A program made the position numbers and the translations under genes. From a virus, in IMG/VR virus record IMGVR_UViG_3300033143_006101, positions 1 to 64,000 of that record: a stretch of DNA of 64,000 nt, one strand, 5' to 3'. Of this stretch, positions 1 through 64,000 are shown one piece after another (position 1 is the first letter of the stretch; each line of letters starts with the position of its first letter). A model generated the notes under the pieces. That model was not told the origin of the DNA, ran no database searches, and saw nothing but the letters and a program-made list of their open reading frames with translations.

Positions 1-96
1 AATTACGGCTTAATACAAGCGATTTAAAACTATATACTGAGATATAATAATCAATATCTCTGGGAAGAATATTGTTTTAAAATCAATCAAAAATGG

Positions 97-312
97 GTGA
101 CTATAAACCTTTTAAATAACAGCAATAATAAAGTTGTTAAATGTATGGGTCATTGTTATGACAGCTGTGGGTGGACAACTTGCGGTTTTTGGGGCTTTAA
201 TGATAAAACTGATGAGTCTCAATGTAAAATGTTTAATGCCGGGATGTTTAAAAGTGAATCTTTAAATATTTGTAACAAAGTATATGGAAGAGATTATAGA
301 GGAAGTCCATAA
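97..312 (+). CDS. Small Cys-rich hypothetical protein (start uncertain)
   Basis: The frame is open for 71 codons from a GTG at 97. An ATG at 145, codon 17, is an alternative start that would give a 55-residue product. No convincing Shine-Dalgarno sequence precedes either one. The protein has five cysteines and a Cys-Gly-Trp-Thr-Thr-Cys-Gly-Phe-Trp core, which suggests metal binding or a knotted small domain. It ends seven bases before the next gene region, in line with the tightly packed small genes of this block. I do not recognise the family. The 96 bases upstream hold no supportable gene apart from possible tails of an upstream frame. Confidence 0.4.
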   Translation: MTINLLNNSNNKVVKCMGHCYDSCGWTTCGFWGFNDKTDESQCKMFNAGMFKSESLNICNKVYGRDYRGSP

Positions 313-336
313 TTAAAAATGAAGGAGAAAAATGAA

Positions 337-597
337 ATGGAAAAAGTAAAAGAAAATAACAGATACAAATATTGTATTGATTGTCAAAATTGTATGGTTT
401 TTAATACAATAGAAACAGATAAGCAAAATGAAGTTATGCATGTGCCTTCGCACCATAGTAATCAAGCAGGGGCATGCATACGAGATGCTACTTCAGTAAG
501 TGAAACTAAAATAGTTTATTATAGATGTAAGATTATAAATGGACCCTGTGTAGAGTATATAGCTCATTGTTCAGATAAAGTAAAAAAGAGTAAATAA
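337..597 (+). CDS. Small Cys-rich hypothetical protein
   Basis: The product has 86 residues when started at the ATG at 337, which lies 7-8 bases after AAGGAGAA (322-329). The in-frame ATG at 319 precedes that ribosome site and is less likely. It has a Cys-x2-Cys pair near the N terminus (CIDCQNC), further cysteines in ACIRD and YRCKIINGPC, and His-rich loops, so a zinc-ribbon-like fold is plausible. It lies one base upstream of the thymidylate synthase start (stop 595-597, next ATG 599), so the two are probably co-translated. No family is recognised. Several other genes in this block encode similarly Cys-rich small proteins. Confidence 0.65.
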   Translation: MEKVKENNRYKYCIDCQNCMVFNTIETDKQNEVMHVPSHHSNQAGACIRDATSVSETKIVYYRCKIINGPCVEYIAHCSDKVKKSK

Positions 598-598
598 T

Positions 599-2404
599 AT
601 GAAACTAAATTTGATAGATATTGAAGCAACCACATTGTCAGACGCATGGTTCCAAACAGTTTATAATTGTCTTGAGCATGGAAGAGATTTTAAAATTGAT
701 AGGGGGAGTTATGAAGGAGACCAAAGATTGGAGTTTGATTATATCACTGTGCATATTACTCACCCTGGTAGTGAGCCTATTCTTCCTTCTCTACCTTCTC
801 AGTATAGTATCCCCAACCCTGTTGCAGAAGACTACCTCACCGATTATATTCCATATTTGATGACAGGGGAGTTAAAAAAAGGAGAAGCATATACTTATGG
901 GCAACGATTAACAAGATACCCTTTTAGATTAACAGTAGGACAGCTTACTGATTACAAATTATATACTTTAGGAAGATTAATAGAAAATAATGATTTTAAA
1001 TTTTCAGAAGTAAGAGAAATGCCTTTTATTGAAATGGAAAATGACATTGCTTATATCAATCAATTAGAATTAGCTATCTGGATGTATAAAAATAAAGGAT
1101 ACCGAAATAATCAAATGGTATTACAAATAGCACATCCTACAGATATGCTATTAAATGATCCTCCTTGTCTCAGATCAATTGATACAAGGATCCAAGATGG
1201 TAAACTTCATTTTGTAGTTTATTTTCGCTCTTGGGATCTGTGGTGTATAGATGAAAAAACAGAAGCTCTTACTAAAAGAGGTTGGCAAACTATTGATACT
1301 ATAAATGAAGATGATGTTATAGCTTCTTATAATGATACAACACATGAAATAGAATTTACAGATATTCTTGATATTAACAAACAAGATTATGAAGGTAAAA
1401 TGTTTAAAATAGAAACAAAGAGAATAGATCAATTAGTGACACCCAATCATAAAATATTTCATAAATATATTACACATTCGGGTAATAAAAGGAGTGTAGA
1501 AGAAAAATATAATCTTACTCGTATTGATGAATTAAAAATTAAACACGGATCTTTTATTCCAATATCTGCTCCTTGTAATGATGGTAAATGGTCTATTGGA
1601 AAGACTAAAGCTTCTCTTATTGGGTGGGTATTAACAGATAGTTATTATAGAAAAGGATGTAAGACAATAGAAATATATCAAACATCTAAAAAATATACTA
1701 ACGAAATAAGAGGGATATTGGTAGAATTAAATATAAATTATAATGAAAGAGTGGTAGAAAGACCTTATAAAGATACAGTATCTACTTTACATACTTTTAC
1801 AATACCTGCTAATGAAGCTGGTTGGATACGAGATATAATACCAAATAGAGAACCTACACATGATTTAATTTCATTATGTAAAGAAGATAGAAAAGCATTA
1901 TTTGAATCTATGATTATGGCAGATGGAACATATAAACTTGGAAGAAACAATACTTTATCTTGGACTTTTTATTCACAAAAACTATATAGACTTGAATGGT
2001 TTCAATTATTAGCATTTTCTTTAGGTTATAGTACCTTGATAAATGAGAAAAAAGGAGTGATACAAATATCTTCAAAGAGAGAAAGTATGTTACAACCTAT
2101 TCACTTTTCAGATAATGGAAAATTACCTACTAAATATTATAATGGAAAAGTTTGGTGTGTTAATACTAAACATGGTAATTTTGTTATTAGAAGAAATAAT
2201 AAAATATCTATAACAGGTAATTCGGGTTTTCCAGCTAACTTAGCAGCTATCCAACAGCTTAAAGAATATCTGGCTGGGGAAATAGGAGTAGAGGATGGTG
2301 AAATGATTGCTTCTTCGAAAGGTCTTCATTTATACTCATATTGTTTTGAGTTGGCAGAGATCATAAGAGGAAAAACCATAGAGGAATTTAGAAATGGAAA
2401 ATGA
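599..2404 (+). CDS. Thymidylate synthase (methanogen/archaeal type) interrupted by an intein
   Basis: This enzyme of the thymidylate synthase fold methylates dUMP, or hydroxymethylates a pyrimidine nucleotide. The host exteins total 275 residues: 1-215 and 542-601. The catalytic Cys is C190 in NDPPCLR. The substrate-binding Arg is R210 in YFRSWDLW, aligning with E. coli R166. The C-extein begins SGFPANLAA, and its Asn aligns with E. coli N177, the residue that favours dUMP over dCMP. SSKGLHLY is also conserved. A 326-residue intein sits exactly between SWDLW and SGFPAN, within the active site. The start ATG follows the previous stop by one base. The last codons overlap the next gene (ATG 2394). 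A dUMP hydroxymethylase role cannot be excluded from sequence alone. Confidence 0.88.
   Translation: MKLNLIDIEATTLSDAWFQTVYNCLEHGRDFKIDRGSYEGDQRLEFDYITVHITHPGSEPILPSLPSQYSIPNPVAEDYLTDYIPYLMTGELKKGEAYTYGQRLTRYPFRLTVGQLTDYKLYTLGRLIENNDFKFSEVREMPFIEMENDIAYINQLELAIWMYKNKGYRNNQMVLQIAHPTDMLLNDPPCLRSIDTRIQDGKLHFVVYFRSWDLWCIDEKTEALTKRGWQTIDTINEDDVIASYNDTTHEIEFTDILDINKQDYEGKMFKIETKRIDQLVTPNHKIFHKYITHSGNKRSVEEKYNLTRIDELKIKHGSFIPISAPCNDGKWSIGKTKASLIGWVLTDSYYRKGCKTIEIYQTSKKYTNEIRGILVELNINYNERVVERPYKDTVSTLHTFTIPANEAGWIRDIIPNREPTHDLISLCKEDRKALFESMIMADGTYKLGRNNTLSWTFYSQKLYRLEWFQLLAFSLGYSTLINEKKGVIQISSKRESMLQPIHFSDNGKLPTKYYNGKVWCVNTKHGNFVIRRNNKISITGNSGFPANLAAIQQLKEYLAGEIGVEDGEMIASSKGLHLYSYCFELAEIIRGKTIEEFRNGK
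1244..2221 (+). mobile_element. Intein with LAGLIDADG homing endonuclease, inserted in thymidylate synthase
   Basis: The element spans residues 216-541 of the host protein. Block A starts with Cys1 (CIDEKTEALTKRGW). Block B is TPNHK with the conserved Thr and His (281-284). Two LAGLIDADG-like motifs are visible at about 340-348 (LIGWVLTDS) and 434-443 (LFESMIMADG), both keeping the acidic residue. Block F/G reads VWCVNTKHGNFVIRRNNKIS and ends ITGN, followed by Ser+1. The penultimate residue is Gly instead of the usual His, a known but less common variant. The reading frame is intact, so splicing and homing both look possible. Insertion at a conserved active-site segment is typical of inteins. 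Confidence 0.9.
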
Positions 2405-2588
2405 AAAGAAACCCAAAACAGTACGAAGATATTTATATCAATGTATGAATTGTGTTAGATATGAGATAAAAAGCCTAGATTATGTAAAATGTATAACAGA
2501 GTTTAGAGAGGAGAGTGAATCTGTATTAATTAAATGGGATCATGTAATAGGACAGAGATATGTTAATTGTCCAGTATACTTAAAATAA
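2394..2588 (+). CDS. Small hypothetical protein with Cys pair
   Basis: The product has 64 residues. The ATG at 2394 lies inside the last codons of the thymidylate synthase (overlap 11 bases), with GAGGA upstream at 2381-2385, so it is probably translationally coupled. It contains a CMNC pair near residue 17, a later Cys in VKCITE and another in VNCPVYLK. This spacing fits a small zinc-binding domain. It is basic at the N terminus and has no membrane segment. No family is recognised. Confidence 0.6.
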   Translation: MENEKKPKTVRRYLYQCMNCVRYEIKSLDYVKCITEFREESESVLIKWDHVIGQRYVNCPVYLK

Positions 2589-2601
2589 GAGGAAGTTAGA
2601 A

Positions 2602-2811
2602 GTGGAAGCTAAAGTAGGAAGAGTCTACAAACATAAAAAAGGTGGTATATATAAAGTAGACTATATAGCTATTTATACTGAAATTGAGGAGAAGCTTGTC
2701 ATATATCATAAGCTACAAGATGCTGATTGGTTAAGGAAAGATGACATTACTTGGGCCAGACCTTACGATATATTTTGTGATGGTAGATTCGAGAAACTCA
2801 CAGGAGGTTAG
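2602..2811 (+). CDS. DUF1653-like protein
   Basis: The product has 69 residues and starts at a GTG after a good GAGGAAG site (about 2589-2595). The pattern of VGRVYKHKKGGIYKV, then IAIYTEIEEKLVIYHKL and a final WARPYDIFCD matches DUF1653, a small beta-rich domain seen in bacteria and phages. In that family the motif Y-x-H-x-K-G-x-x-Y is followed by E-x-x-V-x-Y and an R-P-x-x-M/I-F. The function of the family is unknown. It sits in a run of overlapping short genes with no intergenic space. Confidence 0.7.
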   Translation: MEAKVGRVYKHKKGGIYKVDYIAIYTEIEEKLVIYHKLQDADWLRKDDITWARPYDIFCDGRFEKLTGG

Positions 2812-2813
2812 GA

Positions 2814-2984
2814 ATGGAAGTGTGTCCTAAATATGGAAGGTTTTGTGCAGAAAGAAATCATTATACTGGATTACTACTTTGTTATAATAGATCTTGTGAT
2901 TATAAAGAAGAGGAAGTAAAAGTAATACTAGAATTAAAAGGAACGGGAGAAGTAAGATGGAAAATACCAGAAAAAATAGATTAA
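2814..2984 (+). CDS. Short hypothetical protein, Cys-rich N terminus
   Basis: The product has 56 residues. The ATG at 2814 lies just after the stop of the previous gene (2809-2811), with GGAGG at about 2803-2807 as ribosome site. The N-terminal half has Cys at residues 4, 11, 23 and 28 (CPKYGRFC, LLCYNRSC), a likely four-Cys metal site; the rest is charged. It overlaps the next gene by 28 bases. No family is recognised. Confidence 0.55.
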   Translation: MEVCPKYGRFCAERNHYTGLLLCYNRSCDYKEEEVKVILELKGTGEVRWKIPEKID

Positions 2985-3106
2985 TTTTAGCAGGAATAGG
3001 TGCTGTGCTTATAAGTATATACATAGCATCAGATTTGATTTTGTTTTTAGGGCTTGGTATTTTTGTATGTTTTTTATCTGTGATTATGAGAATAGTATCG
3101 TTATAA
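2957..3106 (+). CDS. Small membrane protein
   Basis: The product has 49 residues from ATG 2957, with GGGAGAAG just upstream. After a short basic N terminus (MENTRKNR) it is almost entirely hydrophobic: LILAGIGAVLISIYIA, then LILFLGLGIFVCFLSVIM. This fits two membrane segments or one long hairpin. It could be a holin-like or other small inner-membrane phage protein, but nothing further supports a specific role. The start lies within the previous frame and the stop is followed immediately by AAGGAG for the next gene. Confidence 0.55.
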   Translation: MENTRKNRLILAGIGAVLISIYIASDLILFLGLGIFVCFLSVIMRIVSL

Positions 3107-3115
3107 GGAGTATAT

Positions 3116-3259
3116 ATGGATTTAAAACAATTAAGAATGCATTTTAAAAAAGAAACCGGATTATCTTGGGTAAATTCTCAAGGGGAGCCGGACATAGAAT
3201 ATGTTGAATGGCTTGAAAATAAGGTTATTACAAAACCCAATGGATGGAGTGTAAAATGA
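3116..3259 (+). CDS. Short hypothetical protein
   Basis: The product has 47 residues. The ATG at 3116 is preceded by AAGGAG at 3105-3110, and the stop overlaps the following ATG (ATGA-like arrangement, 3256-3259). It is soluble, mixed charge, and ends EYVEWLENKVITKPNGWSVK. No family is recognised. Confidence rests on ribosome-site quality and tight packing with its neighbours. Confidence 0.5.
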   Translation: MDLKQLRMHFKKETGLSWVNSQGEPDIEYVEWLENKVITKPNGWSVK

Positions 3260-3435
3260 GTGAAGAACCATTATAATGTCCTAATTGTGCTAGTTGCCAC
3301 ACAGAATTTGAAGAGGTAAGAAAAAGTAATAAAGTGATGTGCCCCGGACATAGATCTTGGAGTATACATAGTTATTGGTATTGTTTAGATTGTGGTGTAA
3401 TGTTTCAAGATGTATCAAAGGAGAAAACAGAATGA
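3256..3435 (+). pseudogene. Zinc-ribbon protein gene interrupted by an in-frame TAA
   Basis: The ATG at 3256 overlaps the previous stop and has GGAG upstream. The frame reads six codons, then TAA (3274-3276), then continues open for 52 more codons to a TGA at 3433-3435. The downstream part is a coherent zinc-binding protein: CPNCASC, a later MCPGH and WYCLDCG give paired Cys-x2-Cys ligands. The final stop overlaps the next ATG exactly as intact genes do here. I infer one 59-codon gene carrying a nonsense mutation, a sequencing error, or a readthrough stop. The base after the TAA is T, and the next codon is TGT. Confidence 0.5.
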
Positions 3436-3644
3436 CATCTGAATTTTATGATCCGGAAATCACTACTGTACGTATGAAAGTCGGTCCTCCATGGTATATA
3501 AAAGTTTTACGATGGATCCAAAAAAAGCTAGGATTATATAAACCATGGACTTTTGAACATGATGAGGTAATGGATATTCATATAGATGAGAGTGCTACGC
3601 AATTATTAATAGAAGAAGCAGAGAGAACTAGAAATGATAAATAA
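3432..3644 (+). CDS. Small hypothetical protein
   Basis: The product has 70 residues from ATG 3432 with AAAGGAGAA upstream (about 3418-3425). An earlier in-frame ATG at 3375 lies inside the preceding reading frame and lacks a ribosome site. The protein has a basic, aromatic middle (PPWYIKVLRWIQKKLGLYKPW) that might lie on a membrane surface, and an acidic C-terminal helix. No family is recognised. A 66-base gap with no gene separates it from the next one. Confidence 0.55.
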   Translation: MTSEFYDPEITTVRMKVGPPWYIKVLRWIQKKLGLYKPWTFEHDEVMDIHIDESATQLLIEEAERTRNDK

Positions 3645-3710
3645 GTTATTGCAGAAATTGAAATAAGTAAGATTCTTATTGCAAGTTCATCAATAAAAAG
3701 AGGTATAGTT

Positions 3711-4247
3711 ATGAGTAAGGTTAAACAAGTTATAGTAGTAAGAACAGATTTAAAAATGAGAAAGGGTAAATTTGCGAGTCAGGTTGCCCATGCTGCATTA
3801 AAAATATTTTTTGACAGACTAACTCTTTTAGGATCTAGAGAAACTGCTGTATTACTTACTCATTGGGGTTGGAATGAAGTAGAATTTCAAGCCAGGTTAA
3901 GAATAACAGAACCTATGATGAATTGGATGAATAAAGATTTTATTAAAATAGTAGTTGGATGTGATTCATTAGAAGAACTATTAATGATACAAAGGCAAGC
4001 TGAAGAAGAGCGTATCATTAATGCTATTATAGAAGATAATGGTGTAACTGAATTTAAAGAAAAAAATAAATGTCAAGTTTGTGAAGGAACTGGAATGATT
4101 ACTGTTCAAACTGTTACTGGATTGTGTGTGGAATGTGATGGTGAAGGATATATACGAATTAATAAACCAACTATTACTTGCTTAGCATTAGGACCCGATT
4201 TAGCTGAAAAGCTTGATAAAATTACTGGCAATTTAAAATTACTGTAA
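3711..4247 (+). CDS. Peptidyl-tRNA hydrolase, Pth2 family, with zinc-finger insertion
   Basis: Pth2 recycles peptidyl-tRNA by cleaving the ester bond between peptide and tRNA. It is the archaeal/eukaryotic-type enzyme and uncommon in phages. The family signature is clear: VKQVIVVRTDLKMRKGKFASQVAHA at residues 4-28, KIVVGCDSLEELL at 79-91, TCLALGPD at 156-163 and the terminal KITGNLKLL. Between the NGVTEF and PTITCLALGP strands lies an insert of about 35 residues with CQVCEGTG (121-128) and CVECDGEGY (139-147), a DnaJ-like CxxCxGxG zinc finger absent from ordinary Pth2. The start has a GAGGTATA ribosome site like the sheath and tube genes. Confidence 0.88.
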   Translation: MSKVKQVIVVRTDLKMRKGKFASQVAHAALKIFFDRLTLLGSRETAVLLTHWGWNEVEFQARLRITEPMMNWMNKDFIKIVVGCDSLEELLMIQRQAEEERIINAIIEDNGVTEFKEKNKCQVCEGTGMITVQTVTGLCVECDGEGYIRINKPTITCLALGPDLAEKLDKITGNLKLL

Positions 4248-4258
4248 GGGTTATTATC

Positions 4259-4543
4259 ATGTGGTATCAAAATAAAGAAGGGAAAGCAACTCAATTGATG
4301 AGTGCCTATATTTTTTATTATAATGCTGGGTGGGTCACTATGCATGCTGTACTTCGTGATGGAAAAGATACGTGTTTTTCCATAGAAAAAGTAACAGAAA
4401 AAGAAGCACCTTTGTTTATTAAATGGATAGTAATGCATTTTTTTGATTTATATAAAAGACCGTTACAATGGAAGCATTTTGTTGAATGGAAGAAAAATGG
4501 ATGTAAGGAAAAAGAATGTATAAACAGTGCCGACTCAGAATAG
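4259..4543 (+). CDS. Hypothetical protein
   Basis: The product has 94 residues, starting 11 bases after the Pth2 stop; AAGGG lies upstream. It contains an aromatic beta-like segment (YIFYYNAGWVTMHAVLRDGKDTCFSIEKV) followed by a helical, aromatic part (PLFIKWIVMHFFDLYKR) and a basic Cys-containing tail. The 3' end overlaps the next gene by 28 bases. No family is recognised. Confidence 0.6.
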   Translation: MWYQNKEGKATQLMSAYIFYYNAGWVTMHAVLRDGKDTCFSIEKVTEKEAPLFIKWIVMHFFDLYKRPLQWKHFVEWKKNGCKEKECINSADSE

Positions 4544-4731
4544 GTAATACTTATACATATAAGTGGGTACACGAGAAAAAAGCTAAAGAAGGAGAGATTA
4601 TAACAGTTAAGGATAAGATATTAAAAGATGGCAAATGGATTTCAAGAAGACAGAAAGATTGGGAAATTGATACTATCTGGCATCTTAAACAAGCTAAGAA
4701 GTACTTAGCTGAAAGACATAGAGTTAATTAA
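4516..4731 (+). CDS. Small basic hypothetical protein
   Basis: The product has 71 residues, with its ATG inside the preceding gene and AAGGAAAA upstream. It is strongly basic (many Lys and Arg). An N-terminal beta-like part (LRIGNTYTYKWVHEKKAKEGEIITV) precedes a C-terminal helix (WHLKQAKKYLAERHRV). It stops three bases before the tRNA-His gene. No family is recognised; nucleic-acid binding is possible from charge alone. Confidence 0.55.
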   Translation: MYKQCRLRIGNTYTYKWVHEKKAKEGEIITVKDKILKDGKWISRRQKDWEIDTIWHLKQAKKYLAERHRVN

Positions 4732-4734
4732 TAT

Positions 4735-4807
4735 GTGATCGTAGTTCAATTGGTAGAACCTCAGGTTGTGATCCTGGATGTTGCGAGTTCGAGTCTCGCC
4801 GATCACC
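4735..4807 (+). tRNA. tRNA-His (GTG)
   Basis: A full cloverleaf is visible: acceptor GTGATCG/CGATCAC, D-stem GTTC/GAAC, anticodon stem TCAGG/CCTGG with loop TTGTGAT (anticodon GTG), and T-stem GCGAG/CTCGC with TTCGAGT loop. The discriminator is C73, as expected for His. The base at position -1 is T, not the usual encoded G-1. CCA is not encoded. Confidence 0.93.
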
Positions 4808-4829
4808 AGTAAAAAAGGAGATAGATAAA

Positions 4830-5048
4830 ATGAATGACTTTGGGGATGTAAAGATTTGTACATGTTGTAAAGAACCTAAACCGATTTCTCAGTTTCATAG
4901 AACTTCCAGGAAATATACGCATAAAAAAAGTGGTGAGGCTTTATTATATACGTATCATCATGCAAAATGTAAGAAGTGCAGAAACGATCAAAAGGAGGAA
5001 TGGATTGTCAAAAAAAACAAAAAAAATAGAAAGAAAGTCAAAGCGTAA
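4830..5048 (+). CDS. Zinc-finger protein, HNH-associated type
   Basis: The product has 72 residues with AAAAAGGAG upstream. It has CTCCKEPKPISQFHR near the N terminus and CKKCRNDQKEEW near the C terminus, a Cys-x2-Cys ... Cys-x2-Cys pair of the kind that often precedes HNH nuclease domains in phage proteins, but here no HNH core follows. The C-terminal tail is very lysine-rich. Its 3' end overlaps the release-factor-like gene by 44 bases. It could be a stand-alone nucleic-acid-binding protein. Confidence 0.65.
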   Translation: MNDFGDVKICTCCKEPKPISQFHRTSRKYTHKKSGEALLYTYHHAKCKKCRNDQKEEWIVKKNKKNRKKVKA

Positions 5049-5379
5049 GCTTTTATTTTCTGTAACTAAAAAAGATTTAGAAATATCTTATTTCTCTGGA
5101 TCCGGGGCTGGTGGGCAACATAGAAATAAGTCAAAAAATTGTGTACGTATTAAACATTCTGATTCTAGAGTAGTTGTGATAGGCACAGAACAGCGTAGTC
5201 GTGCCCAAAATAAAAAAACTGCTTTTAAGCGATTAGTAAATCATGTTGATTTTAAAAATTGGTTGAAATTTACTTCTTTAAAAAAGAGTCACAATTGGAA
5301 AGAAATAGAAAAAGAAATTAATGCTTGGGTAGACGAACAGATGAAAGAAGAAAATTTAAAAATTGAATATGGAGTATAA
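5005..5379 (+). CDS. Class-I release-factor-like protein (GGQ domain)
   Basis: The product has 124 residues if started at TTG 5005, which lies 6 bases after AAAGGAGG (4991-4998); an upstream in-frame ATG at 4930 lies inside the neighbouring gene. The segment FSGSGAGGQHRNKSKNCVR (residues 30-48) carries the GGQ motif that triggers peptidyl-tRNA hydrolysis on the ribosome. The protein has no stop-codon recognition domain. It therefore resembles ArfB/YaeJ or PrfH-like rescue factors, with a Lys-rich N terminus and a helical tail. It sits near Pth2 and the tRNAs, which suggests a phage translation-rescue or takeover role (inference). Confidence 0.8.
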   Translation: MSKKTKKIERKSKRKLLFSVTKKDLEISYFSGSGAGGQHRNKSKNCVRIKHSDSRVVVIGTEQRSRAQNKKTAFKRLVNHVDFKNWLKFTSLKKSHNWKEIEKEINAWVDEQMKEENLKIEYGV

Positions 5380-5394
5380 TTATGCAGGGAAAGA

Positions 5395-5631
5395 ATGAAA
5401 TCGTTTACAAGTATAAATAAGTTTTTACTTACTGTCAAAGGAATTGAAAGACGTGTATTTGCTGTAGAAAATGATGTATATAGAGACGAAGAAAACGGCT
5501 TGCGTCACTTTTCCGATTTTTATCCAGAAGTTAAAATAAATGGTAAAATGTATAAAGTAGTAGGTGTAGAAGCTTTCACAAAAACTTATCTTGAAGAAGG
5601 CTCACCTTTAGGCATAGTAGTAGAAGAATAG
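5395..5631 (+). CDS. Hypothetical protein
   Basis: The product has 78 residues. The ATG follows AGGGAAAG by a few bases. The fold looks beta-rich and soluble (FLLTVKGIERRVFAV, VKINGKMYKVVGVEAF). No family is recognised. Its TAG stop (5629-5631) overlaps the first two bases of the tRNA-Trp gene, so the mRNA end and the tRNA 5' end share sequence. Confidence 0.55.
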   Translation: MKSFTSINKFLLTVKGIERRVFAVENDVYRDEENGLRHFSDFYPEVKINGKMYKVVGVEAFTKTYLEEGSPLGIVVEE

Positions 5632-5703
5632 GGGAATAGTGTTAAATGGAGAACACGATGGATTCCAAATCCATAAATTCCGGATCGTACCCGGATTCCC
5701 TTG
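5630..5703 (+). tRNA. tRNA-Trp (CCA), divergent T-loop
   Basis: The acceptor is AGGGGAA/TTCCCTT, the D-stem GTGT/ACAC, and the anticodon stem ATGGA/TCCAT with loop TTCCAAA (anticodon CCA). The discriminator is G73, as in bacterial Trp tRNAs. The T-stem TCCGG/CCGGA closes an ATCGTAC loop, where the usual T54 and A58 are A and T. The variable loop has four bases. CCA is not encoded. The unusual T-loop lowers confidence that it is functional. Confidence 0.78.
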
Positions 5704-5717
5704 CATAAGGAGCTAAT

Positions 5718-5885
5718 ATGAAAACAATAAAATTTTTTACTATAATGAGAGAACGTAATACAATGCAAATTAATCATGTAGCTAAAATCAATGAACAATT
5801 ACAATATCATAATGTTTCTGCCAAAGATGTTATATCTATTGTTCATGAATATCCTAATGTTATAGTATACTATGCAGGAAAATAA
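5718..5885 (+). CDS. Short hypothetical protein
   Basis: The product has 55 residues. The ATG at 5718 follows AAGGAG (5707-5712), just after tRNA-Trp. The sequence begins MKTIKFFTIMRERNTMQINH and is soluble and mixed. Its stop (TAA 5883-5885) overlaps the next ATG as TAATG. No family is recognised. Confidence 0.5.
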   Translation: MKTIKFFTIMRERNTMQINHVAKINEQLQYHNVSAKDVISIVHEYPNVIVYYAGK

Positions 5886-6064
5886 TGAATTATAATATAC
5901 ATCCTTATCATGATAGTGGTGGAGTGTTTGATGGTACTAAAGAAATTACTTTTCAAGTACATGAACTTTTAACAATGTATCCTTTTAGTACTGATTATAC
6001 CAGAATGAAACTAAAACAAAAATTACATAAGTTTTTTGAGGAAGAAAAAAAGAGAAGGAGGTAA
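5885..6064 (+). CDS. Short hypothetical protein
   Basis: The product has 59 residues, coupled to the preceding gene by a one-base TAATG overlap. It is His/Tyr-rich at the N terminus (NYNIHPYHDSGG), with a strongly basic C-terminal helix ending EEEKKRRR. The 3' end contains AAGGAGG, which serves as ribosome site for the next gene. No family is recognised. Confidence 0.5.
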   Translation: MNYNIHPYHDSGGVFDGTKEITFQVHELLTMYPFSTDYTRMKLKQKLHKFFEEEKKRRR

Positions 6065-6067
6065 AAG

Positions 6068-6454
6068 ATGCCATTTGGAATTGATTCATTAGAATTACGA
6101 GAAGCAGAGGATGAAATAAACATGAAAGAAGTAGAAAAAATCATTACTAAAATGATTACTCTTTGTCAACCAATCAAATATGACAATTTTAATACAATAG
6201 TTCCTGCTATTGAAAAGTGGAAATTGCGTGAATATGAAGATAAAGAAAACAAAGTAGGACTGGCTGCATACGATACGAAAGAAGAAGGGATATCAACACT
6301 TAGTATCATAGCAACTATTACAGATATTCTTGTAGGAAAACGATTAGCTTTTCAAATAGATAATGATGGTTATATTTATGGGGTAACTTTTAACTGGACC
6401 ACGAAGAAGATGGAAGTAGAAGATGACAAAAAACGAACATCTGTATTGGATTAG
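6068..6454 (+). CDS. Hypothetical protein
   Basis: The product has 128 residues with a near-perfect AAGGAGGT site immediately upstream. The N-terminal half is helical and acidic (LELREAEDEINMKEVEKIITKMI). A later part has alternating hydrophobic strands (STLSIIATITDILVGKRLAFQIDNDGYIYGVTF). There is no membrane segment or recognised domain. The 3' end overlaps the following gene by 32 bases. Confidence 0.6.
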   Translation: MPFGIDSLELREAEDEINMKEVEKIITKMITLCQPIKYDNFNTIVPAIEKWKLREYEDKENKVGLAAYDTKEEGISTLSIIATITDILVGKRLAFQIDNDGYIYGVTFNWTTKKMEVEDDKKRTSVLD

Positions 6455-6608
6455 TACTAAAACAGCAACATATGGTGTGATAACAGATGGTAATAAAATT
6501 ATTCATTCTGCACCAATAGCAAGAAAGTTTATAGGTAAGACAATACAAGACTTACAACAATTCTTTTTAGATCGTAGAATTAAATATGAAATGAGGGAAA
6601 TAAAATGA
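6423..6608 (+). CDS. Small hypothetical protein
   Basis: The product has 61 residues from an ATG inside the previous gene. The sequence HLYWISTKTATYGVITDGNKIIHSAPIARKFIGKTIQDL resembles short beta-alpha phage proteins of unknown role. Its last bases overlap the next ATG by four (ATGA), so the three genes 6068-6811 form a coupled set. Confidence 0.55.
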   Translation: MTKNEHLYWISTKTATYGVITDGNKIIHSAPIARKFIGKTIQDLQQFFLDRRIKYEMREIK

Positions 6609-6811
6609 AGCAAACAGTAACTATTAATATTGAAGGTAAACGACGAAGTGGTAAGTCTTTAATAGGAAAGATTATCAAAGATTATTTAGAATCTCTTGGT
6701 TTAGATGTTATATGGAATGATGCATATACAATTCATTTCCCTGATAAATTAGATTGGAATAAATTTGATAGGGATGGACAAAATATTACTATAAATTCTG
6801 AACATGATTAA
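6605..6811 (+). CDS. Small P-loop NTPase-like protein
   Basis: The product has 68 residues. INIEGKRRSGKSLIGKII (residues 7-24) is a Walker A-like loop following a hydrophobic strand, with the GxRRSGKS form seen in small phage P-loop proteins. A second strand (LGLDVIWND) follows. The protein is too short for a complete kinase or ATPase fold, so it may be a degenerate or minimal nucleotide-binding domain. It overlaps the previous gene by four bases. Confidence 0.6.
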   Translation: MKQTVTINIEGKRRSGKSLIGKIIKDYLESLGLDVIWNDAYTIHFPDKLDWNKFDRDGQNITINSEHD

Positions 6812-6822
6812 AGGAGAATAAG

Positions 6823-7143
6823 ATGAAAAAATTAATTATTTTTTTAGTATGTATGTTTATTGTATGTAATATAACATGTAAAAGTGAAGAGGATAATCAT
6901 TTAACTTCAATAAAAGGAATGGTACAAAGTTCGTTAGAGAAAGCTTATTTTGAAGGACAAAAGGACGTGTTGTCAGGTGATGTAAGAATAAAACGTGTAG
7001 GAGATAAATGGACATGGATTAAATCTCCTTGGGAAGGTGGTAGACCTCCTATCTATGATCCACTTAAAGATCCTAGTCAAAAAAATGATGATATGAAAGA
7101 AGAAAGAAAGGAGGAAGATGAAGAAATAAATTTTGATGATTAG
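6823..7143 (+). CDS. Secreted or lipoprotein-like hypothetical protein
   Basis: The product has 106 residues with AAGGAG upstream. The N terminus is a classical signal sequence (KKLIIFLVCMFIVCNITC). Cys19 in NITCK could be a lipoprotein site, although the -3 and -1 residues are not a canonical lipobox. The mature part is hydrophilic and ends in a very acidic Lys/Glu/Asp tail. A periplasmic or outer-membrane-anchored role fits, for example an o-spanin-like or superinfection-exclusion lipoprotein, but no family signature supports either. Confidence 0.6.
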   Translation: MKKLIIFLVCMFIVCNITCKSEEDNHLTSIKGMVQSSLEKAYFEGQKDVLSGDVRIKRVGDKWTWIKSPWEGGRPPIYDPLKDPSQKNDDMKEERKEEDEEINFDD

Positions 7144-7152
7144 GGGGATACT

Positions 7153-7380
7153 ATGAAAGTATCAAAAATAATAATTGAGCATGAAGGAGAAGAGTTTGTA
7201 TTTCCTGTGTATGAAGAAGAAGGTGGTTTCTGGACTACTTTAGAAGTTCGTCCTGGGTGGCATTTGAATACTCAGACATTTGATGAAAATACTTATGATG
7301 AACTTATAAAAAATGTTAAAGAAGCTTTTAAAGCACTTATTGAAGAGGATAAAAAAGAGAAGGAAGAAAAAGAAGAATAG
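7153..7380 (+). CDS. Hypothetical acidic protein, HicB-like fold possible
   Basis: The product has 75 residues. It begins with a beta strand (MKVSKIIIEHEGEEFVFPVYEEEGGFWTTL) followed by a helix NVKEAFKALIEEDKKEKEE. The strand-strand-helix order resembles antitoxin HicB-type small proteins, but the usual motifs are not complete, so this is only a fold guess. It has a poly Glu/Lys C terminus and AGGGGGAT as ribosome site. Confidence 0.55.
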   Translation: MKVSKIIIEHEGEEFVFPVYEEEGGFWTTLEVRPGWHLNTQTFDENTYDELIKNVKEAFKALIEEDKKEKEEKEE

Positions 7381-7416
7381 TATGTCAATAACAGATACTG
7401 ACATTCAAAAAAATAA

Positions 7417-7500
7417 GCCTCTGTGGTGGAGCTGGAAGACACGCCAGATTTAGGATCTGGTGCTCGAAAGGGCGTGGGGGTTCGAAACCCTCCAGGGGCA
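7417..7500 (+). tRNA. tRNA-Leu (TAG)
   Basis: The acceptor is GCCTCTG/CAGGGGC, and the anticodon stem CCAGA/TCTGG has loop TTTAGGA (anticodon TAG). A long variable arm typical of Leu follows, then T-stem GGGGG/CCCTC with TTCGAAA loop. The discriminator is A73. CCA is not encoded. The length is 84 bases. Confidence 0.93.
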
Positions 7501-7512
7501 AAGGAGAAAAAT

Positions 7513-7671
7513 ATGGATAAAGAACATATGTTATTAGTTTTAGGTGGCGTTGTGCTCATAATAGTAATAATCGTAGCAAACTTTAAATATCCTTATTCTC
7601 AAATAAACCATAAAGGTCGTATAGATGGTTTAGAAAAACGTATGGAGACATTGGAAGAAAGGATTAGATGA
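7513..7671 (+). CDS. Small single-pass membrane protein with coiled-coil tail
   Basis: The product has 52 residues from ATG 7513, with AAGGAG at 7501-7506; a longer frame extends into the tRNA and is not used. Residues 6-24 (MLLVLGGVVLIIVIIVANF) form one membrane segment. The tail IDGLEKRMETLEERIR has heptad-like Leu/Met spacing. The topology (short N terminus, one helix, C-terminal coiled coil) resembles phage i-spanin or XhlA-like proteins, but the length is small. It overlaps the next gene by four bases. Confidence 0.6.
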   Translation: MDKEHMLLVLGGVVLIIVIIVANFKYPYSQINHKGRIDGLEKRMETLEERIR

Positions 7672-8015
7672 AATTAGCTATTGTAGGCTCAAGAAATTTT
7701 AAGAGTTTTAGGAAAATGTATTTAAGCATTCAAAAATTAATGGAAGTTTCTGATATAGAATTAATTGTTTCTGGAGGAGCCAAAGGTGCAGATACACTTG
7801 CTGAGCATTTTGCTGATATGTATAATATACCAAAAAAGATATTTAAACCAGATTGGAATACATTCGGTAAAAGGGCAGGCTTTCTTAGAAATAAAGACAT
7901 AGTTGATACAGCCGATCAAGTAATAGCATTTTGGGATGGAAAAAGTAAAGGTACCAAATCAACTATTGATTTAGCAAAGGAACAAAATAAATTATTAAAA
8001 ATAATAAATATATAA
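7668..8015 (+). CDS. DUF2493 / SLOG-family nucleotide-binding protein
   Basis: The product has 115 residues. It starts LAIVGSRNF, has SGGAKGADTLAEHFA at about 39-53, a KPDW motif and a terminal RNKDIVDTADQVIAFWDG plus STIDLAK. This is the DUF2493 (YspA-like) branch of the SLOG/Rossmann superfamily, whose GGxxGaD loop binds nucleotides or nucleotide-derived signals. Members are common in phages and plasmids; the exact ligand is not known. It is coupled to the previous gene (ATGA overlap). Confidence 0.85.
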   Translation: MKLAIVGSRNFKSFRKMYLSIQKLMEVSDIELIVSGGAKGADTLAEHFADMYNIPKKIFKPDWNTFGKRAGFLRNKDIVDTADQVIAFWDGKSKGTKSTIDLAKEQNKLLKIINI

Positions 8016-8026
8016 GGAGATGCTAG

Positions 8027-8311
8027 ATGAAAGTATTAGGAGATGCAGTTTTAGTAAGAGAAGAGGAGCCTGATGAGGAAAAAAAAGTAGGAAGTCTTTA
8101 TATTCCTCCCAGTGTTGAACATGTTCTTTGTTATGGAACAGTAGTATCTGTAGGAAGAGGGGTTATTTCTGCAGGGAAAATAGTTGGTTCAGAATTATCA
8201 GAAGGAGACAGAATAATGTTTAATGCTCATACTAAAGTACCTATGGAAATTGAAGGAGAAGAAAAAAATCTTTTTCTGATTAAAGAAAATCAAGTATTAG
8301 CAATTTTGTAA
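8027..8311 (+). CDS. GroES-like co-chaperonin
   Basis: The product has 94 residues, the normal GroES length. It begins KVLGDAVLVREEE, has the mobile-loop region EKKVGSLYIPPS at about 19-30, YGTVVSVGRG at 36-45, LSEGDRIMFNAHTKVPMEI and the end LIKENQVLAIL. Phage GroES homologues such as T4 gp31 replace or modify the host cap on GroEL to fold the large capsid protein. No GroEL gene is in this window, so it presumably works with the host chaperonin (inference). Confidence 0.88.
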   Translation: MKVLGDAVLVREEEPDEEKKVGSLYIPPSVEHVLCYGTVVSVGRGVISAGKIVGSELSEGDRIMFNAHTKVPMEIEGEEKNLFLIKENQVLAIL

Positions 8312-8321
8312 GGAGAAATAT

Positions 8322-9128
8322 ATGATACTTAAACCAGGATCAGTACCAGAACCATTTGAAATGTTTACAGAACATCGTCCTTGGGGATATTATGAAAGAT
8401 ATGGAGATAATGTGCATTGTACACCTAAGATTCTTTATGTTAAAAAGAATGAGATGCTTTCAATGCAATACCATTTCAAGAGAGACCAATTTTATCTTGT
8501 ATTAGATGATCATTTTATTGTAGAGTATAGTAGTAAGCCTATTCCTGTTGAAATATTAGATGAACCAAATGAAGCAAAGCGTTTCGCAGAAGTAGAGCAA
8601 TTTTTAAAAGATCATTTGATAGTTACTACTGGATTTGTAGGATCTAAGTTTGGATTTAAGAGGCATGTCATTCATAGGGTAACTTACGTAGGAGAACAAG
8701 AAACAGGTAAGATTTTTGATCTGGCTTTTGGTGTTAATGATGAGACAGATATTGTTAGAGTAAAAGATGAGTATGGAAGAGAGAGCAAAAAGTTAAAATA
8801 CTATGATAAGACTTGTCTTTTTGACATTATACAAGATAAAGTCAGAAAAGACCTCCAATCTCCAGCTATTCTAATAATAAAACAGGAAAGAGAGCAAAAT
8901 TATGGTAATATTTTAGATAATTTTCCTACTGCAAAGCAACAAATACTGTATGATTTGCAAAAAGAAGGATATGCTCTTATTAAATTACCAGCAGAACTGG
9001 ATGGATCGGCGTTTTTTGCAAAATTACAACCAAAGTATACTAATGAATCTTTAAGTTTTATCTTAATGAATGAAAAAGGGGAAATAGTAAAATATTTTCC
9101 TCAAGATACGTTTGGAACAATCAAATAA
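8322..9128 (+). CDS. Cupin protein, type II mannose-6-phosphate isomerase-like
   Basis: The product has 268 residues. The N-terminal part reads EHRPWGYYERY, then KKNEMLSMQYHFKRDQFYLVLDD, matching the P-W-G and L-S-x-Q-x-H cupin signatures of the C-terminal isomerase domain of bifunctional mannose-6-phosphate isomerase/GDP-mannose pyrophosphorylases. The second cupin motif has KRHVIHRVTYVG. About 90 extra residues at the C terminus (from LQSPAILIIKQ) are unrecognised. It would act in hexose-phosphate metabolism for surface sugars. The stop is directly followed by a tRNA-Leu gene. Confidence 0.75.
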   Translation: MILKPGSVPEPFEMFTEHRPWGYYERYGDNVHCTPKILYVKKNEMLSMQYHFKRDQFYLVLDDHFIVEYSSKPIPVEILDEPNEAKRFAEVEQFLKDHLIVTTGFVGSKFGFKRHVIHRVTYVGEQETGKIFDLAFGVNDETDIVRVKDEYGRESKKLKYYDKTCLFDIIQDKVRKDLQSPAILIIKQEREQNYGNILDNFPTAKQQILYDLQKEGYALIKLPAELDGSAFFAKLQPKYTNESLSFILMNEKGEIVKYFPQDTFGTIK

Positions 9129-9213
9129 GCTGCGGTGGTGAAATTGGTAGACACATCAGGTTTAAGCCCTGATGCCCTTTAGTGGCATGGGGGTTCAACT
9201 CCCCCCCGCAGTA
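9129..9213 (+). tRNA. tRNA-Leu (TAA)
   Basis: The acceptor is GCTGCGG/CCGCAGT (G1 pairs with U72 as wobble), the anticodon stem TCAGG/CCTGA has loop TTTAAGC (anticodon TAA), and a long variable arm and TTCAACT T-loop follow. The discriminator is A73. CCA is not encoded. The 3' 19 bases overlap the end of the convergent heptose kinase gene. Confidence 0.92.
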
Positions 9214-10151
9214 ATGCTTTCTAATTCTTTTCGTGTAATAGTTCTGGTTCCAAATTTTTTAACTACAATACTTGCAGCTTTATTGGCGAGTTTAGTACAT
9301 TTGTGTATTGGGCAACCTGATGCTAAAGTAACTGCTAATATTGCTATTACAGTATCACCTGCTCCAGACACATCATAAACATCCTGGGTTTCTACAGGTA
9401 AATGGATGCATTTTTTGGATGAGATTAAACTCATACCTTTGGAAGATCTTGTAATTAAGAGATATTGGAAGCCATATTCTTTAATAATTTGTCTTCCTAA
9501 AGTTTCTATTGCAGTATCATTGTTATCCACTTTTTTATTAACAAGTGTGGATAACTCATTTAAATTTGGGGTTACAATGTAAGCTTTTGTATATTTAGAC
9601 CAATCTGTTCCCTTTGGATCCACAATGGTTTTTTTATTCCAAGTTATTGCTACTTTAATTATATATTGGCATAAATCATCATCAAGTAACCCCTTATTAT
9701 AATCAGATAGTATTACACATTCAAATTTATTTATATTATCAAGAACTTGATTTCTTATTGTTTTTTTTATTGCAGTTGTGGGAGGTGAATAATCTTCTGT
9801 ATCTATTCTAACTATTTGTTGATATTGAGCAACTATTCGCGTTTTAGTTATTGTAGTACTTTGAGTATCATACAAGGAGTAATATATGTTTCTTTCCTCT
9901 AATAGCTTTTTTAAAATGGATCCATAGTTATCTTTCCCAATTAGTCCTATTAAATAAGGATGGGCATGGACAGATGCAATATTATCAGCTACATTTGCTG
10001 CTCCACCCGGGTTTTGTATTATTTTATCTACTTTAATAACAGGAACGGGTGCTTCAGGGGATATTCTATCAACATTACCTATGTAATATTGATCTAACAT
10101 AGCATCCCCGATAATTAATACTGTTGCATTGGAAAAGTTTAAGTTTTTCAT
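9195..10151 (-). CDS. hldA: D-glycero-beta-D-manno-heptose-7-phosphate kinase (HldA/RfaE1 type)
   Basis: This PfkB-family kinase phosphorylates heptose-7-phosphate at C1 in ADP-heptose (LPS core) synthesis. Signatures are DAMLDQYYIGNVDRISPEAPVP at 16-37, PGGAANVADN at 48-57, the middle VDPKGTDWSKY and the C-terminal DVSGAGDTV at 260-268 with catalytic Asp266. It has 318 residues, matching the stand-alone kinase domain; the adenylyltransferase half of HldE is absent. It is the only minus-strand gene, and its last codons are encoded by the T-arm and acceptor of the convergent tRNA-Leu. A promoter copy lies upstream at 10219-10188. No Shine-Dalgarno sequence is obvious. Confidence 0.88.
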   Translation of the reverse strand: MKNLNFSNATVLIIGDAMLDQYYIGNVDRISPEAPVPVIKVDKIIQNPGGAANVADNIASVHAHPYLIGLIGKDNYGSILKKLLEERNIYYSLYDTQSTTITKTRIVAQYQQIVRIDTEDYSPPTTAIKKTIRNQVLDNINKFECVILSDYNKGLLDDDLCQYIIKVAITWNKKTIVDPKGTDWSKYTKAYIVTPNLNELSTLVNKKVDNNDTAIETLGRQIIKEYGFQYLLITRSSKGMSLISSKKCIHLPVETQDVYDVSGAGDTVIAILAVTLASGCPIHKCTKLANKAASIVVKKFGTRTITRKELESITAGGS

Positions 10152-10187
10152 ATCATGTTTTTTTTGAGTAAAAAATATTACATATTA

Positions 10188-10219
10188 CATGATACTTAAA
10201 ATAGATGAAATTTTAAGGT
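10188..10219 (-). promoter_or_regulatory. Putative phage promoter for hldA (minus strand)
   Basis: On the minus strand the sequence reads ACCTTAAA (10219-10212), 16 bases, then GTATCATG (10195-10188). The first box is identical to the box upstream of the sheath operon and the spacing is the same. The second box keeps the TATCAT core. It ends 36 bases before the kinase ATG. Confidence 0.55.
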
Positions 10220-10254
10220 AAAAAATAGTAGTTAAAAAAGAATATAACTCCATT

Positions 10255-10286
10255 TCCCTAAATTATATAAAAGATCTTCTATCATT
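10255..10286 (+). promoter_or_regulatory. Putative phage promoter for the 10323 unit
   Basis: TCCCTAAA (10255-10262), then 16 bases, then CTATCATT (10279-10286). The second box matches the consensus at seven or eight positions and the first at six of eight. It lies 36 bases before the GTG start at 10323 and diverges from the hldA promoter. Confidence 0.5.
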
Positions 10287-10322
10287 TAATATGTTTATAA
10301 AGTACAAATAAGGGGGATAATC

Positions 10323-10616
10323 GTGTCAATTTTGAATTGCTTTGATTGTACATATAATAAAATAGGAGCTGAATGCACCCATCCAAAAAGTAGTTCACGT
10401 AAATATGATGAAAACCAGTATCACTGTACATTTTTTAAAGAAAGAAAAAAAGCAAATCTTACAGTAGTAAAATGTTTAGAATGTACGTATCATGAACCAG
10501 CTGATTGTAAACATCCTAAAAATACCCCAGCTAATTTTTTAAATTTTTGGTATAGAACTGGCGATAAAGAATGTAATTACTTTAAGAAAAAAAATGATGT
10601 TTTAGTACGACAATAA
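10323..10616 (+). CDS. Tandem Cys-rich (zinc-ribbon-like) protein
   Basis: The product has 97 residues, starting at GTG 10323 after AAGGGGGAT. Two units are visible: CFDCTYNKIGAECTHPKSS (6-24) ending HCTFFK, and CLECTYHEPADCKHPKN ending ECNYFKK. Each has Cys-x2-Cys, a Cys-x-His-Pro-Lys and a final Cys-x-x-Phe, so a gene-internal duplication of a four-Cys metal-binding domain is likely. No function is known to me. It begins the first transcription unit after the divergent promoter region. Confidence 0.7.
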   Translation: MSILNCFDCTYNKIGAECTHPKSSSRKYDENQYHCTFFKERKKANLTVVKCLECTYHEPADCKHPKNTPANFLNFWYRTGDKECNYFKKKNDVLVRQ

Positions 10617-10635
10617 ATAAGAAAGATGGTATAAA

Positions 10636-10896
10636 ATGAATGATATAATTAATGCTTTATTTGAATTAGGTGGTGCTATTCTAACATGGTTTAATGTAAA
10701 GAAAATCCTAAAAGATAAAGAAGTAAAAGGTGTATATTGGCCTATTTGGTTATTCTTTACAAGCTGGGGATATTGGAATTTATATTATTATCCCAGCGTA
10801 GATCATCAATGGAGCTTTTATGCTGGCATATTATTAGTATTTGGTAATACGGTATGGGTTTCATTAGCATGGTATTATAATAGAAAGCAGAAGTAA
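10636..10896 (+). CDS. Small integral membrane protein
   Basis: The product has 86 residues with three hydrophobic stretches: ALFELGGAILTWFNV, WPIWLFFTSWGYWNLYYY and FYAGILLVFGNTVWVSLAWYY. A KKILKDKEVKGVYW loop lies between the first two. This pattern, with a first helix and a KGVYWP motif, recurs in small phage membrane proteins of unknown role (from memory of the family, not searched). It sits between a Cys-rich protein and two tRNAs. Confidence 0.7.
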   Translation: MNDIINALFELGGAILTWFNVKKILKDKEVKGVYWPIWLFFTSWGYWNLYYYPSVDHQWSFYAGILLVFGNTVWVSLAWYYNRKQK

Positions 10897-10921
10897 TTTA
10901 GATTTGATTTTTTATACATAT

Positions 10922-10992
10922 GGGTCGGTAGCTCGAAGGACGAGCAACGGGCTTTTAACCTGTAAGCGAGAGTTCGATTCTCTCCCTGCCTA
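10922..10992 (+). tRNA. tRNA-Lys (TTT)
   Basis: The anticodon stem ACGGG/CCTGT has loop CTTTTAA (anticodon TTT), the D-stem is GCTC/GAGC with a short loop, and the T-stem GAGAG/CTCTC has the canonical TTCGATT loop. The acceptor GGGTCGG/CCTGCCT has a C-U mismatch at 5-68 and two wobble pairs. The discriminator is A. CCA is not encoded. Confidence 0.85.
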
Positions 10993-10996
10993 ATAA

Positions 10997-11069
10997 CTCT
11001 CCGTAGCTCAGTAGGAAGAGCATCTGCCTTCTAAGCAGATTGTCACAGGTTCGAGCCCTGTCGGAGAGG
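10997..11069 (+). tRNA. tRNA-Arg (TCT)
   Basis: The acceptor is CTCTCCG/CGGAGAG, the D-stem GCTC/GAGC, the anticodon stem TCTGC/GCAGA with loop CTTCTAA (anticodon TCT), and the T-stem ACAGG/CCTGT with TTCGAGC loop. The discriminator is G73. CCA is not encoded. It reads AGA, a frequent codon in this AT-rich genome. Confidence 0.93.
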
Positions 11070-11081
11070 CATGGAGAAAAA

Positions 11082-11267
11082 ATGGAGTTAAGAACATTTA
11101 TAGACATGCCCATTCTTAACACACAACAAATAGATTCTATGTCTAATGAAGAATATAAAAAGTTGTGCGAAAGGGGTAAACATAAGATTAAAGAAAGTTA
11201 CTGTCATATTGGAGAAGATATTATGGATGTAATTGTAAAAGGCAGAAACTTTGATAGATATGCTTAA
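11082..11267 (+). CDS. Small hypothetical protein
   Basis: The product has 61 residues from ATG 11082, with GGAG at 11072-11075; the longer frame from 11040 lies inside tRNA-Arg and is rejected. It is soluble with one Cys pair spaced widely (KKLCERG, SYCHIG). A central helix SMSNEEYKKLCERGKHKIKE is likely. No family is recognised. Confidence 0.55.
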   Translation: MELRTFIDMPILNTQQIDSMSNEEYKKLCERGKHKIKESYCHIGEDIMDVIVKGRNFDRYA

Positions 11268-11273
11268 ATAACT

Positions 11274-12060
11274 ATGAGACCGGAAAATATGTATAATTAC
11301 CCAAAATATTTTTATGGAGTAATCTATAAGATTACAAACATTCAAAATAATAAATGTTATATTGGAAAAACTTCTAATGTATACTTTAAAAATATATTAG
11401 AAGTCATTTTTATGAGGCACTAAAAAAGAGAGATAACAATAAGAGATATTTTTATAATACTATAAGAAAATATGGAAAAGAAAATTTTAAAATAGAAATT
11501 TTAGGTTTTTGCTATTCTGAAGAAGAGTTATATGAATCTGAGATTGAATGTATAGCTTTTTATCAAAGTAGTAATTCACTTTATGGATATAATTTAACAA
11601 AAGGTGGGGATGGTGGAGATTTAAGATGTAATTTTTCTGAAGCAGATAAATTAAAATGGAGAAAAAAGATAAGTAAAGCAACAAAAGAAAGAATACCGTG
11701 GAATAAAGGATTAACAAAAGAAACGGATAAAAGAGTATTAAAAAGTAGTAATACGATGAAAAAGCATGTGCGAACAAAAGAACATTGTGAAAAAATTAGT
11801 AAAGCTATTAAAGGTAAAAAAAGATCAGATGAAATAAAAAAGAAAATGTGTGAGGCACACAAAAAAAAATACGGAAATGGTTTTTTTGGAAAAAAACATA
11901 CTAAAAAACAAAAGAAAAAATGAGTTTATTACGAAAAGGAAAACCGAGTAAAAGAAAAGGAAAAATGCATGAGGAGATCTTTGGAAAAGAAAAATCGAAA
12001 GAAATAAAAGAAAAGATAAGAAGCACACTTTTAACTAAAAATTCTAAAAAGGTAGAATAA
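11274..12060 (+). pseudogene. GIY-YIG homing endonuclease gene with two frameshifts
   Basis: The N-terminal piece YFYGVIYKITNIQNNKCYIGKTS is a GIY-YIG catalytic start. It runs into a stop at 11421-11423. Adding one A to the A5 run at 11388-11392 restores the frame: KKYIRSHFYEALKKRD, then IRKYGKENFKIEIL and YNLTKGGDGGD. That frame holds NUMOD3-type repeats (WNKGLTKET, SKAIKGKKRSDE, GKKHTK). It then meets TGA at 11921. One more A in the A6 run at 11903-11908 restores a further 46 codons, MSLLRKGKPSKRKG onward, to the stop at 12058. Both faults are missing single As in homopolymers, so either real decay or sequencing error is possible. It is a free-standing homing endonuclease between tRNA and HNH genes. 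Confidence 0.75.
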
Positions 12061-12061
12061 T

Positions 12062-12619
12062 ATGGAAGAGACCTTAGTTTTAAACACAGGATATATTCCT
12101 ATTAGAATTGTATCGGATCGTGAGGCTATTTGTCTTCTTTATCAATCAAAAGCTTATACTGTAATTGAAACTGATCGTGTAATGCGTTCACCTTCAATTG
12201 TATTTAAAATACCATCCGTAATTGCTCTTGTAGGATATAATAAATTTCCACAAAGGAAAGTTGGATTTTCTAAATTGAATATAATTTATCGTGATGATAT
12301 GACTTGTCAATATTGTGGAAAAAGATTTAACATGAATGAACTTACAATAGATCATGTTATCCCAAGAAGTAGATGGGCAGATGAAAAAAGAACAAATAAG
12401 AAAAATTGGACAAATTGGCTTAATTGCGTCTGTTCATGTAAATGGTGCAATAATGCAAAAGGGAATAAACTTCTTCATGAATTAAGATGGAGTTTACCTA
12501 GAAAACCTTTTGAACCAAAATATCTGCCTCATATTGTTATTTCTTTCGATAAAGCAGAAAAAAAAGGTTGGATCCCATTTTGCAAATTTAATGTAAAATT
12601 ACTGAACAGACTTTCATAG
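12062..12619 (+). CDS. HNH endonuclease
   Basis: The product has 185 residues. CQYCGKRFNMNELTIDHVI (82-100) has the first zinc Cys pair and the DH of the HNH motif. CSCKWCNNAKGN (124-135) has the second Cys pair and the Asn. The N-terminal LVLNTGYIPIRIVSDREAICLLYQSKA is typical of a widespread stand-alone HNH family of bacteria and phages (LVLNxxYxPLxI ... A). The enzyme is probably a DNA nicking or cutting nuclease; its biological role in phage is unclear. It starts one base after the GIY-YIG stop. Confidence 0.85.
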   Translation: MEETLVLNTGYIPIRIVSDREAICLLYQSKAYTVIETDRVMRSPSIVFKIPSVIALVGYNKFPQRKVGFSKLNIIYRDDMTCQYCGKRFNMNELTIDHVIPRSRWADEKRTNKKNWTNWLNCVCSCKWCNNAKGNKLLHELRWSLPRKPFEPKYLPHIVISFDKAEKKGWIPFCKFNVKLLNRLS

Positions 12620-12629
12620 GAGGACAGTA

Positions 12630-12755
12630 ATGAGGGATAGATATTATAGTGCAGATGATTTTGTAGAAGACATTCTTGACATAGCGTCAGATGTTTTTGA
12701 GATTTTTATTGATATAAGTTTAGGTATCATAGGTCTTGCGTTTAATGACTTCTAA
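12630..12755 (+). CDS. Very short hypothetical protein
   Basis: The product has 41 residues with a strong AGGAGG site seven bases upstream of ATG 12630. It has an acidic, aromatic N terminus and a hydrophobic end (VFEIFIDISLGIIGLAF) that could lie in the membrane. It overlaps the next gene by 11 bases. No family is recognised. Confidence 0.5.
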   Translation: MRDRYYSADDFVEDILDIASDVFEIFIDISLGIIGLAFNDF

Positions 12756-12870
12756 GAATCTAAAACATAGAAGCGAAGATAGTATTATTGGTTCATTTTT
12801 ACTTATTTTAATGGTAGCATCTGCAGTAGCTTTAGTTATTGCTTGCGGATATCTATTATTTAATGGGTAA
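12745..12870 (+). CDS. Very short membrane protein
   Basis: The product has 41 residues. The ATG at 12745 lies in the last codons of the preceding gene. A basic N terminus (TSKNLKHRSED) is followed by one membrane helix, IIGSFLLILMVASAVALVIACGYLLF. A small holin, toxin or accessory membrane peptide would all fit, and nothing separates these options. The stop lies four bases before a tRNA. Confidence 0.5.
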   Translation: MTSKNLKHRSEDSIIGSFLLILMVASAVALVIACGYLLFNG

Positions 12871-12874
12871 ATAA

Positions 12875-12946
12875 GCCCCTGTAGCTCAGTGAAAGAGCAC
12901 ATGACTACGGATCATGGTGTCGAGGGTTTAAATCCTTCCAGGGGCA
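12875..12946 (+). tRNA. tRNA-Arg (ACG)
   Basis: The acceptor is GCCCCTG/CAGGGGC, the D-stem GCTC/GAGC with a short loop, and the anticodon stem CATGA/TCATG with loop CTACGGA (anticodon ACG, expected to be edited to ICG). The T-stem GAGGG/CCTTC has loop TTTAAAT, with T in place of the usual C56. The discriminator is A. CCA is not encoded. Confidence 0.87.
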
Positions 12947-12980
12947 CAGGTATATTATAATGAGACCGGAGATTAAAATT

Positions 12981-13250
12981 ATGAAACTATATAAATGTAG
13001 GTGTATGATAATCCCTGAAGAGGAATTAGAAATACAAGAATATAAAGAAGGAGCTTTAAAAGAAAAGTATTGTTGTGACGGCTGTGATGCTTATTTTTAT
13101 CCTTGTAACCTCTTCAATTACTTTATGTATTATCTTGGTAAACCTTTTGGGTATGAAGCTTGGGGTTTGAACGAAATGCTGACTTGGAATGATATAGAAT
13201 GGTGGTTAGTAAAAATAAAAGTAAGAATAGAAGAATTTTTTAATAAGTGA
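12981..13250 (+). CDS. Cys-rich hypothetical protein
   Basis: The product has 89 residues from ATG 12981, which has GGAG at 12967-12970. An in-frame ATG at 12960 would add seven residues but has no ribosome site. KLYKCRCMIIPEEE and YCCDGCDAYFYPC supply six Cys in paired arrangement, a likely zinc-ribbon; the C-terminal half is aromatic and helical (EWWLVKIKVRIEEFF). The TGA stop (13248-13250) lies inside the acceptor stem of tRNA-Ile. No family is recognised. Confidence 0.6.
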   Translation: MKLYKCRCMIIPEEELEIQEYKEGALKEKYCCDGCDAYFYPCNLFNYFMYYLGKPFGYEAWGLNEMLTWNDIEWWLVKIKVRIEEFFNK

Positions 13251-13319
13251 CCGTAGCTTAATTGGTAAAGCATTCGGATGATAACCGAAGGAGCGAAGGT
13301 TCAATTCCTTCCGGTCGCA
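13247..13319 (+). tRNA. tRNA-Ile (GAT)
   Basis: The acceptor is GTGACCG/CGGTCGC (one T-G wobble), the D-stem GCTT/AAGC, the anticodon stem TTCGG/CCGAA with loop ATGATAA (anticodon GAT), and the T-stem GAAGG/CCTTC with TTCAATT loop. The discriminator is A. CCA is not encoded. The first four bases overlap the stop of the previous gene. Confidence 0.92.
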
Positions 13320-13366
13320 ATAAAATAGTTGATATAGTCGAACTTACTGTATATATTAAATTTAAA

Positions 13367-13906
13367 ATGTATAGAAGGTTCGAATCTATAAAAAACACTA
13401 GAAGATTAAATGGTTATATTGTTATATATAAACCAGATCACCCCAAAGCAATGACATCCAAAAATTGGGAGGGTTATATTTACGAGCATATAGTGGTTGC
13501 TGAACAAATATTAGGTCGAAAACTGACAAGTACCGAGGTTACACACCATGAAGATGAAGTAAGTTCAAACAATAGTCCAAGTAATTTAAAAGTTTTTAGA
13601 ACACGAGGAGATCATAATAGATACCATAAAGGATTTGAAATTATTAGATTATCAGATAGTACGTATTAATGTAGTATTCATTCCTGCATAGATTGTGGTA
13701 AAGAGCTTTTTAAAGTAAAAATTACTAGATGTTGGGAATGCCATAAAATTTGGAAAGCAAAAAACATACCTTCAAAAAAGGTTTTAGAAAAGTTAATTTG
13801 GAAAAAACCAACAGTATATATAGCAAAGGATTTTGAAGTTTCAGACAAGGCAGTAGAAAAATGGTGTAAGAAGTATAATCTTCCAAAACCCCCAAGAGGT
13901 TATTAG
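13367..13906 (+). pseudogene. HNH homing endonuclease gene interrupted by an in-frame TAA
   Basis: From ATG 13367 (no clear ribosome site) the frame encodes an HNH_3-type domain: NWEGYIYEHIVVAEQILGRKL, EVTHHEDEVSSNNSPSNL and HNRYHKG. It ends at TAA 13667-13669. The same frame then continues open for 78 codons to TAG at 13904-13906. That part reads as the usual C-terminal half of such endonucleases: CIDCGKELF and CWECHK zinc pairs, then a helix-turn-helix-like PTVYIAKDFEVSDKAVEKWCKKYNLPKP. I infer one gene of about 179 codons broken by a nonsense codon, or read through. The codon after the TAA is TGT, as in the interrupted gene at 3256. Confidence 0.72.
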
Positions 13907-13923
13907 ATGAAACATAAATATAA

Positions 13924-14000
13924 GGGTTCTTAGCTTAGCTGGTCGAAAGCACTTGACTCATAATCAAGAGATTTCCTGGGTTCGAATCCCAGAGAGCCCA
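13924..14000 (+). tRNA. tRNA with CAT anticodon (elongator Met or Ile2)
   Basis: The acceptor is GGGTTCT/AGAGCCC, the anticodon stem CTTGA/TCAAG has loop CTCATAA (anticodon CAT), and the T-stem CTGGG/CCCAG has TTCGAAT loop. The discriminator is A. The absence of three G-C pairs in the anticodon stem and the paired position 1-72 rule out an initiator. Lysidine modification to Ile2 cannot be judged from the sequence. CCA is not encoded. Confidence 0.92.
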
Positions 14001-14016
14001 ATATTTCATAATGGTT

Positions 14017-14057
14017 AATCCCGGCATTATTCTCGACATAATGTCGGGATTTTTTTT
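14017..14057 (+). terminator. Rho-independent terminator ending the tRNA/accessory block
   Basis: A 14-bp stem, AATCCCGGCATTAT (14017-14030) against ATAATGTCGGGATT (14038-14051) with one G-T pair, closes a 7-base loop and runs into eight Ts (14050-14057). It separates the accessory block from the tail units. Confidence 0.92.
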
Positions 14058-14063
14058 ACTTAT

Positions 14064-14095
14064 ACCTTAAATTTATGAAAATTCCGACTATTATT
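14064..14095 (+). promoter_or_regulatory. Phage promoter, copy 1 (structural unit start)
   Basis: ACCTTAAA (14064-14071), 16 bases, then CTATTATT (14088-14095). It lies between the terminator at 14017-14057 and the first structural gene (GTG 14124, 28 bases downstream). The same arrangement recurs upstream of the 22421, 28745, 42914 and 10323 units. Confidence 0.72.
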
Positions 14096-14123
14096 TTATT
14101 AAAATTTTGAGAGAGGTATAGCT

Positions 14124-14267
14124 GTGTATTTTAAAAACTTTAAAGATTTAGGTCAGTTATTAAAAAAATCGGATGATTTGGGGTCAAAAAATCTCGAAGA
14201 GGAAGAGATGGAAGAAGCCTGGACTGAAGGTCCAGCAAAATCACAACAATCTAAGGAGCCAGCATAA
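14124..14267 (+). CDS. Short hypothetical protein, first gene of the fibre unit
   Basis: The product has 47 residues from GTG 14124 with GAGAGG at 14110-14115. It is highly charged (EEEEMEEAWTEG) with no hydrophobic segment and resembles short virion or scaffold leader proteins only in composition. Its stop lies one base before the next ATG. The ribosome site GAGAGGTATA is shared with the sheath and tube genes. Confidence 0.5.
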   Translation: MYFKNFKDLGQLLKKSDDLGSKNLEEEEMEEAWTEGPAKSQQSKEPA

Positions 14268-14268
14268 T

Positions 14269-14514
14269 ATGAAACTTAACAGCAACACAATTTTACTAGA
14301 TTCAAATGATGTACAGAAACTTATAGGTATCGCGGAAAATATTGCAAAAGAAAATAATGTATATAATGTAAAAGATGTAGAATTTGCTTTGGATCCAACA
14401 CGAGGAAACGTTAGTTTTTCAACTCAGCTACCTCCAAAAGAAATTACATCAATGTATAACAAAGAAAGGACAAAAGAAGATAAATTACAAGAGTTAGCTA
14501 ATATAGTAAGATAA
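14269..14514 (+). CDS. Hypothetical structural-module protein
   Basis: The product has 81 residues from ATG 14269, with AAGGAG at 14253-14258; a longer frame from 14173 lies in the preceding gene. It begins MKLNSNTILLDSNDVQKLIGIAENIAKEN and appears alpha/beta. It stops one base before the next gene (TAAG ATG). The role is unknown; the position suggests a virion or tail-fibre accessory. Confidence 0.6.
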   Translation: MKLNSNTILLDSNDVQKLIGIAENIAKENNVYNVKDVEFALDPTRGNVSFSTQLPPKEITSMYNKERTKEDKLQELANIVR

Positions 14515-14515
14515 G

Positions 14516-14887
14516 ATGCCAAGAAAAGTTAAAACTATAGGAAATGATTTACCATCTCCTAGTAGTAAGCATCAAGTTTTAGGAACTGTTTTTTTAGTAC
14601 AAGAAGGTACATCTACTGGAATTTATACTTTTAATTTTGAAGATGGTAGTATCATATACTTCGAAAATGAAATCAAACAATCTTTTGAATATCTTTTAGT
14701 GGATAACATAGGAGAAGGTAGAGTACGCTTCGCTTTTAATAAAATAGGTTTACCATTAGTTAGTTCAATAGACGGAGCAAAGACGTTGCGTGCCGGGGAT
14801 AGTTTGTATATCCAGGATTTTGTAAGAAATATCACTCTATTTTTTATAGAATCTTCTATTGTTGAATTAGTTTTAATGTCTAAATAG
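14516..14887 (+). CDS. Hypothetical beta-rich virion protein
   Basis: The product has 123 residues and starts one base after the previous stop. Alternating strands are visible: VLGTVFLVQEGTSTGIYTF, IIYFENEIKQSFEYLLV, RVRFAFNKIGLP, and a hydrophobic end NITLFFIESSIVELVL. This resembles a jelly-roll or beta-sandwich accessory protein. It carries the TSTG tetrapeptide common in the tail proteins of this phage. No family is recognised. Confidence 0.6.
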   Translation: MPRKVKTIGNDLPSPSSKHQVLGTVFLVQEGTSTGIYTFNFEDGSIIYFENEIKQSFEYLLVDNIGEGRVRFAFNKIGLPLVSSIDGAKTLRAGDSLYIQDFVRNITLFFIESSIVELVLMSK

Positions 14888-14896
14888 GAGGTTATC

Positions 14897-15193
14897 ATGC
14901 CAAGTCCTTTCCAAACTAAAAAAAATTTAGAAAAAAGTATTAAGCAAAGTTACGTCAGCTCTGGGGGTATGAGAGTCAAACGATGTAAAGTAGATATTGA
15001 TAATATAGGATTAATCAAAATTTCTATGGCACTAAATCCCGGGAGTTTACCTGCTGAAGTTGTAGAAGAACTTATTTATAAAACATTCGATAGTGTGGGT
15101 GTTAAAGCATTCGTAAAAGATGGTTGGAATGATATAAGAATCGATCAGCAATCACCATCGGTTGTTAGGGTGAATGTAGAAGGATATATGTAA
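14897..15193 (+). CDS. Hypothetical protein
   Basis: The product has 98 residues with TAGGAGGTT directly upstream. It has a conserved-looking core, MRVKRCKVDIDNIGLIKISMALNPGSLPAEVVEELIY, of strand-helix character and a C-terminal strand VVRVNVEGYM. No family is recognised. Two bases separate it from the next gene, so they are likely co-translated. Confidence 0.6.
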   Translation: MPSPFQTKKNLEKSIKQSYVSSGGMRVKRCKVDIDNIGLIKISMALNPGSLPAEVVEELIYKTFDSVGVKAFVKDGWNDIRIDQQSPSVVRVNVEGYM

Positions 15194-15195
15194 CT

Positions 15196-15648
15196 ATGAA
15201 TGATCTATTTGATAATCCGAGTTTTAATGATGATAATCTTAAAGAATATATCTATAGTGATCTGAAACAAATTAAGCAAGCTGTTAAAAAAGATATTTTT
15301 CAAAATGCAAGTGTAGATACAGCTCTTATGGAACTATTAGATAATGATCAAACTAAAGTTGAAAAAGAAAAACATTTTTTAGCTGAGATGTCTCATGAAG
15401 AGTTTGCAGAATGGTTAATGCATACACATGATTCTCTTGTAAATAAACTAATGGGCCTTTCAAAACAAGATTTTTTTGAGGGAGATGCTTATGTAGATCG
15501 ATATTTTAGTATAACATTTATGAATGAGTTAAATAATTTATTATCGCTTTATGGGTTAAGAGTACCAACTGGAGTGATTAAAATCTTAGAAGAGAATAGA
15601 TATAATAAATTAATAATGATTTTATCTATTTTAAATTATACCAAATAA
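15196..15648 (+). CDS. Hypothetical helical protein
   Basis: The product has 150 residues, predominantly helical and acidic (LKQIKQAVKKDIFQNASVDTALMELL, MSHEEFAEWLMHTHDSLVNKL), with a hydrophobic C-terminal helix NKLIMILSILNY. It has no signal peptide. It lies immediately before two genes leading to the large fibre, so it may be a fibre or head-completion accessory, but there is no family evidence. Confidence 0.6.
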   Translation: MNDLFDNPSFNDDNLKEYIYSDLKQIKQAVKKDIFQNASVDTALMELLDNDQTKVEKEKHFLAEMSHEEFAEWLMHTHDSLVNKLMGLSKQDFFEGDAYVDRYFSITFMNELNNLLSLYGLRVPTGVIKILEENRYNKLIMILSILNYTK

Positions 15649-15659
15649 AGGATTATTTA

Positions 15660-15818
15660 ATGATATTTCCTAAAGATAAGAAAATAAGAATTAATTTAGA
15701 ACGAAGAGTGCAAGCTGATGGAGAAGGAGAAGCCGAACCTTGTCCAGATTTGTATGTGCTATTATGTAATCATGATGAAATAATTACTTGTAACAATGGA
15801 CAATGGATAATCGATTAA
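15660..15818 (+). CDS. Short hypothetical protein upstream of the fibre
   Basis: The product has 52 residues from ATG 15660, with AAAGGA upstream, and stops exactly one base before the fibre ATG at 15819. It includes three Cys (PCPDLYVLLCNHDEIITCNNGQW), suggesting a small beta domain stabilised by metal or, in the virion, by disulphide. No family is recognised. Confidence 0.55.
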   Translation: MIFPKDKKIRINLERRVQADGEGEAEPCPDLYVLLCNHDEIITCNNGQWIID

Positions 15819-18800
15819 ATGGCTATAATAACTTCAAAATACCATCAAGACTTAAATACAAGTTGTGGTATACATATCCCTCACTCGTTTGAATATGCTA
15901 CGTCTACTGGTAGAATAAATGCTACAGGATTAACTGCAGTAGATGTTTATAAATTAGCTCTGCAAAAAAGTGATGATACTTTATGGATTTTAACAAATCA
16001 TGGTCCTGTTACCTGGAAATTACTTGGTGGTGCTACTTGGGGTACTATTACTGGAACTTTATCCGATCAAACTGACTTGCAAGATGCTTTAGATGATAAA
16101 TCTGATACAACACATGGGCACACACATGCTTCTACTACCGGAAAAACAGCAAATGATCACCATAACCAACAGCATGCTATTGATGGGAGTGATCATACAG
16201 GCACATTGGATCACTCAGAAATAAACGACGATGAGAATACCAAGCATAGGATTATAAATGATGCAGATACGAGTGTTACTGAGTTATGGTCAGCTGATAA
16301 AATAAATACTGAACTCGGGACAAAAACTAGTACAGGTCATACACATGAAGAATCAGATATTACTGATTTAGATCATGATGCTCAAAAAATTAAGGGAGTT
16401 ATAGTCGATGACTCGGCCAAAGCGGATGGAAAGGTACTAACATATGAATCCTCAACTGGAGAGATAATATATGGTGATGTAGTAACTACTGATGAGAAGG
16501 TTAAGGCAAGTGCGGGTGATCCTACAACAGGATATTTAGATGCTAAAGTTGACAATGCAACTATAGAAATAAGTGCTAATAAATTAAAAGTTAAAGATAG
16601 TGTATTTTCAAGCACGGGCCATGCCCATACTGAATCGGATATAACAGATTTGGATCATTATGATAGTTCTGATTTCTCTACAGATTTTGGGAATGCCGAT
16701 CTTGCAAATCTTGGTACTAAAAACCACAGTGATCTTAATGATGATGAAGTCGCACAGCACCGTATTATAAATGATTCAGGAACTAGTGCTACTGAACTCT
16801 GGTCAGCTGATAAAATCAACGCAGAGTTGAATACTAAAACTTCAACTGGATATGTGTTAGATCAATTCACAGATATGAAAGAGCCCACCGGATTTCCCAA
16901 TAGAACAGATAGTACTATATCGTTCTCTGATTCAAGCCCAGACAGAACTTTTACTATTGCTCCGGCAGTAAGTACTTTTGACTACTATATTAAAGGAGTA
17001 AAGTATACAAAATCTGGTGCGGTGACACGGCAAATAACTGACGACGAAGGATTGCACTTTATATATTTTGATGGGGAAACCCTTACATCGACAACTACCT
17101 GGAGTGATATTCTTTTTACTGATTATGCCATAGCATCAATAGTTTATTGGGATGATGACAACAATTTACATGTATACTTCGCAGACGAACGACATGGCAT
17201 AACCATGGATGGGGCGATGCATAAACTGTGGCACGATATTATTGGATGTGCGTGGGAAGAAGGATTAGCTTTAGGAAACATGACTGTAAATGGTAGTGGT
17301 GATGTTAATAGCCACGCCCAGTTCTCTGTATCTGATGGAGAAATACATGATGAAGATTTGGAACATGAGATAGAAGATGGAAGTCCTCAGGATTTAAGTA
17401 CCATCGCACAGATACCTATTATGTATCGCTCTGGTGCTACTGGCGTATGGCGTATGAAAGCAGCAGATGACTTCCCAATCATATATGATGGGACTGCTGG
17501 TTATAATCCAACAGGTGGCAACGATAGAGTACCCTATAACGAATGGACTGGTAGTACTTGGCAACTCATAGAAGTAGGATCAGATAATGACTTTGTTCTC
17601 GTTCATTATTTTGCTACTAATGATACCGAACACCCTATTATTGGAATACAAGGGCAAGATGAGTATACAAATCTCGGCAATGCTAGAGAAGGTGCAACTA
17701 CCGAAATAAATAACCTAGTGACTTCAGGTCTACCAACTGCTGAGTTTACACCAATAGCTACATGTATTTTTCAAACTAATGATGACGGTTATACTAATAC
17801 TCCTCATGCAAAAATAAGAAGCACTGATACTGGAGATGATTATGTAGATTGGAGAGGTTCAAAATTATCTCAATCTGCGGGTACTAGCAGTCACCCAAAC
17901 CTATCTGAATTAGGCTTCGATGAATCAGGCCATAACGGATTCCAGAGAGAAACATATCAAGATACTTCTAATCCTGATGCAGACCATGATAGTGCAGATA
18001 CTAATGCTATAGGTATAAAATTCAGAGCAGGTGACTTCTGGGAAAACACAAGCACGGATATCGTATATATATGCCTTGATGCTACAGCTACTGCTGCAAT
18101 ATGGAACGCGATTGTAGATGTGAGTACAGGCCAAACTCTTACAAATAAAACTCTAACTACACCTACTATTGGCGACTTGACAAATGCTACACATGACCAT
18201 ACTGATAATGCGGGTGGTGGTGTTCTAAATCACTCAGACTTGAACGATGACGAAGCTACAAAACATAGACTTATAAATGACTTGGATACTTCCGCAACCG
18301 AGTTATGGTCCTCAGATAAGATTAATACTGAACTTGGGACAAAGACTTCAACAGGCCACACCCATACAGAAAGTGATATTACAGATCTCGATCACGATGC
18401 CCAGAAAATTAAAGGTGTTATTGTTGATGATTCAGCAAAGGCTGATGGGTACGGATTAGTTTATGAAAGTTCTACGGGAAATATTATATATTCGGCTAGT
18501 GCTGGTGGAACAGACAATAATGCTATTCATGACAATATAGCTGGCGAAATATCTATTATTACAGCAAAGAGTTCTCCGACAGGCTCAGATAAGCTTTTGA
18601 TAGAAGATGCTGCAGATACCAATAAAAAGAAGAGCATAGATATTCAAAATCTTCCACTTAGGCCATTGACCGATGCTTATATTTGGGTTGGGATCGGTGG
18701 AGTTGAAACAGCTGTACCTTTGGCTCATACTCATAACCATGCGACTGATATTACTAATGTTCTTCCAGATCAACATCATAATGAAGATCATCAGGCCAGA

Positions 18801-20942
18801 CATAATAGTGGGGGTGCCGATGCGTTAAAACTTGATGATTTAGCTACTCCCGATGACAATACAGATCTAAACGCCACAACTTCTGCACATGGTTTATTGA
18901 AAAAACTTGATAATGACGCAACCCATTTTCTTGACGGACAGGGAAACTGGAGCACACCAGACCATGCTAAGTTATTAAACCTTGATTATGTGGGCTCAGA
19001 ACATACAGGGTTTATGCGTGATGCTTATCTAACAACTTCAGATCCTACGGAAGAAAATGATAATGCAGACACGGCTGCCCTGGGTCGGGAGTTTAATGAA
19101 GGTAACGCTTGGGTCAATACCTCTTCGGGTCGGGTGTTTGTTTGTAAAGATGCTTCACTAGGCGAGGCTATATGGTATGAGGTAGGTGCGTATGATATGG
19201 ATATGCTAACTGGTTATACTATGAAATATATTTCAGACGAAGAAGTTGAGATTGCTTTCGGTTACTGTAGAGATAATAATGATACTTGGAATATTGATTC
19301 ACATATTCCTTTGACGATTGATATAACTGACAGCGGGAAAAATGGATTAGATGTTGATAGTGTTACAGCAAACTCATGGTATTTTGTTCATGTTATTAAG
19401 AATCCGACTACCCTGGAAGTGGCTGGACTATTCTCTCTTAGTCAGTACAAGCCAACTCTTCCGAGTGGCTTTACAGTATTTAGAAATATCGGAGCGTTTC
19501 CGACAGATGGAACAAGTGATTTAATAGCAGGCCATACAGTAGGGGAAGGACTGGATAAATATTTTATATATGATATAAGACATGAGATGGCGTATGCTGA
19601 TACTACTGGTTCGTGGGAGGATGTTGATTTAAGCAGTCGTGTTCCTCCTGATGTGCGGCTGGTGGAGTTAGGATTTTCAACTCCGTCTGGTGGAGATGAT
19701 GGAATTTATGTAAGAGAAAAAATATCAGGTCAAGGGTCAACTGATTATCAATTAGATATACAATTATCCGGTGGGCCAGGTGCGTGTACTAGTAGATGTG
19801 GCTGTGATGAAGATCAGATTATTCAGTGGAACTCGTATTGGGGTGGCGGTGCATGGTATCTGTATGTGTTAGGATTTTATATATCGTTAGCTGCGACAAA
19901 ATTTGTAGGTATATATTGGGAAACAAGTGACTTCGATGAAAGTCAGCAGATAGATTTTGATACAACAGCTTCCGGTGCGAATGTATCGGGTAATGTTACA
20001 AACTTCCCAGTATGTGTAAGGATAACAGACACAGATATTTTAGATGCAGTAAGAGATGGTGCTCCTGATATAAGATTTCTTGATAAGGATGGAACAACAT
20101 GGCTGGACTATGAAGTTGAGAAATGGGATAAGGTCGGCGAAGAAGCAGTTGTTTGGGTATTGGTTCCACAGATAGATGGCAATAAAGATGACGATTATAT
20201 CACTATGTATTATGGTAATATTTGGGTACAAGATGGTCAGGATAGCAAGGCTGTGTTTAGTATTGCTAATGGCTTTCTTGGAGTATGGCACATGAATCAA
20301 GATCCATCTGTAGAGGATATACACGACAGTTCTGAAAAAGGAAATGATGGTGTACCTACTGCTAATATGGAAGATTATGATTTGATGGCAGGCCCAATAA
20401 ATAAGTCTATTGATTTTTATGTTGATGGCTCTGAATATATAAATGTAACAGGTTTTGATGAAGATATGACTGATGCGACTTTGAGTGCGTGGGTATATGT
20501 AGATACAGAAGAAGATACGGTCAAGGGCGTGTTGTTCAGCAGAGGTACAGATACTTGCGGATTACACTTGTCAGATGATTCTGGTGATAATAGAGTTTGC
20601 TATCACTGGGATGGGGATGCTGGTGCTTGGGGTTGGCAAGGTGGCGGTATTGTAGATGCAGAGGAATGGAACTTTGTCGCCATGACTATTGATGCAGATG
20701 CGGACGATACAGGGTATGTTGGAAAGAACGACGGTGATTGGGATAGTGCAACAAACTCTATAACTACTGGAACGGTTACTCTGGACGATTTAAGGATAGC
20801 AACGGATGAGGCATCCGCATCCAGAGGGTTCGATGGTAAAATTGCAGAAGTAAGAATTGAGAGTGTTATACGAACAGACGACTGGTTGAAGTTGTGCTAT
20901 ATGAATCAGAAAGCGACTGATAAGTTAATAAGTTTTCCATAA
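15819..20942 (+). CDS. Large tail fibre with DUF2341/LamG-like receptor-binding end
   Basis: This 1707-residue fibre presumably recognises the host surface. The N-terminal half has repeats built on HSDLNDDE...KHRIIND...ELWSADKINTELGTKT and HTESDITDLDHDAQKIKGVIVDDSAKADG, together with many His/Asp-rich shaft segments, typical of trimeric fibres. From about residue 1365 (TSDFDESQQIDFDTTA) a DUF2341-like domain is followed by a LamG/concanavalin-type lectin: FLGVWHMNQDP, DDATLSAWVYV-type strands and GKIAEVRIESVIRTDDWL. The lectin is a likely receptor binder (inference). It starts directly at the preceding stop and is followed by a DUF4376 protein that may assist its assembly. Confidence 0.85.
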   Translation: MAIITSKYHQDLNTSCGIHIPHSFEYATSTGRINATGLTAVDVYKLALQKSDDTLWILTNHGPVTWKLLGGATWGTITGTLSDQTDLQDALDDKSDTTHGHTHASTTGKTANDHHNQQHAIDGSDHTGTLDHSEINDDENTKHRIINDADTSVTELWSADKINTELGTKTSTGHTHEESDITDLDHDAQKIKGVIVDDSAKADGKVLTYESSTGEIIYGDVVTTDEKVKASAGDPTTGYLDAKVDNATIEISANKLKVKDSVFSSTGHAHTESDITDLDHYDSSDFSTDFGNADLANLGTKNHSDLNDDEVAQHRIINDSGTSATELWSADKINAELNTKTSTGYVLDQFTDMKEPTGFPNRTDSTISFSDSSPDRTFTIAPAVSTFDYYIKGVKYTKSGAVTRQITDDEGLHFIYFDGETLTSTTTWSDILFTDYAIASIVYWDDDNNLHVYFADERHGITMDGAMHKLWHDIIGCAWEEGLALGNMTVNGSGDVNSHAQFSVSDGEIHDEDLEHEIEDGSPQDLSTIAQIPIMYRSGATGVWRMKAADDFPIIYDGTAGYNPTGGNDRVPYNEWTGSTWQLIEVGSDNDFVLVHYFATNDTEHPIIGIQGQDEYTNLGNAREGATTEINNLVTSGLPTAEFTPIATCIFQTNDDGYTNTPHAKIRSTDTGDDYVDWRGSKLSQSAGTSSHPNLSELGFDESGHNGFQRETYQDTSNPDADHDSADTNAIGIKFRAGDFWENTSTDIVYICLDATATAAIWNAIVDVSTGQTLTNKTLTTPTIGDLTNATHDHTDNAGGGVLNHSDLNDDEATKHRLINDLDTSATELWSSDKINTELGTKTSTGHTHTESDITDLDHDAQKIKGVIVDDSAKADGYGLVYESSTGNIIYSASAGGTDNNAIHDNIAGEISIITAKSSPTGSDKLLIEDAADTNKKKSIDIQNLPLRPLTDAYIWVGIGGVETAVPLAHTHNHATDITNVLPDQHHNEDHQARHNSGGADALKLDDLATPDDNTDLNATTSAHGLLKKLDNDATHFLDGQGNWSTPDHAKLLNLDYVGSEHTGFMRDAYLTTSDPTEENDNADTAALGREFNEGNAWVNTSSGRVFVCKDASLGEAIWYEVGAYDMDMLTGYTMKYISDEEVEIAFGYCRDNNDTWNIDSHIPLTIDITDSGKNGLDVDSVTANSWYFVHVIKNPTTLEVAGLFSLSQYKPTLPSGFTVFRNIGAFPTDGTSDLIAGHTVGEGLDKYFIYDIRHEMAYADTTGSWEDVDLSSRVPPDVRLVELGFSTPSGGDDGIYVREKISGQGSTDYQLDIQLSGGPGACTSRCGCDEDQIIQWNSYWGGGAWYLYVLGFYISLAATKFVGIYWETSDFDESQQIDFDTTASGANVSGNVTNFPVCVRITDTDILDAVRDGAPDIRFLDKDGTTWLDYEVEKWDKVGEEAVVWVLVPQIDGNKDDDYITMYYGNIWVQDGQDSKAVFSIANGFLGVWHMNQDPSVEDIHDSSEKGNDGVPTANMEDYDLMAGPINKSIDFYVDGSEYINVTGFDEDMTDATLSAWVYVDTEEDTVKGVLFSRGTDTCGLHLSDDSGDNRVCYHWDGDAGAWGWQGGGIVDAEEWNFVAMTIDADADDTGYVGKNDGDWDSATNSITTGTVTLDDLRIATDEASASRGFDGKIAEVRIESVIRTDDWLKLCYMNQKATDKLISFP
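16350..16430 (+). repeat. Fibre internal repeat, copy 1 (protein-identical to copy 2)
   Basis: These 27 codons encode ESDITDLDHDAQ...SAKADG, repeated identically at protein level at 18369-18449. The DNA differs at 16 of the 27 codons, all synonymous. The similarity extends upstream through KINTELGTKTSTGHTH. Confidence 0.85.
18369..18449 (+). repeat. Fibre internal repeat, copy 2
   Basis: This is the second copy of the 27-residue unit at 16350-16430. It encodes the same amino acids with different synonymous codons at 16 positions. A partial third unit (HSDLNDDE to TKTSTGYV) is at about 16726-16866. Confidence 0.85.
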
Positions 20943-20951
20943 GAGGTTAAA

Positions 20952-21479
20952 ATGAGCAAGATACCATATCAAATATTAGTAGAGTCATCGACAGGAAAAG
21001 TTCTATCAGCTGGGTATACCAGACTTAGAGCTGGTGAAGGACAGACAAGGTATAAAAATGAGCAGTTACCTGCTGGAGCAAATCTAGCAAATGAGACTTG
21101 GTATCGAACAAGTACAGGTTATGAGACTAATACATTAGTTACAAATAAAGCAAATAGAATAAAAGAAATTGATGAAAAAACTAAAGAGCTGATTGAACAA
21201 GGGTTCGCGTTTGATGGGCACATATTTAGTTTGTCTTTGGAAGCACAAAAAAACTTCCTAGCTTTAAAAACTGTGTCTGCTTTGATGTCCTGGCCAAAAG
21301 CATTGACTACAAAATGTGATATGGAGTATCTGTTAGCAGAAGAAGATTTAGATGCTTGTATAGGAACAGGGCTTGCTGTTGTAAATGGCTATCTTGATTC
21401 TGGTAGAGCTTTAAAAATAAGTACTAATGCTGCTACAACACAGGAAGAGCTTGACGCTATTGTAGATAATAGAACATAA
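20952..21479 (+). CDS. DUF4376-containing tail protein (fibre-associated)
   Basis: The product has 175 residues with AAGAGG upstream. The C-terminal part, KEIDEKTKELIEQGFAFDGHIFSLSLEAQKNFLAL (about 75-109), matches the DUF4376 pattern: a helix, G-F-x-F-D-G, then S-x-x-A-Q-x-N. Such domains are common in proteins encoded just after phage tail fibres, often with fibre-assembly or tip roles. The N terminus (YQILVESSTGKVLSAGYTRL) is beta-rich. It follows the large fibre by ten bases. Confidence 0.75.
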   Translation: MSKIPYQILVESSTGKVLSAGYTRLRAGEGQTRYKNEQLPAGANLANETWYRTSTGYETNTLVTNKANRIKEIDEKTKELIEQGFAFDGHIFSLSLEAQKNFLALKTVSALMSWPKALTTKCDMEYLLAEEDLDACIGTGLAVVNGYLDSGRALKISTNAATTQEELDAIVDNRT

Positions 21480-21488
21480 AGAGGGGCT

Positions 21489-22223
21489 ATGAAAAAGTTG
21501 ATATTTGTAATACTGCTAATAGTACTATCTAGTAGTACTTATGCAGAAAGTAATCCATTTCAATTATATAAGCCTAATTATATAATAGCTGGTAATCAAG
21601 ATGATCAGGTAAAAGGACAGGTATCTTTTAAATATGCTTTAATATATCCTGAGAATATAGGGTTATATTTTGGTTATTCCCAATTAATGTTTTGGGATGC
21701 ATATAAAACATCGTCTCCTTTCAGAGATATTAATTTTAACCCGGAATGTTTTTGGTTTCATCAATTTAATTATGGCATGCTAGATAATATACAAGTTGGT
21801 CTTATTGAACATAAATCTAATGGTAGAGATGGTGAAGAATCCAAGGGATGGAATAGAAGTTATTTACGATCCCAGATTAGTTATGGTACTAGAATAAACA
21901 TAGGATTTATTGGCGAAGTTTTTTATTTATATGGATTAAGTAGTAACAATGAAGATATTGGTGAATATATAGGTTTCTATGAAGCAGAATTATTTATAAA
22001 ATTCAAAAAAAGAAGAACAAATTGGACTAGTAGAGAATCTATATATATTCGTGGTGGATCTAGTTTATCTAAAGGTTGGGTTGAAGGTGGTATCAAATTT
22101 AGATTAGTATCATATAAAATTCAACCTAATTTGTATTTACAAGTATTTCATGGTTATGCAGAAAGTTTATTAGAATATGATGAGAAAGAAACAGCTATTC
22201 GTCTTGGTGTAACTATGGAATAA
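21489..22223 (+). CDS. Outer-membrane phospholipase A homologue (OMPLA/PldA)
   Basis: The product has 244 residues, with a signal peptide at residues 1-19 (cut predicted near TYA-ES) and alternating amphipathic strands of a 12-strand barrel. Catalytic residues of OMPLA are all present: His108 and Ser110 in EHKSNGR, and Asn122 in GWNR. The spacing (2 and 12) is the same as E. coli His142, Ser144 and Asn156. A calcium-site Ser lies four residues before the Asn (S118). FWDAYKTSSPFRDINFNPE and DIGEYIGFYEAEL match conserved segments. The enzyme hydrolyses outer-membrane phospholipids when activated. A phage copy next to the tail fibre gene could help lysis (inference). It is followed by a strong terminator. 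Confidence 0.85.
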   Translation: MKKLIFVILLIVLSSSTYAESNPFQLYKPNYIIAGNQDDQVKGQVSFKYALIYPENIGLYFGYSQLMFWDAYKTSSPFRDINFNPECFWFHQFNYGMLDNIQVGLIEHKSNGRDGEESKGWNRSYLRSQISYGTRINIGFIGEVFYLYGLSSNNEDIGEYIGFYEAELFIKFKKRRTNWTSRESIYIRGGSSLSKGWVEGGIKFRLVSYKIQPNLYLQVFHGYAESLLEYDEKETAIRLGVTME

Positions 22224-22245
22224 TAGCTATGGATCCATAGTTAAG

Positions 22246-22284
22246 TTAAAAAGCCCTAAAGATACCTTCTTTAGGGCTTTTTAA
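22246..22284 (+). terminator. Rho-independent terminator after the OMPLA gene
   Basis: A perfect 16-bp inverted repeat, TTAAAAAGCCCTAAAG (22246-22261) with CTTTAGGGCTTTTTAA (22269-22284), encloses a 7-base loop, and the 3' arm includes the T-run. It works in both orientations by symmetry. A separate palindrome, CTATGGATCCATAG, sits at 22227-22240. Confidence 0.92.
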
Positions 22285-22331
22285 TAGATTTAAAAAATTA
22301 AGCATTTCCTTTACAATTTTGTACTTCAATC

Positions 22332-22363
22332 ACCTTAAAAAACTTCAAAAAATCACTATATTT
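22332..22363 (+). promoter_or_regulatory. Phage promoter, copy 2 (22421 unit)
   Basis: ACCTTAAA (22332-22339), 16 bases, then CTATATTT (22356-22363). It follows the terminator at 22246-22284 and precedes ATG 22421 by 57 bases. Confidence 0.72.
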
Positions 22364-22420
22364 TTTCTAACGCATTAATAATTACAATCAGATGAATTAA
22401 TTTTTAGGAGGAGAAAATCC

Positions 22421-22933
22421 ATGGCTGATTATAAAGGTGTTATAAGATTTATCGGAGAAAACAACGACTTCGCTTTAGTTGAGGAAACTCGTATTTATCA
22501 AAATAATATTGATACAAGTACAGGAATTGGAACAGGAGATGGGTCTGAAAGAACGTTCTCTGGATCATTAGAACCAGTTGTAGAAGAAGGCGAACTCGTA
22601 ATTAACGTAGATGGTGCAGCACAAAATGCTTCTGATTCTGGTGGAGTTATTTCTGGTAGTGATATCACAACTTCATCAGGATATGTCAGTGCTATTGATT
22701 ATGCTTCTGGTGCAATTCAACTTACTTTCACTGTTGCAGCAACACCACCAGCAGATAAAGCAGTAGATGCAGTATATCAATATAGTGCACCTTCAGAATT
22801 TCCAGAAGGATTAAAGTTTATAAAAGGTGACTTTTCAAACTTTAGTGTTGGGGATTCTATAGGTTACGATTACGATGTCGATGCAGACCTTAAAGATGGT
22901 TATTATATATCAGAAGCTTATATAGAAGCTTAG
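22421..22933 (+). CDS. Putative virion decoration or structural protein
   Basis: The product has 170 residues with an excellent AGGAGGAG site and its own promoter, suggesting high expression. The middle, GTGDGSERTFSGSLEPVVEEGELVINVDG then GYVSAIDYASGAIQLTFTVAATPPADKAVDAVYQYSAP, has the pattern G-D-G-x-x-x-T-F ... V-x-I ... I-D-Y-x-x-G-x-I-x-L-T-F of a beta-sandwich domain found in phage structural proteins. The acidic ends suggest an exposed surface. A capsid or neck decoration role is plausible (inference). Confidence 0.65.
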   Translation: MADYKGVIRFIGENNDFALVEETRIYQNNIDTSTGIGTGDGSERTFSGSLEPVVEEGELVINVDGAAQNASDSGGVISGSDITTSSGYVSAIDYASGAIQLTFTVAATPPADKAVDAVYQYSAPSEFPEGLKFIKGDFSNFSVGDSIGYDYDVDADLKDGYYISEAYIEA

Positions 22934-22971
22934 AATAATCTAAAAGGAATTTTATAGTAAGGAAATTAAAT

Positions 22972-23901
22972 ATGCCTGCAGAAAAAACGAAAGAACAAGA
23001 TAAGCACACAAAAGATTATTTTGATCAATTAGGCTGGGATATTGAGAAGCAATTGAAACAAGCACGTTTGCTTAAAGAAGCTCAATTGCCTTCTATAAAA
23101 ATACCGAACATAGAAGAGTCTGAAGAAGATGAAAATGATAAAAAACCACCTATTGTTCCAAAATTGGAAGCTGGCATAGTCCTTCCTGACGTAGAAGATA
23201 ATATAGGGGATGAGGAACAACTTGTTACTGATTTAGAAGCAATTAAAGATTCACTAACAGAAATTGAATTTAATGAGAAAGTGGAACAGATTAAAGAAGA
23301 TATGCGTGATGAATTTGAACAAGTTACAAAAGATCTCCAGAAAGAATTAGATAATCTTAAGGATAGAAAAATACCAGAAATAAAGAATTTTGATAGTGGT
23401 GGCGTATATAGAGAAGCAATTTTTGATATTGTAACTCGTGTCTTAGATGAAATTTTAGTAAATCTATTTGATGATGTTCCTGATTATTCTTTAATTGCTA
23501 ATCAGGTTAGTAGAACATTTGAAGATGGGACTGTATCAGATGCTGTTGTTGCTGTTGCAGTTACTGTTCCTAATGAAGGATATCGATATGATTTTAAAAT
23601 CGATGTTCCAATTCTGAATGGTATTGTTCATTATCCTACGTATATACAAAGAGGACTTAAAGTAATACCTCTTACTAAAGAAAAGATAATGGAAGAGCTT
23701 GATTCAACAGCATTTAGAAAAATAGATATTGAGGAACCCTATGGTAAACGTAGTATTTATAATAATACTGAAGATAATGTACATAAGAAACCAGATAATC
23801 AAAAATGGTATGACATTTATGGCACAAAACCTATACCTTCCGCTATTCCGGAAAAGTCTAAATGGGATCCTAAAATAAATAAAAGGAGACAGTTAACATG
23901 A
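22972..23901 (+). CDS. Hypothetical structural protein with coiled coil
   Basis: The product has 309 residues with TAAGGAAA upstream. The N terminus is helical and very acidic. Residues about 85-135 (LVTDLEAIKDSLTEIEFNEKVEQIKEDMRDEFEQVTKDLQKEL) form a coiled coil. The C-terminal half is beta-rich (YRYDFKIDVPILNGIVHYPTYIQRGLKVIPL), and the Lys/Arg-rich end overlaps the next gene by four bases. A neck or head-tail connector position in gene order is suggestive only. No family is recognised. Confidence 0.65.
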   Translation: MPAEKTKEQDKHTKDYFDQLGWDIEKQLKQARLLKEAQLPSIKIPNIEESEEDENDKKPPIVPKLEAGIVLPDVEDNIGDEEQLVTDLEAIKDSLTEIEFNEKVEQIKEDMRDEFEQVTKDLQKELDNLKDRKIPEIKNFDSGGVYREAIFDIVTRVLDEILVNLFDDVPDYSLIANQVSRTFEDGTVSDAVVAVAVTVPNEGYRYDFKIDVPILNGIVHYPTYIQRGLKVIPLTKEKIMEELDSTAFRKIDIEEPYGKRSIYNNTEDNVHKKPDNQKWYDIYGTKPIPSAIPEKSKWDPKINKRRQLT

Positions 23902-24155
23902 GCAATACACCAATAGATGACAATGATATATTTACAACAAGAGATCTAGTTTTAGCAACTTATCTCAAAATCAATAGTATTAAATTAGCTGGTGGGTATG
24001 ACAAACTTTCTAAATCATGGTCTTTTTATGATCCAGCTACTTGTGAGGAGTTGTCATTAGAATTACGTAATGGGAATTCGAAAGTTGAAGTATTAAAATA
24101 CGAATCAGAAAGAAGAAGTTTATTAGGTATGGTACATGACAAGAAGAATCAATAA
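23898..24155 (+). CDS. DUF5659-like protein
   Basis: The product has 85 residues and overlaps the previous gene by four bases (ATGA). The pattern IFTTRDLVLATYLKINSIKLAGGYDKLSKSWSFYDPATCEELSLELRNG follows the DUF5659 layout (F-x-T-x-D-L-x-L-A-x-x-L, then an F-x-F strand and a N-G). This small domain is common in phage structural clusters and its role is unknown. It overlaps the next ATG by one base. Confidence 0.7.
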   Translation: MSNTPIDDNDIFTTRDLVLATYLKINSIKLAGGYDKLSKSWSFYDPATCEELSLELRNGNSKVEVLKYESERRSLLGMVHDKKNQ

Positions 24156-24379
24156 TGGAAAATAAAATAAGTAAAGAAGATGCGTTTATACATTTACTTA
24201 TTGCAGTTGATACAAGATTAGAAGATATCAAAAACATTCTTACTGAAATCAACACTAATTTAATAATATTAATAGAAAAAACAAATGTTATTATTGATAA
24301 AACTAACAAATCACAAGACACAAAAAATTTTGATGTAAAGGATAAGGTACTAAGATGGCTAAAACTTACCAAAAATTAA
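24155..24379 (+). CDS. Small helical hypothetical protein
   Basis: The product has 74 residues, one-base TAATG overlap with the previous gene. It is all helical: FIHLLIAVDTRLEDIKNILTEINTNLIILIEKTNVIIDKTN with heptad-like leucine and isoleucine spacing, consistent with a coiled coil. The 3' end overlaps the next gene by 25 bases. No family is recognised. Confidence 0.55.
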   Translation: MENKISKEDAFIHLLIAVDTRLEDIKNILTEINTNLIILIEKTNVIIDKTNKSQDTKNFDVKDKVLRWLKLTKN

Positions 24380-24534
24380 TTAATTGTAGATGTAGAATAA
24401 CAAAAGAATTGTACAACAAATTTTTATTAAAAATCAGAAATGAAGGTTGGACAATACAACAAGCCATAGCAACTCTAATTTTAGAGTTTACTAATGGCAA
24501 CCTTGATATTGAGGTACCAGATGGCAACGTGTAA
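24355..24534 (+). CDS. Short basic protein, possible ribbon-helix-helix
   Basis: The product has 59 residues from ATG 24355, inside the end of the previous gene. LINCRCRITKELYNKFLLKIRNEGWTIQQAIATLILEFTNGNL has the strand-helix-helix pattern (R-x-R-I-x-x-E-L-x-x-x-F ... T-I-Q-Q-A-I-x-x-L-I) of ribbon-helix-helix DNA-binding proteins, but the match is by eye. It overlaps the next gene by 14 bases. Confidence 0.5.
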   Translation: MAKTYQKLINCRCRITKELYNKFLLKIRNEGWTIQQAIATLILEFTNGNLDIEVPDGNV

Positions 24535-24856
24535 TATCGTTGGAAAACTTATAAATGGATCCGGAGAAGAGGTTGATGGAATATTTGTACATGCAGTTTG
24601 TGCTGATTCTCCAGCTATTATACAAAATACTAGTACCGGTATAATTCCAGAGAATATTAGAGAACTAACAACTAGTACTGGTATATTTGAATTAACATTA
24701 GTTAGAAATGTAAATTATATAGTTCATATCCCTGAAATGGGATTTAAAAAAACCATACTTGTACCAGATGAAGCGGGTCCTGTTAATTTATGGGGATTAA
24801 CAGATATTCTTGTAAGTGGGGATCCTACACCAACTGATACAGGTGATGATTGGTAA
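24521..24856 (+). CDS. Hypothetical beta-sandwich protein
   Basis: The product has 111 residues from ATG 24521; a longer frame from 24494 is nested in the previous gene. It reads CNIVGKLINGSGEEVDGIFVHAV, then ELTTSTGIFELTLVRNVNYIVHIPEMGFKKTILVPD, the repeated-strand layout of carboxypeptidase-regulatory-like or Ig-like domains. Two TSTG motifs occur. The stop overlaps the following ATG (TAATG). A virion accessory role is likely by position. Confidence 0.6.
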   Translation: MATCNIVGKLINGSGEEVDGIFVHAVCADSPAIIQNTSTGIIPENIRELTTSTGIFELTLVRNVNYIVHIPEMGFKKTILVPDEAGPVNLWGLTDILVSGDPTPTDTGDDW

Positions 24857-25728
24857 TGAATTTTTTAAAAGTAGCTAATATAGATGAACTGATTAAAAAA
24901 GCTGATGCAGTTGCTCAGGCTAAAGACCAATTATTGCAACATTTAGATACTATGGGCGAAAACATTGCAAATGTTGCAAGTATGAATGAGAAGCAACCAT
25001 TAGATGGAGCTGCAATAGAAAGTGTTTATAAAGTATCAGAATTTTTAAATGCTTTGCGAGATGAAATTTCTGCAGCAGAAATAAATACTCTATTACCAGC
25101 AGCAATTAATGCATTAGTAAATAATATTGATCACGAATTAAATGTTTTAGAAGGTTATTCAAATACATTAATAGATTCGTATTTAAATGCTATAACATTA
25201 ATCTTTGCAAATCAGTTCAAACCAGCATTAGCAGGATTTTTTGTTTCTGCTGATGAGGCCGGAGAAACACAAAGATTGTTAACTTATACCGATACGAATG
25301 AGGATATTTGGGATGTTCTTTATACACTAGATGAAAATAGTAATCCGTCTCTTTATTTAGGTAGAAATTTAACAGAAAGAAATCAGAAGTTATTTGATAC
25401 TTATGATGTGAGAGATACAAATATGAAATTTAATACGATGAAAGCTTTAGGAGAATTTGTTGAACTCATACTTACAAGAGCCAGCACTGTAGAGAAAAGA
25501 AAAATAAGAAAGAAAATTAATAAAACACTTAAGGATATAGAAAATATTGCAATTTATAGAATAAACGATTACCGAGATATTGATAAAAAATCTGAAGAAG
25601 AAACATTAAAGACACTTATTATATTTTTAAATGATTTCATAGATGCACCTGAATATGAGGAACAAAGAGAACAGATAAGGAAGAAGATACCTGAATATGC
25701 AAGAAAGTTAATCCAGAGTTATTATTAG
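24856..25728 (+). CDS. Hypothetical helical structural protein
   Basis: The product has 290 residues from ATG 24856, one-base overlap with the previous stop. It is mostly helical with many Ala/Leu/Ile heptads (DELIKKADAVAQAKDQLLQHLDTMGENI, INALVNNIDHELNVLEGYS), a mixed middle (GETQRLLTYTDTNEDIWDVLYTL) and a basic, charged C-terminal helix (RKKINKTLKDIENIAIYRI). No domain is recognised. It lies between accessory and neck genes. Confidence 0.6.
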   Translation: MNFLKVANIDELIKKADAVAQAKDQLLQHLDTMGENIANVASMNEKQPLDGAAIESVYKVSEFLNALRDEISAAEINTLLPAAINALVNNIDHELNVLEGYSNTLIDSYLNAITLIFANQFKPALAGFFVSADEAGETQRLLTYTDTNEDIWDVLYTLDENSNPSLYLGRNLTERNQKLFDTYDVRDTNMKFNTMKALGEFVELILTRASTVEKRKIRKKINKTLKDIENIAIYRINDYRDIDKKSEEETLKTLIIFLNDFIDAPEYEEQREQIRKKIPEYARKLIQSYY

Positions 25729-25729
25729 A

Positions 25730-25855
25730 ATGGGATCAAAACCAAAAAATATATTTATGAATGTAAAAATAATAATTTTAGTTTTATTTCTTGGTTTAAT
25801 ATACCTTTTTTCTACAGTTTCAACTTGGATACAGAAGAAGCGAGGAAAAAATTAG
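25730..25855 (+). CDS. Very short membrane protein
   Basis: The product has 41 residues from ATG 25730. A basic N terminus (GSKPKNIFMNVK) is followed by one membrane segment, IIILVLFLGLIYLFSTVSTW, and a basic end (QKKRGKN). The flanking charges favour a simple single-pass protein. It stops immediately before the next ATG (25856). Confidence 0.5.
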   Translation: MGSKPKNIFMNVKIIILVLFLGLIYLFSTVSTWIQKKRGKN

Positions 25856-26923
25856 ATGAGATGGACGAGTCCTTTTAGATTTCCAAATATTAGAACTACC
25901 ATAGATAAGTATGGTTTATATAAACGTACTTTAATGATGCTCCGTACTAAAATGGCTGGAGCAGGAAGTCCATGCATTTATTGGAGAAACACAGCAGTAA
26001 CTTTTTATGGTACGAATCCAGAAAATGAAACGAGATGTTACTGTTGGCAAAAAGGAGATGGGGATAACCCTGCAGGAGATGTAAGTCAACCTAGAAGAAA
26101 TCATGCTCTTTGTATGGGAACTGGATATTTAAAAGGTTATCAAAGATATGGTTATGAAGAAAAAGTTATTTCAACTCCTAATGATAAAGAGATAACTTTT
26201 TCATCTTCCAAAATTATTGTAGGAAAGGATGATAGTGGAGAACCAGATAGGTTTGTTATATCAGGCACTACGCAATCAGAATATATTGAGACTCCAAACA
26301 TTGAATTAACAAATTTTGTGAGTGTTGATCGCTTTCTTGCAAAAGAAAAAACAGATAAAGATGAGAATAGAATTAAATATTTTTATAGTACTAATGATGG
26401 AACTGATTGGCCTGATTATACTGAAATAGACATGATTGACTATACCGAAACTAAATTAGGTAATCAACAATCTACAGGATTTAGTTTAGATCAAGGTGCT
26501 ACACAAATTAAATTTAGAATGAGATTTGATAAAAGAAAAGCTACTTCACCATCACCTAGTCTAAATTCTATTCGTTTTCGATATCAAAATCATATTAGTT
26601 TATCAGCAATAGATGCCAGGTTTGATATTAATGAACCTGCATTTTTAGCATCTCGAGAAGCTCCTAAAGAGAAAGTTGTACAAGCCGAGCATGGTTGGAA
26701 AACAACAAAACCTCTATCATGGTGGACGCTTCCGGAAGTTAACATAGAAGAAACTGATATTATAATGTTTCTACAAGGTGAATTTGCAAATGAAAAGTAT
26801 GAAGTGCAAGAATTAACTAAGCATACTTACGGACCTGATTTATTAAGTTTACATAGAAGCTTTGAATCAGCGTTTTTAAGAGATAATTTAGACGTTATTC
26901 GGATAATAGATTTACTTAACTAG
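25856..26923 (+). CDS. Putative neck or head-tail connector protein with Cys cluster
   Basis: The product has 355 residues. The N-terminal region (about 30-110) has PCIYWRNTAVTFYGT, CYCWQKGDGD and ALCMGTGYLKGYQRYGY; the CxCW and C-x-G-T-G-Y pieces suggest a zinc-binding domain. The middle is a beta-sandwich-like section (NDKEITFSSSKIIVGKDDSGEPDRFVISGTTQSEYIETPNI), and the end has WWTLPEVNIEETDIIMF. Gene order (before the tail terminator, sheath and tube) supports a neck role, but no family is recognised. Confidence 0.6.
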   Translation: MRWTSPFRFPNIRTTIDKYGLYKRTLMMLRTKMAGAGSPCIYWRNTAVTFYGTNPENETRCYCWQKGDGDNPAGDVSQPRRNHALCMGTGYLKGYQRYGYEEKVISTPNDKEITFSSSKIIVGKDDSGEPDRFVISGTTQSEYIETPNIELTNFVSVDRFLAKEKTDKDENRIKYFYSTNDGTDWPDYTEIDMIDYTETKLGNQQSTGFSLDQGATQIKFRMRFDKRKATSPSPSLNSIRFRYQNHISLSAIDARFDINEPAFLASREAPKEKVVQAEHGWKTTKPLSWWTLPEVNIEETDIIMFLQGEFANEKYEVQELTKHTYGPDLLSLHRSFESAFLRDNLDVIRIIDLLN

Positions 26924-26932
26924 GAGGAAATT

Positions 26933-27649
26933 ATGAATAAAAAGGCATTTTTGGATGAAGTAACTGTAGGAGCAATCGCGGATGCTTTAGCAGAAACTGG
27001 CGGTATTTTGGATCCAACGAATCCAACAGCAATGGCAGAAGCAATAGGAATGGCAATAGATGTTGCACAAATAGACGAAGCAGGAAAAGAGGGGATTAAA
27101 AGTTTAGCAGCCGACCCAGCTTTACAACAACAGATAATGGACACAGCACAACAACGCCAATCTTCTGAGAACCCTGCTCAATTACGTTCCGGGATTAGAG
27201 AAACTCTATATTCTTTAAATAATATCTATGCTAAAGAAGGCTTCGATGTACTTAGAGCTCTTAGAGTTTGGAAAGAAGCACGTTTGAATCCAGCAATGAT
27301 CAGAGATCAAATTAGAGATGATGTTGGACATAATGTTTCTTTAGCTGAAGCAAAAGCTCTGTATAAAATAGGTTCTGAATTACAATCAGGAATAACTTAT
27401 GAGTTCGGTAAAGAACAAGATACAAATGTAATGCAACAAATGAATGCACATAGAGTAATGAAATTTACTCCGAATGTAAGGGCTTCCGTTGAAAAAATAG
27501 GACAAAATTTATATAGAACTAAACGAGCTAATGTTCTATGGAAAATTGATATGAAAGATAATGACGATGGCAGTCAAATTCCTTATTTAGTAAGAGTAGA
27601 TTCTGTATCAGCAAATGATGGAGATGAGAATGTCAAAGAGGGGCTGTAA
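26933..27649 (+). CDS. Hypothetical structural protein
   Basis: The product has 238 residues with TAGGAGGA upstream. It is Ala-rich and helical (AIADALAETGGILDPTNPTAMAEAIGMAIDVAQIDEAGKEGIKSLAAD). The C-terminal part, RASVEKIGQNLYRTKRANVLWKIDMKDNDDGSQIPYLVRVDSV, is strand-like. No domain is recognised. It overlaps the next gene by 20 bases. Confidence 0.6.
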   Translation: MNKKAFLDEVTVGAIADALAETGGILDPTNPTAMAEAIGMAIDVAQIDEAGKEGIKSLAADPALQQQIMDTAQQRQSSENPAQLRSGIRETLYSLNNIYAKEGFDVLRALRVWKEARLNPAMIRDQIRDDVGHNVSLAEAKALYKIGSELQSGITYEFGKEQDTNVMQQMNAHRVMKFTPNVRASVEKIGQNLYRTKRANVLWKIDMKDNDDGSQIPYLVRVDSVSANDGDENVKEGL

Positions 27650-27938
27650 TTTAATAGATCGGCTTGAGCAGTATAAAAAGGCAATAAGTAAGACTTTCGA
27701 CGAATGGCAGAAGCAAGCGGAAATAGAAGTACTGCTCGATAGTATTATAGTAGCTGATGAATCAAATGTATCTGTATATCCTTCTAATTGCCCGGGTAAA
27801 GGAAGAGCATCAGATATACTTATTGATAAAGATGGTAAACCTGCATGCATGTTTAAAAGTAAACAATGTAAATACTTTGCAGGCAGTATGTTTAGATTAG
27901 TGGATTATACCAAAAAAATTATGTGTAAGGTAATGTAA
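27630..27938 (+). CDS. Small hypothetical protein
   Basis: The product has 102 residues from ATG 27630, with GGAG at 27620-27623; three further in-frame ATGs lie at 27615-27624. It has a helical start (NLIDRLEQYKKAISKTFDEWQKQAEIEVLLDSIIVAD), then a Cys-containing second half (NCPGKGRASDILID, ACMFKSKQCKYF, MCKVM). The stop is directly followed by the next ATG at 27939. No family is recognised. Confidence 0.6.
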   Translation: MSKRGCNLIDRLEQYKKAISKTFDEWQKQAEIEVLLDSIIVADESNVSVYPSNCPGKGRASDILIDKDGKPACMFKSKQCKYFAGSMFRLVDYTKKIMCKVM

Positions 27939-28655
27939 ATGAGTTTATTTACTGGAGAACATCCTGATGTTTCATCTGGTGACCTTTACGAGTTTAGTTT
28001 TAATAAAATCGAAAGGGCAACTAAATCTGTTATGGTGAATATCTTAGAAAGCTTTTTTTCTACACAAAGTAAAGCTTTTGAGATGGCAATCCCAGAACTC
28101 ACTGCAACAAGGAATACTCCAAATCAACCACCAAAGATTCATATTAAAAAGGATTTTCCTTACACAGAAAGAACATTTCCTCTAATCGTAACCGCGATTA
28201 AGGAAGTAAAGGAGCGAAAAGCTTATATTGGATCCGATGATTTATTTCATATTGATGCAGTAACTGGTCCTGATGGTCTTAAAGCAGGTGTTGAAAATTA
28301 TGTTGGAATGGCAGATGTTGATTTATCACTTATTGTAGTTACTACTTCCCCTGATGAAAGATCACAATTAGCTGAAGCTATTTTCTTATGTTTTACCCAT
28401 TATTTTAGAAATCAATTTATTTACATGGGAGAAGACGAGTCTCTTTTTTCTATTACTCCTGCTACTAAACAAATTACAATGGGGGCAGAAACTGAGATAA
28501 CAGACGAATCAGCAGTAACAATGATATATGTTAAAGATATCGCCCTCTCAGCTTTTATTGAATATCATTTTAGAGACTTCTCGGTTGGTAAACTATATGA
28601 ATTAAGAAATATAAACTATGAATTAAATGATGAATTAAATGTTATCGAAATCTAA
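27939..28655 (+). CDS. Putative tail terminator/completion protein
   Basis: The product has 238 residues. The core PPKIHIKKDFPYTERTFPLIVTAIKEVKERKAYIGSDD, NYVGMADVDLSLIVVTTSPDERSQLAEAIFLCFTHYFRNQF and FSVGKLYELRNINY gives the alpha-beta arrangement and gene position (immediately upstream of the sheath) of tail terminator or neck proteins. These cap the tail tube and join it to the head. Assignment is by position and fold impression, not by a diagnostic motif. A promoter follows it before the sheath. Confidence 0.55.
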   Translation: MSLFTGEHPDVSSGDLYEFSFNKIERATKSVMVNILESFFSTQSKAFEMAIPELTATRNTPNQPPKIHIKKDFPYTERTFPLIVTAIKEVKERKAYIGSDDLFHIDAVTGPDGLKAGVENYVGMADVDLSLIVVTTSPDERSQLAEAIFLCFTHYFRNQFIYMGEDESLFSITPATKQITMGAETEITDESAVTMIYVKDIALSAFIEYHFRDFSVGKLYELRNINYELNDELNVIEI

Positions 28656-28670
28656 ATTTTTAAGGTATTC

Positions 28671-28702
28671 ACCTTAAAATTTACGAGAATTTTTCTAATT
28701 TT
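28671..28702 (+). promoter_or_regulatory. Phage promoter, copy 3 (sheath operon)
   Basis: ACCTTAAA (28671-28678), 16 bases, then CTAATTTT (28695-28702). It lies 42 bases before the sheath ATG. The first box is also the right arm of a 9-bp inverted repeat (TTTTAAGGT at 28658-28666, ACCTTAAAA at 28671-28679, loop ATTC), which could be an operator. Confidence 0.75.
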
Positions 28703-28744
28703 TTAACAGTAATGTATTAAGAAAATGACTTGAGAGGTATAATT

Positions 28745-30106
28745 ATGGCATTAGGATATCAACTACCTGGAACAACAATAGAAGAAGTAACTAGTCCAGC
28801 TTCCGCGAATCCTACTACTACACAACGAATTCCTTGTTTTATAGGAGTAGCTAGTGATTATAAATTGGTAAGATATGAAGAAGTTGTAAGATCATCAACC
28901 GGTTTAATAGATAGTTTAGAATTTACCAGTGAAGGAATCTATGAAGTAGTGGAATGCGGTTCACAAAAAGGACTTGCAGATTATGTAGAAGGCACTCATT
29001 TTAATGTTGCAAGCAATCAAATAGTTTGGACTTCTTCTGGTATTGTTACTATAGGTGCAACATATTTCGTTACGTATAGGTATAACAGACCATCAAGTGA
29101 CTATAGCTATAAAGTATTTTATAATTATGAAGATATAGTTGCTGATTTAGGAGAAGATATACCAGACAATCCTCTTGTAAATATTGCAAAAATAGCTCTT
29201 AGATATTTTAGTAATCCCGCCATTGCCGTAGTACAAGTTCCAGCTACAGAAACTACCTCCGATTATGTAGATGCCCTTGATCTTGTAAAATATAGAGATA
29301 CACAAACTGTATGTGCATTAACAACTACTGTAGCAGTACGAGCTCTTCTTGTTTCTCATGTAGTAGAAAGAAGTTTACCAGATAATGGCAGATATAGAAT
29401 TACATATACAGGAGCACCAGCTAATACACCTGTAGGAACTGAAGATGATCCTAGTTCATTAAGAGGTATGGCTGTCGCAATTCAACAAGAAAGAGTTATT
29501 TTTGTCAATGCGACAAGAGCTAAATATTATTATAATGATCCAAATACAGGAGTAGAAACATATGCTGTAGTAGATGGAGCATTTATAGCTGCAGTTGTAG
29601 CAGCATTCAGAGATTCATTCTCTCATCCTACAACTACATTACTTAACAGGGTAATGCCTGGTATAGAATTGTATGATGAAGATTACGATGATTATTATGA
29701 TGAGAATAAACTAACTCTATCCGGTTCGAGCAGTTTATTTCTTATGGCTCCATCTGGAGGTTTAGTTCGAATCATAGATGATTTAACAACAGATAATTCA
29801 ACAGTAGAGCGTAATAATATTAACATCATTACAGCAAAAGATTATATTGCTAAAGATGTTGCTGTTCAAATGAATAGAACTTTTAAAGGTTCTCTAATTA
29901 AAAACAGACCTCAATATCAAGGAGTAGTTTTAAATTATTTAACTATATTATTTAAAGCTTATCTCCAAAACAATGTTATTGAGAATATAGGAACATTAAA
30001 AGTAACACTTCCAACTAATAGACGTGATACTGTAAATATTTTTTATAGTTACAGTGCTGTATATACACACAAGTATACTGAGGGTACATACACACTTGTA
30101 GTTTAA
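28745..30106 (+). CDS. Contractile tail sheath protein
   Basis: The product has 453 residues from ATG 28745, preceded by GAGAGG. It begins GYQLPGTTIEEVTSPASAN, the usual surface-exposed N terminus of phage sheath proteins, with a FIGVASDYKLV strand. The C-terminal part has DDLTTDNSTVERNNINIITAKDYIAKDVAVQMNRTFKGSLIKN and VTLPTNRRDTVNIFYSYSAVY, the sheath-conserved region. The sheath surrounds the tube and contracts to drive it into the cell. It has its own promoter and is followed by the tube gene at 22 bases. The N-terminal leader differs from T4-like sheaths. Confidence 0.9.
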   Translation: MALGYQLPGTTIEEVTSPASANPTTTQRIPCFIGVASDYKLVRYEEVVRSSTGLIDSLEFTSEGIYEVVECGSQKGLADYVEGTHFNVASNQIVWTSSGIVTIGATYFVTYRYNRPSSDYSYKVFYNYEDIVADLGEDIPDNPLVNIAKIALRYFSNPAIAVVQVPATETTSDYVDALDLVKYRDTQTVCALTTTVAVRALLVSHVVERSLPDNGRYRITYTGAPANTPVGTEDDPSSLRGMAVAIQQERVIFVNATRAKYYYNDPNTGVETYAVVDGAFIAAVVAAFRDSFSHPTTTLLNRVMPGIELYDEDYDDYYDENKLTLSGSSSLFLMAPSGGLVRIIDDLTTDNSTVERNNINIITAKDYIAKDVAVQMNRTFKGSLIKNRPQYQGVVLNYLTILFKAYLQNNVIENIGTLKVTLPTNRRDTVNIFYSYSAVYTHKYTEGTYTLVV

Positions 30107-30127
30107 ATTTAATAGAGAGGTATAATT

Positions 30128-30817
30128 ATGGCATTAGCAAATAGAGTTCTGCCAATAAACTACGCAGCAAGTACAAACAACTTAAATGGCACAATTCCTA
30201 AAACTGCAATTCAATCTATTACTATGGCGATACGTATTGGTCCAAAACAACACGCTATAGGTTATATACAGGAATTTAGTTGGACAGCTGATAGAGATGT
30301 AAAAATGTTACATCAAATAGAACCTTATCCAAATGGAACATTTGATGGTTCAGCTGTACTTGAATCAGATTTTTTTACATCAGGATATTGGCCAGGTGAG
30401 CCAGTAGAAGGAGTACCTGGAAAGATTGATGGTATCAAGGTTACTCTTAAGCGATATGCTCTTTATACCTCAAATCTATTAGCAGCATTAACAAGACTTA
30501 GTGGTGCAGGTACAGAAGATGCGGATATTCCTGTTGATAACGCTTCAGTAAATAATACCGAAGATGTTAATAAGTATGTTTCACTTATTCAGCAAGTTAG
30601 ACCAATTGATATCTATCAAATGTATGTGTCTCCAACTAATGGAGCTATTGTATTCGGAAGAAAATTTGAAGAATGTTGGTTTACTTCATTAGGAGAAGAA
30701 ATTCCTGCAGCTGAAACTAATGAACCTATTATGGAAAATGGTGAATTAACTGCAACAAGAGTAAGACCTTATTTTAATCTTACTGGAGAAACACAAGTTA
30801 ATGAAGGAGAAGGATAA
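30128..30817 (+). CDS. Tail tube protein
   Basis: The product has 229 residues, following the sheath. Its start region (GAGAGGTATAATT then ATGGCATTAG) is identical to that of the sheath over 23 bases. The protein has IQSITMAIRIGPKQHAIGYIQEFSWTADRDVKMLHQIEPYPNGTFDG and VTLKRYALYTSNLLAALTRL, consistent with a beta-rich myovirus tube monomer (DUF2597/T4 gp19 type). Position between sheath and chaperones supports this. It is probably highly expressed. Confidence 0.82.
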   Translation: MALANRVLPINYAASTNNLNGTIPKTAIQSITMAIRIGPKQHAIGYIQEFSWTADRDVKMLHQIEPYPNGTFDGSAVLESDFFTSGYWPGEPVEGVPGKIDGIKVTLKRYALYTSNLLAALTRLSGAGTEDADIPVDNASVNNTEDVNKYVSLIQQVRPIDIYQMYVSPTNGAIVFGRKFEECWFTSLGEEIPAAETNEPIMENGELTATRVRPYFNLTGETQVNEGEG

Positions 30818-30869
30818 AAATTAGTAATATAATATTGCAATTTTTTAAAAACAAAGGAGATGAAAAATT

Positions 30870-31631
30870 ATGAATCAACGAAATCAAGCAGAGGGGCCTT
30901 CAAACGCAGGCTCTGATGTACCTATTTCTAGTGAAGATTTATTAACTGGTTCTGAATTAGCAGCAACAATGCCACTTAATATACCACAAGAACCAGAAGT
31001 AGTACCTCAAAGACAAACTCCTCAACCACAACAACAAGGCATTGATCCAGCACAAATACCAGATGTGCATAAAATGGAAGGTGTACCTAATGCTGCAAGA
31101 AGAATGGAAATTGCACAACAAGTAGACGCTCAAATGAATAAAGTTGAATCTATTGATGATCAGATTAGAAAAGATGTTGAAGCAGCTCAAAATAAAAAAT
31201 TTGAGGGTACACCAAGAACACCAAAAGAAGTTTTAAAAAATCTGATAGCTAAAGGAGAATACTCCGAAGACTTTGATTTATTTGGACAAAAGTGGACTTT
31301 AAGAGCATTGGATCAAGGAGATACTATTTTATCTTTGGATGAAGTACGTGATACTATTGAAACGCAGTCGGGACGAATATTAGCTTTAATGTTTGGTACT
31401 ATTACTTTTGCTATAGAAGCAGTTAATGGCATTCCAATTTATGAGTGGTTTGAAGAGCTTAAACTTGCAGATTTTAATAATGATAGAATGGAATATCATA
31501 TAGCAGTCCGTAAAGCATTAAGAAAGTATTTGGAGGCTATGCCACCAGGAGTAATAGATGCTTTATATGAAAAATATTTAGCATTAGAAGCTAGAAGGGC
31601 AAAGGCATTAGAAGAATTAAAAAACTCCTAA
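30870..31631 (+). CDS. Tail assembly chaperone (short form, frame 0)
   Basis: The product has 253 residues. A Pro/Gln-rich N terminus (EPEVVPQRQTPQPQQQGID) precedes a helical C-terminal domain (EYHIAVRKALRKYLEAMPPGVIDALYEKYLALEARR). It coats the tape measure protein during tail polymerisation, as in lambda G. The last codons carry an A-AAA-AAC slippery heptamer (31619-31625) followed six bases later by a stem, so ribosomes can slip by -1 to make a longer fusion with the next frame (total about 408 residues). Confidence 0.8.
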   Translation: MNQRNQAEGPSNAGSDVPISSEDLLTGSELAATMPLNIPQEPEVVPQRQTPQPQQQGIDPAQIPDVHKMEGVPNAARRMEIAQQVDAQMNKVESIDDQIRKDVEAAQNKKFEGTPRTPKEVLKNLIAKGEYSEDFDLFGQKWTLRALDQGDTILSLDEVRDTIETQSGRILALMFGTITFAIEAVNGIPIYEWFEELKLADFNNDRMEYHIAVRKALRKYLEAMPPGVIDALYEKYLALEARRAKALEELKNS

Positions 31632-31678
31632 GTCGTCCATCGGAAGACTTATCAGATCTAGCTGATCTGGTGGGCGAC
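31619..31678 (+). promoter_or_regulatory. -1 programmed ribosomal frameshift signal
   Basis: A-AAA-AAC (31619-31625) is the classical slippery heptamer in the zero frame. A 6-base spacer (TCCTAA, containing the frame-0 stop) is followed by a stem: GTCGTCCA (31632-31639) pairs with TGGGCGAC (31671-31678). Inside it a second hairpin has CAGATC (31653-31658) and GATCTG (31664-31669). Confidence 0.85.
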
Positions 31679-32095
31679 GAAAATTTTGTCAAGCTGCTAG
31701 TCTGTTTCCGTAATAAATGGAATCCATATTCAAAAGAAATAATGAAATTACCATCTCATTATTGGATTTTACAATTGTATATGATTCGTATGGAACCACT
31801 TCTTAATTGGAGAAATAGTTGGGAACCTCAAGCAGAGCTTATTGGCCAATTAACACATCCAGAAATATATAAAGATTATATAAAATTTAAAGAGAAAATT
31901 AAAGAGAAAAAAGATAAGAATGAACCTGTGGACGTGTCTATTAAAACTGAAAAGGGAGTGGCATCTTATTCAGAAACGAAATATAGATATGATCCTAATA
32001 GGGGGCTTGTAGATGCAGATGGTAATATAATTGTTCCAAAAGAAAAATTTGATAAAACAATGCATTTAGAACAAGGAATAAATATTAGTTATTAG
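31625..32095 (+). CDS. Tail assembly chaperone (-1 frame extension)
   Basis: This is the 3' half of the chaperone fusion, read after the -1 slip at 31625. It continues LLSRPSEDLSDLADLVGDENF and then FRNKWNPYSKEIMKLPSHYWILQLYMIRMEPLLNW. The downstream part (from about 31850) is charged: YKDYIKFKEKIKEKKDKNEP, then RYDPNRGLVDADGNIIVPKE. In other phages this T-domain extension binds tape measure and tube subunits. It may also be translated internally from GTG 31670, but no ribosome site is seen there. It precedes the tape measure gene by eight bases. Confidence 0.8.
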   Translation, partial: LLSRPSEDLSDLADLVGDENFVKLLVCFRNKWNPYSKEIMKLPSHYWILQLYMIRMEPLLNWRNSWEPQAELIGQLTHPEIYKDYIKFKEKIKEKKDKNEPVDVSIKTEKGVASYSETKYRYDPNRGLVDADGNIIVPKEKFDKTMHLEQGINISY

Positions 32096-32103
32096 GAGGA
32101 ATC

Positions 32104-34374
32104 ATGTCAGGAGGAATAGACGTTCTTTTAAAAAATGTTAAAACTTGGTTTGAAGAACAAGGCGAGGTTGGATTAGGTGCAGCTGGTTCAGTTCGTGGTA
32201 GCCTTGGACCAGGTGGAACAACAGGCATGGATCCAACTGTACAAAAAGAATATTATAAATTAGCTGTTAATGCTGAAACACAATTATATGCATTAATGAA
32301 GAACAAAAATATATCATTTAATAAAGCTCTTACACAAATGAAAAAAGAAACTTCTGAAATGAAAATTCAGAATAAACTTCAAAGAGAAGCAAAAAGACGT
32401 AAAGAAGACATATTAAAGATGGTTAATAAACAATATAAGCAAGATAAAAAAAGTACATTGTTACATAAAACTGCACAAAAATATGTAAGTAAAAAAGGTC
32501 CTGGAGGTGGGGGGCCTAAAGGTCCAAAAGTACCCAAAGGAGGGACTATTGGTGCAGCAATTGGCTTTGGGGTAGGAGTAGCTATTAATACTGCTAAAGC
32601 CGTAACATTAACATTTATGGATGCAATGGAAACTGCCATGCGAGGAGGCTGGCAAGGAGTATTACAAGCCGCAGTTAATATAGTCTCAAAAATAGCGAGT
32701 GTTTTTAGTGAGACTCTTGGAAAGGTGGTAGGTACTATCGGTAGTGTACTTATTCAAGGTTATATGATTTTAATGGGAAGAGCGATAGCTCAAACACAAG
32801 CGTCATTAAGGCTTGCAGGTCTTACAGGACGTGCTAAAAAAGGGAAAGGTGGGCAAGCTCCAGAAGCTAATATAAATACATTTGGTGGGTCTATTAAATT
32901 AATGAGAGAATGGACTGGTGCTATAGCAGGAGTAGGCGTAAGTAGTAATGCACTAATAAAAGATTTTTATAGAATTGGATCAACAATGGGTATGACAGGG
33001 CAAGAAACAGCTACATATTTTGAGGCTATGTTATCCAGTGCTCAAGATTCTGCTTTAGCCATGAAAAACATGAAAGTAATGATGTACGATGTATCTCAAA
33101 TGTCTAAAAAGGCTGGGATATCTACAACAAAACTTGCTTCTTGGGTTTCAGATGCTGCAGTACAAGCACGTATGTTGAATGTAGATTTTAAATCAGTCTC
33201 GAATACAATGCGGATGTTAGTAGATAAACAAAAAACTCTTGCAATGTTCGGTGTTGATTTAAGATCACAAGGACCAGCAATTTTAAAAACACTTACTGGA
33301 GTTGCACAATCCTGGGACATGGCTACACATGCTATGGTAGGTATGGGAATGTATGCTGATCAATATAAAAAAGATACTGGTAAAGAAATGGGTGTAGGCC
33401 GTGGTTATATAGCCTCTCGATATGGTATTGAAGCGGCTAAAGGATTTAAAATGGACAAAGGTAGATGGGGGATGGGGAAAGGCATGACAGGAGCAGCTGC
33501 GATGCGTACACCTAAGATGACAGCTGATCAATTAAAATATATGCAAACATTTGCTGTTGAACAAACCGCAGGAATAAAAGATGAAGGTGAAAGAATGATG
33601 GCCCAGAAAAAAATTCTTTCAGAAATATTTAAGATAACTGATGAAGGTGCACAAACAGCAATCATGACAGCTAAAGAAGGGGATTTTAAAAAGTTAGCAG
33701 CTAATAAAAAATTACAACAATCTACTATGAGTATTAAACAAATAAATACAAGAATGCTTGGTATGCAAACAAGAAGTCAAAATATACAATTAATGATTTA
33801 TAATATTATGAAAAAAGTATTGGCAGTTCTTATTCATAGTTTTGGAGTTATTTATAATATACTTAAAATAATTGCTGGTGGAATAATGATGACTGCTTCT
33901 ATAATTAAACCTGGAGATTGGTTAAAATCTACAGTTTCAAAAGACACTTGGCTTAGGAGAGGATTTGATATGGCACAACAAGGAATGGAGGGAACAGCCT
34001 ATCATGGAGCTCGAGTTGCAGAAAATGTTAAAAAAGTTGTTGTTGGCGTAAAAAAAGTAACTGATAAAGTTGTGAAACCAGCCGTTACAGAAGTTACTAC
34101 TGACTATAAACCAAAACCAGAAAAACAACATACAGGAGGTCCTTTTGATGCATTAACACCATATATAGCGAAATATAATGAAAAATTATCATTGAAAGAA
34201 GATGAATTTGTTTTTGCTGCTGGAAGCTCGGGATTTGTTTCTCCTGAAGGACCAGGGGAAGCCTCGCGTAGTGGAAATTCAATACAATTAATTTTTAATA
34301 TAGAAAATGGGACACCAGAAATAATATTAAGCAAAGTAAGAGATGCATTACAATACGAAAGTCCAATGGGGTAA
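32104..34374 (+). CDS. Tape measure protein
   Basis: The product has 756 residues with TAGGAGG upstream. It is helical, Gly/Ala/Met-rich, with hydrophobic stretches (GGTIGAAIGFGVGVAINTAKAVTLTFM; VLQAAVNIVSKIASVFS; VLAVLIHSFGVIYNILKIIAGGIMM) able to cross the membrane during ejection. A Lys-rich helical N terminus (KRRKEDILKMVNKQYKQDKK) precedes them. Placement directly after the frameshifting chaperones and before baseplate genes is diagnostic. At 756 residues the tail would be of roughly 110 nm using the 1.5 angstrom-per-residue rule (inference). Confidence 0.85.
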   Translation: MSGGIDVLLKNVKTWFEEQGEVGLGAAGSVRGSLGPGGTTGMDPTVQKEYYKLAVNAETQLYALMKNKNISFNKALTQMKKETSEMKIQNKLQREAKRRKEDILKMVNKQYKQDKKSTLLHKTAQKYVSKKGPGGGGPKGPKVPKGGTIGAAIGFGVGVAINTAKAVTLTFMDAMETAMRGGWQGVLQAAVNIVSKIASVFSETLGKVVGTIGSVLIQGYMILMGRAIAQTQASLRLAGLTGRAKKGKGGQAPEANINTFGGSIKLMREWTGAIAGVGVSSNALIKDFYRIGSTMGMTGQETATYFEAMLSSAQDSALAMKNMKVMMYDVSQMSKKAGISTTKLASWVSDAAVQARMLNVDFKSVSNTMRMLVDKQKTLAMFGVDLRSQGPAILKTLTGVAQSWDMATHAMVGMGMYADQYKKDTGKEMGVGRGYIASRYGIEAAKGFKMDKGRWGMGKGMTGAAAMRTPKMTADQLKYMQTFAVEQTAGIKDEGERMMAQKKILSEIFKITDEGAQTAIMTAKEGDFKKLAANKKLQQSTMSIKQINTRMLGMQTRSQNIQLMIYNIMKKVLAVLIHSFGVIYNILKIIAGGIMMTASIIKPGDWLKSTVSKDTWLRRGFDMAQQGMEGTAYHGARVAENVKKVVVGVKKVTDKVVKPAVTEVTTDYKPKPEKQHTGGPFDALTPYIAKYNEKLSLKEDEFVFAAGSSGFVSPEGPGEASRSGNSIQLIFNIENGTPEIILSKVRDALQYESPMG

Positions 34375-34377
34375 AAT

Positions 34378-35148
34378 ATGGCAGGATTTACACCTTTTCA
34401 ATTTTCATCTAAAATGTTACAAGAAAAAACTACTAGTGGAATTCTTGGAGGAATTAATATTGGTGGGGATGTAGCCGATATTATTCACGGATCCTTTTCT
34501 TGGCATGAAATGTGGATCAATCCAGACAAAGTTAATATTTCAACTCGATATATTCAAAAACCACAACATACGGCTGGTTCTATAGTAACATATCATTATC
34601 GTCAAGAAAACCCAAAATTATCAGTATCGGGATATTGTGGTTGGGTACGAATAGAATCGCAAAGTGATGGAGGATCTTTAATTAAAGTAAAAAAGACTGG
34701 ATCAGCATGGGATTTATATTCAGGAGGAGTATTCGGAGAAGGATGGGAATTAGATACAAATAAGAAAGCATTTGGTAGAAGTGCAGGAGAACCAAGATTA
34801 GGTAAGAGTGATAATACAGATAATTCCCCAAGAAAATTTTTAACTAGATTAAAAGGGATTGCTGATGAACCTCCTTATTTTCTAGATTATAATGGAATAG
34901 AACATTATAACACGAAATTAATAAAAATGTTCACTAAGCAATTTCCTAAAGGCATTATTTGTGAAGGGTATTATACAGATTTCAGTGTGCCCGAAGAAGC
35001 AGCAGATACACAAACAGTACGATATGAGTTTAATTTTGTAATAGAAAGAATGATACCTATATCATTTGCAGATCAAGCATTAGGTATGTTTGGCATGAGT
35101 TCTAAACAAAAACAAGGAATAGGAAAAACATTAAGGAGCGGTCACTAA
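34378..35148 (+). CDS. Putative baseplate/tail-hub accessory protein
   Basis: The product has 256 residues. It has ADIIHGSFSWHEMWINPDKVNISTRYIQ, GSIVTYHYRQENPKLSVSGYCGWVRIESQS and FTKQFPKGIICEGYYTDFSVPEE. The WINPxKV and LSVSGxCGWV parts resemble proteins between tape measure and hub in other myoviruses (tail-initiator or gp53-like components), but I recall no named domain. It lies three bases after the tape measure and one base before the hub gene. Confidence 0.55.
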   Translation: MAGFTPFQFSSKMLQEKTTSGILGGINIGGDVADIIHGSFSWHEMWINPDKVNISTRYIQKPQHTAGSIVTYHYRQENPKLSVSGYCGWVRIESQSDGGSLIKVKKTGSAWDLYSGGVFGEGWELDTNKKAFGRSAGEPRLGKSDNTDNSPRKFLTRLKGIADEPPYFLDYNGIEHYNTKLIKMFTKQFPKGIICEGYYTDFSVPEEAADTQTVRYEFNFVIERMIPISFADQALGMFGMSSKQKQGIGKTLRSGH

Positions 35149-35149
35149 T

Positions 35150-38100
35150 ATGGCTTTGGGAGGAGGTGTAGGTTCCCCAGTAAGAAATAAAAGAAATATG
35201 GATCGGGGGGTTGTTTTTGGAACATTCCCGGGTGGTGGTATTGTATATGATACAAAAGAATTTGAAAGGGAACGTTTAGATGGAACAAATATAATAGATT
35301 TAGTTCCTGATTGTAGAGTATTTATATTTGGAACAGAAGTAACTAAAGATATAAAAAATGTAACTATAACAAATAAATTAAGAGGTAATACTTGCCAACT
35401 TAATTTGGCTAATCCACGCGGTAAGTATGAAATAAGTAAAGCAGATTTATCTGGTAAATGGAGAGAAGATAAAGATATTCTAGCTATTTATGAATATGAT
35501 CGATTTAAACGACAGCAACCTATGGCTCCTGATATGGCTAAGCTTCTACTTGGAAATAAAAAATATGAACAATATCAAGGGGCACGACAAACATTTTTCA
35601 AAGGTCCCGGTTCAGATTTACCCCCATTTAATTCAACTCGTATGATTTTTGAAACAAAATTTTGGAGTGGCATAGATAAAAAAGTAGGAGATATCGTTTT
35701 TGATTATAGAGATCCTGTAATGATTTTTATGAAAGGCCGTTTTAGTCCTTATTGGTATTTTGCATTCACAGGTGTTGTAGTTAAATGGGATGATAATGAT
35801 ACTTATGGTACAGAACAGAGTATAAATCTTTTTTGTGAAGATGTTTTCTTTTTATTGAAAAAACAAAAATTCACACAACAAGGATCATTACTACGTGCTG
35901 GTTATTTAGATACAGCCACAAGAACTAGATTTGGAAACCAAGCTATAAATATATGGAAAAATGTTTTAGGTTCACCAAAGCATTCTTCTTTACAAAAAGT
36001 TGTACAAGTTTTATTTTATGGTACGGATTATGCCAGTAAAGTAAAAAATTGTCATCCTTTATATAATGAAGAAATGAATAAACTTGTTGCTTTAAAAAAA
36101 GAGTATAATGATGTTACTAAAATACGTGGATATCTATCAAATGTATTTGGGATAGGTAAAGAAGCCACAACATTCTTTTTAGATAAAGGTTCTTTTATGA
36201 CTACTTGGGGTACTAATCCAGATGCCCAACAAGGAGTGTTTAGTGCCGAGCCAAGTTCTAGTAATTTAATTACATTAGGTGAATTAGATACACCTATGCA
36301 TAATAACCAACTTAATACATTACCTTTTAGTCAATGGCAAAATTTTTATCCACAATTAAATGCTATACCAATAGATGATTATGAGGATCCAAAAGAATTA
36401 CAGTATAAATATATATCATCAGTACGATATTGGGAAGTACGTCCTAAAATGAGTAATAATCCTAATAAAGAACAAACTGGATGGACAGATATGGGCAGTA
36501 TTGTAGGAGCATGTGGAACTCATCCAGCACTTACATATGAATTTATAAATCATTTTGAAGTACTACCAAGAGTTTGGGCTCAATGTTATAAGTATGCAAC
36601 AGGAAGTAGTGCAGCTAATCCAATGGATCGATTAAATGTTTCACCACATGAAAAAATATTAGAATTAGTATCTGGAAGTCCGACAGAACAAAGACCAAAT
36701 CTTAATAGTGAAACAGGTACTAACATAAATTTATTTAGACCAAGATTATTTGTTATTACCCCTCAAAAATTTCAAAATAAAAATAAAGCTATTATAGCAA
36801 CTGCTATTGGAAATTTACAATTACAAAACGAACAAACTACAACTACTTATAAAGCTCTTGTAGAAATTCTTGATGCAATAGAGTTTACTGCCTATTGCTC
36901 TCCTATGGGAGATGTTTTCATTGAACCAGAGATGTATGATTTTCATCCACAAGATTTTCTATTGGGACCTACGCCAGAAGCTGTTGGGAAAATAGAAACT
37001 CGTTCACCTATACTTAAACAAACTCCTATAAAATTTAGGGCTATTTTAGCAGAATCTGATCCAGAAGTAAAACAAGTTAGAACTGATAAAGCTTTTATGT
37101 ATAATACCCAAGCAAACCATCCTTTCTTTTTACCAGAAAAAGATAGAATAAGATGTACTCAATCTTTTAAACCAGAAAATATTTTTACATTCATAAAAGT
37201 ATTACCTTCAGTAACCAAACAAGGTATGGCTATTGTTGAAAAAGTATTTCAGGATTTCATGAGTAGAAACACAACGGTAACTTATGCTGCACCATATGAC
37301 GCAAAAGGAGAAGGAGTGTTGCGTCCGGCAATGTATTTTGCAGACGGTTTTAGTAAAAGATTAGATAGAGAAAAAATGCAAATTGATAAAAAATATATTG
37401 ATACTGAAATTAAAGCTTTAGAAGATATTTATAAAAAATTATTAGTTTCTGATCTTTATGATTCAAACAGAAATACACCATTAGAAGCATTTCTTAAAGA
37501 TAGTGCTACTGCAGCTTGGGCATTAACTACTGATAATTATCATCAAGAGAAAGGATGGGGCACGGATAGAGGTACAGCAGCAGCTGGATTAACTGCGTTT
37601 TTTAAATCAGAACAAACAGAGACTGCTACTACAACTAATGAATATGGTTTAACTCAATTAGATGATATAGATATGGCACTTATTGAAACTATGTGTCCAA
37701 CAATTCTTACGATTTTATATGATAAATATCAAACAAGCAGATCAGGAAAGTTACGTAAAAAATATAAATATTCAAATGCAAAAGATATAATAGGATTAAC
37801 TAAAACTACTCCTATTGGTTATTGGTTTGGATTAAAAGATATTGGATCAACTTATACTGCTTTTACTAGATTAGGCCAGCCTAGTAAAGCTAACCCAAAA
37901 CAAAAGACCCCAAGAAATATAGCTACTGATAAAGTAAAAGCAATTCAGGAAGAACTTATAGTGCTATATGAATGCATTGCTCTTAATGCTGGAGGCGAAC
38001 TAAAAACTGCATTTGAAGCAATGCAAGTTAAAGTAGCTATTAGAAATGGTAATTATAAATTTCCGAAAATGTTAAACTTATCTGATTTAAAAGAACTTGA

Positions 38101-39472
38101 AAAAGCTGGGATATACAATCCTAGAACAGATATGATTAAAAAATTTGGATATAATCCAGGACCTACTATTAAAAATTTAATGATTAAATCAGCTCAAGGA
38201 GAAGCAGACAGATATGCTGTAACAAAATTTAATCAATTATTCGGGAAGGCTCATGCAATTCATATGGAAATTATTGGTAGACCGGAATTAATATTAAATA
38301 GACCTTATTATTGTGAAAAAAAAGACGCTATCGGAATGTTAGAGAAATTTTCTTTAAATTATAATATAGGCAGTGATTTCCAAACTTCACTAGATTTAAC
38401 ATATATACGAAGAAATAGTTTAACATATGGTTATAGCTTAGGTAATTTAGATGAACTGACCAGTGCTGATGGAAAAAAAGATAACGCTTTTTTCAAAAAA
38501 GCGGCTGATGCTTATTATAAAAGTATTTCAGATATGAATCAAAAACTTGCTAATATGGTACAAAAGAAATATGGCGAGGCCGGTGGATTCATATTTAGTA
38601 AAGCAGGCAGTAAATTAGGATTAGGTGAAACAGGGCAAAAACTTGCTGGGTTATTAGGAGAAAAAGCATTCACACTTAGTGGAACTGGGTTTGCTGGAGC
38701 TCTTTATTCTGCACATGATTGGATTGGGCATATGGAGTATGATAAGCTTGGTAAAACTAATAATTTAGCAGATGCTACAACTGAAGCAATTATGAAAAAT
38801 ACAGAATTAAAATTATTAGTAAATGCTCCAGAAGATGCCGATATCATAGTACGTGGAGTAAGACAAACCTGTTTAAGTATAAGACGTGAACTTGAAATAT
38901 TAACTGATATTGAAATAACATTAGATAAAGAAAATGAAGAATTAAAAGAAATAAAGGAAGAAATAGATGAAGCAAATAAAGAACTAGAAGGTGAAACTGT
39001 ACGTACTGGGGAAAAGAAATGGAAAGTACAATTACAGCATAAAAAAATAAATGGGCTTATAGTAAGAATGGACACAATATTAAATAACATGTCACAATAT
39101 GAAAAATTGCATCAACAACAATGTTTGTTAATATATGGTATGGATGGATCTTATGAAGTAGGATTAAATTATGATGCAAAAGAATCTAAAGGACAACGTA
39201 CTCCGACAGAGGAAACTTTAGTACATGTAGCAGGTTTCATGGAATTATCTAAATCAGATTCTTTATACTATAAACTTATACAAATACTTAGTTTTAAATT
39301 TGATATAGAAAAAGTTTCATTAATTGATGATAGAACCGTAGGTACTTTCAAAAAAGGATTTGAAAGTAATCATGTGCATAAAATTGGACATAGAGGGTAT
39401 TTACCTTTTTATGCATTATTAGATTCGTCAGCATCAGCATCAGCATCAGCATCAGCATCAGTAGGAGGATAG
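35150..39472 (+). CDS. Large baseplate hub protein
   Basis: The product has 1440 residues, large for a hub. The N-terminal part (DCRVFIFGTEVTKDIKNVTITNKLRGNTCQLNLANPRGKYEI) has the strand pattern of hub proteins of the gp27/gpD type. A later section has HMEIIGRPELILNRPYYCEK and FSLNYNIGSDFQTSLDLTYIRRNSLTYGYSLGNL, typical of late-control-D-like tail proteins. A coiled coil occurs near the end (EITLDKENEELKEIKEEIDEANKELE). The C terminus has a Ser-Ala repeat encoded by a hexanucleotide repeat. No lysozyme or protease motif was seen. Confidence 0.7.
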   Translation: MALGGGVGSPVRNKRNMDRGVVFGTFPGGGIVYDTKEFERERLDGTNIIDLVPDCRVFIFGTEVTKDIKNVTITNKLRGNTCQLNLANPRGKYEISKADLSGKWREDKDILAIYEYDRFKRQQPMAPDMAKLLLGNKKYEQYQGARQTFFKGPGSDLPPFNSTRMIFETKFWSGIDKKVGDIVFDYRDPVMIFMKGRFSPYWYFAFTGVVVKWDDNDTYGTEQSINLFCEDVFFLLKKQKFTQQGSLLRAGYLDTATRTRFGNQAINIWKNVLGSPKHSSLQKVVQVLFYGTDYASKVKNCHPLYNEEMNKLVALKKEYNDVTKIRGYLSNVFGIGKEATTFFLDKGSFMTTWGTNPDAQQGVFSAEPSSSNLITLGELDTPMHNNQLNTLPFSQWQNFYPQLNAIPIDDYEDPKELQYKYISSVRYWEVRPKMSNNPNKEQTGWTDMGSIVGACGTHPALTYEFINHFEVLPRVWAQCYKYATGSSAANPMDRLNVSPHEKILELVSGSPTEQRPNLNSETGTNINLFRPRLFVITPQKFQNKNKAIIATAIGNLQLQNEQTTTTYKALVEILDAIEFTAYCSPMGDVFIEPEMYDFHPQDFLLGPTPEAVGKIETRSPILKQTPIKFRAILAESDPEVKQVRTDKAFMYNTQANHPFFLPEKDRIRCTQSFKPENIFTFIKVLPSVTKQGMAIVEKVFQDFMSRNTTVTYAAPYDAKGEGVLRPAMYFADGFSKRLDREKMQIDKKYIDTEIKALEDIYKKLLVSDLYDSNRNTPLEAFLKDSATAAWALTTDNYHQEKGWGTDRGTAAAGLTAFFKSEQTETATTTNEYGLTQLDDIDMALIETMCPTILTILYDKYQTSRSGKLRKKYKYSNAKDIIGLTKTTPIGYWFGLKDIGSTYTAFTRLGQPSKANPKQKTPRNIATDKVKAIQEELIVLYECIALNAGGELKTAFEAMQVKVAIRNGNYKFPKMLNLSDLKELEKAGIYNPRTDMIKKFGYNPGPTIKNLMIKSAQGEADRYAVTKFNQLFGKAHAIHMEIIGRPELILNRPYYCEKKDAIGMLEKFSLNYNIGSDFQTSLDLTYIRRNSLTYGYSLGNLDELTSADGKKDNAFFKKAADAYYKSISDMNQKLANMVQKKYGEAGGFIFSKAGSKLGLGETGQKLAGLLGEKAFTLSGTGFAGALYSAHDWIGHMEYDKLGKTNNLADATTEAIMKNTELKLLVNAPEDADIIVRGVRQTCLSIRRELEILTDIEITLDKENEELKEIKEEIDEANKELEGETVRTGEKKWKVQLQHKKINGLIVRMDTILNNMSQYEKLHQQQCLLIYGMDGSYEVGLNYDAKESKGQRTPTEETLVHVAGFMELSKSDSLYYKLIQILSFKFDIEKVSLIDDRTVGTFKKGFESNHVHKIGHRGYLPFYALLDSSASASASASASVGG
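39428..39460 (+). repeat. Hexanucleotide repeat (TCAGCA), about 5.5 copies
   Basis: An in-frame TCA-GCA tandem run encodes Ser-Ala repeats just before the end of the hub gene. Copy-number change would alter protein length by two residues without shifting frame. Confidence 0.9.
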
Positions 39473-39477
39473 ATGAT

Positions 39478-40839
39478 ATGACAACAGGAGGTAAATTTGA
39501 TTATCCATCTCTTCGTTTAGGAGAAATGTCTAAAGTTCAAGCTATTACATGGGGATTTGTTGTAAGTGTTAATCCAGAAGAACAAATGATGCGTGTTTCT
39601 CTTCCAGAACAAGATTATACAGTAACAGATGGTATTCCTATCAATAATATGATTACAATGGGTGGAGCAGGAGTAAGAATGATGCCAGTAGCAGGGCATA
39701 CAATAGCTCTTTTATTGAAACTTGAAATGCAGTATGTTCATATTGGATATGCACTAGAAGACATGAAAAAATTTACAGAGGATAAGTTTGGATCCAAACC
39801 TGCAACTATTGTGTTACAAAGGTATCTTGAAGAAGGAGAAGTACAACTTATAGGCTTAAATAAAAACGAAGTATTATTGTCTAATTCAGGTAGTATTTTA
39901 TTAAAAACTTCAGATAATAATTATTTAAAATTAGATAATGAATCAGATTCGTTAGATGCTCTTTTTAGAAGTATGAAGTTTGAACTTGATGGAGTACGTG
40001 TAAGAGCAGGGCAAGCTCGAAGAGCATTAAAAGGTTATGGTAGTGAAGATGTTAATATGGTTATAGATGAGAATGGAGAAGTAATTAAATCTACTGAACT
40101 TGAAGAAGATGACGAAGGCAATCTTGATTTACATGTCCCAATCCAGGAATTTTCCGTTTCAGTAGGAGTACAAAAAGAGCCTACAGGATTAGATAAAGAT
40201 CCTGATTTAAGTGATCCAAGCGGATCAAGCCCTTCCGTAGGACAAATAGCTATGTCTGATAGAGTACTAAAAGAGGATGGTACTCCTATGAAAATTTTAG
40301 ATAAATATGTTACTTTTATGATACGAATGGCTAATGGAGGAGGGTTTGCAGTAACCGAAGATAATTCTGCTTATATGTTAGATTATCGTGGTAAAAATTT
40401 TACAAAATTTGGTGCGGGAGAAGAAACTAAATCATTAAGAGCCGGAGATAGAAATGCATTTGAAGCTTCAACAAGTGGAATGAAAATATTTCATGAAAGT
40501 GGGATGTCTCTTGATATGCAAGCAGATGCTGAAGGAAAAGCAGAACTATTTATTACTGATAAAGAAGGAAGAGGTACAATCCAAAATAAGATGGGGTACA
40601 CAGTTAATATGGATGGATCCTATATTACACTTACTGGAAAAGAAATACATATTAATGCAGAAAAAGTCACTTTTGGAGGAATGCTTGCAGCAATAGCAGG
40701 AGATTCGGTTCTTAAAGCTGGATTAACGGCTGCAATGATAGATGCTCATGTGCATGCAGGACCAGCAGGACCTCCTATAGTACCGTTATCGCTTTCAGTT
40801 CAAAGTGGTGCAATAGTTGGTTTTGGCCTTACAATTTAA
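39478..40839 (+). CDS. Baseplate spike/central spike protein (gpV-like)
   Basis: The product has 453 residues. An N-terminal OB-fold-like part, ITWGFVVSVNPEEQMMRVSLPEQDYTVTDGIPINNMITMG, is typical of gp5/gpV. ILLKTSDNNYLKLDNESDSL and VNMDGSYITLTGKEIHINAEKVTFGG are the triple-stranded beta-helix spike type. The end has the HVHAGPAGPPIVPLS motif, where His residues could bind a metal at the tip. This is the tail tip that first pierces the outer membrane. It follows the hub, as expected. Confidence 0.8.
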   Translation: MTTGGKFDYPSLRLGEMSKVQAITWGFVVSVNPEEQMMRVSLPEQDYTVTDGIPINNMITMGGAGVRMMPVAGHTIALLLKLEMQYVHIGYALEDMKKFTEDKFGSKPATIVLQRYLEEGEVQLIGLNKNEVLLSNSGSILLKTSDNNYLKLDNESDSLDALFRSMKFELDGVRVRAGQARRALKGYGSEDVNMVIDENGEVIKSTELEEDDEGNLDLHVPIQEFSVSVGVQKEPTGLDKDPDLSDPSGSSPSVGQIAMSDRVLKEDGTPMKILDKYVTFMIRMANGGGFAVTEDNSAYMLDYRGKNFTKFGAGEETKSLRAGDRNAFEASTSGMKIFHESGMSLDMQADAEGKAELFITDKEGRGTIQNKMGYTVNMDGSYITLTGKEIHINAEKVTFGGMLAAIAGDSVLKAGLTAAMIDAHVHAGPAGPPIVPLSLSVQSGAIVGFGLTI

Positions 40840-40861
40840 ATTTCAATGAGAGATACTAATT

Positions 40862-41299
40862 ATGAGAGAAGGATTATTAATAGGATTAAAAGCATATAAA
40901 ACTACTGTATATTCTAAAAAAATAATTGCGGGAATTTTCCCCAAGATATTTGCAGAAATTTTAAAATCATTCATGACAAGAAATGCTATGGGAGATCCTG
41001 CTCCTATTGGTTATGATTGGAATAAGATAATGGAATTTCAAATAAATATGGGTACAATAATTGATCAAGAAAAATTTGATTATTTGGATAATGTGGTTCT
41101 TCAATTTTTAAAAAGTTATAGCTTTGTTATACCGCCTTATCGTTTTTTTATAGAACTTCCAGAAGAAGAAATAATTAAATATACTACTATTTGTGATGGG
41201 TTTAAAGGAAAAAGTTGGGATGATATAATAGATGTTTTTATTGATGCCACATATAATTTATTTAAAACAGGCACAATGCGAGATCAACCTTTAGAATAG
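40862..41299 (+). CDS. Hypothetical baseplate-region protein
   Basis: The product has 145 residues, helical, starting MREGLLIGLKAYKTTVYSKK and containing DNVVLQFLKSYSFVIPPYRFFIELPEEEIIKY. No domain is recognised. Position between the spike and baseplate genes, with a GAGAGATA ribosome site, suggests a baseplate component. Confidence 0.6.
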   Translation: MREGLLIGLKAYKTTVYSKKIIAGIFPKIFAEILKSFMTRNAMGDPAPIGYDWNKIMEFQINMGTIIDQEKFDYLDNVVLQFLKSYSFVIPPYRFFIELPEEEIIKYTTICDGFKGKSWDDIIDVFIDATYNLFKTGTMRDQPLE

Positions 41300-41309
41300 G
41301 AGAAAAGAG

Positions 41310-41798
41310 ATGGATAATGGAGGAAACGGAGAAGAACCTGGTGCTATTCAAATAACTGAACCAATTGTTTTTGAAATAGAGGCTCCTGTAATACCAGGAT
41401 TACCAGTTATCACTACTCCCCCGGGAGTAGGATTAGGTGGGGTGGCAATAAATATTCAATATATTTGTCCTTTATCTATTCATTGTGGAACAGATATTCC
41501 TTGTAATTTTACAAAAGCGATTGCTTTACCTTTATCATTACCATTACCAGTGTTTTCTTTTCCACCGTCTTTTGCTTTTCCAGTATTTGGATTCAGATTT
41601 GAAATACCACCTCCAATCTTTGTAAAATGCCCAGCATTTGAAGAGGAGGATGCCTCTGCTCAAACAGTGAAAGACGCAGAAGCTGCTCCTCCAACAGAAG
41701 ACCCAACTGAAATCCCAGCACCAGAAGATGCTTCTGTTGATTTAAGAGAGGGAGTAGTAACAGATAAGAAAATGGCTGATACACTTAAAAGTGGTTAA
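41310..41798 (+). CDS. Proline-rich baseplate-region protein
   Basis: The product has 162 residues. The middle is unusually rich in Pro, Phe and Leu (ALPLSLPLPVFSFPPSFAFPVFGFRFEIPPPIF) with flanking Cys pairs (ICPLSIHCGTDIPC, VKCPAF), and the C terminus is an acidic Pro/Ala tail. The GGVAINIQYICPLSIHCGTDIPC segment could be a small PAAR-like tip, but the match is weak. A membrane-active or tip protein is possible. No family is recognised. Confidence 0.55.
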   Translation: MDNGGNGEEPGAIQITEPIVFEIEAPVIPGLPVITTPPGVGLGGVAINIQYICPLSIHCGTDIPCNFTKAIALPLSLPLPVFSFPPSFAFPVFGFRFEIPPPIFVKCPAFEEEDASAQTVKDAEAAPPTEDPTEIPAPEDASVDLREGVVTDKKMADTLKSG

Positions 41799-41800
41799 AT

Positions 41801-42373
41801 ATGGCATTATTAAAAGCTACATTCACAGCTGAATTAGTAGCTGCTTTTTCTGCTCAAGCATGGGGTATAACAGCACAATTATTTACTAGTGCAGTTAACA
41901 ACTATATATTGTCAGCAACAGCAACTGTACCTGTTACTGGAACAGTAACTCCACCTTCAGGATCACCATATCCAGCTATAGGAACAGGAGTAGGTAATCC
42001 AGTAACAACAGCATCTGCTGGTCTCTACAGTGCTTGTATATCCGCTTTCGCTTCTCCATTATGGGCAACATTAGCAGGAATAATAGTACCCGCAATAGAA
42101 ACGCTGATGATAACATCTACTTTAGTTACTACTGTAACTGGAGTGTTGCAAGGAACAGGAACATTAGTAGCTTGGACAGCACCAGGAGGAGGAGCATTAT
42201 TAACAACAATGAACATTGCTTTTACAACCGGACAACTTTGGTCACAAGTAGCAGTAGATATCGCTGATGCTGTAGATATTTATCTAAAAACTGTAGTTGT
42301 ATCTACAGTAGATGCTGGTATTATTCCCCCATCATCTTGGGTAGGAACAGGTGCTGGAGGAGTTCTTTCATAG
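41801..42373 (+). CDS. Hydrophobic Ala/Thr-rich protein
   Basis: The product has 190 residues, starting two bases after the previous stop. It is very rich in Ala, Thr, Val and Gly, with long hydrophobic runs (LYSACISAFASPLWATLAGIIVPAIETLMITSTLVTTVTGVLQG). This may be a membrane-interacting or oligomeric beta-helix protein. It is surrounded by baseplate genes. No family is recognised, and an unstructured composition cannot be excluded. Confidence 0.55.
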   Translation: MALLKATFTAELVAAFSAQAWGITAQLFTSAVNNYILSATATVPVTGTVTPPSGSPYPAIGTGVGNPVTTASAGLYSACISAFASPLWATLAGIIVPAIETLMITSTLVTTVTGVLQGTGTLVAWTAPGGGALLTTMNIAFTTGQLWSQVAVDIADAVDIYLKTVVVSTVDAGIIPPSSWVGTGAGGVLS

Positions 42374-42382
42374 GAAAAAATT

Positions 42383-42856
42383 ATGGCATTAGATGCACAA
42401 ATAACTAAAGCAATTGAGGTATTAGAAACCGAAATCTATCAAGATGGGAATACTCCCAAAAAGGGAACAGATGCCCTAGCCGAAATGGTAGTAGTAGTTA
42501 AAGAATTAGTTACATCCAAAAAATATGTTATTAGTGAAAAACTAAGATTTCTAAATGAACGGAAATTATTATTACAAAATTATCAAACTCATTTAGATGA
42601 TTTTGCTACTAAAACTCAAATACAGCAAAAGTATGAATTATTCTATAAAAATTCAGGGACTGTATTGGATATCTCTGGATCCATGGATGAAATTAATTCT
42701 AATATTAATTTAGCGATGCAGGGCATTATTAGAAAATTAAGGGGATATCGTAGAGAAGTCGATGAGATCGCTTTTAGAATTACATTTCTATCTGATCAGC
42801 TGAGTTTTTGGAATGAAGCAACGGAAAAATTAACAGAATTAGAAGCGTTACTCTAA
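42383..42856 (+). CDS. Coiled-coil baseplate-region protein
   Basis: The product has 157 residues, almost entirely helical with heptads (AITKAIEVLETEIYQ-like N terminus, LRFLNERKLLLQNYQTHLDDF, LSFWNEATEKLTELEALL). It fits a small coiled-coil connector of the baseplate. It is followed by a weak promoter copy and the gp25-like gene. No family is recognised. Confidence 0.6.
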   Translation: MALDAQITKAIEVLETEIYQDGNTPKKGTDALAEMVVVVKELVTSKKYVISEKLRFLNERKLLLQNYQTHLDDFATKTQIQQKYELFYKNSGTVLDISGSMDEINSNINLAMQGIIRKLRGYRREVDEIAFRITFLSDQLSFWNEATEKLTELEALL

Positions 42857-42864
42857 TAAAAAAG

Positions 42865-42896
42865 TACTTAAAGTTACTTAAACTTTTACTATCTAT
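42865..42896 (+). promoter_or_regulatory. Weak putative phage promoter, copy 4 (wedge unit)
   Basis: TACTTAAA (42865-42872), 16 bases, then CTATCTAT (42889-42896). Each box matches six of eight positions. It ends only 17 bases before the GTG start at 42914, so the leader would be very short; treat as a weaker candidate. Confidence 0.4.
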
Positions 42897-42913
42897 TTAA
42901 ATAGGAGTTAAAT

Positions 42914-43354
42914 GTGGCAAGTGGATTACAAATAGTAAATGGAGATTTTGTTATAGGGCATACAGGAGCTGTTGAAATAGTTGAAAAAGGTCCTAAATGT
43001 CTACGTGATTTTGGAAAGATGCTTCAAACCAGTTCAGAATCTTCAGATAATCAAACAGAATACTTTAGGTATAATCCGACTTATGGTAGTCTATTAGATA
43101 AATTAATAACACATAATATGAGCAAAAGCACTATTCTAGAAATAGCAAGCTCTCTTTTATATGCTACAATACAAAATTATCTCGAATTACAGGAAACTAG
43201 AGACAATTTAACTGCAGGGGAAATTATAATAGATGTAAATTTTGATGTAAATTTTGATGTGCGTACCCCTGGACTTTTAGTAATCCCGATGTCGATAACT
43301 ACTTCAGAAGGAGTAACATATAATCTTGGGGAGTTTGAGCAGAGGTTCGTCTAA
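42914..43354 (+). CDS. Baseplate wedge protein, gp25-like
   Basis: The product has 146 residues, starting at GTG 42914 seven bases after AGGAG. The segment EKGPKCLRDFGKMLQTSS, then FRYNPTYGSLLDKLI and AGEIIIDVNFDVNFDVRTPGLLVIPMSITTSEG, matches the gp25/GPW family (Y-x-P-x-x-G-x-x-L, then V-x-V). These are conserved structural wedge proteins of contractile phages and type VI systems. Its stop overlaps the next ATG. Confidence 0.82.
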   Translation: MASGLQIVNGDFVIGHTGAVEIVEKGPKCLRDFGKMLQTSSESSDNQTEYFRYNPTYGSLLDKLITHNMSKSTILEIASSLLYATIQNYLELQETRDNLTAGEIIIDVNFDVNFDVRTPGLLVIPMSITTSEGVTYNLGEFEQRFV

Positions 43355-44817
43355 TGATTATTAAAAATACTAATGATATTCGTACAGATCTTTTAAATGA
43401 ATTAAATACAGCTCTACCTGATTTAGATCTAACAGAGGGTACTCCCGAAAGAGATATGTTTGTGGAAACTCCAATAACCGGACAACTATCTGGTATATGG
43501 GATGGTATTATCTATGCACAAAAATTATATGCTCCTTTAGTGTATTATGATGATCTAGAAGAAGATGAAATTAATCAATTTTGTTCAACATATAATGTAA
43601 TTCAACGTCCTGCAACATATTCTGCAGGCACAGTTACATTTTATACTTCAACAGAACCTGTTAATGATATTGTTATTGCAGATGGATCCGAAATAGCAAC
43701 TATCGGAGCAAATCCTGTACGATTTGTAGTAGATGGGACATATACATTATATGCAGCTAATCAAGTAGCTTATTATAATGCAGTAAATGAGAGATGGGAA
43801 ATAACAGTCAGTGTTAGAGCAATCAATGCTGGACCGGATGAAAGAACAGCTTCTGGTACTGTTACTAGTATTATATCTGACATAGATGGTATTGATGGTG
43901 TTAATAATGATGAATCAATTACTGGTGGAGAAGATGCAGAGACTGTTATTGAAAGATTAAGACGGGTTAATGAAAAATTTCAAGGTAGAGATTTAGGTGC
44001 TGATGCAGGATTAAGAAGCCATATTGGATTATATACACGTTATATAGATATAGTAGGAGCTAATGATCCCTTAATGGAAAGAGATGAGGGTCTTGGTGGG
44101 GCTATTGATATTTATATAATCGGAGAAGATTTAGAAACAAAAACAGATACTGTAAATATAACATCAACAGGACTTACTCTGTCTACTTCTGTTGTTAATT
44201 ATACATCAACTGGTATAACTTTTGAAAAGCAACCGGTCCATCAAATATCTGGTGTCGTAAAAAATGGAACAGTATTGAATACATCTTATTATACTTTATC
44301 TCAAGATACTGAAATACTAAGAAAATCTACTCAAGGATTTGATAAAGTTTTATTAACTTCTACTGGAATAAGTGCTATCGGTCCTTTTGCTGATGGGGAT
44401 GAGGTAAAAATTACATATAATTATAATAAGATGTTACATACTATAGAAGAAGATCTCAATTCAACAGGGAATCATTATCAGAATCGTGATTATTTACTAA
44501 GAGAAATGGATAAAGTATCAATAGCGGTATACATGAAATTTAAAGAGGTCTCGGGACAGGATTTTGATACGGTTGTAAGTTCGGTAGAATTAGAAGTAAG
44601 TACTTTTATTACAGGCATTAAAAATACAGGAGATGTACAGCTTGCTGACATTGAAGGTATAGTAAAAAAACATTCAGGTGTAGATAATGTAGATTTAACT
44701 ACAGCAGCTATAACGCCTACAGGAGGTGGTGTACTGTCTACACAAGGAGATATCTTATTAGGAAAGAATGAATATCCCGATCCAGGGATAATGACGTTTG
44801 AACGTTGGACTAGTTAA
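43354..44817 (+). CDS. Baseplate J-like wedge protein
   Basis: The product has 487 residues. It starts with the classical baseplate-J N terminus (TDLLNELNTALPDLDLTEGTPERDMFVETPITGQLSGIWDGIIYAQ), has RPATYSAGTVTFYTSTEPVNDIVIADGSEIAT, then DAETVIERLRRVNEKFQGRDLGADAGLRSH and the C-terminal DVQLADIEGIVKKHSGVDNVD. It forms the wedge body that connects the hub to the outer baseplate. Within it a repeated strand unit (TSTGLTLSTSVVNYTSTGITFEKQPV) is present. It is the last core baseplate gene before the glycan cassette. Confidence 0.87.
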   Translation: MIIKNTNDIRTDLLNELNTALPDLDLTEGTPERDMFVETPITGQLSGIWDGIIYAQKLYAPLVYYDDLEEDEINQFCSTYNVIQRPATYSAGTVTFYTSTEPVNDIVIADGSEIATIGANPVRFVVDGTYTLYAANQVAYYNAVNERWEITVSVRAINAGPDERTASGTVTSIISDIDGIDGVNNDESITGGEDAETVIERLRRVNEKFQGRDLGADAGLRSHIGLYTRYIDIVGANDPLMERDEGLGGAIDIYIIGEDLETKTDTVNITSTGLTLSTSVVNYTSTGITFEKQPVHQISGVVKNGTVLNTSYYTLSQDTEILRKSTQGFDKVLLTSTGISAIGPFADGDEVKITYNYNKMLHTIEEDLNSTGNHYQNRDYLLREMDKVSIAVYMKFKEVSGQDFDTVVSSVELEVSTFITGIKNTGDVQLADIEGIVKKHSGVDNVDLTTAAITPTGGGVLSTQGDILLGKNEYPDPGIMTFERWTS

Positions 44818-44872
44818 TATTTTTTTAATAGTTAATGAGATATAAAAACTTCGTAAGAAGGAGCAAAATGAG

Positions 44873-46111
44873 ATGAAAAATATTATTATTATAAGTCCGG
44901 ACACTGTTCCGTTGACTTTAAAAGAGGGTTACCCTCAAACAATTAAAGAAGGAAAGCATGAATATCCTATTAAAGATAAGTGCACCAGAACAACAGCTCC
45001 AGGTAAAAGAAGCTGGATGTTTGCACATCATTTGTCACGTCAAAAGGATTTCGATGTTACCTTATTAATCCCCGAGTTAAATTTCCCACAAAGGGAATTT
45101 ATCGACACATCAGAAATTAACTTCAATATTCAACCATATAATTACAGATCTGCAAACTGGGAATGGAGTGCTGAATTAGATAGGAGACTAAAGAAATATG
45201 ATTTTGTTATAGTTCAATCTACTTCAGGAACAGGTTTTATAAATTGTTCAGTATTACCAAGAACAGTTAATGTAATTTTAGATGGTTGGGTGCCTCTCTT
45301 AGCAGAACTTCCTTGTGCTTTATTAAGTTATGGTAGAATACACAGGAAAATTTTCTGGACAAAGAAATTTCTAAGTCAATATCAGGATTTAATACGCAGA
45401 GCTAATTGTGTTCTTTATGCTAATGAACGACAGCATTACTATTATGAAGGACAATTTTTTATGAATCAGAAATTAGATTGGAGTGCGTTTAAATTCTCTC
45501 CTCTTTTGAAAGTACCTTATGGCATAGATAAGCATGATCAAATTGTACCTCAACAATATGATGAAGAACTTAAATTATTATGGTATGGACCAGTGTATCC
45601 TTGGTATGCACCAGAAATGTTACTAAAAGCCGTCCAGGGTAGAAAGGATATTCTCGTAGATTTCGTTGGGATCGTACACCCTCGATTCAAAAAAGTTTAT
45701 AATTCTTATTTTAAAAAGTTTTTTGAAGAAGTTAAAGATGAAAAAAACATTCGTATTGTAGAAGAATATTGTGATGATGATACTTCATTATTCCAGGAAT
45801 ATGATGCTGGAGTTGTATTAGCAAGAAATTGGTTAGAAGAAAAATATTCACATAGATGTAGGATTTTAGATATGATTTCTAAAGGTTTTCCTGTAATTTT
45901 GAATGAGGGAAATGCTTTATATGAAGAATCCTCCGCGTTACGTCCAGCGTTACATCCAGTTTCTACCACACATCTTTTAGAAGACTTATTAGAAATTAAA
46001 GAAAATAAAGCCAATCTAAAAATATCACAAGATGATTTAAATTATATGTATGAAGCAATGAGTTGGGAGAAAGTACTCACTCCTGTAATTGAATATATTC
46101 GGAGGTTCTAA
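44873..46111 (+). CDS. GT-B type glycosyltransferase
   Basis: The product has 412 residues. It begins IIIISPDTVPLTLKEGYPQ and reads PGKRSWMFAHHLSRQKDFDVTLLI, then KVPYGIDKHDQ (typical N-P-x-G-I/D position), LLWYGPVYPWYAPEMLLKAV (G-x-x-Y/A-P) and an E-x-x-x-x-R/H-R-like RCRILDMISKGFPVILNEG. This is the GT-B two-Rossmann layout of GT1/GT4-like retaining transferases, which add sugars from nucleotide-sugar donors. It is the first gene of the cassette, with AAGAAGGAG upstream. Confidence 0.78.
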   Translation: MKNIIIISPDTVPLTLKEGYPQTIKEGKHEYPIKDKCTRTTAPGKRSWMFAHHLSRQKDFDVTLLIPELNFPQREFIDTSEINFNIQPYNYRSANWEWSAELDRRLKKYDFVIVQSTSGTGFINCSVLPRTVNVILDGWVPLLAELPCALLSYGRIHRKIFWTKKFLSQYQDLIRRANCVLYANERQHYYYEGQFFMNQKLDWSAFKFSPLLKVPYGIDKHDQIVPQQYDEELKLLWYGPVYPWYAPEMLLKAVQGRKDILVDFVGIVHPRFKKVYNSYFKKFFEEVKDEKNIRIVEEYCDDDTSLFQEYDAGVVLARNWLEEKYSHRCRILDMISKGFPVILNEGNALYEESSALRPALHPVSTTHLLEDLLEIKENKANLKISQDDLNYMYEAMSWEKVLTPVIEYIRRF

Positions 46112-46114
46112 TTT

Positions 46115-47185
46115 GTGGTGAAACAAAAGATATTAGTAGCAGGATCTGGTGGGATGATGGGATCTCATGCAGTAGATTATTTAATCAATAATTATGGAAA
46201 TGAATTTGAAGTGTACGGGGTGGACGATTTATCTGGATGCTACAAAGAAAATATTAATCCCAAATCAAAGTTTACTAAGATTGATTTAAGAGATGTAAAA
46301 GCAGTTAAAAAGTACTTTAAAAATAATTTTGGAAAAACAGGTATAGATTATGTGGTACATTACGCTTCTGCGGCTCATGAAATTAGGTCATTTTTTACTC
46401 CCATCGACAATATGTCTCGTAACGATGAGGCTTTCAGAAATGTTGTCACCTTTGCTTTAAAACATAAAGTAAAACATATAGTGTTTTTTAGTTCAATGAG
46501 TAGATATGGATCAGGAGTAGTAAAAGATGGAAATGGAAAAATAGTCATTAATCAAAAAGCACCATTTAGAGAATCTTATTTACCAGCTCCCGAAGACCCG
46601 TATGCATGCTCTAAAGTAGCATCGGAAAATCTATTACATGCATTACAAAATGTATTCGATTTCACTTATACTATTTGGATCCCTCACAATTGTTTTTCAC
46701 CGCGACAATATGTTGACCCATATCGTAATGTTTTAGCTATTTGGATGAATTTAGTACTATTAGGTAAAGAATGTGTTATCTATGGAACTGGGGAACAACA
46801 AAGAGCTATTTCTTGGGTGGATGATTTTAATCCTGTTATTTGCAAATCAATTATGGATCCAAAGACATATGGACAAGCATTCAATATTGGAGGAGATGAG
46901 AACAAATCTCTTAATGAATGGTATGATATTATAAGAGAAGTTACTGGATATGATAAAGAATCAGTACATTATGATCCTCGACCAGGAGAAGTCTTTAATG
47001 CATATTGTAAACATGATAAAGCAAAGCTTATGTTAGGATTTAAAAATGCTACTCCGTTTAAAGATGCTATTGCACAAATGTGGGAGTACTTTAAAAAGAA
47101 AGGACCGAGAAAATTTAATTATATAGATTATCTTGAGATTGAAAATGAAAAAGTACCAGTTACTTGGAAAAAGAAGTTATTTTAA
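46115..47185 (+). CDS. NAD-dependent sugar epimerase/dehydratase (SDR)
   Basis: The product has 356 residues. The N terminus has AGSGGMMGSHAVDYL (GxxGxxG Rossmann motif) followed by the acidic GVDDLSGCY that binds NAD. SSMSRYGSG supplies the catalytic Ser, and YACSKVASE is the YxxxK motif. This family converts nucleotide sugars, for example UDP-glucose 4-epimerase, GDP-mannose dehydratase and relatives. The RPGE and NIGG motifs fit. Start GTG 46115 has GGAGG at 46101-46105. Confidence 0.82.
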   Translation: MVKQKILVAGSGGMMGSHAVDYLINNYGNEFEVYGVDDLSGCYKENINPKSKFTKIDLRDVKAVKKYFKNNFGKTGIDYVVHYASAAHEIRSFFTPIDNMSRNDEAFRNVVTFALKHKVKHIVFFSSMSRYGSGVVKDGNGKIVINQKAPFRESYLPAPEDPYACSKVASENLLHALQNVFDFTYTIWIPHNCFSPRQYVDPYRNVLAIWMNLVLLGKECVIYGTGEQQRAISWVDDFNPVICKSIMDPKTYGQAFNIGGDENKSLNEWYDIIREVTGYDKESVHYDPRPGEVFNAYCKHDKAKLMLGFKNATPFKDAIAQMWEYFKKKGPRKFNYIDYLEIENEKVPVTWKKKLF

Positions 47186-47200
47186 TAAGGAGAAAATGAT

Positions 47201-47824
47201 ATGATACTATTTGGAGATAAGATAGTTCCTTGGGAAGCTCAAGAATTTTTAAAAATACTTACTATTATTCAAGCAAATACAGTCATAGATTATATACGAT
47301 TAAATATGCTATGGCAATGTGCTAAACAAGTAATTACTTTAGATGGGGATGCTGCAGAAGTAGGAGTTTATAGAGGAGGTTCTGCAAGATTATTATCTGA
47401 AGTGTTACAAGGTAACTTGCATTTGTTTGATACTTTTGAGGGAATGCCGGAAACTAATCCAAATATAGATGTGCATAACGAAGGAGATTTTGCAAAAACT
47501 TCAATTGAAAAAGTAAAAACTTTTGTTGAAGCAGGACCAGGATCTGTCTATATCTACCAAGGTATTTTTCCGGAAACTGTAGAAGATTTTGATGAGGATA
47601 TTACATTTAAATTTGTTCATATAGATGTGGATATCTATAAATCTACAAAAGAAGGTTTTGAATTCTTTTACGATAAAATGATTTCAGGAGGAATTATGGT
47701 ATGTGATGATTATGGATTTAAAACATGCCCAGGTGCTAAAAAAGCTGTAGATGAATTTTTTAAAGATAGAGATGAAAACCCAATTTATATACCAACAGGA
47801 CAAGCAATAATAATAAAATTATAG
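47201..47824 (+). CDS. TylF/macrocin-O-methyltransferase-like protein
   Basis: The product has 207 residues. DAAEVGVYRGGSARLLSEVL has the D/E-x-G-V-x-x-G-G motif, and DTFEGMP, KFVHIDVDIYKSTKEGFEFFYDKM and GGIMVCDDYGF with the DD pair match the TylF (macrocin O-methyltransferase) family, which methylates sugars or sugar-containing substrates using SAM and a metal. The length agrees with the family. It follows the epimerase by 15 bases. Confidence 0.82.
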   Translation: MILFGDKIVPWEAQEFLKILTIIQANTVIDYIRLNMLWQCAKQVITLDGDAAEVGVYRGGSARLLSEVLQGNLHLFDTFEGMPETNPNIDVHNEGDFAKTSIEKVKTFVEAGPGSVYIYQGIFPETVEDFDEDITFKFVHIDVDIYKSTKEGFEFFYDKMISGGIMVCDDYGFKTCPGAKKAVDEFFKDRDENPIYIPTGQAIIIKL

Positions 47825-47834
47825 GTGGTGCCAT

Positions 47835-48587
47835 ATGGATGCTTTAGATTTAATTATAATTAGTGGGCTTCCTAGATCAGGAACAACTTATATCCACAAT
47901 GCACTTGCCAGATATGGTAAGAAAAGTAATATATTTGGTATTAGAAACGTAGTTAGGAATAGTAGATTTTGTGATTTAGAATTAGAAGATCATCAGTATG
48001 TAGAAACAGATGCTTTTTATGATTCTCCTTATTTTTCTAATTTTTTACCTGATTATAAGTTGCCTCATTGGATAACAAGTGAACCAGCAATATGTAATAC
48101 ATATAATGGTGATTTGACAGATATTGTATTACTATTATTAAAACATTGGAGAATAAAATTATCTAATCCAACATTAACTGTAATTTATAAACATCCACAA
48201 GCCAGTTTTAGAATACCTTTAACATTACCAAATAATAAAATTCTTTATATTATATGCAATAGAGAAAAAGAAAACTGGAAGAATGCTGTAATAAAAGATA
48301 AATTTACAGATAGTGTAGATATAAATGCTGGTGCTCCATGGGTAAAAGCAAATTGGGGAAAGGAATGGAAAGAACCAATAGAATTAGATGATAGATTAAA
48401 TCATTTATATACTATTTGGAACACTATTAATAACAAAATATTATCAGATCCAAATTTAATCACATTCGAATTTAGTTATGAAAATCCCGAAAGAGACACG
48501 AATAAAATTTTAAGTTATTTAAATTTAAAAGAATTTGTAAAAGATGCAATAAAAAATTGGAAACCATTAAATAAAAAAGGACAATAA
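47835..48587 (+). CDS. Sulfotransferase-like protein
   Basis: The product has 250 residues. ISGLPRSGTTYIHNALARY (residues 9-27) is the P-loop-like PAPS-binding motif of sulfotransferases. KILYIICNREKENWKNAV resembles the second (R-D/N-x-x-x-x-x-x-S) motif, though the match is partial. The sequence length agrees with a small sulfotransferase of carbohydrate or protein substrates. It could instead be another P-loop transferase. Ribosome site AGGTGGT lies upstream. Confidence 0.7.
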   Translation: MDALDLIIISGLPRSGTTYIHNALARYGKKSNIFGIRNVVRNSRFCDLELEDHQYVETDAFYDSPYFSNFLPDYKLPHWITSEPAICNTYNGDLTDIVLLLLKHWRIKLSNPTLTVIYKHPQASFRIPLTLPNNKILYIICNREKENWKNAVIKDKFTDSVDINAGAPWVKANWGKEWKEPIELDDRLNHLYTIWNTINNKILSDPNLITFEFSYENPERDTNKILSYLNLKEFVKDAIKNWKPLNKKGQ

Positions 48588-49367
48588 ATGAATCTATTAG
48601 GTGGATCTTTATTCGTACATAACGGATTAAAATATGATTATTGTTTAAAAGAAGCTGTAGAGAGTCTTTTAGATTTGTGTGATGAAGTAGTTATACTTGA
48701 TGCCGAAAGTGACGATGGTACTTTAGATTTTTTACATAAAATGGCTAAGGAACATTCCAATTTAAAAGTATATGATCATGGAAAATGGGAATGTGCATCA
48801 GACTGGAATAGATTACGACTACTTGCTAATGAAACAAAAAATATATTAAATACCGAATGGCATTTCATGCTTCAAGCAGATGAAGTTATACATGAAAATT
48901 CTTTTGATGCAATTCGAAAAGCTATAAGTGATTCCCAAAAACACGATACTTTTTGGGGGTACAGAATAAATGTGTTTAAAGATTTTGATCATTATATAGC
49001 GTTTAATAGTAAAACCAAACCATGCGGGGATAAGATAATTAGATTAGGAAAAACGTATATTGATGCTATAGGAGATGCTGAATCATTAAGTCTAACACAT
49101 CATAGTAATAAATATTTATCAAAAATAATAATGTTTCATTATGGTATAATAAGAAAACCGGATATTATGTTAGATAAATATATAAGCATGCAATCATGGT
49201 TTTTTGATCATGGGAAAATAGATCCAAGAATATTAGAGATGAAAAAAACAGATGGAATATTTAAACCAGAAAAAATAATAGAAGGTATAACATTAGATAA
49301 ACTTAAATGGACACATCCTAAATATGCTGAAGAATGGGTAAAAGAACGAAGACATTTTTATGAATAA
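48588..49367 (+). CDS. Glycosyltransferase family 2-like protein
   Basis: The product has 259 residues, starting directly at the previous stop. CDEVVILDAESDDGTLDFL has the GT2 D-x-x-S-x-D-G-T pattern after a hydrophobic strand, and FMLQADEVIH supplies the second acidic motif (A-D-E). It is an inverting GT-A fold, with a C-terminal helical domain ending WTHPKYAEEW. Acceptor and donor are unknown. It precedes the GT2-GT9 fusion. Confidence 0.78.
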   Translation: MNLLGGSLFVHNGLKYDYCLKEAVESLLDLCDEVVILDAESDDGTLDFLHKMAKEHSNLKVYDHGKWECASDWNRLRLLANETKNILNTEWHFMLQADEVIHENSFDAIRKAISDSQKHDTFWGYRINVFKDFDHYIAFNSKTKPCGDKIIRLGKTYIDAIGDAESLSLTHHSNKYLSKIIMFHYGIIRKPDIMLDKYISMQSWFFDHGKIDPRILEMKKTDGIFKPEKIIEGITLDKLKWTHPKYAEEWVKERRHFYE

Positions 49368-49388
49368 CATAAAGTAGGAGAAAAATAG

Positions 49389-51128
49389 ATGAATAACTTT
49401 ACAAGTATTATAATAATTAATTGGAATGGGGTTCGATTTTTAACAACGGCTATTAGTTCTCTTTACAGATTCAGGAATAAAACTCCTTTTGAAATAATTA
49501 TAGTAGATAATGGATCCACAGATAAAAGTGTAAAGTATATAAAACGTATCACACATGAAAAATCAAATATAATAGCTATTTTTAATAAAGATAATAAAGG
49601 TTTTACAGTTGCTAATAACCAAGGAATAGAAGCTGCTACTGGAAAATATGTAATGCTTTTAAATAATGATATAGAAATAAGAGGCAGTGAATGGTTAGAT
49701 AAAATGATTAATTTTCTAATAATAAATCCAGAAGCAGGTGTAATAGGACCGCGTGGTGGAATTCTAACTAAAAGTTTAGAATTTATAGGCATAAAACCAA
49801 ATGAATATAATGGTATGGTAGATTATATCGAAGGATGGTGTTTTTTATTTAAAAGATCACTTGCTGAAAAAATTAAATTATGTCGTGAAGAACTATGGGA
49901 TATGAAAGCAAATTATCTATGTGAAGAAATGTTTATCTTTGCTGAAGATTCAGAATTTTGCCAACGTTCTAAAATGTTAGGACACGAATGTTATCAAATA
50001 GGTAACGTACCTATTCATCATTTTGGAAATTCCACTATTAAACATCAAGTAAAAGAAAATCCCGATGCAGATTACGATTATAAAGATGTAAGTAATGATA
50101 GTACTCAAATATTAAAAAATCTATTAAATAATAAACAATTAGTTAATACTGATATAAAAAAGATTTTAATAATGAGAGGTAATGCTAGAGGAGATGTTTT
50201 AAATACCACACCAGCTATAAAAGCATTAAGAAAAAAACATCCTGATGCTTTTATAGGTTTTGTTTGTTTTTATCCTTCTTTTGATATTTTAAATCTAAAT
50301 CATGATTTGGATTGTGTTTTTCCTGTTCTTGAAGAAACAATACATGGATTTCATCCAAAATTACTTCAGTTTGAATGGGATGAAATATATCATTTAGGAG
50401 ACAAAATGTTTCCAAGTATGAAGACAGTCATAGACCATTTTTACAATAGTGATGCAATAATAGATACTAAACATGAATTAATGGCTTCGCAGGATGTGAG
50501 TACAAGAATGAAAAGAGGAGCAGCAAAGAAACCTTATTCTAAGATTTTTGCTGAAATGATTAATATTGAATTAGATGATTTAAAACCTACTTTAAATATC
50601 AGCTCAAAAGTAATAAATGATGCCAAAAAGTTATTACAACATTTAGATAAAAAAAGAAAAACAGTAGCTTTATGTCTTGATTCTCATTGGATAACACGTA
50701 CTTACCCTATACCCAAAAGAACAAATATAATACATAGTTTATTAAAAGAATACAATGTAGTATTATTAGGAATAAGTAGTTATCGATTTAAAACACCTGA
50801 AGCTAATCATTTTGTTAATCTATTAAATCGAACATCAATAGAGTTATTATGTGCTATATTAAATCAAATTGATGCTATTGTTACAATAGATACATTAACA
50901 CTTCATATAGGTTTAGCTTATAAAAAACCAATGGTATCTCTATGGAATATAACAGAACCATTTCATGTAATGTCATACCAACCAAAGAATCAAATAAAAT
51001 TATTTTCGGATTTAGCATGTTCACCATGTTATTTAGAAGTCTGCACAAATCATAATTATGCTTGTTACAACCAACTCTTCCCAGAACGAATTGTAGATGC
51101 ATTACATTATTTAATAAAGGATAAATAA
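49389..51128 (+). CDS. Bifunctional glycosyltransferase: GT2 fused to GT9 (heptosyltransferase-like)
   Basis: The product has 579 residues. Residues 1 to about 250 are GT2: SIIIINWNGVRFL, IIVDNGSTDKS, MLLNNDIEI, FIFAEDSEFCQR. From about 255 the GT9 domain begins with KKILIMRGNARGDVLNTTPAIKALRKKHP, the usual start of ADP-heptose:LPS heptosyltransferases, and ends VTIDTLTLHIGLAYKKPMVSLWN. The second half therefore may transfer heptose from ADP-heptose. The phage also encodes a heptose kinase at 9195-10151, which fits one pathway (inference). It follows the GT2-like gene by 21 bases. Confidence 0.82.
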   Translation: MNNFTSIIIINWNGVRFLTTAISSLYRFRNKTPFEIIIVDNGSTDKSVKYIKRITHEKSNIIAIFNKDNKGFTVANNQGIEAATGKYVMLLNNDIEIRGSEWLDKMINFLIINPEAGVIGPRGGILTKSLEFIGIKPNEYNGMVDYIEGWCFLFKRSLAEKIKLCREELWDMKANYLCEEMFIFAEDSEFCQRSKMLGHECYQIGNVPIHHFGNSTIKHQVKENPDADYDYKDVSNDSTQILKNLLNNKQLVNTDIKKILIMRGNARGDVLNTTPAIKALRKKHPDAFIGFVCFYPSFDILNLNHDLDCVFPVLEETIHGFHPKLLQFEWDEIYHLGDKMFPSMKTVIDHFYNSDAIIDTKHELMASQDVSTRMKRGAAKKPYSKIFAEMINIELDDLKPTLNISSKVINDAKKLLQHLDKKRKTVALCLDSHWITRTYPIPKRTNIIHSLLKEYNVVLLGISSYRFKTPEANHFVNLLNRTSIELLCAILNQIDAIVTIDTLTLHIGLAYKKPMVSLWNITEPFHVMSYQPKNQIKLFSDLACSPCYLEVCTNHNYACYNQLFPERIVDALHYLIKDK

Positions 51129-51129
51129 T

Positions 51130-51462
51130 ATGAAAGGAAAGTGTGCGAAAGTAACTACTATAGCTATAATAGTAAATAATGGTGAATACTGGGTAGGAAC
51201 AAATTGGTGTGAAATCCCACAAGAAACGTGCCCAAGAGATGAACAAGGTTTTAAAACAGGTGAAGGGTATGAGTTATGTAAAGATGTTTGTTTACAGAGA
51301 TATCATGCAGAAATAGATGCTTGCATTAATGCTGGATTAAATGCGAAAGGAGCAGATTTGTATTTAATAGGTCATTACTATTGTTGTGATGATTGTAAGA
51401 AAGTCATGAAAGAATTTGGTATAAAAAATATTCATATATTTAGTAAATCAGATAAGGAATAG
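51130..51462 (+). CDS. Cytidine/deoxycytidylate-deaminase-fold protein
   Basis: The product has 110 residues. It has the zinc motif RYHAEIDAC (HAE) and a downstream CCDDCKKVM, where the canonical P-C-x-x-C is Cys-Cys-x-x-Cys. An extra Cys-rich part (NWCEIPQETCPRD, ELCKDVCLQRY) is present. Members deaminate cytosine-containing nucleotides or other bases. The phage role is unclear, and its place inside a glycan cassette is unexpected. It starts one base after the fusion gene stop. Confidence 0.75.
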   Translation: MKGKCAKVTTIAIIVNNGEYWVGTNWCEIPQETCPRDEQGFKTGEGYELCKDVCLQRYHAEIDACINAGLNAKGADLYLIGHYYCCDDCKKVMKEFGIKNIHIFSKSDKE

Positions 51463-51465
51463 AAA

Positions 51466-52191
51466 ATGGAAAAATGCATTTGTAATCATAAAAAAACAAT
51501 AGAATCTTTTACTATCAAAGTTAATGAAATGGAATTAATATATGCACGGTGCAATAATTGTTTATCATACAGAATGATGAATCCTCTTAATACTGAAGAA
51601 ATACTTGAATATTATAATAAAGAAAAACCAACTCGAGTATCTGCAGATTTTAGAAAAGCTTTAGCACATACTGCAAATGAGGATTTTAAAGCATTAAAAC
51701 AATATAATACAGATCATGTATGTAGAGGAAAAAGATTATTAGATATAGGATGTTCAGAAGGTACTTTTGTCCAGGTTACTGCACAACGAAAATATGATGC
51801 TTATGGAATAGATATAGCTACTGAATTAATTGCATATGGAAAAGAAAGAGGGGTGGCTCTTGAAGTAGCAGATTACTTATCATTTAATAAACAATCTTGG
51901 GATATAATAACATTACATGATGTATTAGAACATGTATATCAACCAAGAAAATATTTAGAAAAAGCTTACACAGAGTTAACTCCTAGTGGAATAATCCAAC
52001 TTAGATTTCCAGCATATATTTATGCTAATAATTTGGAAACATGGGGGCATGCAAGAACAGATCATAATTGGTTGTTTAATATACAAGGGCTTATTGTAAC
52101 ATTAACTGAGATAGGATTTGAAAATTTCAGAGTCCTAGATTACAAGCATGGGGCATACCCGGGTTGTGTTATGATTATGTGCCAAAAATAA
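51466..52191 (+). CDS. SAM-dependent methyltransferase (Methyltransf_11/23-like)
   Basis: The product has 241 residues. The N terminus carries four Cys (EKCICNH, RCNNCLSY), resembling the zinc-binding segment of SAM enzymes that methylate sugar nucleotides. RLLDIGCSEGTFVQV is motif I and DIITLHDVLEHVYQPRKYL is motif IV. It is likely a sugar or small-molecule C/O-methyltransferase of the cassette. Spacing to the previous gene is three bases. Confidence 0.78.
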   Translation: MEKCICNHKKTIESFTIKVNEMELIYARCNNCLSYRMMNPLNTEEILEYYNKEKPTRVSADFRKALAHTANEDFKALKQYNTDHVCRGKRLLDIGCSEGTFVQVTAQRKYDAYGIDIATELIAYGKERGVALEVADYLSFNKQSWDIITLHDVLEHVYQPRKYLEKAYTELTPSGIIQLRFPAYIYANNLETWGHARTDHNWLFNIQGLIVTLTEIGFENFRVLDYKHGAYPGCVMIMCQK

Positions 52192-52217
52192 ATGAGATGA
52201 ACTAAAAGGAGATTAAT

Positions 52218-53180
52218 ATGAATTTAGGAAAGGATCCCATTATTCAACGATGGGAAAATAATTACGATGAAAATGTACTTAATAAAGCATTTAACGGAGA
52301 AGATGTAAGACCTTATAAATTTTTACTAAATAATACACATTATCATAATGTTCCAGTAGTGCTGGTGGCTGCAGGACCATCATTAGATAATAATCTAAAA
52401 TACCTTAAAGATTTTCAGAAAAATGCTATTATTTTAGCAGTTGATGTTATCCTTTTTAAACTACTAGAATACGACATAATACCAGATTTTGTGGTTAATA
52501 TAGACCCTTCTGATATGTTTATTCGCTTTTGGGAGGATTTAGACACATCAAATTTAACTCTTATTTGTCCCACAACAACACATCCAAAAGTGCTACAAAC
52601 ATGGAAAGGAAGAAAGTTCTTTTATAATCAAATAGATCAAAAGAAATCAGAAAAAGGAAGAGCTCTTAAAAGATTAATAAAAACCACAGCGGGATATGGG
52701 AAAGTAATCAATCGCTATTTTATAGGAGCAACATCGGCTCAAATAGCATCAATATTCAATCCTGATCCTTTAATCTTGGTTGGATATGATTTTGCATATA
52801 CTGGTGGAAAAGCTTATTGTGACGGATTTTTAGAAAGAAAAATATACGATGACACAACAGAAAAAGGATCACCAGAACATATTAGAAATATTAATTCACT
52901 GAAGTATAGAGAACGAAATGAAGAAATGAAAGTAAAAGATATTTATGGTATGGAAGTATATACATCAAAACAGCTTAACTTTTATAGCATTGTATTAATT
53001 CATTTACTTTATAACGAATTACGCATTAAGAACGTAATTAATGCAACTGAAGGTGGTGTTCTAAAAGATACCCCAAACATGTCATTAAAAAATGCTTTAA
53101 ATCAATATTGTAAATCGGAAATCCAAAAGAAAGATGTATTTAGTTTAATTAAAAGAAAAAAGAAAAGGCGTAAGAAATGA
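52218..53180 (+). CDS. DUF115 / Maf-type protein (motility accessory factor-like glycosyltransferase)
   Basis: The product has 320 residues. VPVVLVAAGPSLDNNLKYLKDF at 49-70 and AIILAVDVILFKLLEYDIIPDFVVNIDPSD at 74-103 are the DUF115 signature (G-P-S-L ... D ... P-D-x-V-V-x-x-D). TSAQIASIFNPDPLILVGYDFAYTGGKAY continues it. Maf proteins attach pseudaminic or legionaminic acids to flagellin. The C terminus is very Lys/Arg-rich. Its stop overlaps the ATG of the next tail gene by four bases, so the protein is coupled to a tail component. A perfect phage promoter lies inside it at 52402-52433. Confidence 0.8.
   Translation: MNLGKDPIIQRWENNYDENVLNKAFNGEDVRPYKFLLNNTHYHNVPVVLVAAGPSLDNNLKYLKDFQKNAIILAVDVILFKLLEYDIIPDFVVNIDPSDMFIRFWEDLDTSNLTLICPTTTHPKVLQTWKGRKFFYNQIDQKKSEKGRALKRLIKTTAGYGKVINRYFIGATSAQIASIFNPDPLILVGYDFAYTGGKAYCDGFLERKIYDDTTEKGSPEHIRNINSLKYRERNEEMKVKDIYGMEVYTSKQLNFYSIVLIHLLYNELRIKNVINATEGGVLKDTPNMSLKNALNQYCKSEIQKKDVFSLIKRKKKRRKK
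52402..52433 (+). promoter_or_regulatory. Putative internal phage promoter (perfect match)
   Basis: ACCTTAAA (52402-52409), 16 bases, then CTATTATT (52426-52433). It is identical in both boxes and spacing to the promoter at 14064-14095. It lies inside the coding part of the DUF115 gene and could drive the downstream tail and fibre genes from 53177. Confidence 0.6.
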
Positions 53181-55738
53181 TAGGTGATATAAATAATTTT
53201 GTTCTATCCTCTAGAAGTCTAGAAAACGGCACAACAACTCTTACTTTTGAATTCGATAAGCCTAGTGGAGATTATGGTGCTTACAAATTATACCAGAAAC
53301 TTGCTGGTGGAGGTTTTGAAGAAGCCAAATTAAGAATAGATTATGCTCATTATAAAGAAGATTATGAAGCTGATTACACCTACGAAGCAAACAATAAAGT
53401 TTATTTCGAATACTCTTTTGGACCAGGAATAACAGATGGCAGATTAATAGAATTCAGATTAAGGGCTATCTCTGTTGCAAACGAACTCTCAAATCCTTCT
53501 TCAACTTTAGATATCTATATAGCACCTTCTATACCAACAAATTTTTTAACTACTTATAATGGTTATGAAATAAATCTAGATTGGGATGATTTAAATACTT
53601 CTACAGGAATGAATTCTCACGTATTAAATTTTATTGTTAGAAGAAAGGGTGTCACAGAAATTCCTACTAGTGCAGTAGAATATGATACAGAAACATATAC
53701 ACTTACACATACATCATTTACAAAAGGATCAGCATTATGGGTAATTGATATTGCTAAAAGAAGTAAATGGTTTGGTAATATAACAACAGAAGGTGAATTT
53801 GTTTTATCAGATGCAAATAAAATTACTTTATCAAGTGACACTGCCTCAAACTATACTATTTTAAAAGATAATCTAAGATTTTTGATAGAGAAGAGCTCAG
53901 ATATAACAAATTTAGGATATCCAACTACAAGTGCTTTTATAGATACTACTTTTACAATTGATTATTATTATATATATACTGTAGCTGTTGAAGGGGGAGA
54001 TAGTCAAGAAAGTGAAGAAGTTAAATTTCCTTTATTTGCAATAGATGTTAATAAAGCATATCCTTATTTAAGATCCCCGGGTAATTCGGACAATGAAATA
54101 TTACAACAACCTTATTGGAAATATCTAAAAGAAGTTTTAATTGATGCAAACTATTATGATAAAACACAATTTGCAATTCCTTTTTTTAAACATGAAGAGT
54201 ATAATCTAAAAGGATATATAGGAGTTAGTGAATGTAAAGTAGATATATTCGTTAATAATATCTATGATCATACAGTAATATCGGGTACTTATGGAGAATT
54301 TGATATAGATTATCCATTTAAGAAAGGAGAAACAGAAATCTATATTCAAGCCAGGGATAAATACAATATAAAATTCTCAAGAAAGAGTGCCCCTTATAGT
54401 ATTAGAACACTTAATATGTATACATGGTTTTCTGCATTAGGTAAAGAATACAAAGAGATAGTAGATACTATTTTAGAAATTAGAAATACTGTGGATATAA
54501 CTAATGTAACTTATGGTGTCTATCAAGATGTTTATGCTCCTTTTATAGAGATATATAAATCTGGGGATGAAGATAGTGATGCTTTTATGACTATGGCATC
54601 AGAAGTATTTAAAGCATTTGAATATGCTGCATACGATAAAAGCTTAGAGATGGTATTAGATGCCTTTCAAGCGAAAATCCCAGAGTTTGATCATTATGAA
54701 TTATTTTTTAATAATGATCATGTGGAAACACATAAATCAGGAGGAACATTTACATATAGAGATAGCGTATTATCCGGGTTAAATTATTGGTATGGTATTT
54801 CAGCTTTTAATACTAGTACTGGAGCAGAAACAGATGCTACAACAATAAGAGTAGATAGAAGATGGTGGGAAAGAGGATATAATGGTATCAATGTTATAAC
54901 ATGGGATGAAATTAAAAATGCTGATAATTATAAAATATATAAAGGATCCGATGAAGAGGAATTGGCTTATATTACAACTACTCCAGCTAATTTATATTGT
55001 GATATAGGACAACATGCAGAAATTGTATCTAATACACCACGGTTGTTTAATTATACTAGTTTAGATAAACCCAGTAATATAGTAGTGGATAATGGTGTTT
55101 ATGTAACAAAAATCCATGAAAGACTTAAAAAACCCAATGCAATGACTATTGTTTTATTCGGAGTAGGTTATCAAGAAATTCCAGATATGGAAATGTATAG
55201 AATTCGGATTTTATTAGATAAACTTATTCCTCCAGAAATAAGATATACATTACTCTTTGCTCGGGATCCAGAAGTCGATGTTATAATTGGTAAAGAGATT
55301 ACTGCTAATGGTATCCATTACATGCTTAGTGGAGATATCTGGTCCGGATTATATTTAGATATTACAAACTCTAACCCACTCGAAGTAGTTACATCTAATG
55401 AGGTTCCTGAAGAATACTTAACATATACAGATATCGATGGTAGTACAGAAGAATATGATAATATAATTACAGCAATTTATCAATCAGATCCACAATCTGA
55501 TCCAAATGGGTTTAGTCATATTAGTTGGGAAGCAGATGGGGATCCTGGAGATATCATGTTTCAATACAGGATATCAGAAGATGGAATAACATTTAATGCA
55601 TGGTCAGAAGAAATAGATGCCATTGAAAATAGTATTAAAGTTTTTAGTGAAGATCCTGTTTCATTCGAATACAGACTTGTATTTTACTCTCCAAATTGGA
55701 GTGATACTGATAACGTAAGAGTTTTAGAGATAGTATAG
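53177..55738 (+). CDS. Large baseplate/tail protein with FN3-like repeats
   Basis: The product has 853 residues. Successive beta-sandwich segments are visible: NNFVLSSRSLENGTTTLTFEFDKPSGDYGAYKLYQKL, ATYNGYEINLDWDDLNTSTG, GVTEIPTSAVEYDTETYTLT, and later GINVITWDEIKNADNYKIYKGSD. These are fibronectin-III-like repeats. The C-terminal part has EMYRIRILLDKLIPPEIRYTLLFARDPEVDVIIG, like tail proteins of the gpI type. The start overlaps the DUF115 stop by four bases. It is likely part of the outer baseplate or fibre attachment. Confidence 0.7.
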   Translation: MIGDINNFVLSSRSLENGTTTLTFEFDKPSGDYGAYKLYQKLAGGGFEEAKLRIDYAHYKEDYEADYTYEANNKVYFEYSFGPGITDGRLIEFRLRAISVANELSNPSSTLDIYIAPSIPTNFLTTYNGYEINLDWDDLNTSTGMNSHVLNFIVRRKGVTEIPTSAVEYDTETYTLTHTSFTKGSALWVIDIAKRSKWFGNITTEGEFVLSDANKITLSSDTASNYTILKDNLRFLIEKSSDITNLGYPTTSAFIDTTFTIDYYYIYTVAVEGGDSQESEEVKFPLFAIDVNKAYPYLRSPGNSDNEILQQPYWKYLKEVLIDANYYDKTQFAIPFFKHEEYNLKGYIGVSECKVDIFVNNIYDHTVISGTYGEFDIDYPFKKGETEIYIQARDKYNIKFSRKSAPYSIRTLNMYTWFSALGKEYKEIVDTILEIRNTVDITNVTYGVYQDVYAPFIEIYKSGDEDSDAFMTMASEVFKAFEYAAYDKSLEMVLDAFQAKIPEFDHYELFFNNDHVETHKSGGTFTYRDSVLSGLNYWYGISAFNTSTGAETDATTIRVDRRWWERGYNGINVITWDEIKNADNYKIYKGSDEEELAYITTTPANLYCDIGQHAEIVSNTPRLFNYTSLDKPSNIVVDNGVYVTKIHERLKKPNAMTIVLFGVGYQEIPDMEMYRIRILLDKLIPPEIRYTLLFARDPEVDVIIGKEITANGIHYMLSGDIWSGLYLDITNSNPLEVVTSNEVPEEYLTYTDIDGSTEEYDNIITAIYQSDPQSDPNGFSHISWEADGDPGDIMFQYRISEDGITFNAWSEEIDAIENSIKVFSEDPVSFEYRLVFYSPNWSDTDNVRVLEIV

Positions 55739-55748
55739 GAGATAATTC

Positions 55749-58700
55749 ATGCCATATATTACAGTTCCTACCAGAACCCAAACACTGTCATCAATGTATG
55801 CAGATATAAATCAGCTACAATCTAATATAAATGCGATGTTAGATGCATCCAAAGCGTTTACTGATTTAGCTGTTGATGAAGATGTAACATTTAGCGGTCT
55901 TACAGCAATGCGATTACTTGCTATTGATTCATCTAATAAAGTAGTAAATACTAATTTAAATCAATGGATAAATGGTACCGGTAATCAAATTACTGTTACA
56001 GATAATGGTAATGGAACAGTTACTATGTCTGCTCCTCAAGATATTCATTCTGGGGCATCTCCTACTTTTGCTGACTTGACTCTATCTTCTCCCTCTACAA
56101 TATATGGTTTAGATCATGATAGTTTTGCTGGTTATGTGGCAGCAGAGCATTTAAATTGGACAGTAAATACCGGAAGTGTTATTGATGATAATAACATAGC
56201 TGCAAGTTCAATTACACAACATGAAGGTAGTATTACTCATAACAATTTAGCAGGAGTTACAGCTAAAGAACATATAGATTGGACAGTTGATGCTGATCCA
56301 TATAATGTACATAAATTAAATATCACATGGGATTCTATAACACAACATGAAGCTCAGATCAATCATGACAATTTATTTGGATTTGTAGCACTTGAACATA
56401 TCGATTGGACTAATGCAACTCAGAATATAGATACAAGTGGTACAATTAATGGTACTACTTTAAAATATAATGAAATAGATATAAATAATAGTAACGCTCT
56501 TAGTAATGTAGTCTATTTAGATATAGACAATACATTTCTAGAAAATATGATTATAACAAAAGATCTTACTGTTATAGGTGATTTTATTGTAATAGGTGAT
56601 ACATATGCTGCAGAAGTTGAAACAGTGCTTATTTCAGATAATCTTGGTATTATTAATTATGGTGAGACTGGTACAGGCATAACAGCTGGTTTTGCTGGTT
56701 GGGAAGTAGATAGAGGTATTTATGCCGCTCCTTATAGATGGGGATTTGAGGAATCTACTGATACTTGGAGATTAGGTGAATCCTATTATGATATAGATGT
56801 AACTACTTCAACCGGAACTTTTGTAGTAGGAGATATAATTTTAACATCTACTGGAGAACGTGGTAAGGTGTTTGATATTACTGGAAGCGTTTTATCTACA
56901 GGTGTTCATGTAGGTGTTTTTTCTACAGGAATGTATGTATATACTTCTACTGGTGCAGCTGGAACAATCACATCCGTATCAGAAGTTGAATCTTTGCAAG
57001 CAGTTGCAACTCGAGAAGATAGTCCTACTTTAAATGGAATACCTTATTGGAATAATACACTTAAACAATTTAATACAAGTTCGAGTATTGTTTGGGATAC
57101 TTCAACGACAGGAGCAGCTAAAGGAGATCTATTAATACGTAGTAGTACTGGATTTACAAGATTAGCTGTTGGATCCAATGGACAAACAATAATAGCGGAT
57201 AGCTCTGAAACTACAGGGATTAAATGGGCCGGGCATGATTCACTTGATGAATATGTTGCCAATGAACATATAGATTGGACGGGGGCCAGTGCTGGAACAA
57301 TTGATCCTACAAATTTAGGATTACATGCAAGTCGACATGAAATTGGTGGGGCTGATCTTATAGATCATGATAATTTAACAAACACACATGATCTTACAAC
57401 TGACATTGATCACGATACAATTACAAATAATCATAATCTTACAACTGATATTGATCATGATCAATTAACAAATTTTGTTGCAAATAAACATATAGATTGG
57501 ACAGGAGCTAGTAATAATCTAGTTACATCTGGATACATTAGAATATCTAATAATGAAATTAGATTTTATGACAATGGATCCAATTATGTAGGATTTAAAG
57601 CTCCCGCTTTAACAGGAGATCAAATTTGGACACTACCTGATTCTGATGGAACTACAGGTCAAGTCCTAGCAACAAGTTCTGGTTTATTATATTGGTCTGA
57701 TATAGTTGCAACTTCTGTCATTTCGGATTCAGATGGTAATACATTATTAGGAACCGGTACAGGTACTAATTTAAGTTCACCTGATGCAACATATAATACT
57801 TTTATTGGTGTTAATGCTGGCTATGATGTCACAACAGGTGATTATAATTGTTATATAGGATATTATGCTGGTGAGAATACAGGAGTTGATGTACAATACC
57901 AAACATTTATTGGTGCCTATGCTGGACAGAACAACACTGCTAGTTATGCTACAGCAATTGGATATCAAGCCGGTTTAGCTTGTGCAGGTACTGGTGTAGC
58001 TATAGGGTATCTAGCTGGACAATCTGGTTTAAGTTATGGTGTGGCTATAGGACAGGAGTGTGCTACTGGAGGATTAGGATCAAGAAGTGTAGCAATAGGT
58101 TATAAATCATGTTTTGGTAATGCTAATGGAGCTCAAGATTGTGTCTTTGTAGGATATACAGCCGGTTTAAATAATGCAGGTGGTGATGGAAATACAGGAG
58201 TGGGTGCTAGTGCATGTAAAAATGCTGGTGCTAAAACTGGTAATACTGCTATAGGTAACCATAGTCAATATGATGCTTCTGGTAATTATAATACATCCTT
58301 TGGTGCTCATTCACTATATGATTGTGGTGGTGGTTATAATGTAGCAGTAGGCTATGAAGCTGGACATTTTGTAACTAATAATTATAATATACTTATAGGA
58401 TTTCAAGCTGGTTATAGATGTCAAGGTAGTTATAATATAGGTATTGGACGAAAAGCATGTGGAAATGATACAGGAGGAACTAAAGATTATAATGTTGCTA
58501 TAGGAGATATCTCCCTAACTGCAATAACTACTGCTGTTGATAATACTGCTATAGGTACTAATTCAGGAAGTGTTTTAACTACTGGTTCTTCTAATGTGTT
58601 AATAGGTCATGATGCTGGTAGTACTTTAACAACTGAATCAAATCTACTTTATATAGAAAATACAAATTCTGCAACACCCCTCATTTATGGTGAATTTGAT

Positions 58701-59363
58701 AATGATTTATTAAAAATAAATGGTATTCTTCAAATAGATCAAGCTGATGCAGATACAAATATTCTAACTTTTGAAAGTTCAGATATAGCACATGCTTTAA
58801 CAAGTTGGATGCCCACAAATACTTTTACTGCTTTTACTAAATTATCCGCAACTGGTGGTGGACTTCAAGTATCTGTTGCTACTGATGGTGATGAAACAAT
58901 TCAAACAGCTCTATCTACTCGAGTAGCATTAAGAGATGTTGCAGATACTTCTACATCTACTGGAAGTATTGGTGTTATAGAATTCGATAGTTATCAACAT
59001 GATGGTGCTGATAATCTATCTGCTATAGCTGATGACGGTGATATTTTCTGTGTAAGAAATAATGGTGATACCAAATTCATTATAAAAGGTGATGGAGATA
59101 TTTATTATGATGGTGCAGATCAAGGAACTTATGATACTGAAAATGATATAGCATTAACTGGAGCAATAAATAATCCCAATAGCCAGGAATACGGTAGATT
59201 ACAAGAACTTGGTATTGTAGATAATGGTTTTATTAGTAGAAAGAAATTAGACGCTCTTACTGTTGGTTCAATAGGCCAACTTTGGAATATAATTAGACAT
59301 TTATCTAAGAAGTTTGATGTATCAGAAGATGAGCTTTTTGAAATGGCCAAAAATTATAATTAA
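55749..59363 (+). CDS. Tail fibre with YadA-head-like repeats
   Basis: The product has 1204 residues. It has an N-terminal shaft with repeated units ending in EHLNWT, KEHIDWT, LEHIDWT and NEHIDWTGA. The central part has many TAIGYxAGL and VGYTAG type repeats (YNTFIGVNAGYDVTTGDYNCYIGYYAGENTG, AIGYQAGLACAGTGVAIG), matching YadA-head trimeric beta-helix repeats of bacterial adhesins. The C-terminal region has GDIYYDGADQGTYDTENDIALTGAINNP then a helical end LIIRHLSKKFDVSEDELFEM-type. It is a receptor-binding or long fibre. Ribosome site AGGAGATA lies upstream. Confidence 0.82.
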   Translation: MPYITVPTRTQTLSSMYADINQLQSNINAMLDASKAFTDLAVDEDVTFSGLTAMRLLAIDSSNKVVNTNLNQWINGTGNQITVTDNGNGTVTMSAPQDIHSGASPTFADLTLSSPSTIYGLDHDSFAGYVAAEHLNWTVNTGSVIDDNNIAASSITQHEGSITHNNLAGVTAKEHIDWTVDADPYNVHKLNITWDSITQHEAQINHDNLFGFVALEHIDWTNATQNIDTSGTINGTTLKYNEIDINNSNALSNVVYLDIDNTFLENMIITKDLTVIGDFIVIGDTYAAEVETVLISDNLGIINYGETGTGITAGFAGWEVDRGIYAAPYRWGFEESTDTWRLGESYYDIDVTTSTGTFVVGDIILTSTGERGKVFDITGSVLSTGVHVGVFSTGMYVYTSTGAAGTITSVSEVESLQAVATREDSPTLNGIPYWNNTLKQFNTSSSIVWDTSTTGAAKGDLLIRSSTGFTRLAVGSNGQTIIADSSETTGIKWAGHDSLDEYVANEHIDWTGASAGTIDPTNLGLHASRHEIGGADLIDHDNLTNTHDLTTDIDHDTITNNHNLTTDIDHDQLTNFVANKHIDWTGASNNLVTSGYIRISNNEIRFYDNGSNYVGFKAPALTGDQIWTLPDSDGTTGQVLATSSGLLYWSDIVATSVISDSDGNTLLGTGTGTNLSSPDATYNTFIGVNAGYDVTTGDYNCYIGYYAGENTGVDVQYQTFIGAYAGQNNTASYATAIGYQAGLACAGTGVAIGYLAGQSGLSYGVAIGQECATGGLGSRSVAIGYKSCFGNANGAQDCVFVGYTAGLNNAGGDGNTGVGASACKNAGAKTGNTAIGNHSQYDASGNYNTSFGAHSLYDCGGGYNVAVGYEAGHFVTNNYNILIGFQAGYRCQGSYNIGIGRKACGNDTGGTKDYNVAIGDISLTAITTAVDNTAIGTNSGSVLTTGSSNVLIGHDAGSTLTTESNLLYIENTNSATPLIYGEFDNDLLKINGILQIDQADADTNILTFESSDIAHALTSWMPTNTFTAFTKLSATGGGLQVSVATDGDETIQTALSTRVALRDVADTSTSTGSIGVIEFDSYQHDGADNLSAIADDGDIFCVRNNGDTKFIIKGDGDIYYDGADQGTYDTENDIALTGAINNPNSQEYGRLQELGIVDNGFISRKKLDALTVGSIGQLWNIIRHLSKKFDVSEDELFEMAKNYN

Positions 59364-59375
59364 GGAGAATATACA

Positions 59376-59669
59376 ATGGGATTACAATTAGCAGAAGACA
59401 TCTCTGGTGGCTACTCAATGAACTACTGGAAAATAGAACGTTGTGAAGTTGATTACACTGAAGAAGTAGTACGTATTAACATGGCAGGTTTTAAGAGTAA
59501 AACAGATAAGGATGGTGGAGAAAGTCTTGTTAGCATGAAGAATGAAAGAATACCTTTAGCAGATATCACATTCGCATCTAGTGATATAAGAGATGATCTT
59601 TATCCAAAAGTTAAAGCTCTTGATGATTGGTCTGGTGCTTCTGATGTATACGAAGATGGGCAACCATAA
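59376..59669 (+). CDS. Hypothetical small protein
   Basis: The product has 97 residues with AAGGAGAA upstream. It contains MNYWKIERCEVDYTEEVVRINMAGFKSKTDKDGGESLVSM, a strand-rich domain resembling small phage tail components. It follows the YadA-like fibre by 12 bases and precedes a helical protein. No family is recognised; a fibre accessory is likely by position. Confidence 0.6.
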   Translation: MGLQLAEDISGGYSMNYWKIERCEVDYTEEVVRINMAGFKSKTDKDGGESLVSMKNERIPLADITFASSDIRDDLYPKVKALDDWSGASDVYEDGQP

Positions 59670-59709
59670 AGTATACTTTAAATAAAATTTTAAACTAAGG
59701 AGAAATGAA

Positions 59710-60192
59710 ATGAAAAAGAAAGAATTAGTAGAACTTTGGAATGTGTTATCAGAAATAGGAGATTCCGGAGAAAAAATGCCGAAAGGATTTGCTTATGATC
59801 TTGCGAAAAATAGGAACAAAGTTAAAGGTGAGGTAGACATATTAACAGAACTTACAAAACCTCCAGCAAAACTAGAAGAATATGATAAAGAACGACAAGA
59901 ACTTTGTCATAAATTTGCAGATAAGGATGAGCAGGATAATCCCATTATCTTTAATAATACTTTTGCAATCAAAGAAAACAAAGAAGTATTTGATGCTGCA
60001 ATTGAAAAGTTAAAAGAAAAGTATAAAGATACTTTAGATAAAGCAAATAAAAGCAAAGATGAAATAACTGAAATTTTAGAACAAGAAACTGACATTACAT
60101 TTCACAAGATTAAATTAAGTAAAGTTCCAGAAGAAATACTACAACGATACATGTATATTCTGGAGCCATTAATTATTGATGACCGTGAATAA
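59710..60192 (+). CDS. DUF1617-like helical protein
   Basis: The product has 160 residues with TAAGGAGAAA upstream. It is helical and charged: LVELWNVLSEIGDS, then LTKPPAKLEEYDKERQELCHKFADKDE and EILEQETDITFHKIKLSKVPEEIL. The pattern fits DUF1617, a small phage protein often near tail genes; the match is by eye. It is followed 11 bases later by the last fibre gene. Confidence 0.6.
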   Translation: MKKKELVELWNVLSEIGDSGEKMPKGFAYDLAKNRNKVKGEVDILTELTKPPAKLEEYDKERQELCHKFADKDEQDNPIIFNNTFAIKENKEVFDAAIEKLKEKYKDTLDKANKSKDEITEILEQETDITFHKIKLSKVPEEILQRYMYILEPLIIDDRE

Positions 60193-60203
60193 AGAGGAAA
60201 GAG

Positions 60204-63200
60204 ATGGATAAAGTCAAATTTGACGGTAATATTATTAACCTGTATAGTGAAGACTATGAGTATATGCAGAATGCAGCTGAATCAGAAGCTCAGCAAGCAG
60301 TACGCCAAACAATAAAAACCCCGTACATTCCTTCAGTCATTAGAGGTTTTAATATAATGGTTAGTATTGCTGACAGTACAAAAATTGAGATGTACCATGA
60401 GGATAATATAGGCACAGCTGTCAATTACTATGGTACTATCATAGAAGACCAGGCAGGATTAGATTTAATTTCTCTAAGTGATTATACTGCCAGTACTGTT
60501 AATTATATTTATTTAAAATATTATAAAGTTGATGCTTCTTTCGATAAGCTCACTTCAACAATTATTGAAGGATCCAAATTAGCAATAGATTTATCAGATT
60601 TCTCAAAGGAATACAACCGACATCTTGATAAATGGACTATTGTAGCTTATACTGCTGCAGAATATGCAGGTCTTAGCGAAGAGAACCAACAAAATCTAAT
60701 TTGCTTAGGTAGTACTACCGCTCAAGGAATCGGAGTTGATTTAACAGTTACAACAAGTACTGGAAGGATTCAGGCACTTACACAAATCGCTCCAGGTTCT
60801 GTTGACGCAAGCCATCTTTCAGGCATCTTTCACGCAACACAACAACAAGTAGATGAATCAGTAATATATAATGATAATTATAGCGGAACACCCATTAATC
60901 TAGAAGAAGATTTAAACGAACTTAGAACAGAAGTAAGAAAAATAAAAGGAACAGGAGATTATAGAGATTCTACTGATGCTAACTTACAATCATTTGATAC
61001 AACTGTTAATAAAGTACATACAAATGGTATACTATCTTCTGGTTATAATTTAGATTATATTATTACATCTTCAGGAACAGCCATTCAATTAAAAACTGGA
61101 AAAGCTTTAGTTGATGGTAGTGTCGTTGTCGTAAACGAAGATAATCCAATTGCATTAAATCTGGCAGCTGCAGATAGAACTACTATAGGAGATTATGCAA
61201 CAAAAACTGGAGCCGAAGCTCATTATGCTGGAGCTCAACCAGCAATCATTACATTAGATCATGCTCCTATTGCTAATCTATTAGTAGTTGAGCAAGCTAC
61301 AGGTACAATATATGCAAGTGGAACACATTATATTGTTGATGAAGCTACTGGTATTATAACTACAATATCTGGTAAAGATATAGTAAATGAAACAGTTGAT
61401 TGTTATTATGATTGGGGTAAAGCTAGATATGATGTAGTAGAAGTTAATTCTGCTGGAGAGTTCAGTCTTACCGCAGGTATACCAGATGATGATCCAGAAT
61501 TACCTACTTTAAGTGGTAGTGATATATTACGTTTATATGTTGTTGAAAGACCTGTACTAACAGAAACTATTGTAGCCCAAAATGTTTTTGATGTTAGAAA
61601 ATATGTACAAACAGTAAGAGAAAGATTTGAAATAAATCCTGATGATTATGTAAATACAGAATGGGGTGTTAATAAAGTATCTTATATAGACAGTAGTGGT
61701 GATATAGATACTGGTTGGGCAAATTGGTCCTTAATTACTACGTCATCCGGGCGAGCTGCAGTATCTTCAACAAGCAGTACAAAAATACGTACAGTAATTT
61801 TTACAGATGAAGATGATGAATTGTGGATTAGATTAAAAAAACATGATGTAACAGGAACTATAACAATTGCGTATGAAGAAATATCTGGAAGTGGTATTCT
61901 TAATGAAGCAGTTGATATTAATTTATTTAATAATACAACATTAGAAAACTTACAAACATTTGTAGCAAAAGGATTTTCTAAAGGTTATCATATTGTAGAA
62001 TTAACTTTAAATGACGCAGTAGAATTAGAATTCTATGGTTTTGTAGTCGGCAAATCAGATATGTATTATGGAATTACCGGTGTAGAGCTTGGCGTATTAA
62101 AAACAAATAGATTAGATACCGCAGCTTTAAATACTCAATGGGAAGTTGGATATGAATATAAAATATCGGATCTTGTAATGGTAGGCCAAGGTATTTTTCG
62201 TTGTGCAATAGAACATACTTCAAGTAGCAATTTTACAACAGATTTTGATGCAGCTTATTGGGAAGTTCCTTTTGAAGATGGAACTGTTACTACTGCTAAA
62301 TTTGCAGAGGGTGCTATTCAAGAAATAATGGCATCAACAATTACTAACTTACGAAATAGGCTTGATGCATCAGAAAATCAACTCCTAGAAATCAGCTTAC
62401 AAAATTTTTATCAATCACAACAAACAAATGTAAATGCTAATTTCTTTTTGGAAACCTTTTTAAATGAAGATAAAAATGATGCTACTTTAGAAAATTCAGC
62501 TAATAATCTTGTACAAATCATGGATGATACTGACTGGAATAACAACTGGAAAGAACGAGAAGGTGTTCCTAATTTTAAAAATGGATTTATGCGTCCACCA
62601 AAACAATCTTATATGTTAGAAATAATTGATGAATATAATCTTAAAGGGATTGGGCAAATTTCAAAGGGTGGAATAAGTCAATATGATACTACAAGTAATT
62701 GTTATTGGTTAATGACTAATAATGGTTCTAATGGTATTGGAGAAATAGTTAAACTTTCTCATAATATGAAAGATGGGAGAGTGGAAGTATTAGATAGATG
62801 GTATTTAAATGCAAAAGGAAGTAGTTATTACTGGTCAGGAATAGATTCGGATGAATCATATGTTTATGCTGTTGTACATGGAGATTCACTTTCTACATCA
62901 GCTATATATTCATTTGCTATAAATTCTGATGGTACAATAGGGTATAGCCATGTTCCTAATGGAGGCACAATATATGTAGGATTAACAGGAAGTATAACTA
63001 CTGTTAATGGAAGTGATCAAATAACTGTATCTTCTACTAACCCGTATCGAGTTGGTTTAAGGATAGATGCTATTGGAATACCTGCAGGATCTTATATTAC
63101 AAAAATAATAAGTTCAACTGTATTTGAAATATCAGAAGATGCTACAGCAGATGGTTCACCTAGTGCAGAATTTAATGATTATTATAGGGCACATCCAATA

Positions 63201-64000
63201 GCTGCTAGTGGATCAGATGTTGGTTATTATACTGATTGTTGTATTTGGGATGAGAATGATATAATGGTGCTTGTTTGTAATGGTACAACAAATGTAAATT
63301 TAATTTCTTTAGCACAAGGTACTCTTACAACTGGGACAGCTAGTAATCAAACAGGTTTAGAAAAATATATAGGAGGATCACTATCTAAATGCAGGAGTAT
63401 AACAAAATACGGAAATGATTTATATACAAGAGTTAATGATAATACAGATACTTATAGATTTATATATAAATTTGATGTAACTACTGATATAGATACTAAT
63501 ATTTTTATAAAAGCAAGCGGAAGATGGCATACTTCAAGAAATTTTGAGCCTAGAACAGCATCCGGAGGAATAACAATAGGTTATCATGGAGATTTATTAG
63601 AAATAGAAAGTACAACTAATACTGGTGATTTTATATCTCATCGATCATTAAAGAACGCACTCTGGGCAGAGAATCAAGTAGTAGGAGAAATACAAACTAC
63701 TGCTGGGCCTACAACTGATGATAATAGAGCAATTTGTTTTGATGGCGATTATGTGTGGTATAGTGCTAATAATAATAATACAAATGCGGTAAGACTATAT
63801 AGAAGAAATGTATCTACTGGTGCAGAAACGTATACGACTGTTAATGCCGGGAATTGGGATCATATATCAGGCATGTGTTGGGATGATGTTGGAGGAACAG
63901 ATTATTTCTTCATACTCGGAGAGTCTTCGATCTCTACTGGTAGATCAATTACAAGAACAGTTTTAGAAAGTGCATTAGGAGGAACTTTAAATTTCACCTC
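60204..64000 (+). CDS. Large fibre protein, 3' end beyond the window
   Basis: At least 1265 codons without a stop run to the end of the window. The ATG at 60204 follows AAAGAGGAAAGAG. It opens MDKVKFDGNIINLYSEDYEYMQNAAES. It is beta-rich throughout (TTSTGRIQALTQIAPGSVDASHLSGIFHA; VIVVNEDNPIALNLAADRTTIGDY-like strands). A coiled coil lies near ASTITNLRNRLDASENQLLEIS, and from about 62600 come repeated blade-like segments (YYWSGIDSDESYVYAVVHGDS, AIYSFAINSDGTIGYSH) suggestive of a beta-propeller receptor-binding region. Its C terminus cannot be judged. Confidence 0.72.
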   Translation, partial: MDKVKFDGNIINLYSEDYEYMQNAAESEAQQAVRQTIKTPYIPSVIRGFNIMVSIADSTKIEMYHEDNIGTAVNYYGTIIEDQAGLDLISLSDYTASTVNYIYLKYYKVDASFDKLTSTIIEGSKLAIDLSDFSKEYNRHLDKWTIVAYTAAEYAGLSEENQQNLICLGSTTAQGIGVDLTVTTSTGRIQALTQIAPGSVDASHLSGIFHATQQQVDESVIYNDNYSGTPINLEEDLNELRTEVRKIKGTGDYRDSTDANLQSFDTTVNKVHTNGILSSGYNLDYIITSSGTAIQLKTGKALVDGSVVVVNEDNPIALNLAAADRTTIGDYATKTGAEAHYAGAQPAIITLDHAPIANLLVVEQATGTIYASGTHYIVDEATGIITTISGKDIVNETVDCYYDWGKARYDVVEVNSAGEFSLTAGIPDDDPELPTLSGSDILRLYVVERPVLTETIVAQNVFDVRKYVQTVRERFEINPDDYVNTEWGVNKVSYIDSSGDIDTGWANWSLITTSSGRAAVSSTSSTKIRTVIFTDEDDELWIRLKKHDVTGTITIAYEEISGSGILNEAVDINLFNNTTLENLQTFVAKGFSKGYHIVELTLNDAVELEFYGFVVGKSDMYYGITGVELGVLKTNRLDTAALNTQWEVGYEYKISDLVMVGQGIFRCAIEHTSSSNFTTDFDAAYWEVPFEDGTVTTAKFAEGAIQEIMASTITNLRNRLDASENQLLEISLQNFYQSQQTNVNANFFLETFLNEDKNDATLENSANNLVQIMDDTDWNNNWKEREGVPNFKNGFMRPPKQSYMLEIIDEYNLKGIGQISKGGISQYDTTSNCYWLMTNNGSNGIGEIVKLSHNMKDGRVEVLDRWYLNAKGSSYYWSGIDSDESYVYAVVHGDSLSTSAIYSFAINSDGTIGYSHVPNGGTIYVGLTGSITTVNGSDQITVSSTNPYRVGLRIDAIGIPAGSYITKIISSTVFEISEDATADGSPSAEFNDYYRAHPIAASGSDVGYYTDCCIWDENDIMVLVCNGTTNVNLISLAQGTLTTGTASNQTGLEKYIGGSLSKCRSITKYGNDLYTRVNDNTDTYRFIYKFDVTTDIDTNIFIKASGRWHTSRNFEPRTASGGITIGYHGDLLEIESTTNTGDFISHRSLKNALWAENQVVGEIQTTAGPTTDDNRAICFDGDYVWYSANNNNTNAVRLYRRNVSTGAETYTTVNAGNWDHISGMCWDDVGGTDYFFILGESSISTGRSITRTVLESALGGTLNFT

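Follow-up and report, generated by a model that had tools for sequence, protein, structure and literature searches.

The controls described here support a two-element motif of fixed spacing as a real signal in a phage genome, lying between genes and pointing into the genes downstream, including most of the recognised virion operons. About 15 to 18 copies of such a late-gene start signal appear to be present in the phage. We consider it likely that the host core RNA polymerase together with SigA, a sigma-70-family protein of the phage, reads the motif as the late promoters of a jumbo myovirus; both the late timing and the use of a phage sigma are what we infer from the sequence. The DNA analysed, referred to as the window, comprises bases 1-64000 of the 252,876-base IMG/VR phage record IMGVR_UViG_3300033143_006101 (hereafter G000; G+C, 32%), and the motif tests were repeated on the whole record, beyond the 64,000 nt of the window. 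Genes other than those taken from standard outputs were called with a simple ORF caller, so that their start positions are approximate. The initial annotation had described the two boxes in the window as a phage-specific late promoter, and its observation as a whole was confirmed.

Enrichment, spacing and anatomy of the motif

All seven two-box strings that had been listed, each with a 16-base spacer, were present exactly as claimed. When the whole record was scanned for ACCTTAAA-N16-CTATTATT with at most 2 mismatches, 14 occurrences were found, whereas the reversed pattern occurred once. With the spacer varied from 8 to 26 at the same tolerance over the whole record, N16 gave 14 matches, whereas the other spacers averaged about 1.4; with up to 3 mismatches, the counts were 35 at N16 and about 13 at other spacers. 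Sixteen bases was the sole enriched spacing between the 8-base boxes in G000. Furthermore, a motif-blind search for spaced dyads upstream of genes returned CTTA-N18-CTA, seen 14 times where 1.4 were expected, as the highest-ranked dyad with a promoter-like spacing. Sixteen sites in the whole record matched at least 15 of the 16 consensus positions; 15 of them were intergenic, in a record of which about 17% is non-coding (p = 5e-11), and 13 lay no more than 80 nt upstream of a gene on the same strand. Start codons mostly followed box 2 at 8-58 nt. For the window, the count of five intergenic sites among the seven had to be corrected to six.

The logo of 18 curated sites, chosen partly on the conserved -10 bases, reads [AT]CCTTAAAnTT..CTATYnTTTnA. 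In the register that we infer, 17 bp separate CTTAAA, the -35 element, from TATNNT, the -10 element, which has C on its 5' side and TTnA on its 3' side. In this set, the T and the A of the -10 element were found in 18/18 sites each and the final T in 17/18, values that partly reflect the selection of the set on these bases. The earlier statement that the promoter differs from sigma-70 holds for the first element, which is CTTAAA and not TTGACA, but not for the geometry, since CTTAAA-N17-TATNNT has the two elements, the 17-bp spacer, and the T, A, and final T of the -10 that are typical of the sigma-70 family. TTGACA/TATAAT pairs upstream of G000 genes were not in excess (6, against 5.75 in shuffles). 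Striking TTGACA/TATAAT promoters were observed at 99-119 kb in the related phage G003, where they would suit an early class read by the host sigma.

A -10 element of this kind might also be read by the host sigma-A, with a phage DNA-binding activator on CCTTAAA replacing the -35 contact. T4 MotA/AsiA replaces this contact at middle promoters. The retained T, A, and final T of TATAAT favor such an arrangement, and the distance of box 1 suits either reading. However, the distance between the boxes is the normal -35/-10 spacing of sigma-70, the phage has sigma factors of its own that would suffice, and the systematic change of C to T before TA in a related phage, described below, would be unexpected unless the hosts differ. 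We therefore regard a host sigma-A with an activator as unlikely, and recognition of both elements by a phage sigma as the preferred reading.

Sites in the window and across the record

The sites and the elements around them are listed in Table 1. The claim that the sites start transcription units fits the window: strong terminators stand right before the sites at 14064 and 22332, the former directly upstream of its site, and the site at 28671 stands before the sheath gene, which it is predicted to drive. The 90 nt upstream of the 22332 site fold at -25.7 kcal/mol. The gene behind the 42865 site heads the baseplate operon, in which the baseplate wedge gene occupies 43354-44817. The sites at 10219-10188 and 10255-10286 form a divergent pair within one intergenic gap, and the former, with GTATCATG as box 2, is the weakest in the window.

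Table 1 Predicted promoter sites, associated elements, and sigma-like genes of G000 (coordinates of the record, which are also those of the window up to 64,000).
Feature	Position	Strand	Remark
Predicted late-promoter site	10188..10219	-	36 nt upstream of PfkB-kinase-like gene 9195-10151
Predicted late-promoter site, TCCCTAAA-N16-CTATCATT	10255..10286	+	36 nt upstream of gene 10323-10616
Intrinsic terminator	14017..14051	+	14-bp stem, T-run; between tRNA-Met gene and 14064 site
Predicted late-promoter site, ACCTTAAA-N16-CTATTATT	14064..14095	+	-35 CTTAAA 14066-14071; -10 TATTAT 14089-14094
Terminator-like hairpin with T-run	22249..22284 (approximate ends)	+	Precedes 22332 site
Predicted late-promoter site, ACCTTAAA-N16-CTATATTT	22332..22363	+	57 nt upstream of gene 22421-22933
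Predicted late-promoter site, ACCTTAAA-N16-CTAATTTT	28671..28702	+	42 nt to tail sheath start 28745
Tail sheath gene	28745..30106	+	phrog_279, E = 1.1e-17; alternative upstream start at 28730 open
Predicted late-promoter site, TACTTAAA-N16-CTATCTAT	42865..42896	+	17 nt before gene 42914-43354
Exact motif match, coding, not counted as promoter	52402..52433	+	Within MptE-like gene 52218-53180
Site before DNA polymerase beta-type protein	75318	+	
Site before terminase large subunit	140459	-	
SigA	140628-141374	-	Sigma-70-family; outside window
SigB	143088-143741	-	Sigma-like ORF; outside window
Site before DNA-transfer protein	179319	+	
Site before head protease	220337	+	
Site before operon leading to major head protein	224626	+	
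SigC	231532-232383	+	Sigma-like ORF; outside window

In the whole record, sites were found before the terminase, the protease, the capsid operon, the sheath, and the baseplate operon, which agrees with the proposed clustering before late genes; a further site is located at 233533. Non-virion genes were also preceded by sites, namely those for the PfkB-like kinase (10219, minus strand) and the DNA polymerase beta-type protein (75318, plus strand).

Two perfect copies of the motif had been reported, of which only that at 14064-14095 stands. The copy at 52402-52433 was rejected as a promoter: it consists of codons of the MptE-like gene (PF01973, E = 5e-34), encoding AGPSLDNNLKYLKDFQKNAIILAVD, and its counterpart in the related phage G001 (KKYEKNVIILSCD) is likewise in frame, the MptE-like protein of that phage having GGPSLDKNVNILKKYEKNVIILSCD at the same place. 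Since both copies are in frame, the conservation of this stretch is that of the protein. The 52402 copy is indeed what chance matches in AT-rich DNA would yield, but chance as an origin of the motif as a whole was refuted by the spacer, reversed-pattern, intergenic-location, and orthology controls, and its probability is negligible.

Related phages and the base before the -10 element

Searches with the sheath, the capsid, and SigA recovered three related phages: G001 (217.7 kb; sheath, 73% identical), G003 (121.6 kb, partial; capsid, 70%), and G006 (236.4 kb, AT-rich; SigA, 41%). An 18-kb stretch of the window had no nucleotide-level relative by megablast among 50,697 phage records, and no host or prophage copies were found with capsid or SigA patterns in 84,980 genomes. 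The head protein of G000 was closest to that of Rctr197k (38%), followed by more distant matches (about 25%) in Motura, in Erwinia and Dickeya jumbo phages, and in Mycobacterium phages. Rctr197k gave no sigma hits; it was discarded as a negative control because absence of the motif is uninformative at its G+C content of 63%.

For genes that bear a site in G000, the upstream windows of their orthologs, placed by annotated starts, were then examined in the three relatives. A site was present in 13 of 22 such windows, compared with a mean of 0.77 and a maximum of 5 in shuffled windows and 0 in the antisense orientation, whereas orthologs of genes without a site had one in only 1 of 66 cases (p = 5e-9). 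The sheath gene carries its site 42 nt upstream in G000 and 45 nt upstream in G001, and the site is also conserved in G006; for the gene at 210979, the distance is 48 nt in both G000 and G006. In G001, the ortholog of the 42914 gene is preceded at 19 nt (17 in G000) by TACTTAAA-N16-TTATATTT, with the same TACTTAAA variant, and that of the 22421-22933 gene at 52 nt by TCCTTAAA-N16-TTATCTTT. No nearby site was found for the terminase in G001 and G003 or for the 224685 gene in G001, G003, and G006. These results support the conclusion that three relatives have kept sites ahead of orthologous genes. With their position before virion genes, this conservation suits the original reading of a phage-specific late promoter.

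The base preceding TA was compared between the phages in a scan restricted to upstream regions and ignoring the first base of box 2. This base was C in 15 of 18 G000 sites and T in all 10 G001 sites (C versus T, Fisher p = 3e-7). The conclusions on G001 rest on this upstream-restricted scan, because an independent EM search on G001 drifted to a CT-rich motif of low information with 279 hits. The motif was weaker in G003 and G006. In G003, 6 sites were found at N16 and the spacer preference was visible; in the AT-rich G006, a 16-base spacer was not clearly favored over 15, and the base before TA was poorly resolved too.

Candidate readers and known late-transcription systems

No match to the beta subunit of multisubunit RNA polymerase (PF00562) was found in the whole record; by this family, G000 lacks a phiKZ-type polymerase of its own, and such an enzyme was rejected as the reader of the motif. 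PF00940, representing the single-subunit phage RNA polymerase, had no match in the record, and the control genomes gave none either. The suggestion that the promoter may use a phage-encoded sigma is consistent with the lack of a PF00562 match and with three sigma-70-family ORFs in the record, of which SigA occurs in all four motif-bearing genomes (G000, G001, G003, and G006). Region 2 of SigA is recognised through its G001 ortholog, which scored 29.4 bits with PF04542 (cut-off, 24 bits), the G000 copy falling short at 22.7 bits. At E 0.03, sigma-H and UPF0122 aligned to a predicted C-terminal HTH of SigA, for which there was no Pfam region-4 hit. For the AlphaFold models of SigA (pLDDT 75) and SigC (pLDDT 74), all of the 50 PDB fold matches listed for each were sigma-factor entries, with modest E-values (0.005-0.1) and, for SigA, with matches that were individually weak (best: E = 0.006, TM about 0.3); low TM-scores are to be expected when two small domains differ in their placement. 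A tblastn search of 50,697 phage records with SigA gave no match.

SigA is the best candidate reader by elimination, as it alone of the three sigmas is found in all four genomes. None of the four phages departs from YHAVYEII in the region-4 helix of SigA, and the -35 box is likewise fixed in its core. SigC or SigB might instead read the late promoters: all three proteins are sigma-like, and the late region contains the SigC gene, flanked by the capsid operon on one side and the 233533 site on the other. However, only G000 and G001 yielded SigC, so that G006 and the partial G003 have sites without it, and only G000 and G006 yielded SigB, leaving G001 with sites but, by tblastn, no SigB. In addition, the SigC helix differs between G000 (YHSIYQV) and G001 (YYAVYEI), whereas box 1 does not. 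A reader other than SigA among the three is thus quite improbable. Even less weight is given to a host alternative sigma or a non-sigma regulator unconnected with the phage sigma genes; although the proposed link between the motif and a phage protein is drawn from sequence, the strictly fixed geometry, the -10 of sigma-70 type, and the presence of sigma genes in every motif-bearing genome make this very unlikely.

Under the preferred SigA reading, a sigma-70-family phage protein, most likely SigA, would be made from the replication-gene cluster and would bind the host core RNA polymerase. Region 4 would read CTTAAA and region 2 the -10 element, whereby the polymerase would be switched from host-type promoters to the late genes. 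Other sets of genes would probably be served by SigC and SigB as accessory sigma factors. Specificity at the -12 base is set by Q437 and T440 in E. coli sigma-70 (PMC2613000). In our alignment, the T440-equivalent in region 2.4 of SigA is Tyr in G000, Ser in G001, and Asn in G003, which is a lead only, because the variable promoter base lies one position upstream in the chosen register. A broader proposal is tentative, and we would not yet call it probable: an undescribed sigma family (SigA/SigC) may drive a multi-sigma cascade in jumbo phages lacking RNA polymerase and may have co-evolved with its promoters, with the region-4 helix and the -35 box unchanged while the base just ahead of the -10, which is C in G000 but T in G001, shifts genome-wide with residues of region 2.4.

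The principle of a phage sigma with its late promoters is already known; the promoter sequence and the sigma lineage are new. Late promoters of T4 (TATAAATA) have no -35 element, whereas in the present motif conservation is highest in the -35 box. As in the proposal made here, a phage sigma in T4 redirects the host core to virion genes, namely gp55 with gp33 and gp45, as summarised in PMC11598898. The closest parallel in form is Salmonella phage 7-11 (phiEco32-like), whose late promoters GTAAtg-(16)-aCTA are read by the sigma SaPh711_gp47 (PMC8948821): both are bipartite with a fixed 16-base gap, have CTA in the second element, and stand upstream of late genes, and the host core polymerase, which works there with a phage sigma-70-family protein, would do so here as well. 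The first element is CTTAAA here and GTAAtg there, and the second is longer here (CTATYnTTTnA). The small phiEco32-like phage has one sigma-like gene, whereas the present phage is a myovirus of 253 kb and has three. Bacillus phage SPO1 is, like G000, a large myovirus without its own polymerase and with two-element late promoters whose -35 is not TTGACA; these promoters (CGTTAGA-N17-19-GATATT, read by gp34 with gp33, as quoted in PMC3601020) differ in sequence, and their spacing varies from 17 to 19, whereas it is fixed here. In a survey of jumbo phages (PMC7824862), sigma factors were assigned to the T4-like group 2, and group 3 had neither polymerase nor sigma factors. G000 resembles group 2 as a jumbo phage that encodes sigma factors without an RNA polymerase, but its head protein matches Rctr197k, Motura, and the Erwinia/Dickeya and Mycobacterium phages noted above. 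A literature search for CTTAAA with phage late genes found nothing, and among papers retrieved for CCTTAAA with phage and promoter, none appeared, by title and abstract, to concern a phage promoter.

The phage would thus add a new example of a strategy familiar from a handful of model phages, in a group of phages for which this strategy has not been described before. An uncultivated jumbo-phage lineage gains a readable late regulon, and late genes become predictable from sequence in related metagenomic phages. In vitro tests become feasible for the small orthogonal pair of a sigma (about 250 aa) and its promoter (CTTAAA-N17-TATNNT). The presence of C in one phage and T in its relative is a natural experiment on the joint change of a sigma and its promoter set; if the co-evolution is true, one promoter base would have changed throughout a whole late regulon together with the sigma.

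Recurrent palindrome

The phage record (G000) contained 11 copies of the exact palindrome TATGGATCCATA, which were intergenic for the most part and usually embedded in the longer AACTATGGATCCATAGTT. A cluster of the copies was located at 95-99 kb of the record, 5' of small plus-strand genes. TGGATCCA was found 54 times in G000, versus 0, 0, and 3 times in the related phages G001, G003, and G006, respectively. The TATGGATCCATA palindromes may represent a family of operators or hairpins.

Genes of the phage record

One arm of the divergent pair of putative late-promoter sites, which share an intergenic gap, preceded a PfkB-family carbohydrate kinase gene. Within the tail region, glycosyltransferase, epimerase, and methyltransferase genes adjoined an MptE-like gene, and together these genes may form a cluster for glycan modification. 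Two G000 ORFs other than the major head protein also matched the G006 head protein best (40% and 23%), a hint that the head protein has paralogs or has been duplicated.

Coordinates of the features
Feature	Location	Strand	Pfam match
PfkB-family carbohydrate kinase gene	window 9195-10151	-	PF00294, E = 5e-41
TATGGATCCATA, window copy	window 22228-22239
TATGGATCCATA, other copies	record 81027, 95228, 96699, 97455, 97754, 97772, 98772, 122102, 128697, 246203
MptE-like (6-hydroxymethylpterin diphosphokinase-like), glycosyltransferase, epimerase, and methyltransferase genes	window 46115-53180
Head-protein entries of G000	record 228579-229742, 239775-240362, 243805-244740
Sigma-70 region-2 protein, ~175 aa	G003 29872-30399	+	PF04542, E = 1.9e-12

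Sigma-like protein and promoters of G003

G003 (IMGVR_UViG_3300031952_002809) encoded an additional sigma-70 region-2 protein, seemingly without region 4. At ~99-119 kb, it carried six or more promoters with a near-perfect TTGACA-N17-TATA(A/C)T sequence, located 5' of small genes. Several of their spacers contained an inverted repeat, e.g., agcacaNNNNNtgtgc, which suggests an operator on early promoters.

Follow-up and report, generated by a model that had tools for sequence, protein, structure and literature searches.

Is the ORF at the end of the tail-fibre unit of this phage really an outer-membrane phospholipase A (OMPLA/PldA), does it belong to the phage, and to what use might a phage put such an enzyme? 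The window analysed here, a stretch of 64,000 nucleotides, opens an IMG/VR phage contig of 252,876 bp. An earlier note, made from its letters alone, had read the ORF as an OMPLA barrel that might help to break the outer membrane at lysis, beside or in place of spanins, or else remodel the envelope. The E. coli enzyme is a Ca2+-dependent serine hydrolase that is activated by dimerisation and acts on outer-leaflet (lyso)phospholipids (PMC5874903, PMC5043575).

Family, fold and active site

A Pfam profile search of the ORF recovered PF02253 (PLA1) with 130.4 bits (E=1.1e-37), above the family cut-off of 27 bits, and the match covers the whole domain, from position 35 to 256 of the 257 in the profile. 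The closest solved sequences in a phmmer search were the OMPLAs of S. typhi (7ezz, E=1.8e-16) and E. coli (1qd6, E=4.6e-16). An AlphaFold model, built from an alignment of 48 OMPLAs of viruses and bacteria, folds as a barrel (mean pLDDT 89.3, pTM 0.82), and all eight of its best PDB matches in Foldseek are OMPLAs (TM 0.73-0.77, E about 1e-12); the predicted fold agrees with the 12-strand outer-membrane barrel of this family. Among the viral structures of BFVD the model found no match below E=1e-3. The identity and barrel fold read earlier are confirmed by these searches, and we regard the assignment to OMPLA/PldA as near certain.

The catalytic residues lie exactly where the earlier note had placed them: His108, Ser110 and Asn122 correspond to H142, S144 and N156 of E. 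coli and keep the HxSNG...N spacing of that enzyme. A mismatch of the catalytic Ser or Asn, which had been named as a possible objection, was sought in the alignment, and Ser, His and Asn are all intact. Across the 48 aligned proteins S75, H108, S110, N111 and G112 show no variation at all. The residues S75, R113 and S118 occupy the positions of the E. coli Ca2+ ligands, which we take to be numbered S106, R147 and S152. The N-terminus, MKKLIFVILLIVLSSSTYA followed by ESNPF, has the hydrophobic core and AXA-type site of a signal peptide, again as had been claimed, and is predicted to act as an export signal. At the other end the protein terminates in ...GVTME and so lacks the aromatic last residue that typical barrels have. 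Judged from its sequence and modelled fold, the window OMPLA appears to be a catalytically competent enzyme.

Position in the phage genome

The placement of the gene at the end of a fibre unit and before a terminator stands as described (Table 1). The tail-fibre-associated ORF immediately upstream and OMPLA are probably co-transcribed. Downstream runs a myovirus gene block, with the sheath at 28730 and the baseplate wedge at 43354, and the GC3 of OMPLA (0.143) is like that of the neighbouring genes. Within the structural block, 3' of the baseplate gene, we also observed genes for a nucleotide-sugar epimerase, a glycosyltransferase and a methyltransferase (46115-52191), and nine tRNA genes extend over 9 kb upstream of the fibre block (4735-14000).

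Table 1. Features of the OMPLA locus, in window coordinates
Feature	Position	Strand	Basis
Large fibre-like protein of 1707 aa at the head of the unit	15819..20942	+	ORF; sequence rich in repeats on inspection by eye
Tail-fibre-associated ORF, 9 bp gap to OMPLA	20952..21479	+	phrog_1348 tail fiber protein, E=7.9e-6
Shine-Dalgarno AGAGGGG	21480..21486	+	read from sequence
OMPLA/PldA CDS, 244 aa	21489..22223	+	Pfam PF02253, PDB OMPLA match, AlphaFold barrel
Signal peptide (residues 1-19), cleavage predicted after TYA	21489..21545	+	MKK, hydrophobic core, AXA-type site
S75, Ca2+ ligand (E. coli S106)	21711..21713	+	invariant in 48 OMPLAs
H108-K109-S110, catalytic His and Ser (E. coli H142, S144)	21810..21818	+	H and S invariant in 48 OMPLAs
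R113, Ca2+ ligand (E. coli R147)	21825..21827	+	alignment
S118, Ca2+ ligand (E. coli S152)	21840..21842	+	alignment
N122, catalytic Asn (E. coli N156)	21852..21854	+	at least 90% conserved in 48 OMPLAs
Intrinsic terminator 3' of OMPLA	22245..22285	+	18-bp hairpin with U tract, -24.7 kcal/mol, z=-8.1
First gene kept in G001, bounding the variable block on the right	22421..22933	+	57% identity to L004:3271-3786

A related 217-kb viral contig, G001, has homologues of the structural block in the same order at about 30-76% protein identity; OMPLA was not found in it or in a second close relative, G002. Between the G001 homologues of 14516-14887 and of the right-border gene lie other fibre-like genes and an ORF with an N-terminal TM segment and a coiled coil. 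Since G001 carries a different gene set between the same flanking genes, the fibre genes and OMPLA make up a variable cassette. The same block of G001 includes a membrane protein of the YhhN family (lysoplasmalogenase-type; PF07947, 2e-34) at L016:5501-6151 on the minus strand, L016 being contig IMGVR_UViG_3300017963_000192, an OMPLA-less relative. It also includes (L004:1-3149) an HD-domain gene (PF13487, 1e-40) together with ORFs that by eye are STAS-, PAS- and response-regulator-like, signalling genes that are unusual for a phage. A genome search with the protein encoded at 599-2404 of the window gave no informative match.

Distribution and relationships of viral OMPLAs

OMPLA is not a known phage gene, and the suspicion that it would prove unusual was well founded. 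No PHROG family matched the window protein, and tblastn with three viral OMPLAs against 50,697 phage records (INPHARED) yielded no genuine phage match and no cultured carrier. A literature search, outside which most subscription journals lay, found no report of a phage-encoded phospholipase, only enzymes of animal viruses. The INPHARED matches that did arise were rejected: MT839379.1 is bacterial-looking DNA with a glycosyltransferase neighbour and a Bacteroidota-type OMPLA, the 'Acinetobacter phage MD-2021a' record contains TonB-receptor, trkG, ilvA and rpiA genes, and the region matched in a Salmonella record is the chromosomal pldA-recQ; for the Acinetobacter and the Salmonella pair, one record was inspected and the second judged by analogy. 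Three records listed as phage (MT839379.1, CAKLQF020000008.1 and AGRM01000003.1) are thus apparently bacterial chromosome at the OMPLA match, with a risk of false 'phage pldA' annotations.

A scan of viral contigs with the window OMPLA as a single protein gave no match; alignment-based scans of 2.9 million IMG/VR contigs recovered five further viral OMPLAs, on contigs L022 (17 kb), L023 (39 kb), L112 (117 kb), L025 (151 kb) and L137 (17 kb). With the window copy this makes six, every one from a metagenomic contig. A terminase on L023 (phrog_15, 5e-135), a phage-type DNA polymerase on L112 (phrog_405, 1e-80) and tail tube genes on L025 and L137 are phage genes on these contigs, PHROG and Pfam names being taken as annotations throughout. 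The earlier note had suggested looking for the gene in related phages, with a conserved non-phospholipase use there as a possible objection; no such use was seen in these relatives. A further candidate, L024, was set aside as host flank: it is a GC-rich prophage contig whose pldA lies at the edge and groups with Lysobacterales-type enzymes. From the type of enzyme, the hosts of the OMPLA-bearing viruses would be bacteria with an outer membrane.

In two trees the window OMPLA forms one clade with those of L022, L023 and L112 (support 98/97 and 97/90), with Bdellovibrionota enzymes as its neighbours (97/93 and 98/91). The window protein is 41-44% identical to the L022 and L023 proteins and about 30-36% identical to the bacterial copies aligned, 36% being the maximum. 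The L025 and L137 proteins sit on long branches outside this clade; a single origin of the six is not recovered in the best tree and is not rejected (p-AU 0.295), and L025 with L137 as one clade has a p-AU of 0.46. The catalytic His and Ser are kept in all six. The full triad is intact in the window protein and its three clade members, that is, across more than 50% divergence, while the position of the catalytic Asn holds Asp in L025 and Glu in L137, and the L112 protein has no equivalents of R113 and S118.

These relationships bear on whether the window gene might simply be a host pldA, recently captured or mis-assembled, with no role in the phage. Such an origin would accord with the wide occurrence of pldA in Gram-negative chromosomes, with the host copy flanking the prophage in L024 and with the bacterial nature of the INPHARED matches; but phage genes flank the window OMPLA on both sides, its GC3 is phage-like, its active site is intact, and its nearest relatives, well supported as a clade (97-98), lie in otherwise unrelated viral contigs and are closer to it than any bacterial copy aligned. 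We consider this origin very improbable.

Gene neighbourhoods and a possible link to lysis

In two of the other viral contigs, and probably in a third, OMPLA adjoins genes of lysis. The start codon of the L137 endolysin gene (phrog_465, 2e-33) is at the base right after the OMPLA stop codon, with its Shine-Dalgarno sequence AAGGTGG inside the OMPLA end; next come an ORF of the TM/coiled-coil type and a tail tube gene. L025 has, within 3.7 kb, OMPLA, a response regulator, an Rz-like spanin (phrog_739, 1.4e-5), an endolysin (phrog_465, 6e-26) and the tail tube in that order. The adjacency is probable in L022, where a 107-aa ORF with an N-terminal TM segment and a coiled coil (i-spanin-like) begins 1 bp after OMPLA, and an SLT lipoprotein is encoded 3.3 kb beyond. 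In L023 an endolysin-like gene (phrog_33083, 4e-10) is found on the opposite strand, 3.9 kb from OMPLA. No such adjacency is seen in L112, where OMPLA stands beside replication genes, or in the window phage.

The earlier note saw no endolysin in the window, and the endolysin-like gene found in this phage lies beyond it, at 71707-72426 of the contig (phrog_33083, 3e-16) and 49 kb from OMPLA. The suggested part in outer-membrane breakage is supported indirectly, mostly by gene order in L137, L025 and L022, and gains nothing from synteny in the window phage itself, where OMPLA is in the fibre block. The endolysin-like family recurs in the L023 and L112 contigs, both OMPLA-bearing, is one of only three genes found common to the window phage and L023, and is absent from G001 and G002; its co-occurrence with OMPLA, in few genomes, is suggestive. 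In its lysis region G001 encodes an M23 endolysin and, near it, an outer-membrane protein of the DUF481 family (L126:10589-11389, minus strand; PF04338, 9e-14).

Other candidate lysis genes are scattered over the contig of the window phage. Spanin candidates are a 74-aa lipoprotein (90275-90499) and signal-peptide proteins at 73257 and 76154; no family support was found for any of them. The protein at 73257-73865 (L006:13257-13865), conserved and next in order after the endolysin-like gene, has a beta-rich C-terminus ending in GVSLNF, and its homologue in G001 (49%) adjoins the lysis genes there. Its family search gave no match; it is a possible outer-membrane lysis component. A membrane-anchored 3D-domain protein (PF06725, 1.6e-11) encoded on the minus strand at 206837-207268 (L013:6837-7268) is a possible second cell-wall hydrolase, distant from the endolysin-like gene.

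Spanins are recognised as lipobox lipoproteins or as type II inner-membrane proteins with a periplasmic coiled coil. OMPLA, whose signal peptide is plain and whose fold is that of an integral barrel, is neither and not a spanin, and may yet act at the same step. A variant of this is that the barrel serves mainly as an outer-membrane anchor that a spanin-like protein of the inner membrane pulls on, catalysis being secondary; a spanin survey allows that an outer-membrane protein could act as an o-spanin (PMC6139136). The i-spanin-like ORF directly after the L022 OMPLA and the Rz-like protein near that of L025 fit this idea, and a simple lipobox scan showed no o-spanin-like lipoprotein beside either. 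However, an anchor would not need the His and Ser that are invariant in all viral copies, and no i-spanin-like gene adjoins OMPLA in the window phage, so we think it quite improbable.

Rather less far-fetched, though still unlikely, is envelope remodelling in mid-infection, by superinfection exclusion, receptor masking or upkeep of lipid asymmetry during host shutdown, or a release of fatty acids as auxiliary metabolism. The housekeeping of PldA, which removes mislocalised phospholipids and signals via fatty acids (PMC5874903), is of this kind; the window OMPLA sits in a fibre block beside host-recognition genes, and the equivalent block of G001 has another lipid-related family in its YhhN protein. 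The coupling of OMPLA to the endolysin in L137 and the cassette with Rz-like and endolysin genes in L025 would, however, be unexpected for a function in mid-infection.

Proposed role in outer-membrane disruption

We favour, as fairly probable, a role of the window OMPLA as an exported late enzyme that helps to destroy the outer membrane at lysis. It would be made late, at the same time as the products of the tail-fibre genes. Its signal peptide would direct its export, and the BAM machinery of the host would fold it into the outer membrane, where it would rest as an inactive monomer as long as the envelope is intact. After the inner membrane and the wall have been opened by holin and endolysin, phospholipids would reach the outer leaflet and Ca2+ would become available; OMPLA would then dimerise and cleave outer-membrane phospholipids and lysophospholipids, the membrane would give way and virions would be released. 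Acting beside spanins or replacing them, it would supply an enzymatic third lysis step. We infer its activity, export, timing, trigger and contribution to lysis. That the intact triad and Ca2+ ligands stand in an OMPLA fold supports this reading, as do the lysis genes that neighbour OMPLA in L137, L025 and probably L022, the endolysin-like gene near OMPLA in L023, and the presence of its family in two other OMPLA contigs and absence from two OMPLA-less relatives. Support also comes from published work, which lists lysis induced by phage as one of the activators of host PldA (PMC11457642) and describes the active enzyme as a Ca2+-dependent dimer (PMC5874903).

Its main weakness is the location in the fibre block, the clearest lysis cassettes (L137 and L025) being outside the window clade. 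The Glu and Asp in place of the catalytic Asn in those two proteins, the replication neighbourhood in L112 and the missing terminal aromatic of the window protein weaken it further. Common coliphages lyse a pldA mutant host in the normal way, so that the host OMPLA is dispensable there. Given the Rz-like protein in L025, OMPLA need not replace spanins.

In family, fold, triad, Ca2+ ligands and signal peptide the window protein is like bacterial OMPLA/PldA (PF02253; E. coli 1QD5/1QD6, S. typhi 7EZZ), and differs in being phage-encoded, in its viral nearest relatives, in its last residue and in its use, probably lysis where that of bacteria is housekeeping. When host OMPLA is activated in phage lysis, the enzyme and the trigger, a breach of the envelope, are the same, but there it is the host's own and here it is supplied by the phage. 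With spanins (Rz/Rz1, unimolecular) it shares the proposed step, outer-membrane disruption as the third step of lysis; they are non-enzymatic proteins that bridge the membranes, whereas OMPLA is a hydrolytic barrel. A precedent for an enzymatic third step is mycobacteriophage LysB, likewise a phage enzyme that hydrolyses a lipid ester of the outer envelope (PMC5707550), although it is an unrelated soluble esterase acting on mycolyl-arabinogalactan in mycobacteria, whereas OMPLA is an outer-membrane barrel for glycerophospholipids.

More tentatively, and at a little short of even chances, several unrelated phage lineages may have recruited OMPLA for an enzymatic third stage of lysis, in which it would dissolve phospholipids of the outer membrane alongside spanins or in their stead, as an equivalent of LysB for Gram-negative hosts. 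The spanin survey found no spanin in about 13% of phage genomes (PMC6139136), and the proposal, if true, would explain for some phages how they get through the outer membrane when no spanin can be recognised. A phage lipid hydrolase linked to endolysin genes offers a concrete and testable alternative to spanins, which are to our knowledge the only general mechanism known for disrupting the outer membrane at phage lysis. The phage OMPLA also provides a gene for probing why OMPLA turns active during phage lysis, and such enzymes might partner endolysins as outer-membrane permeabilisers.
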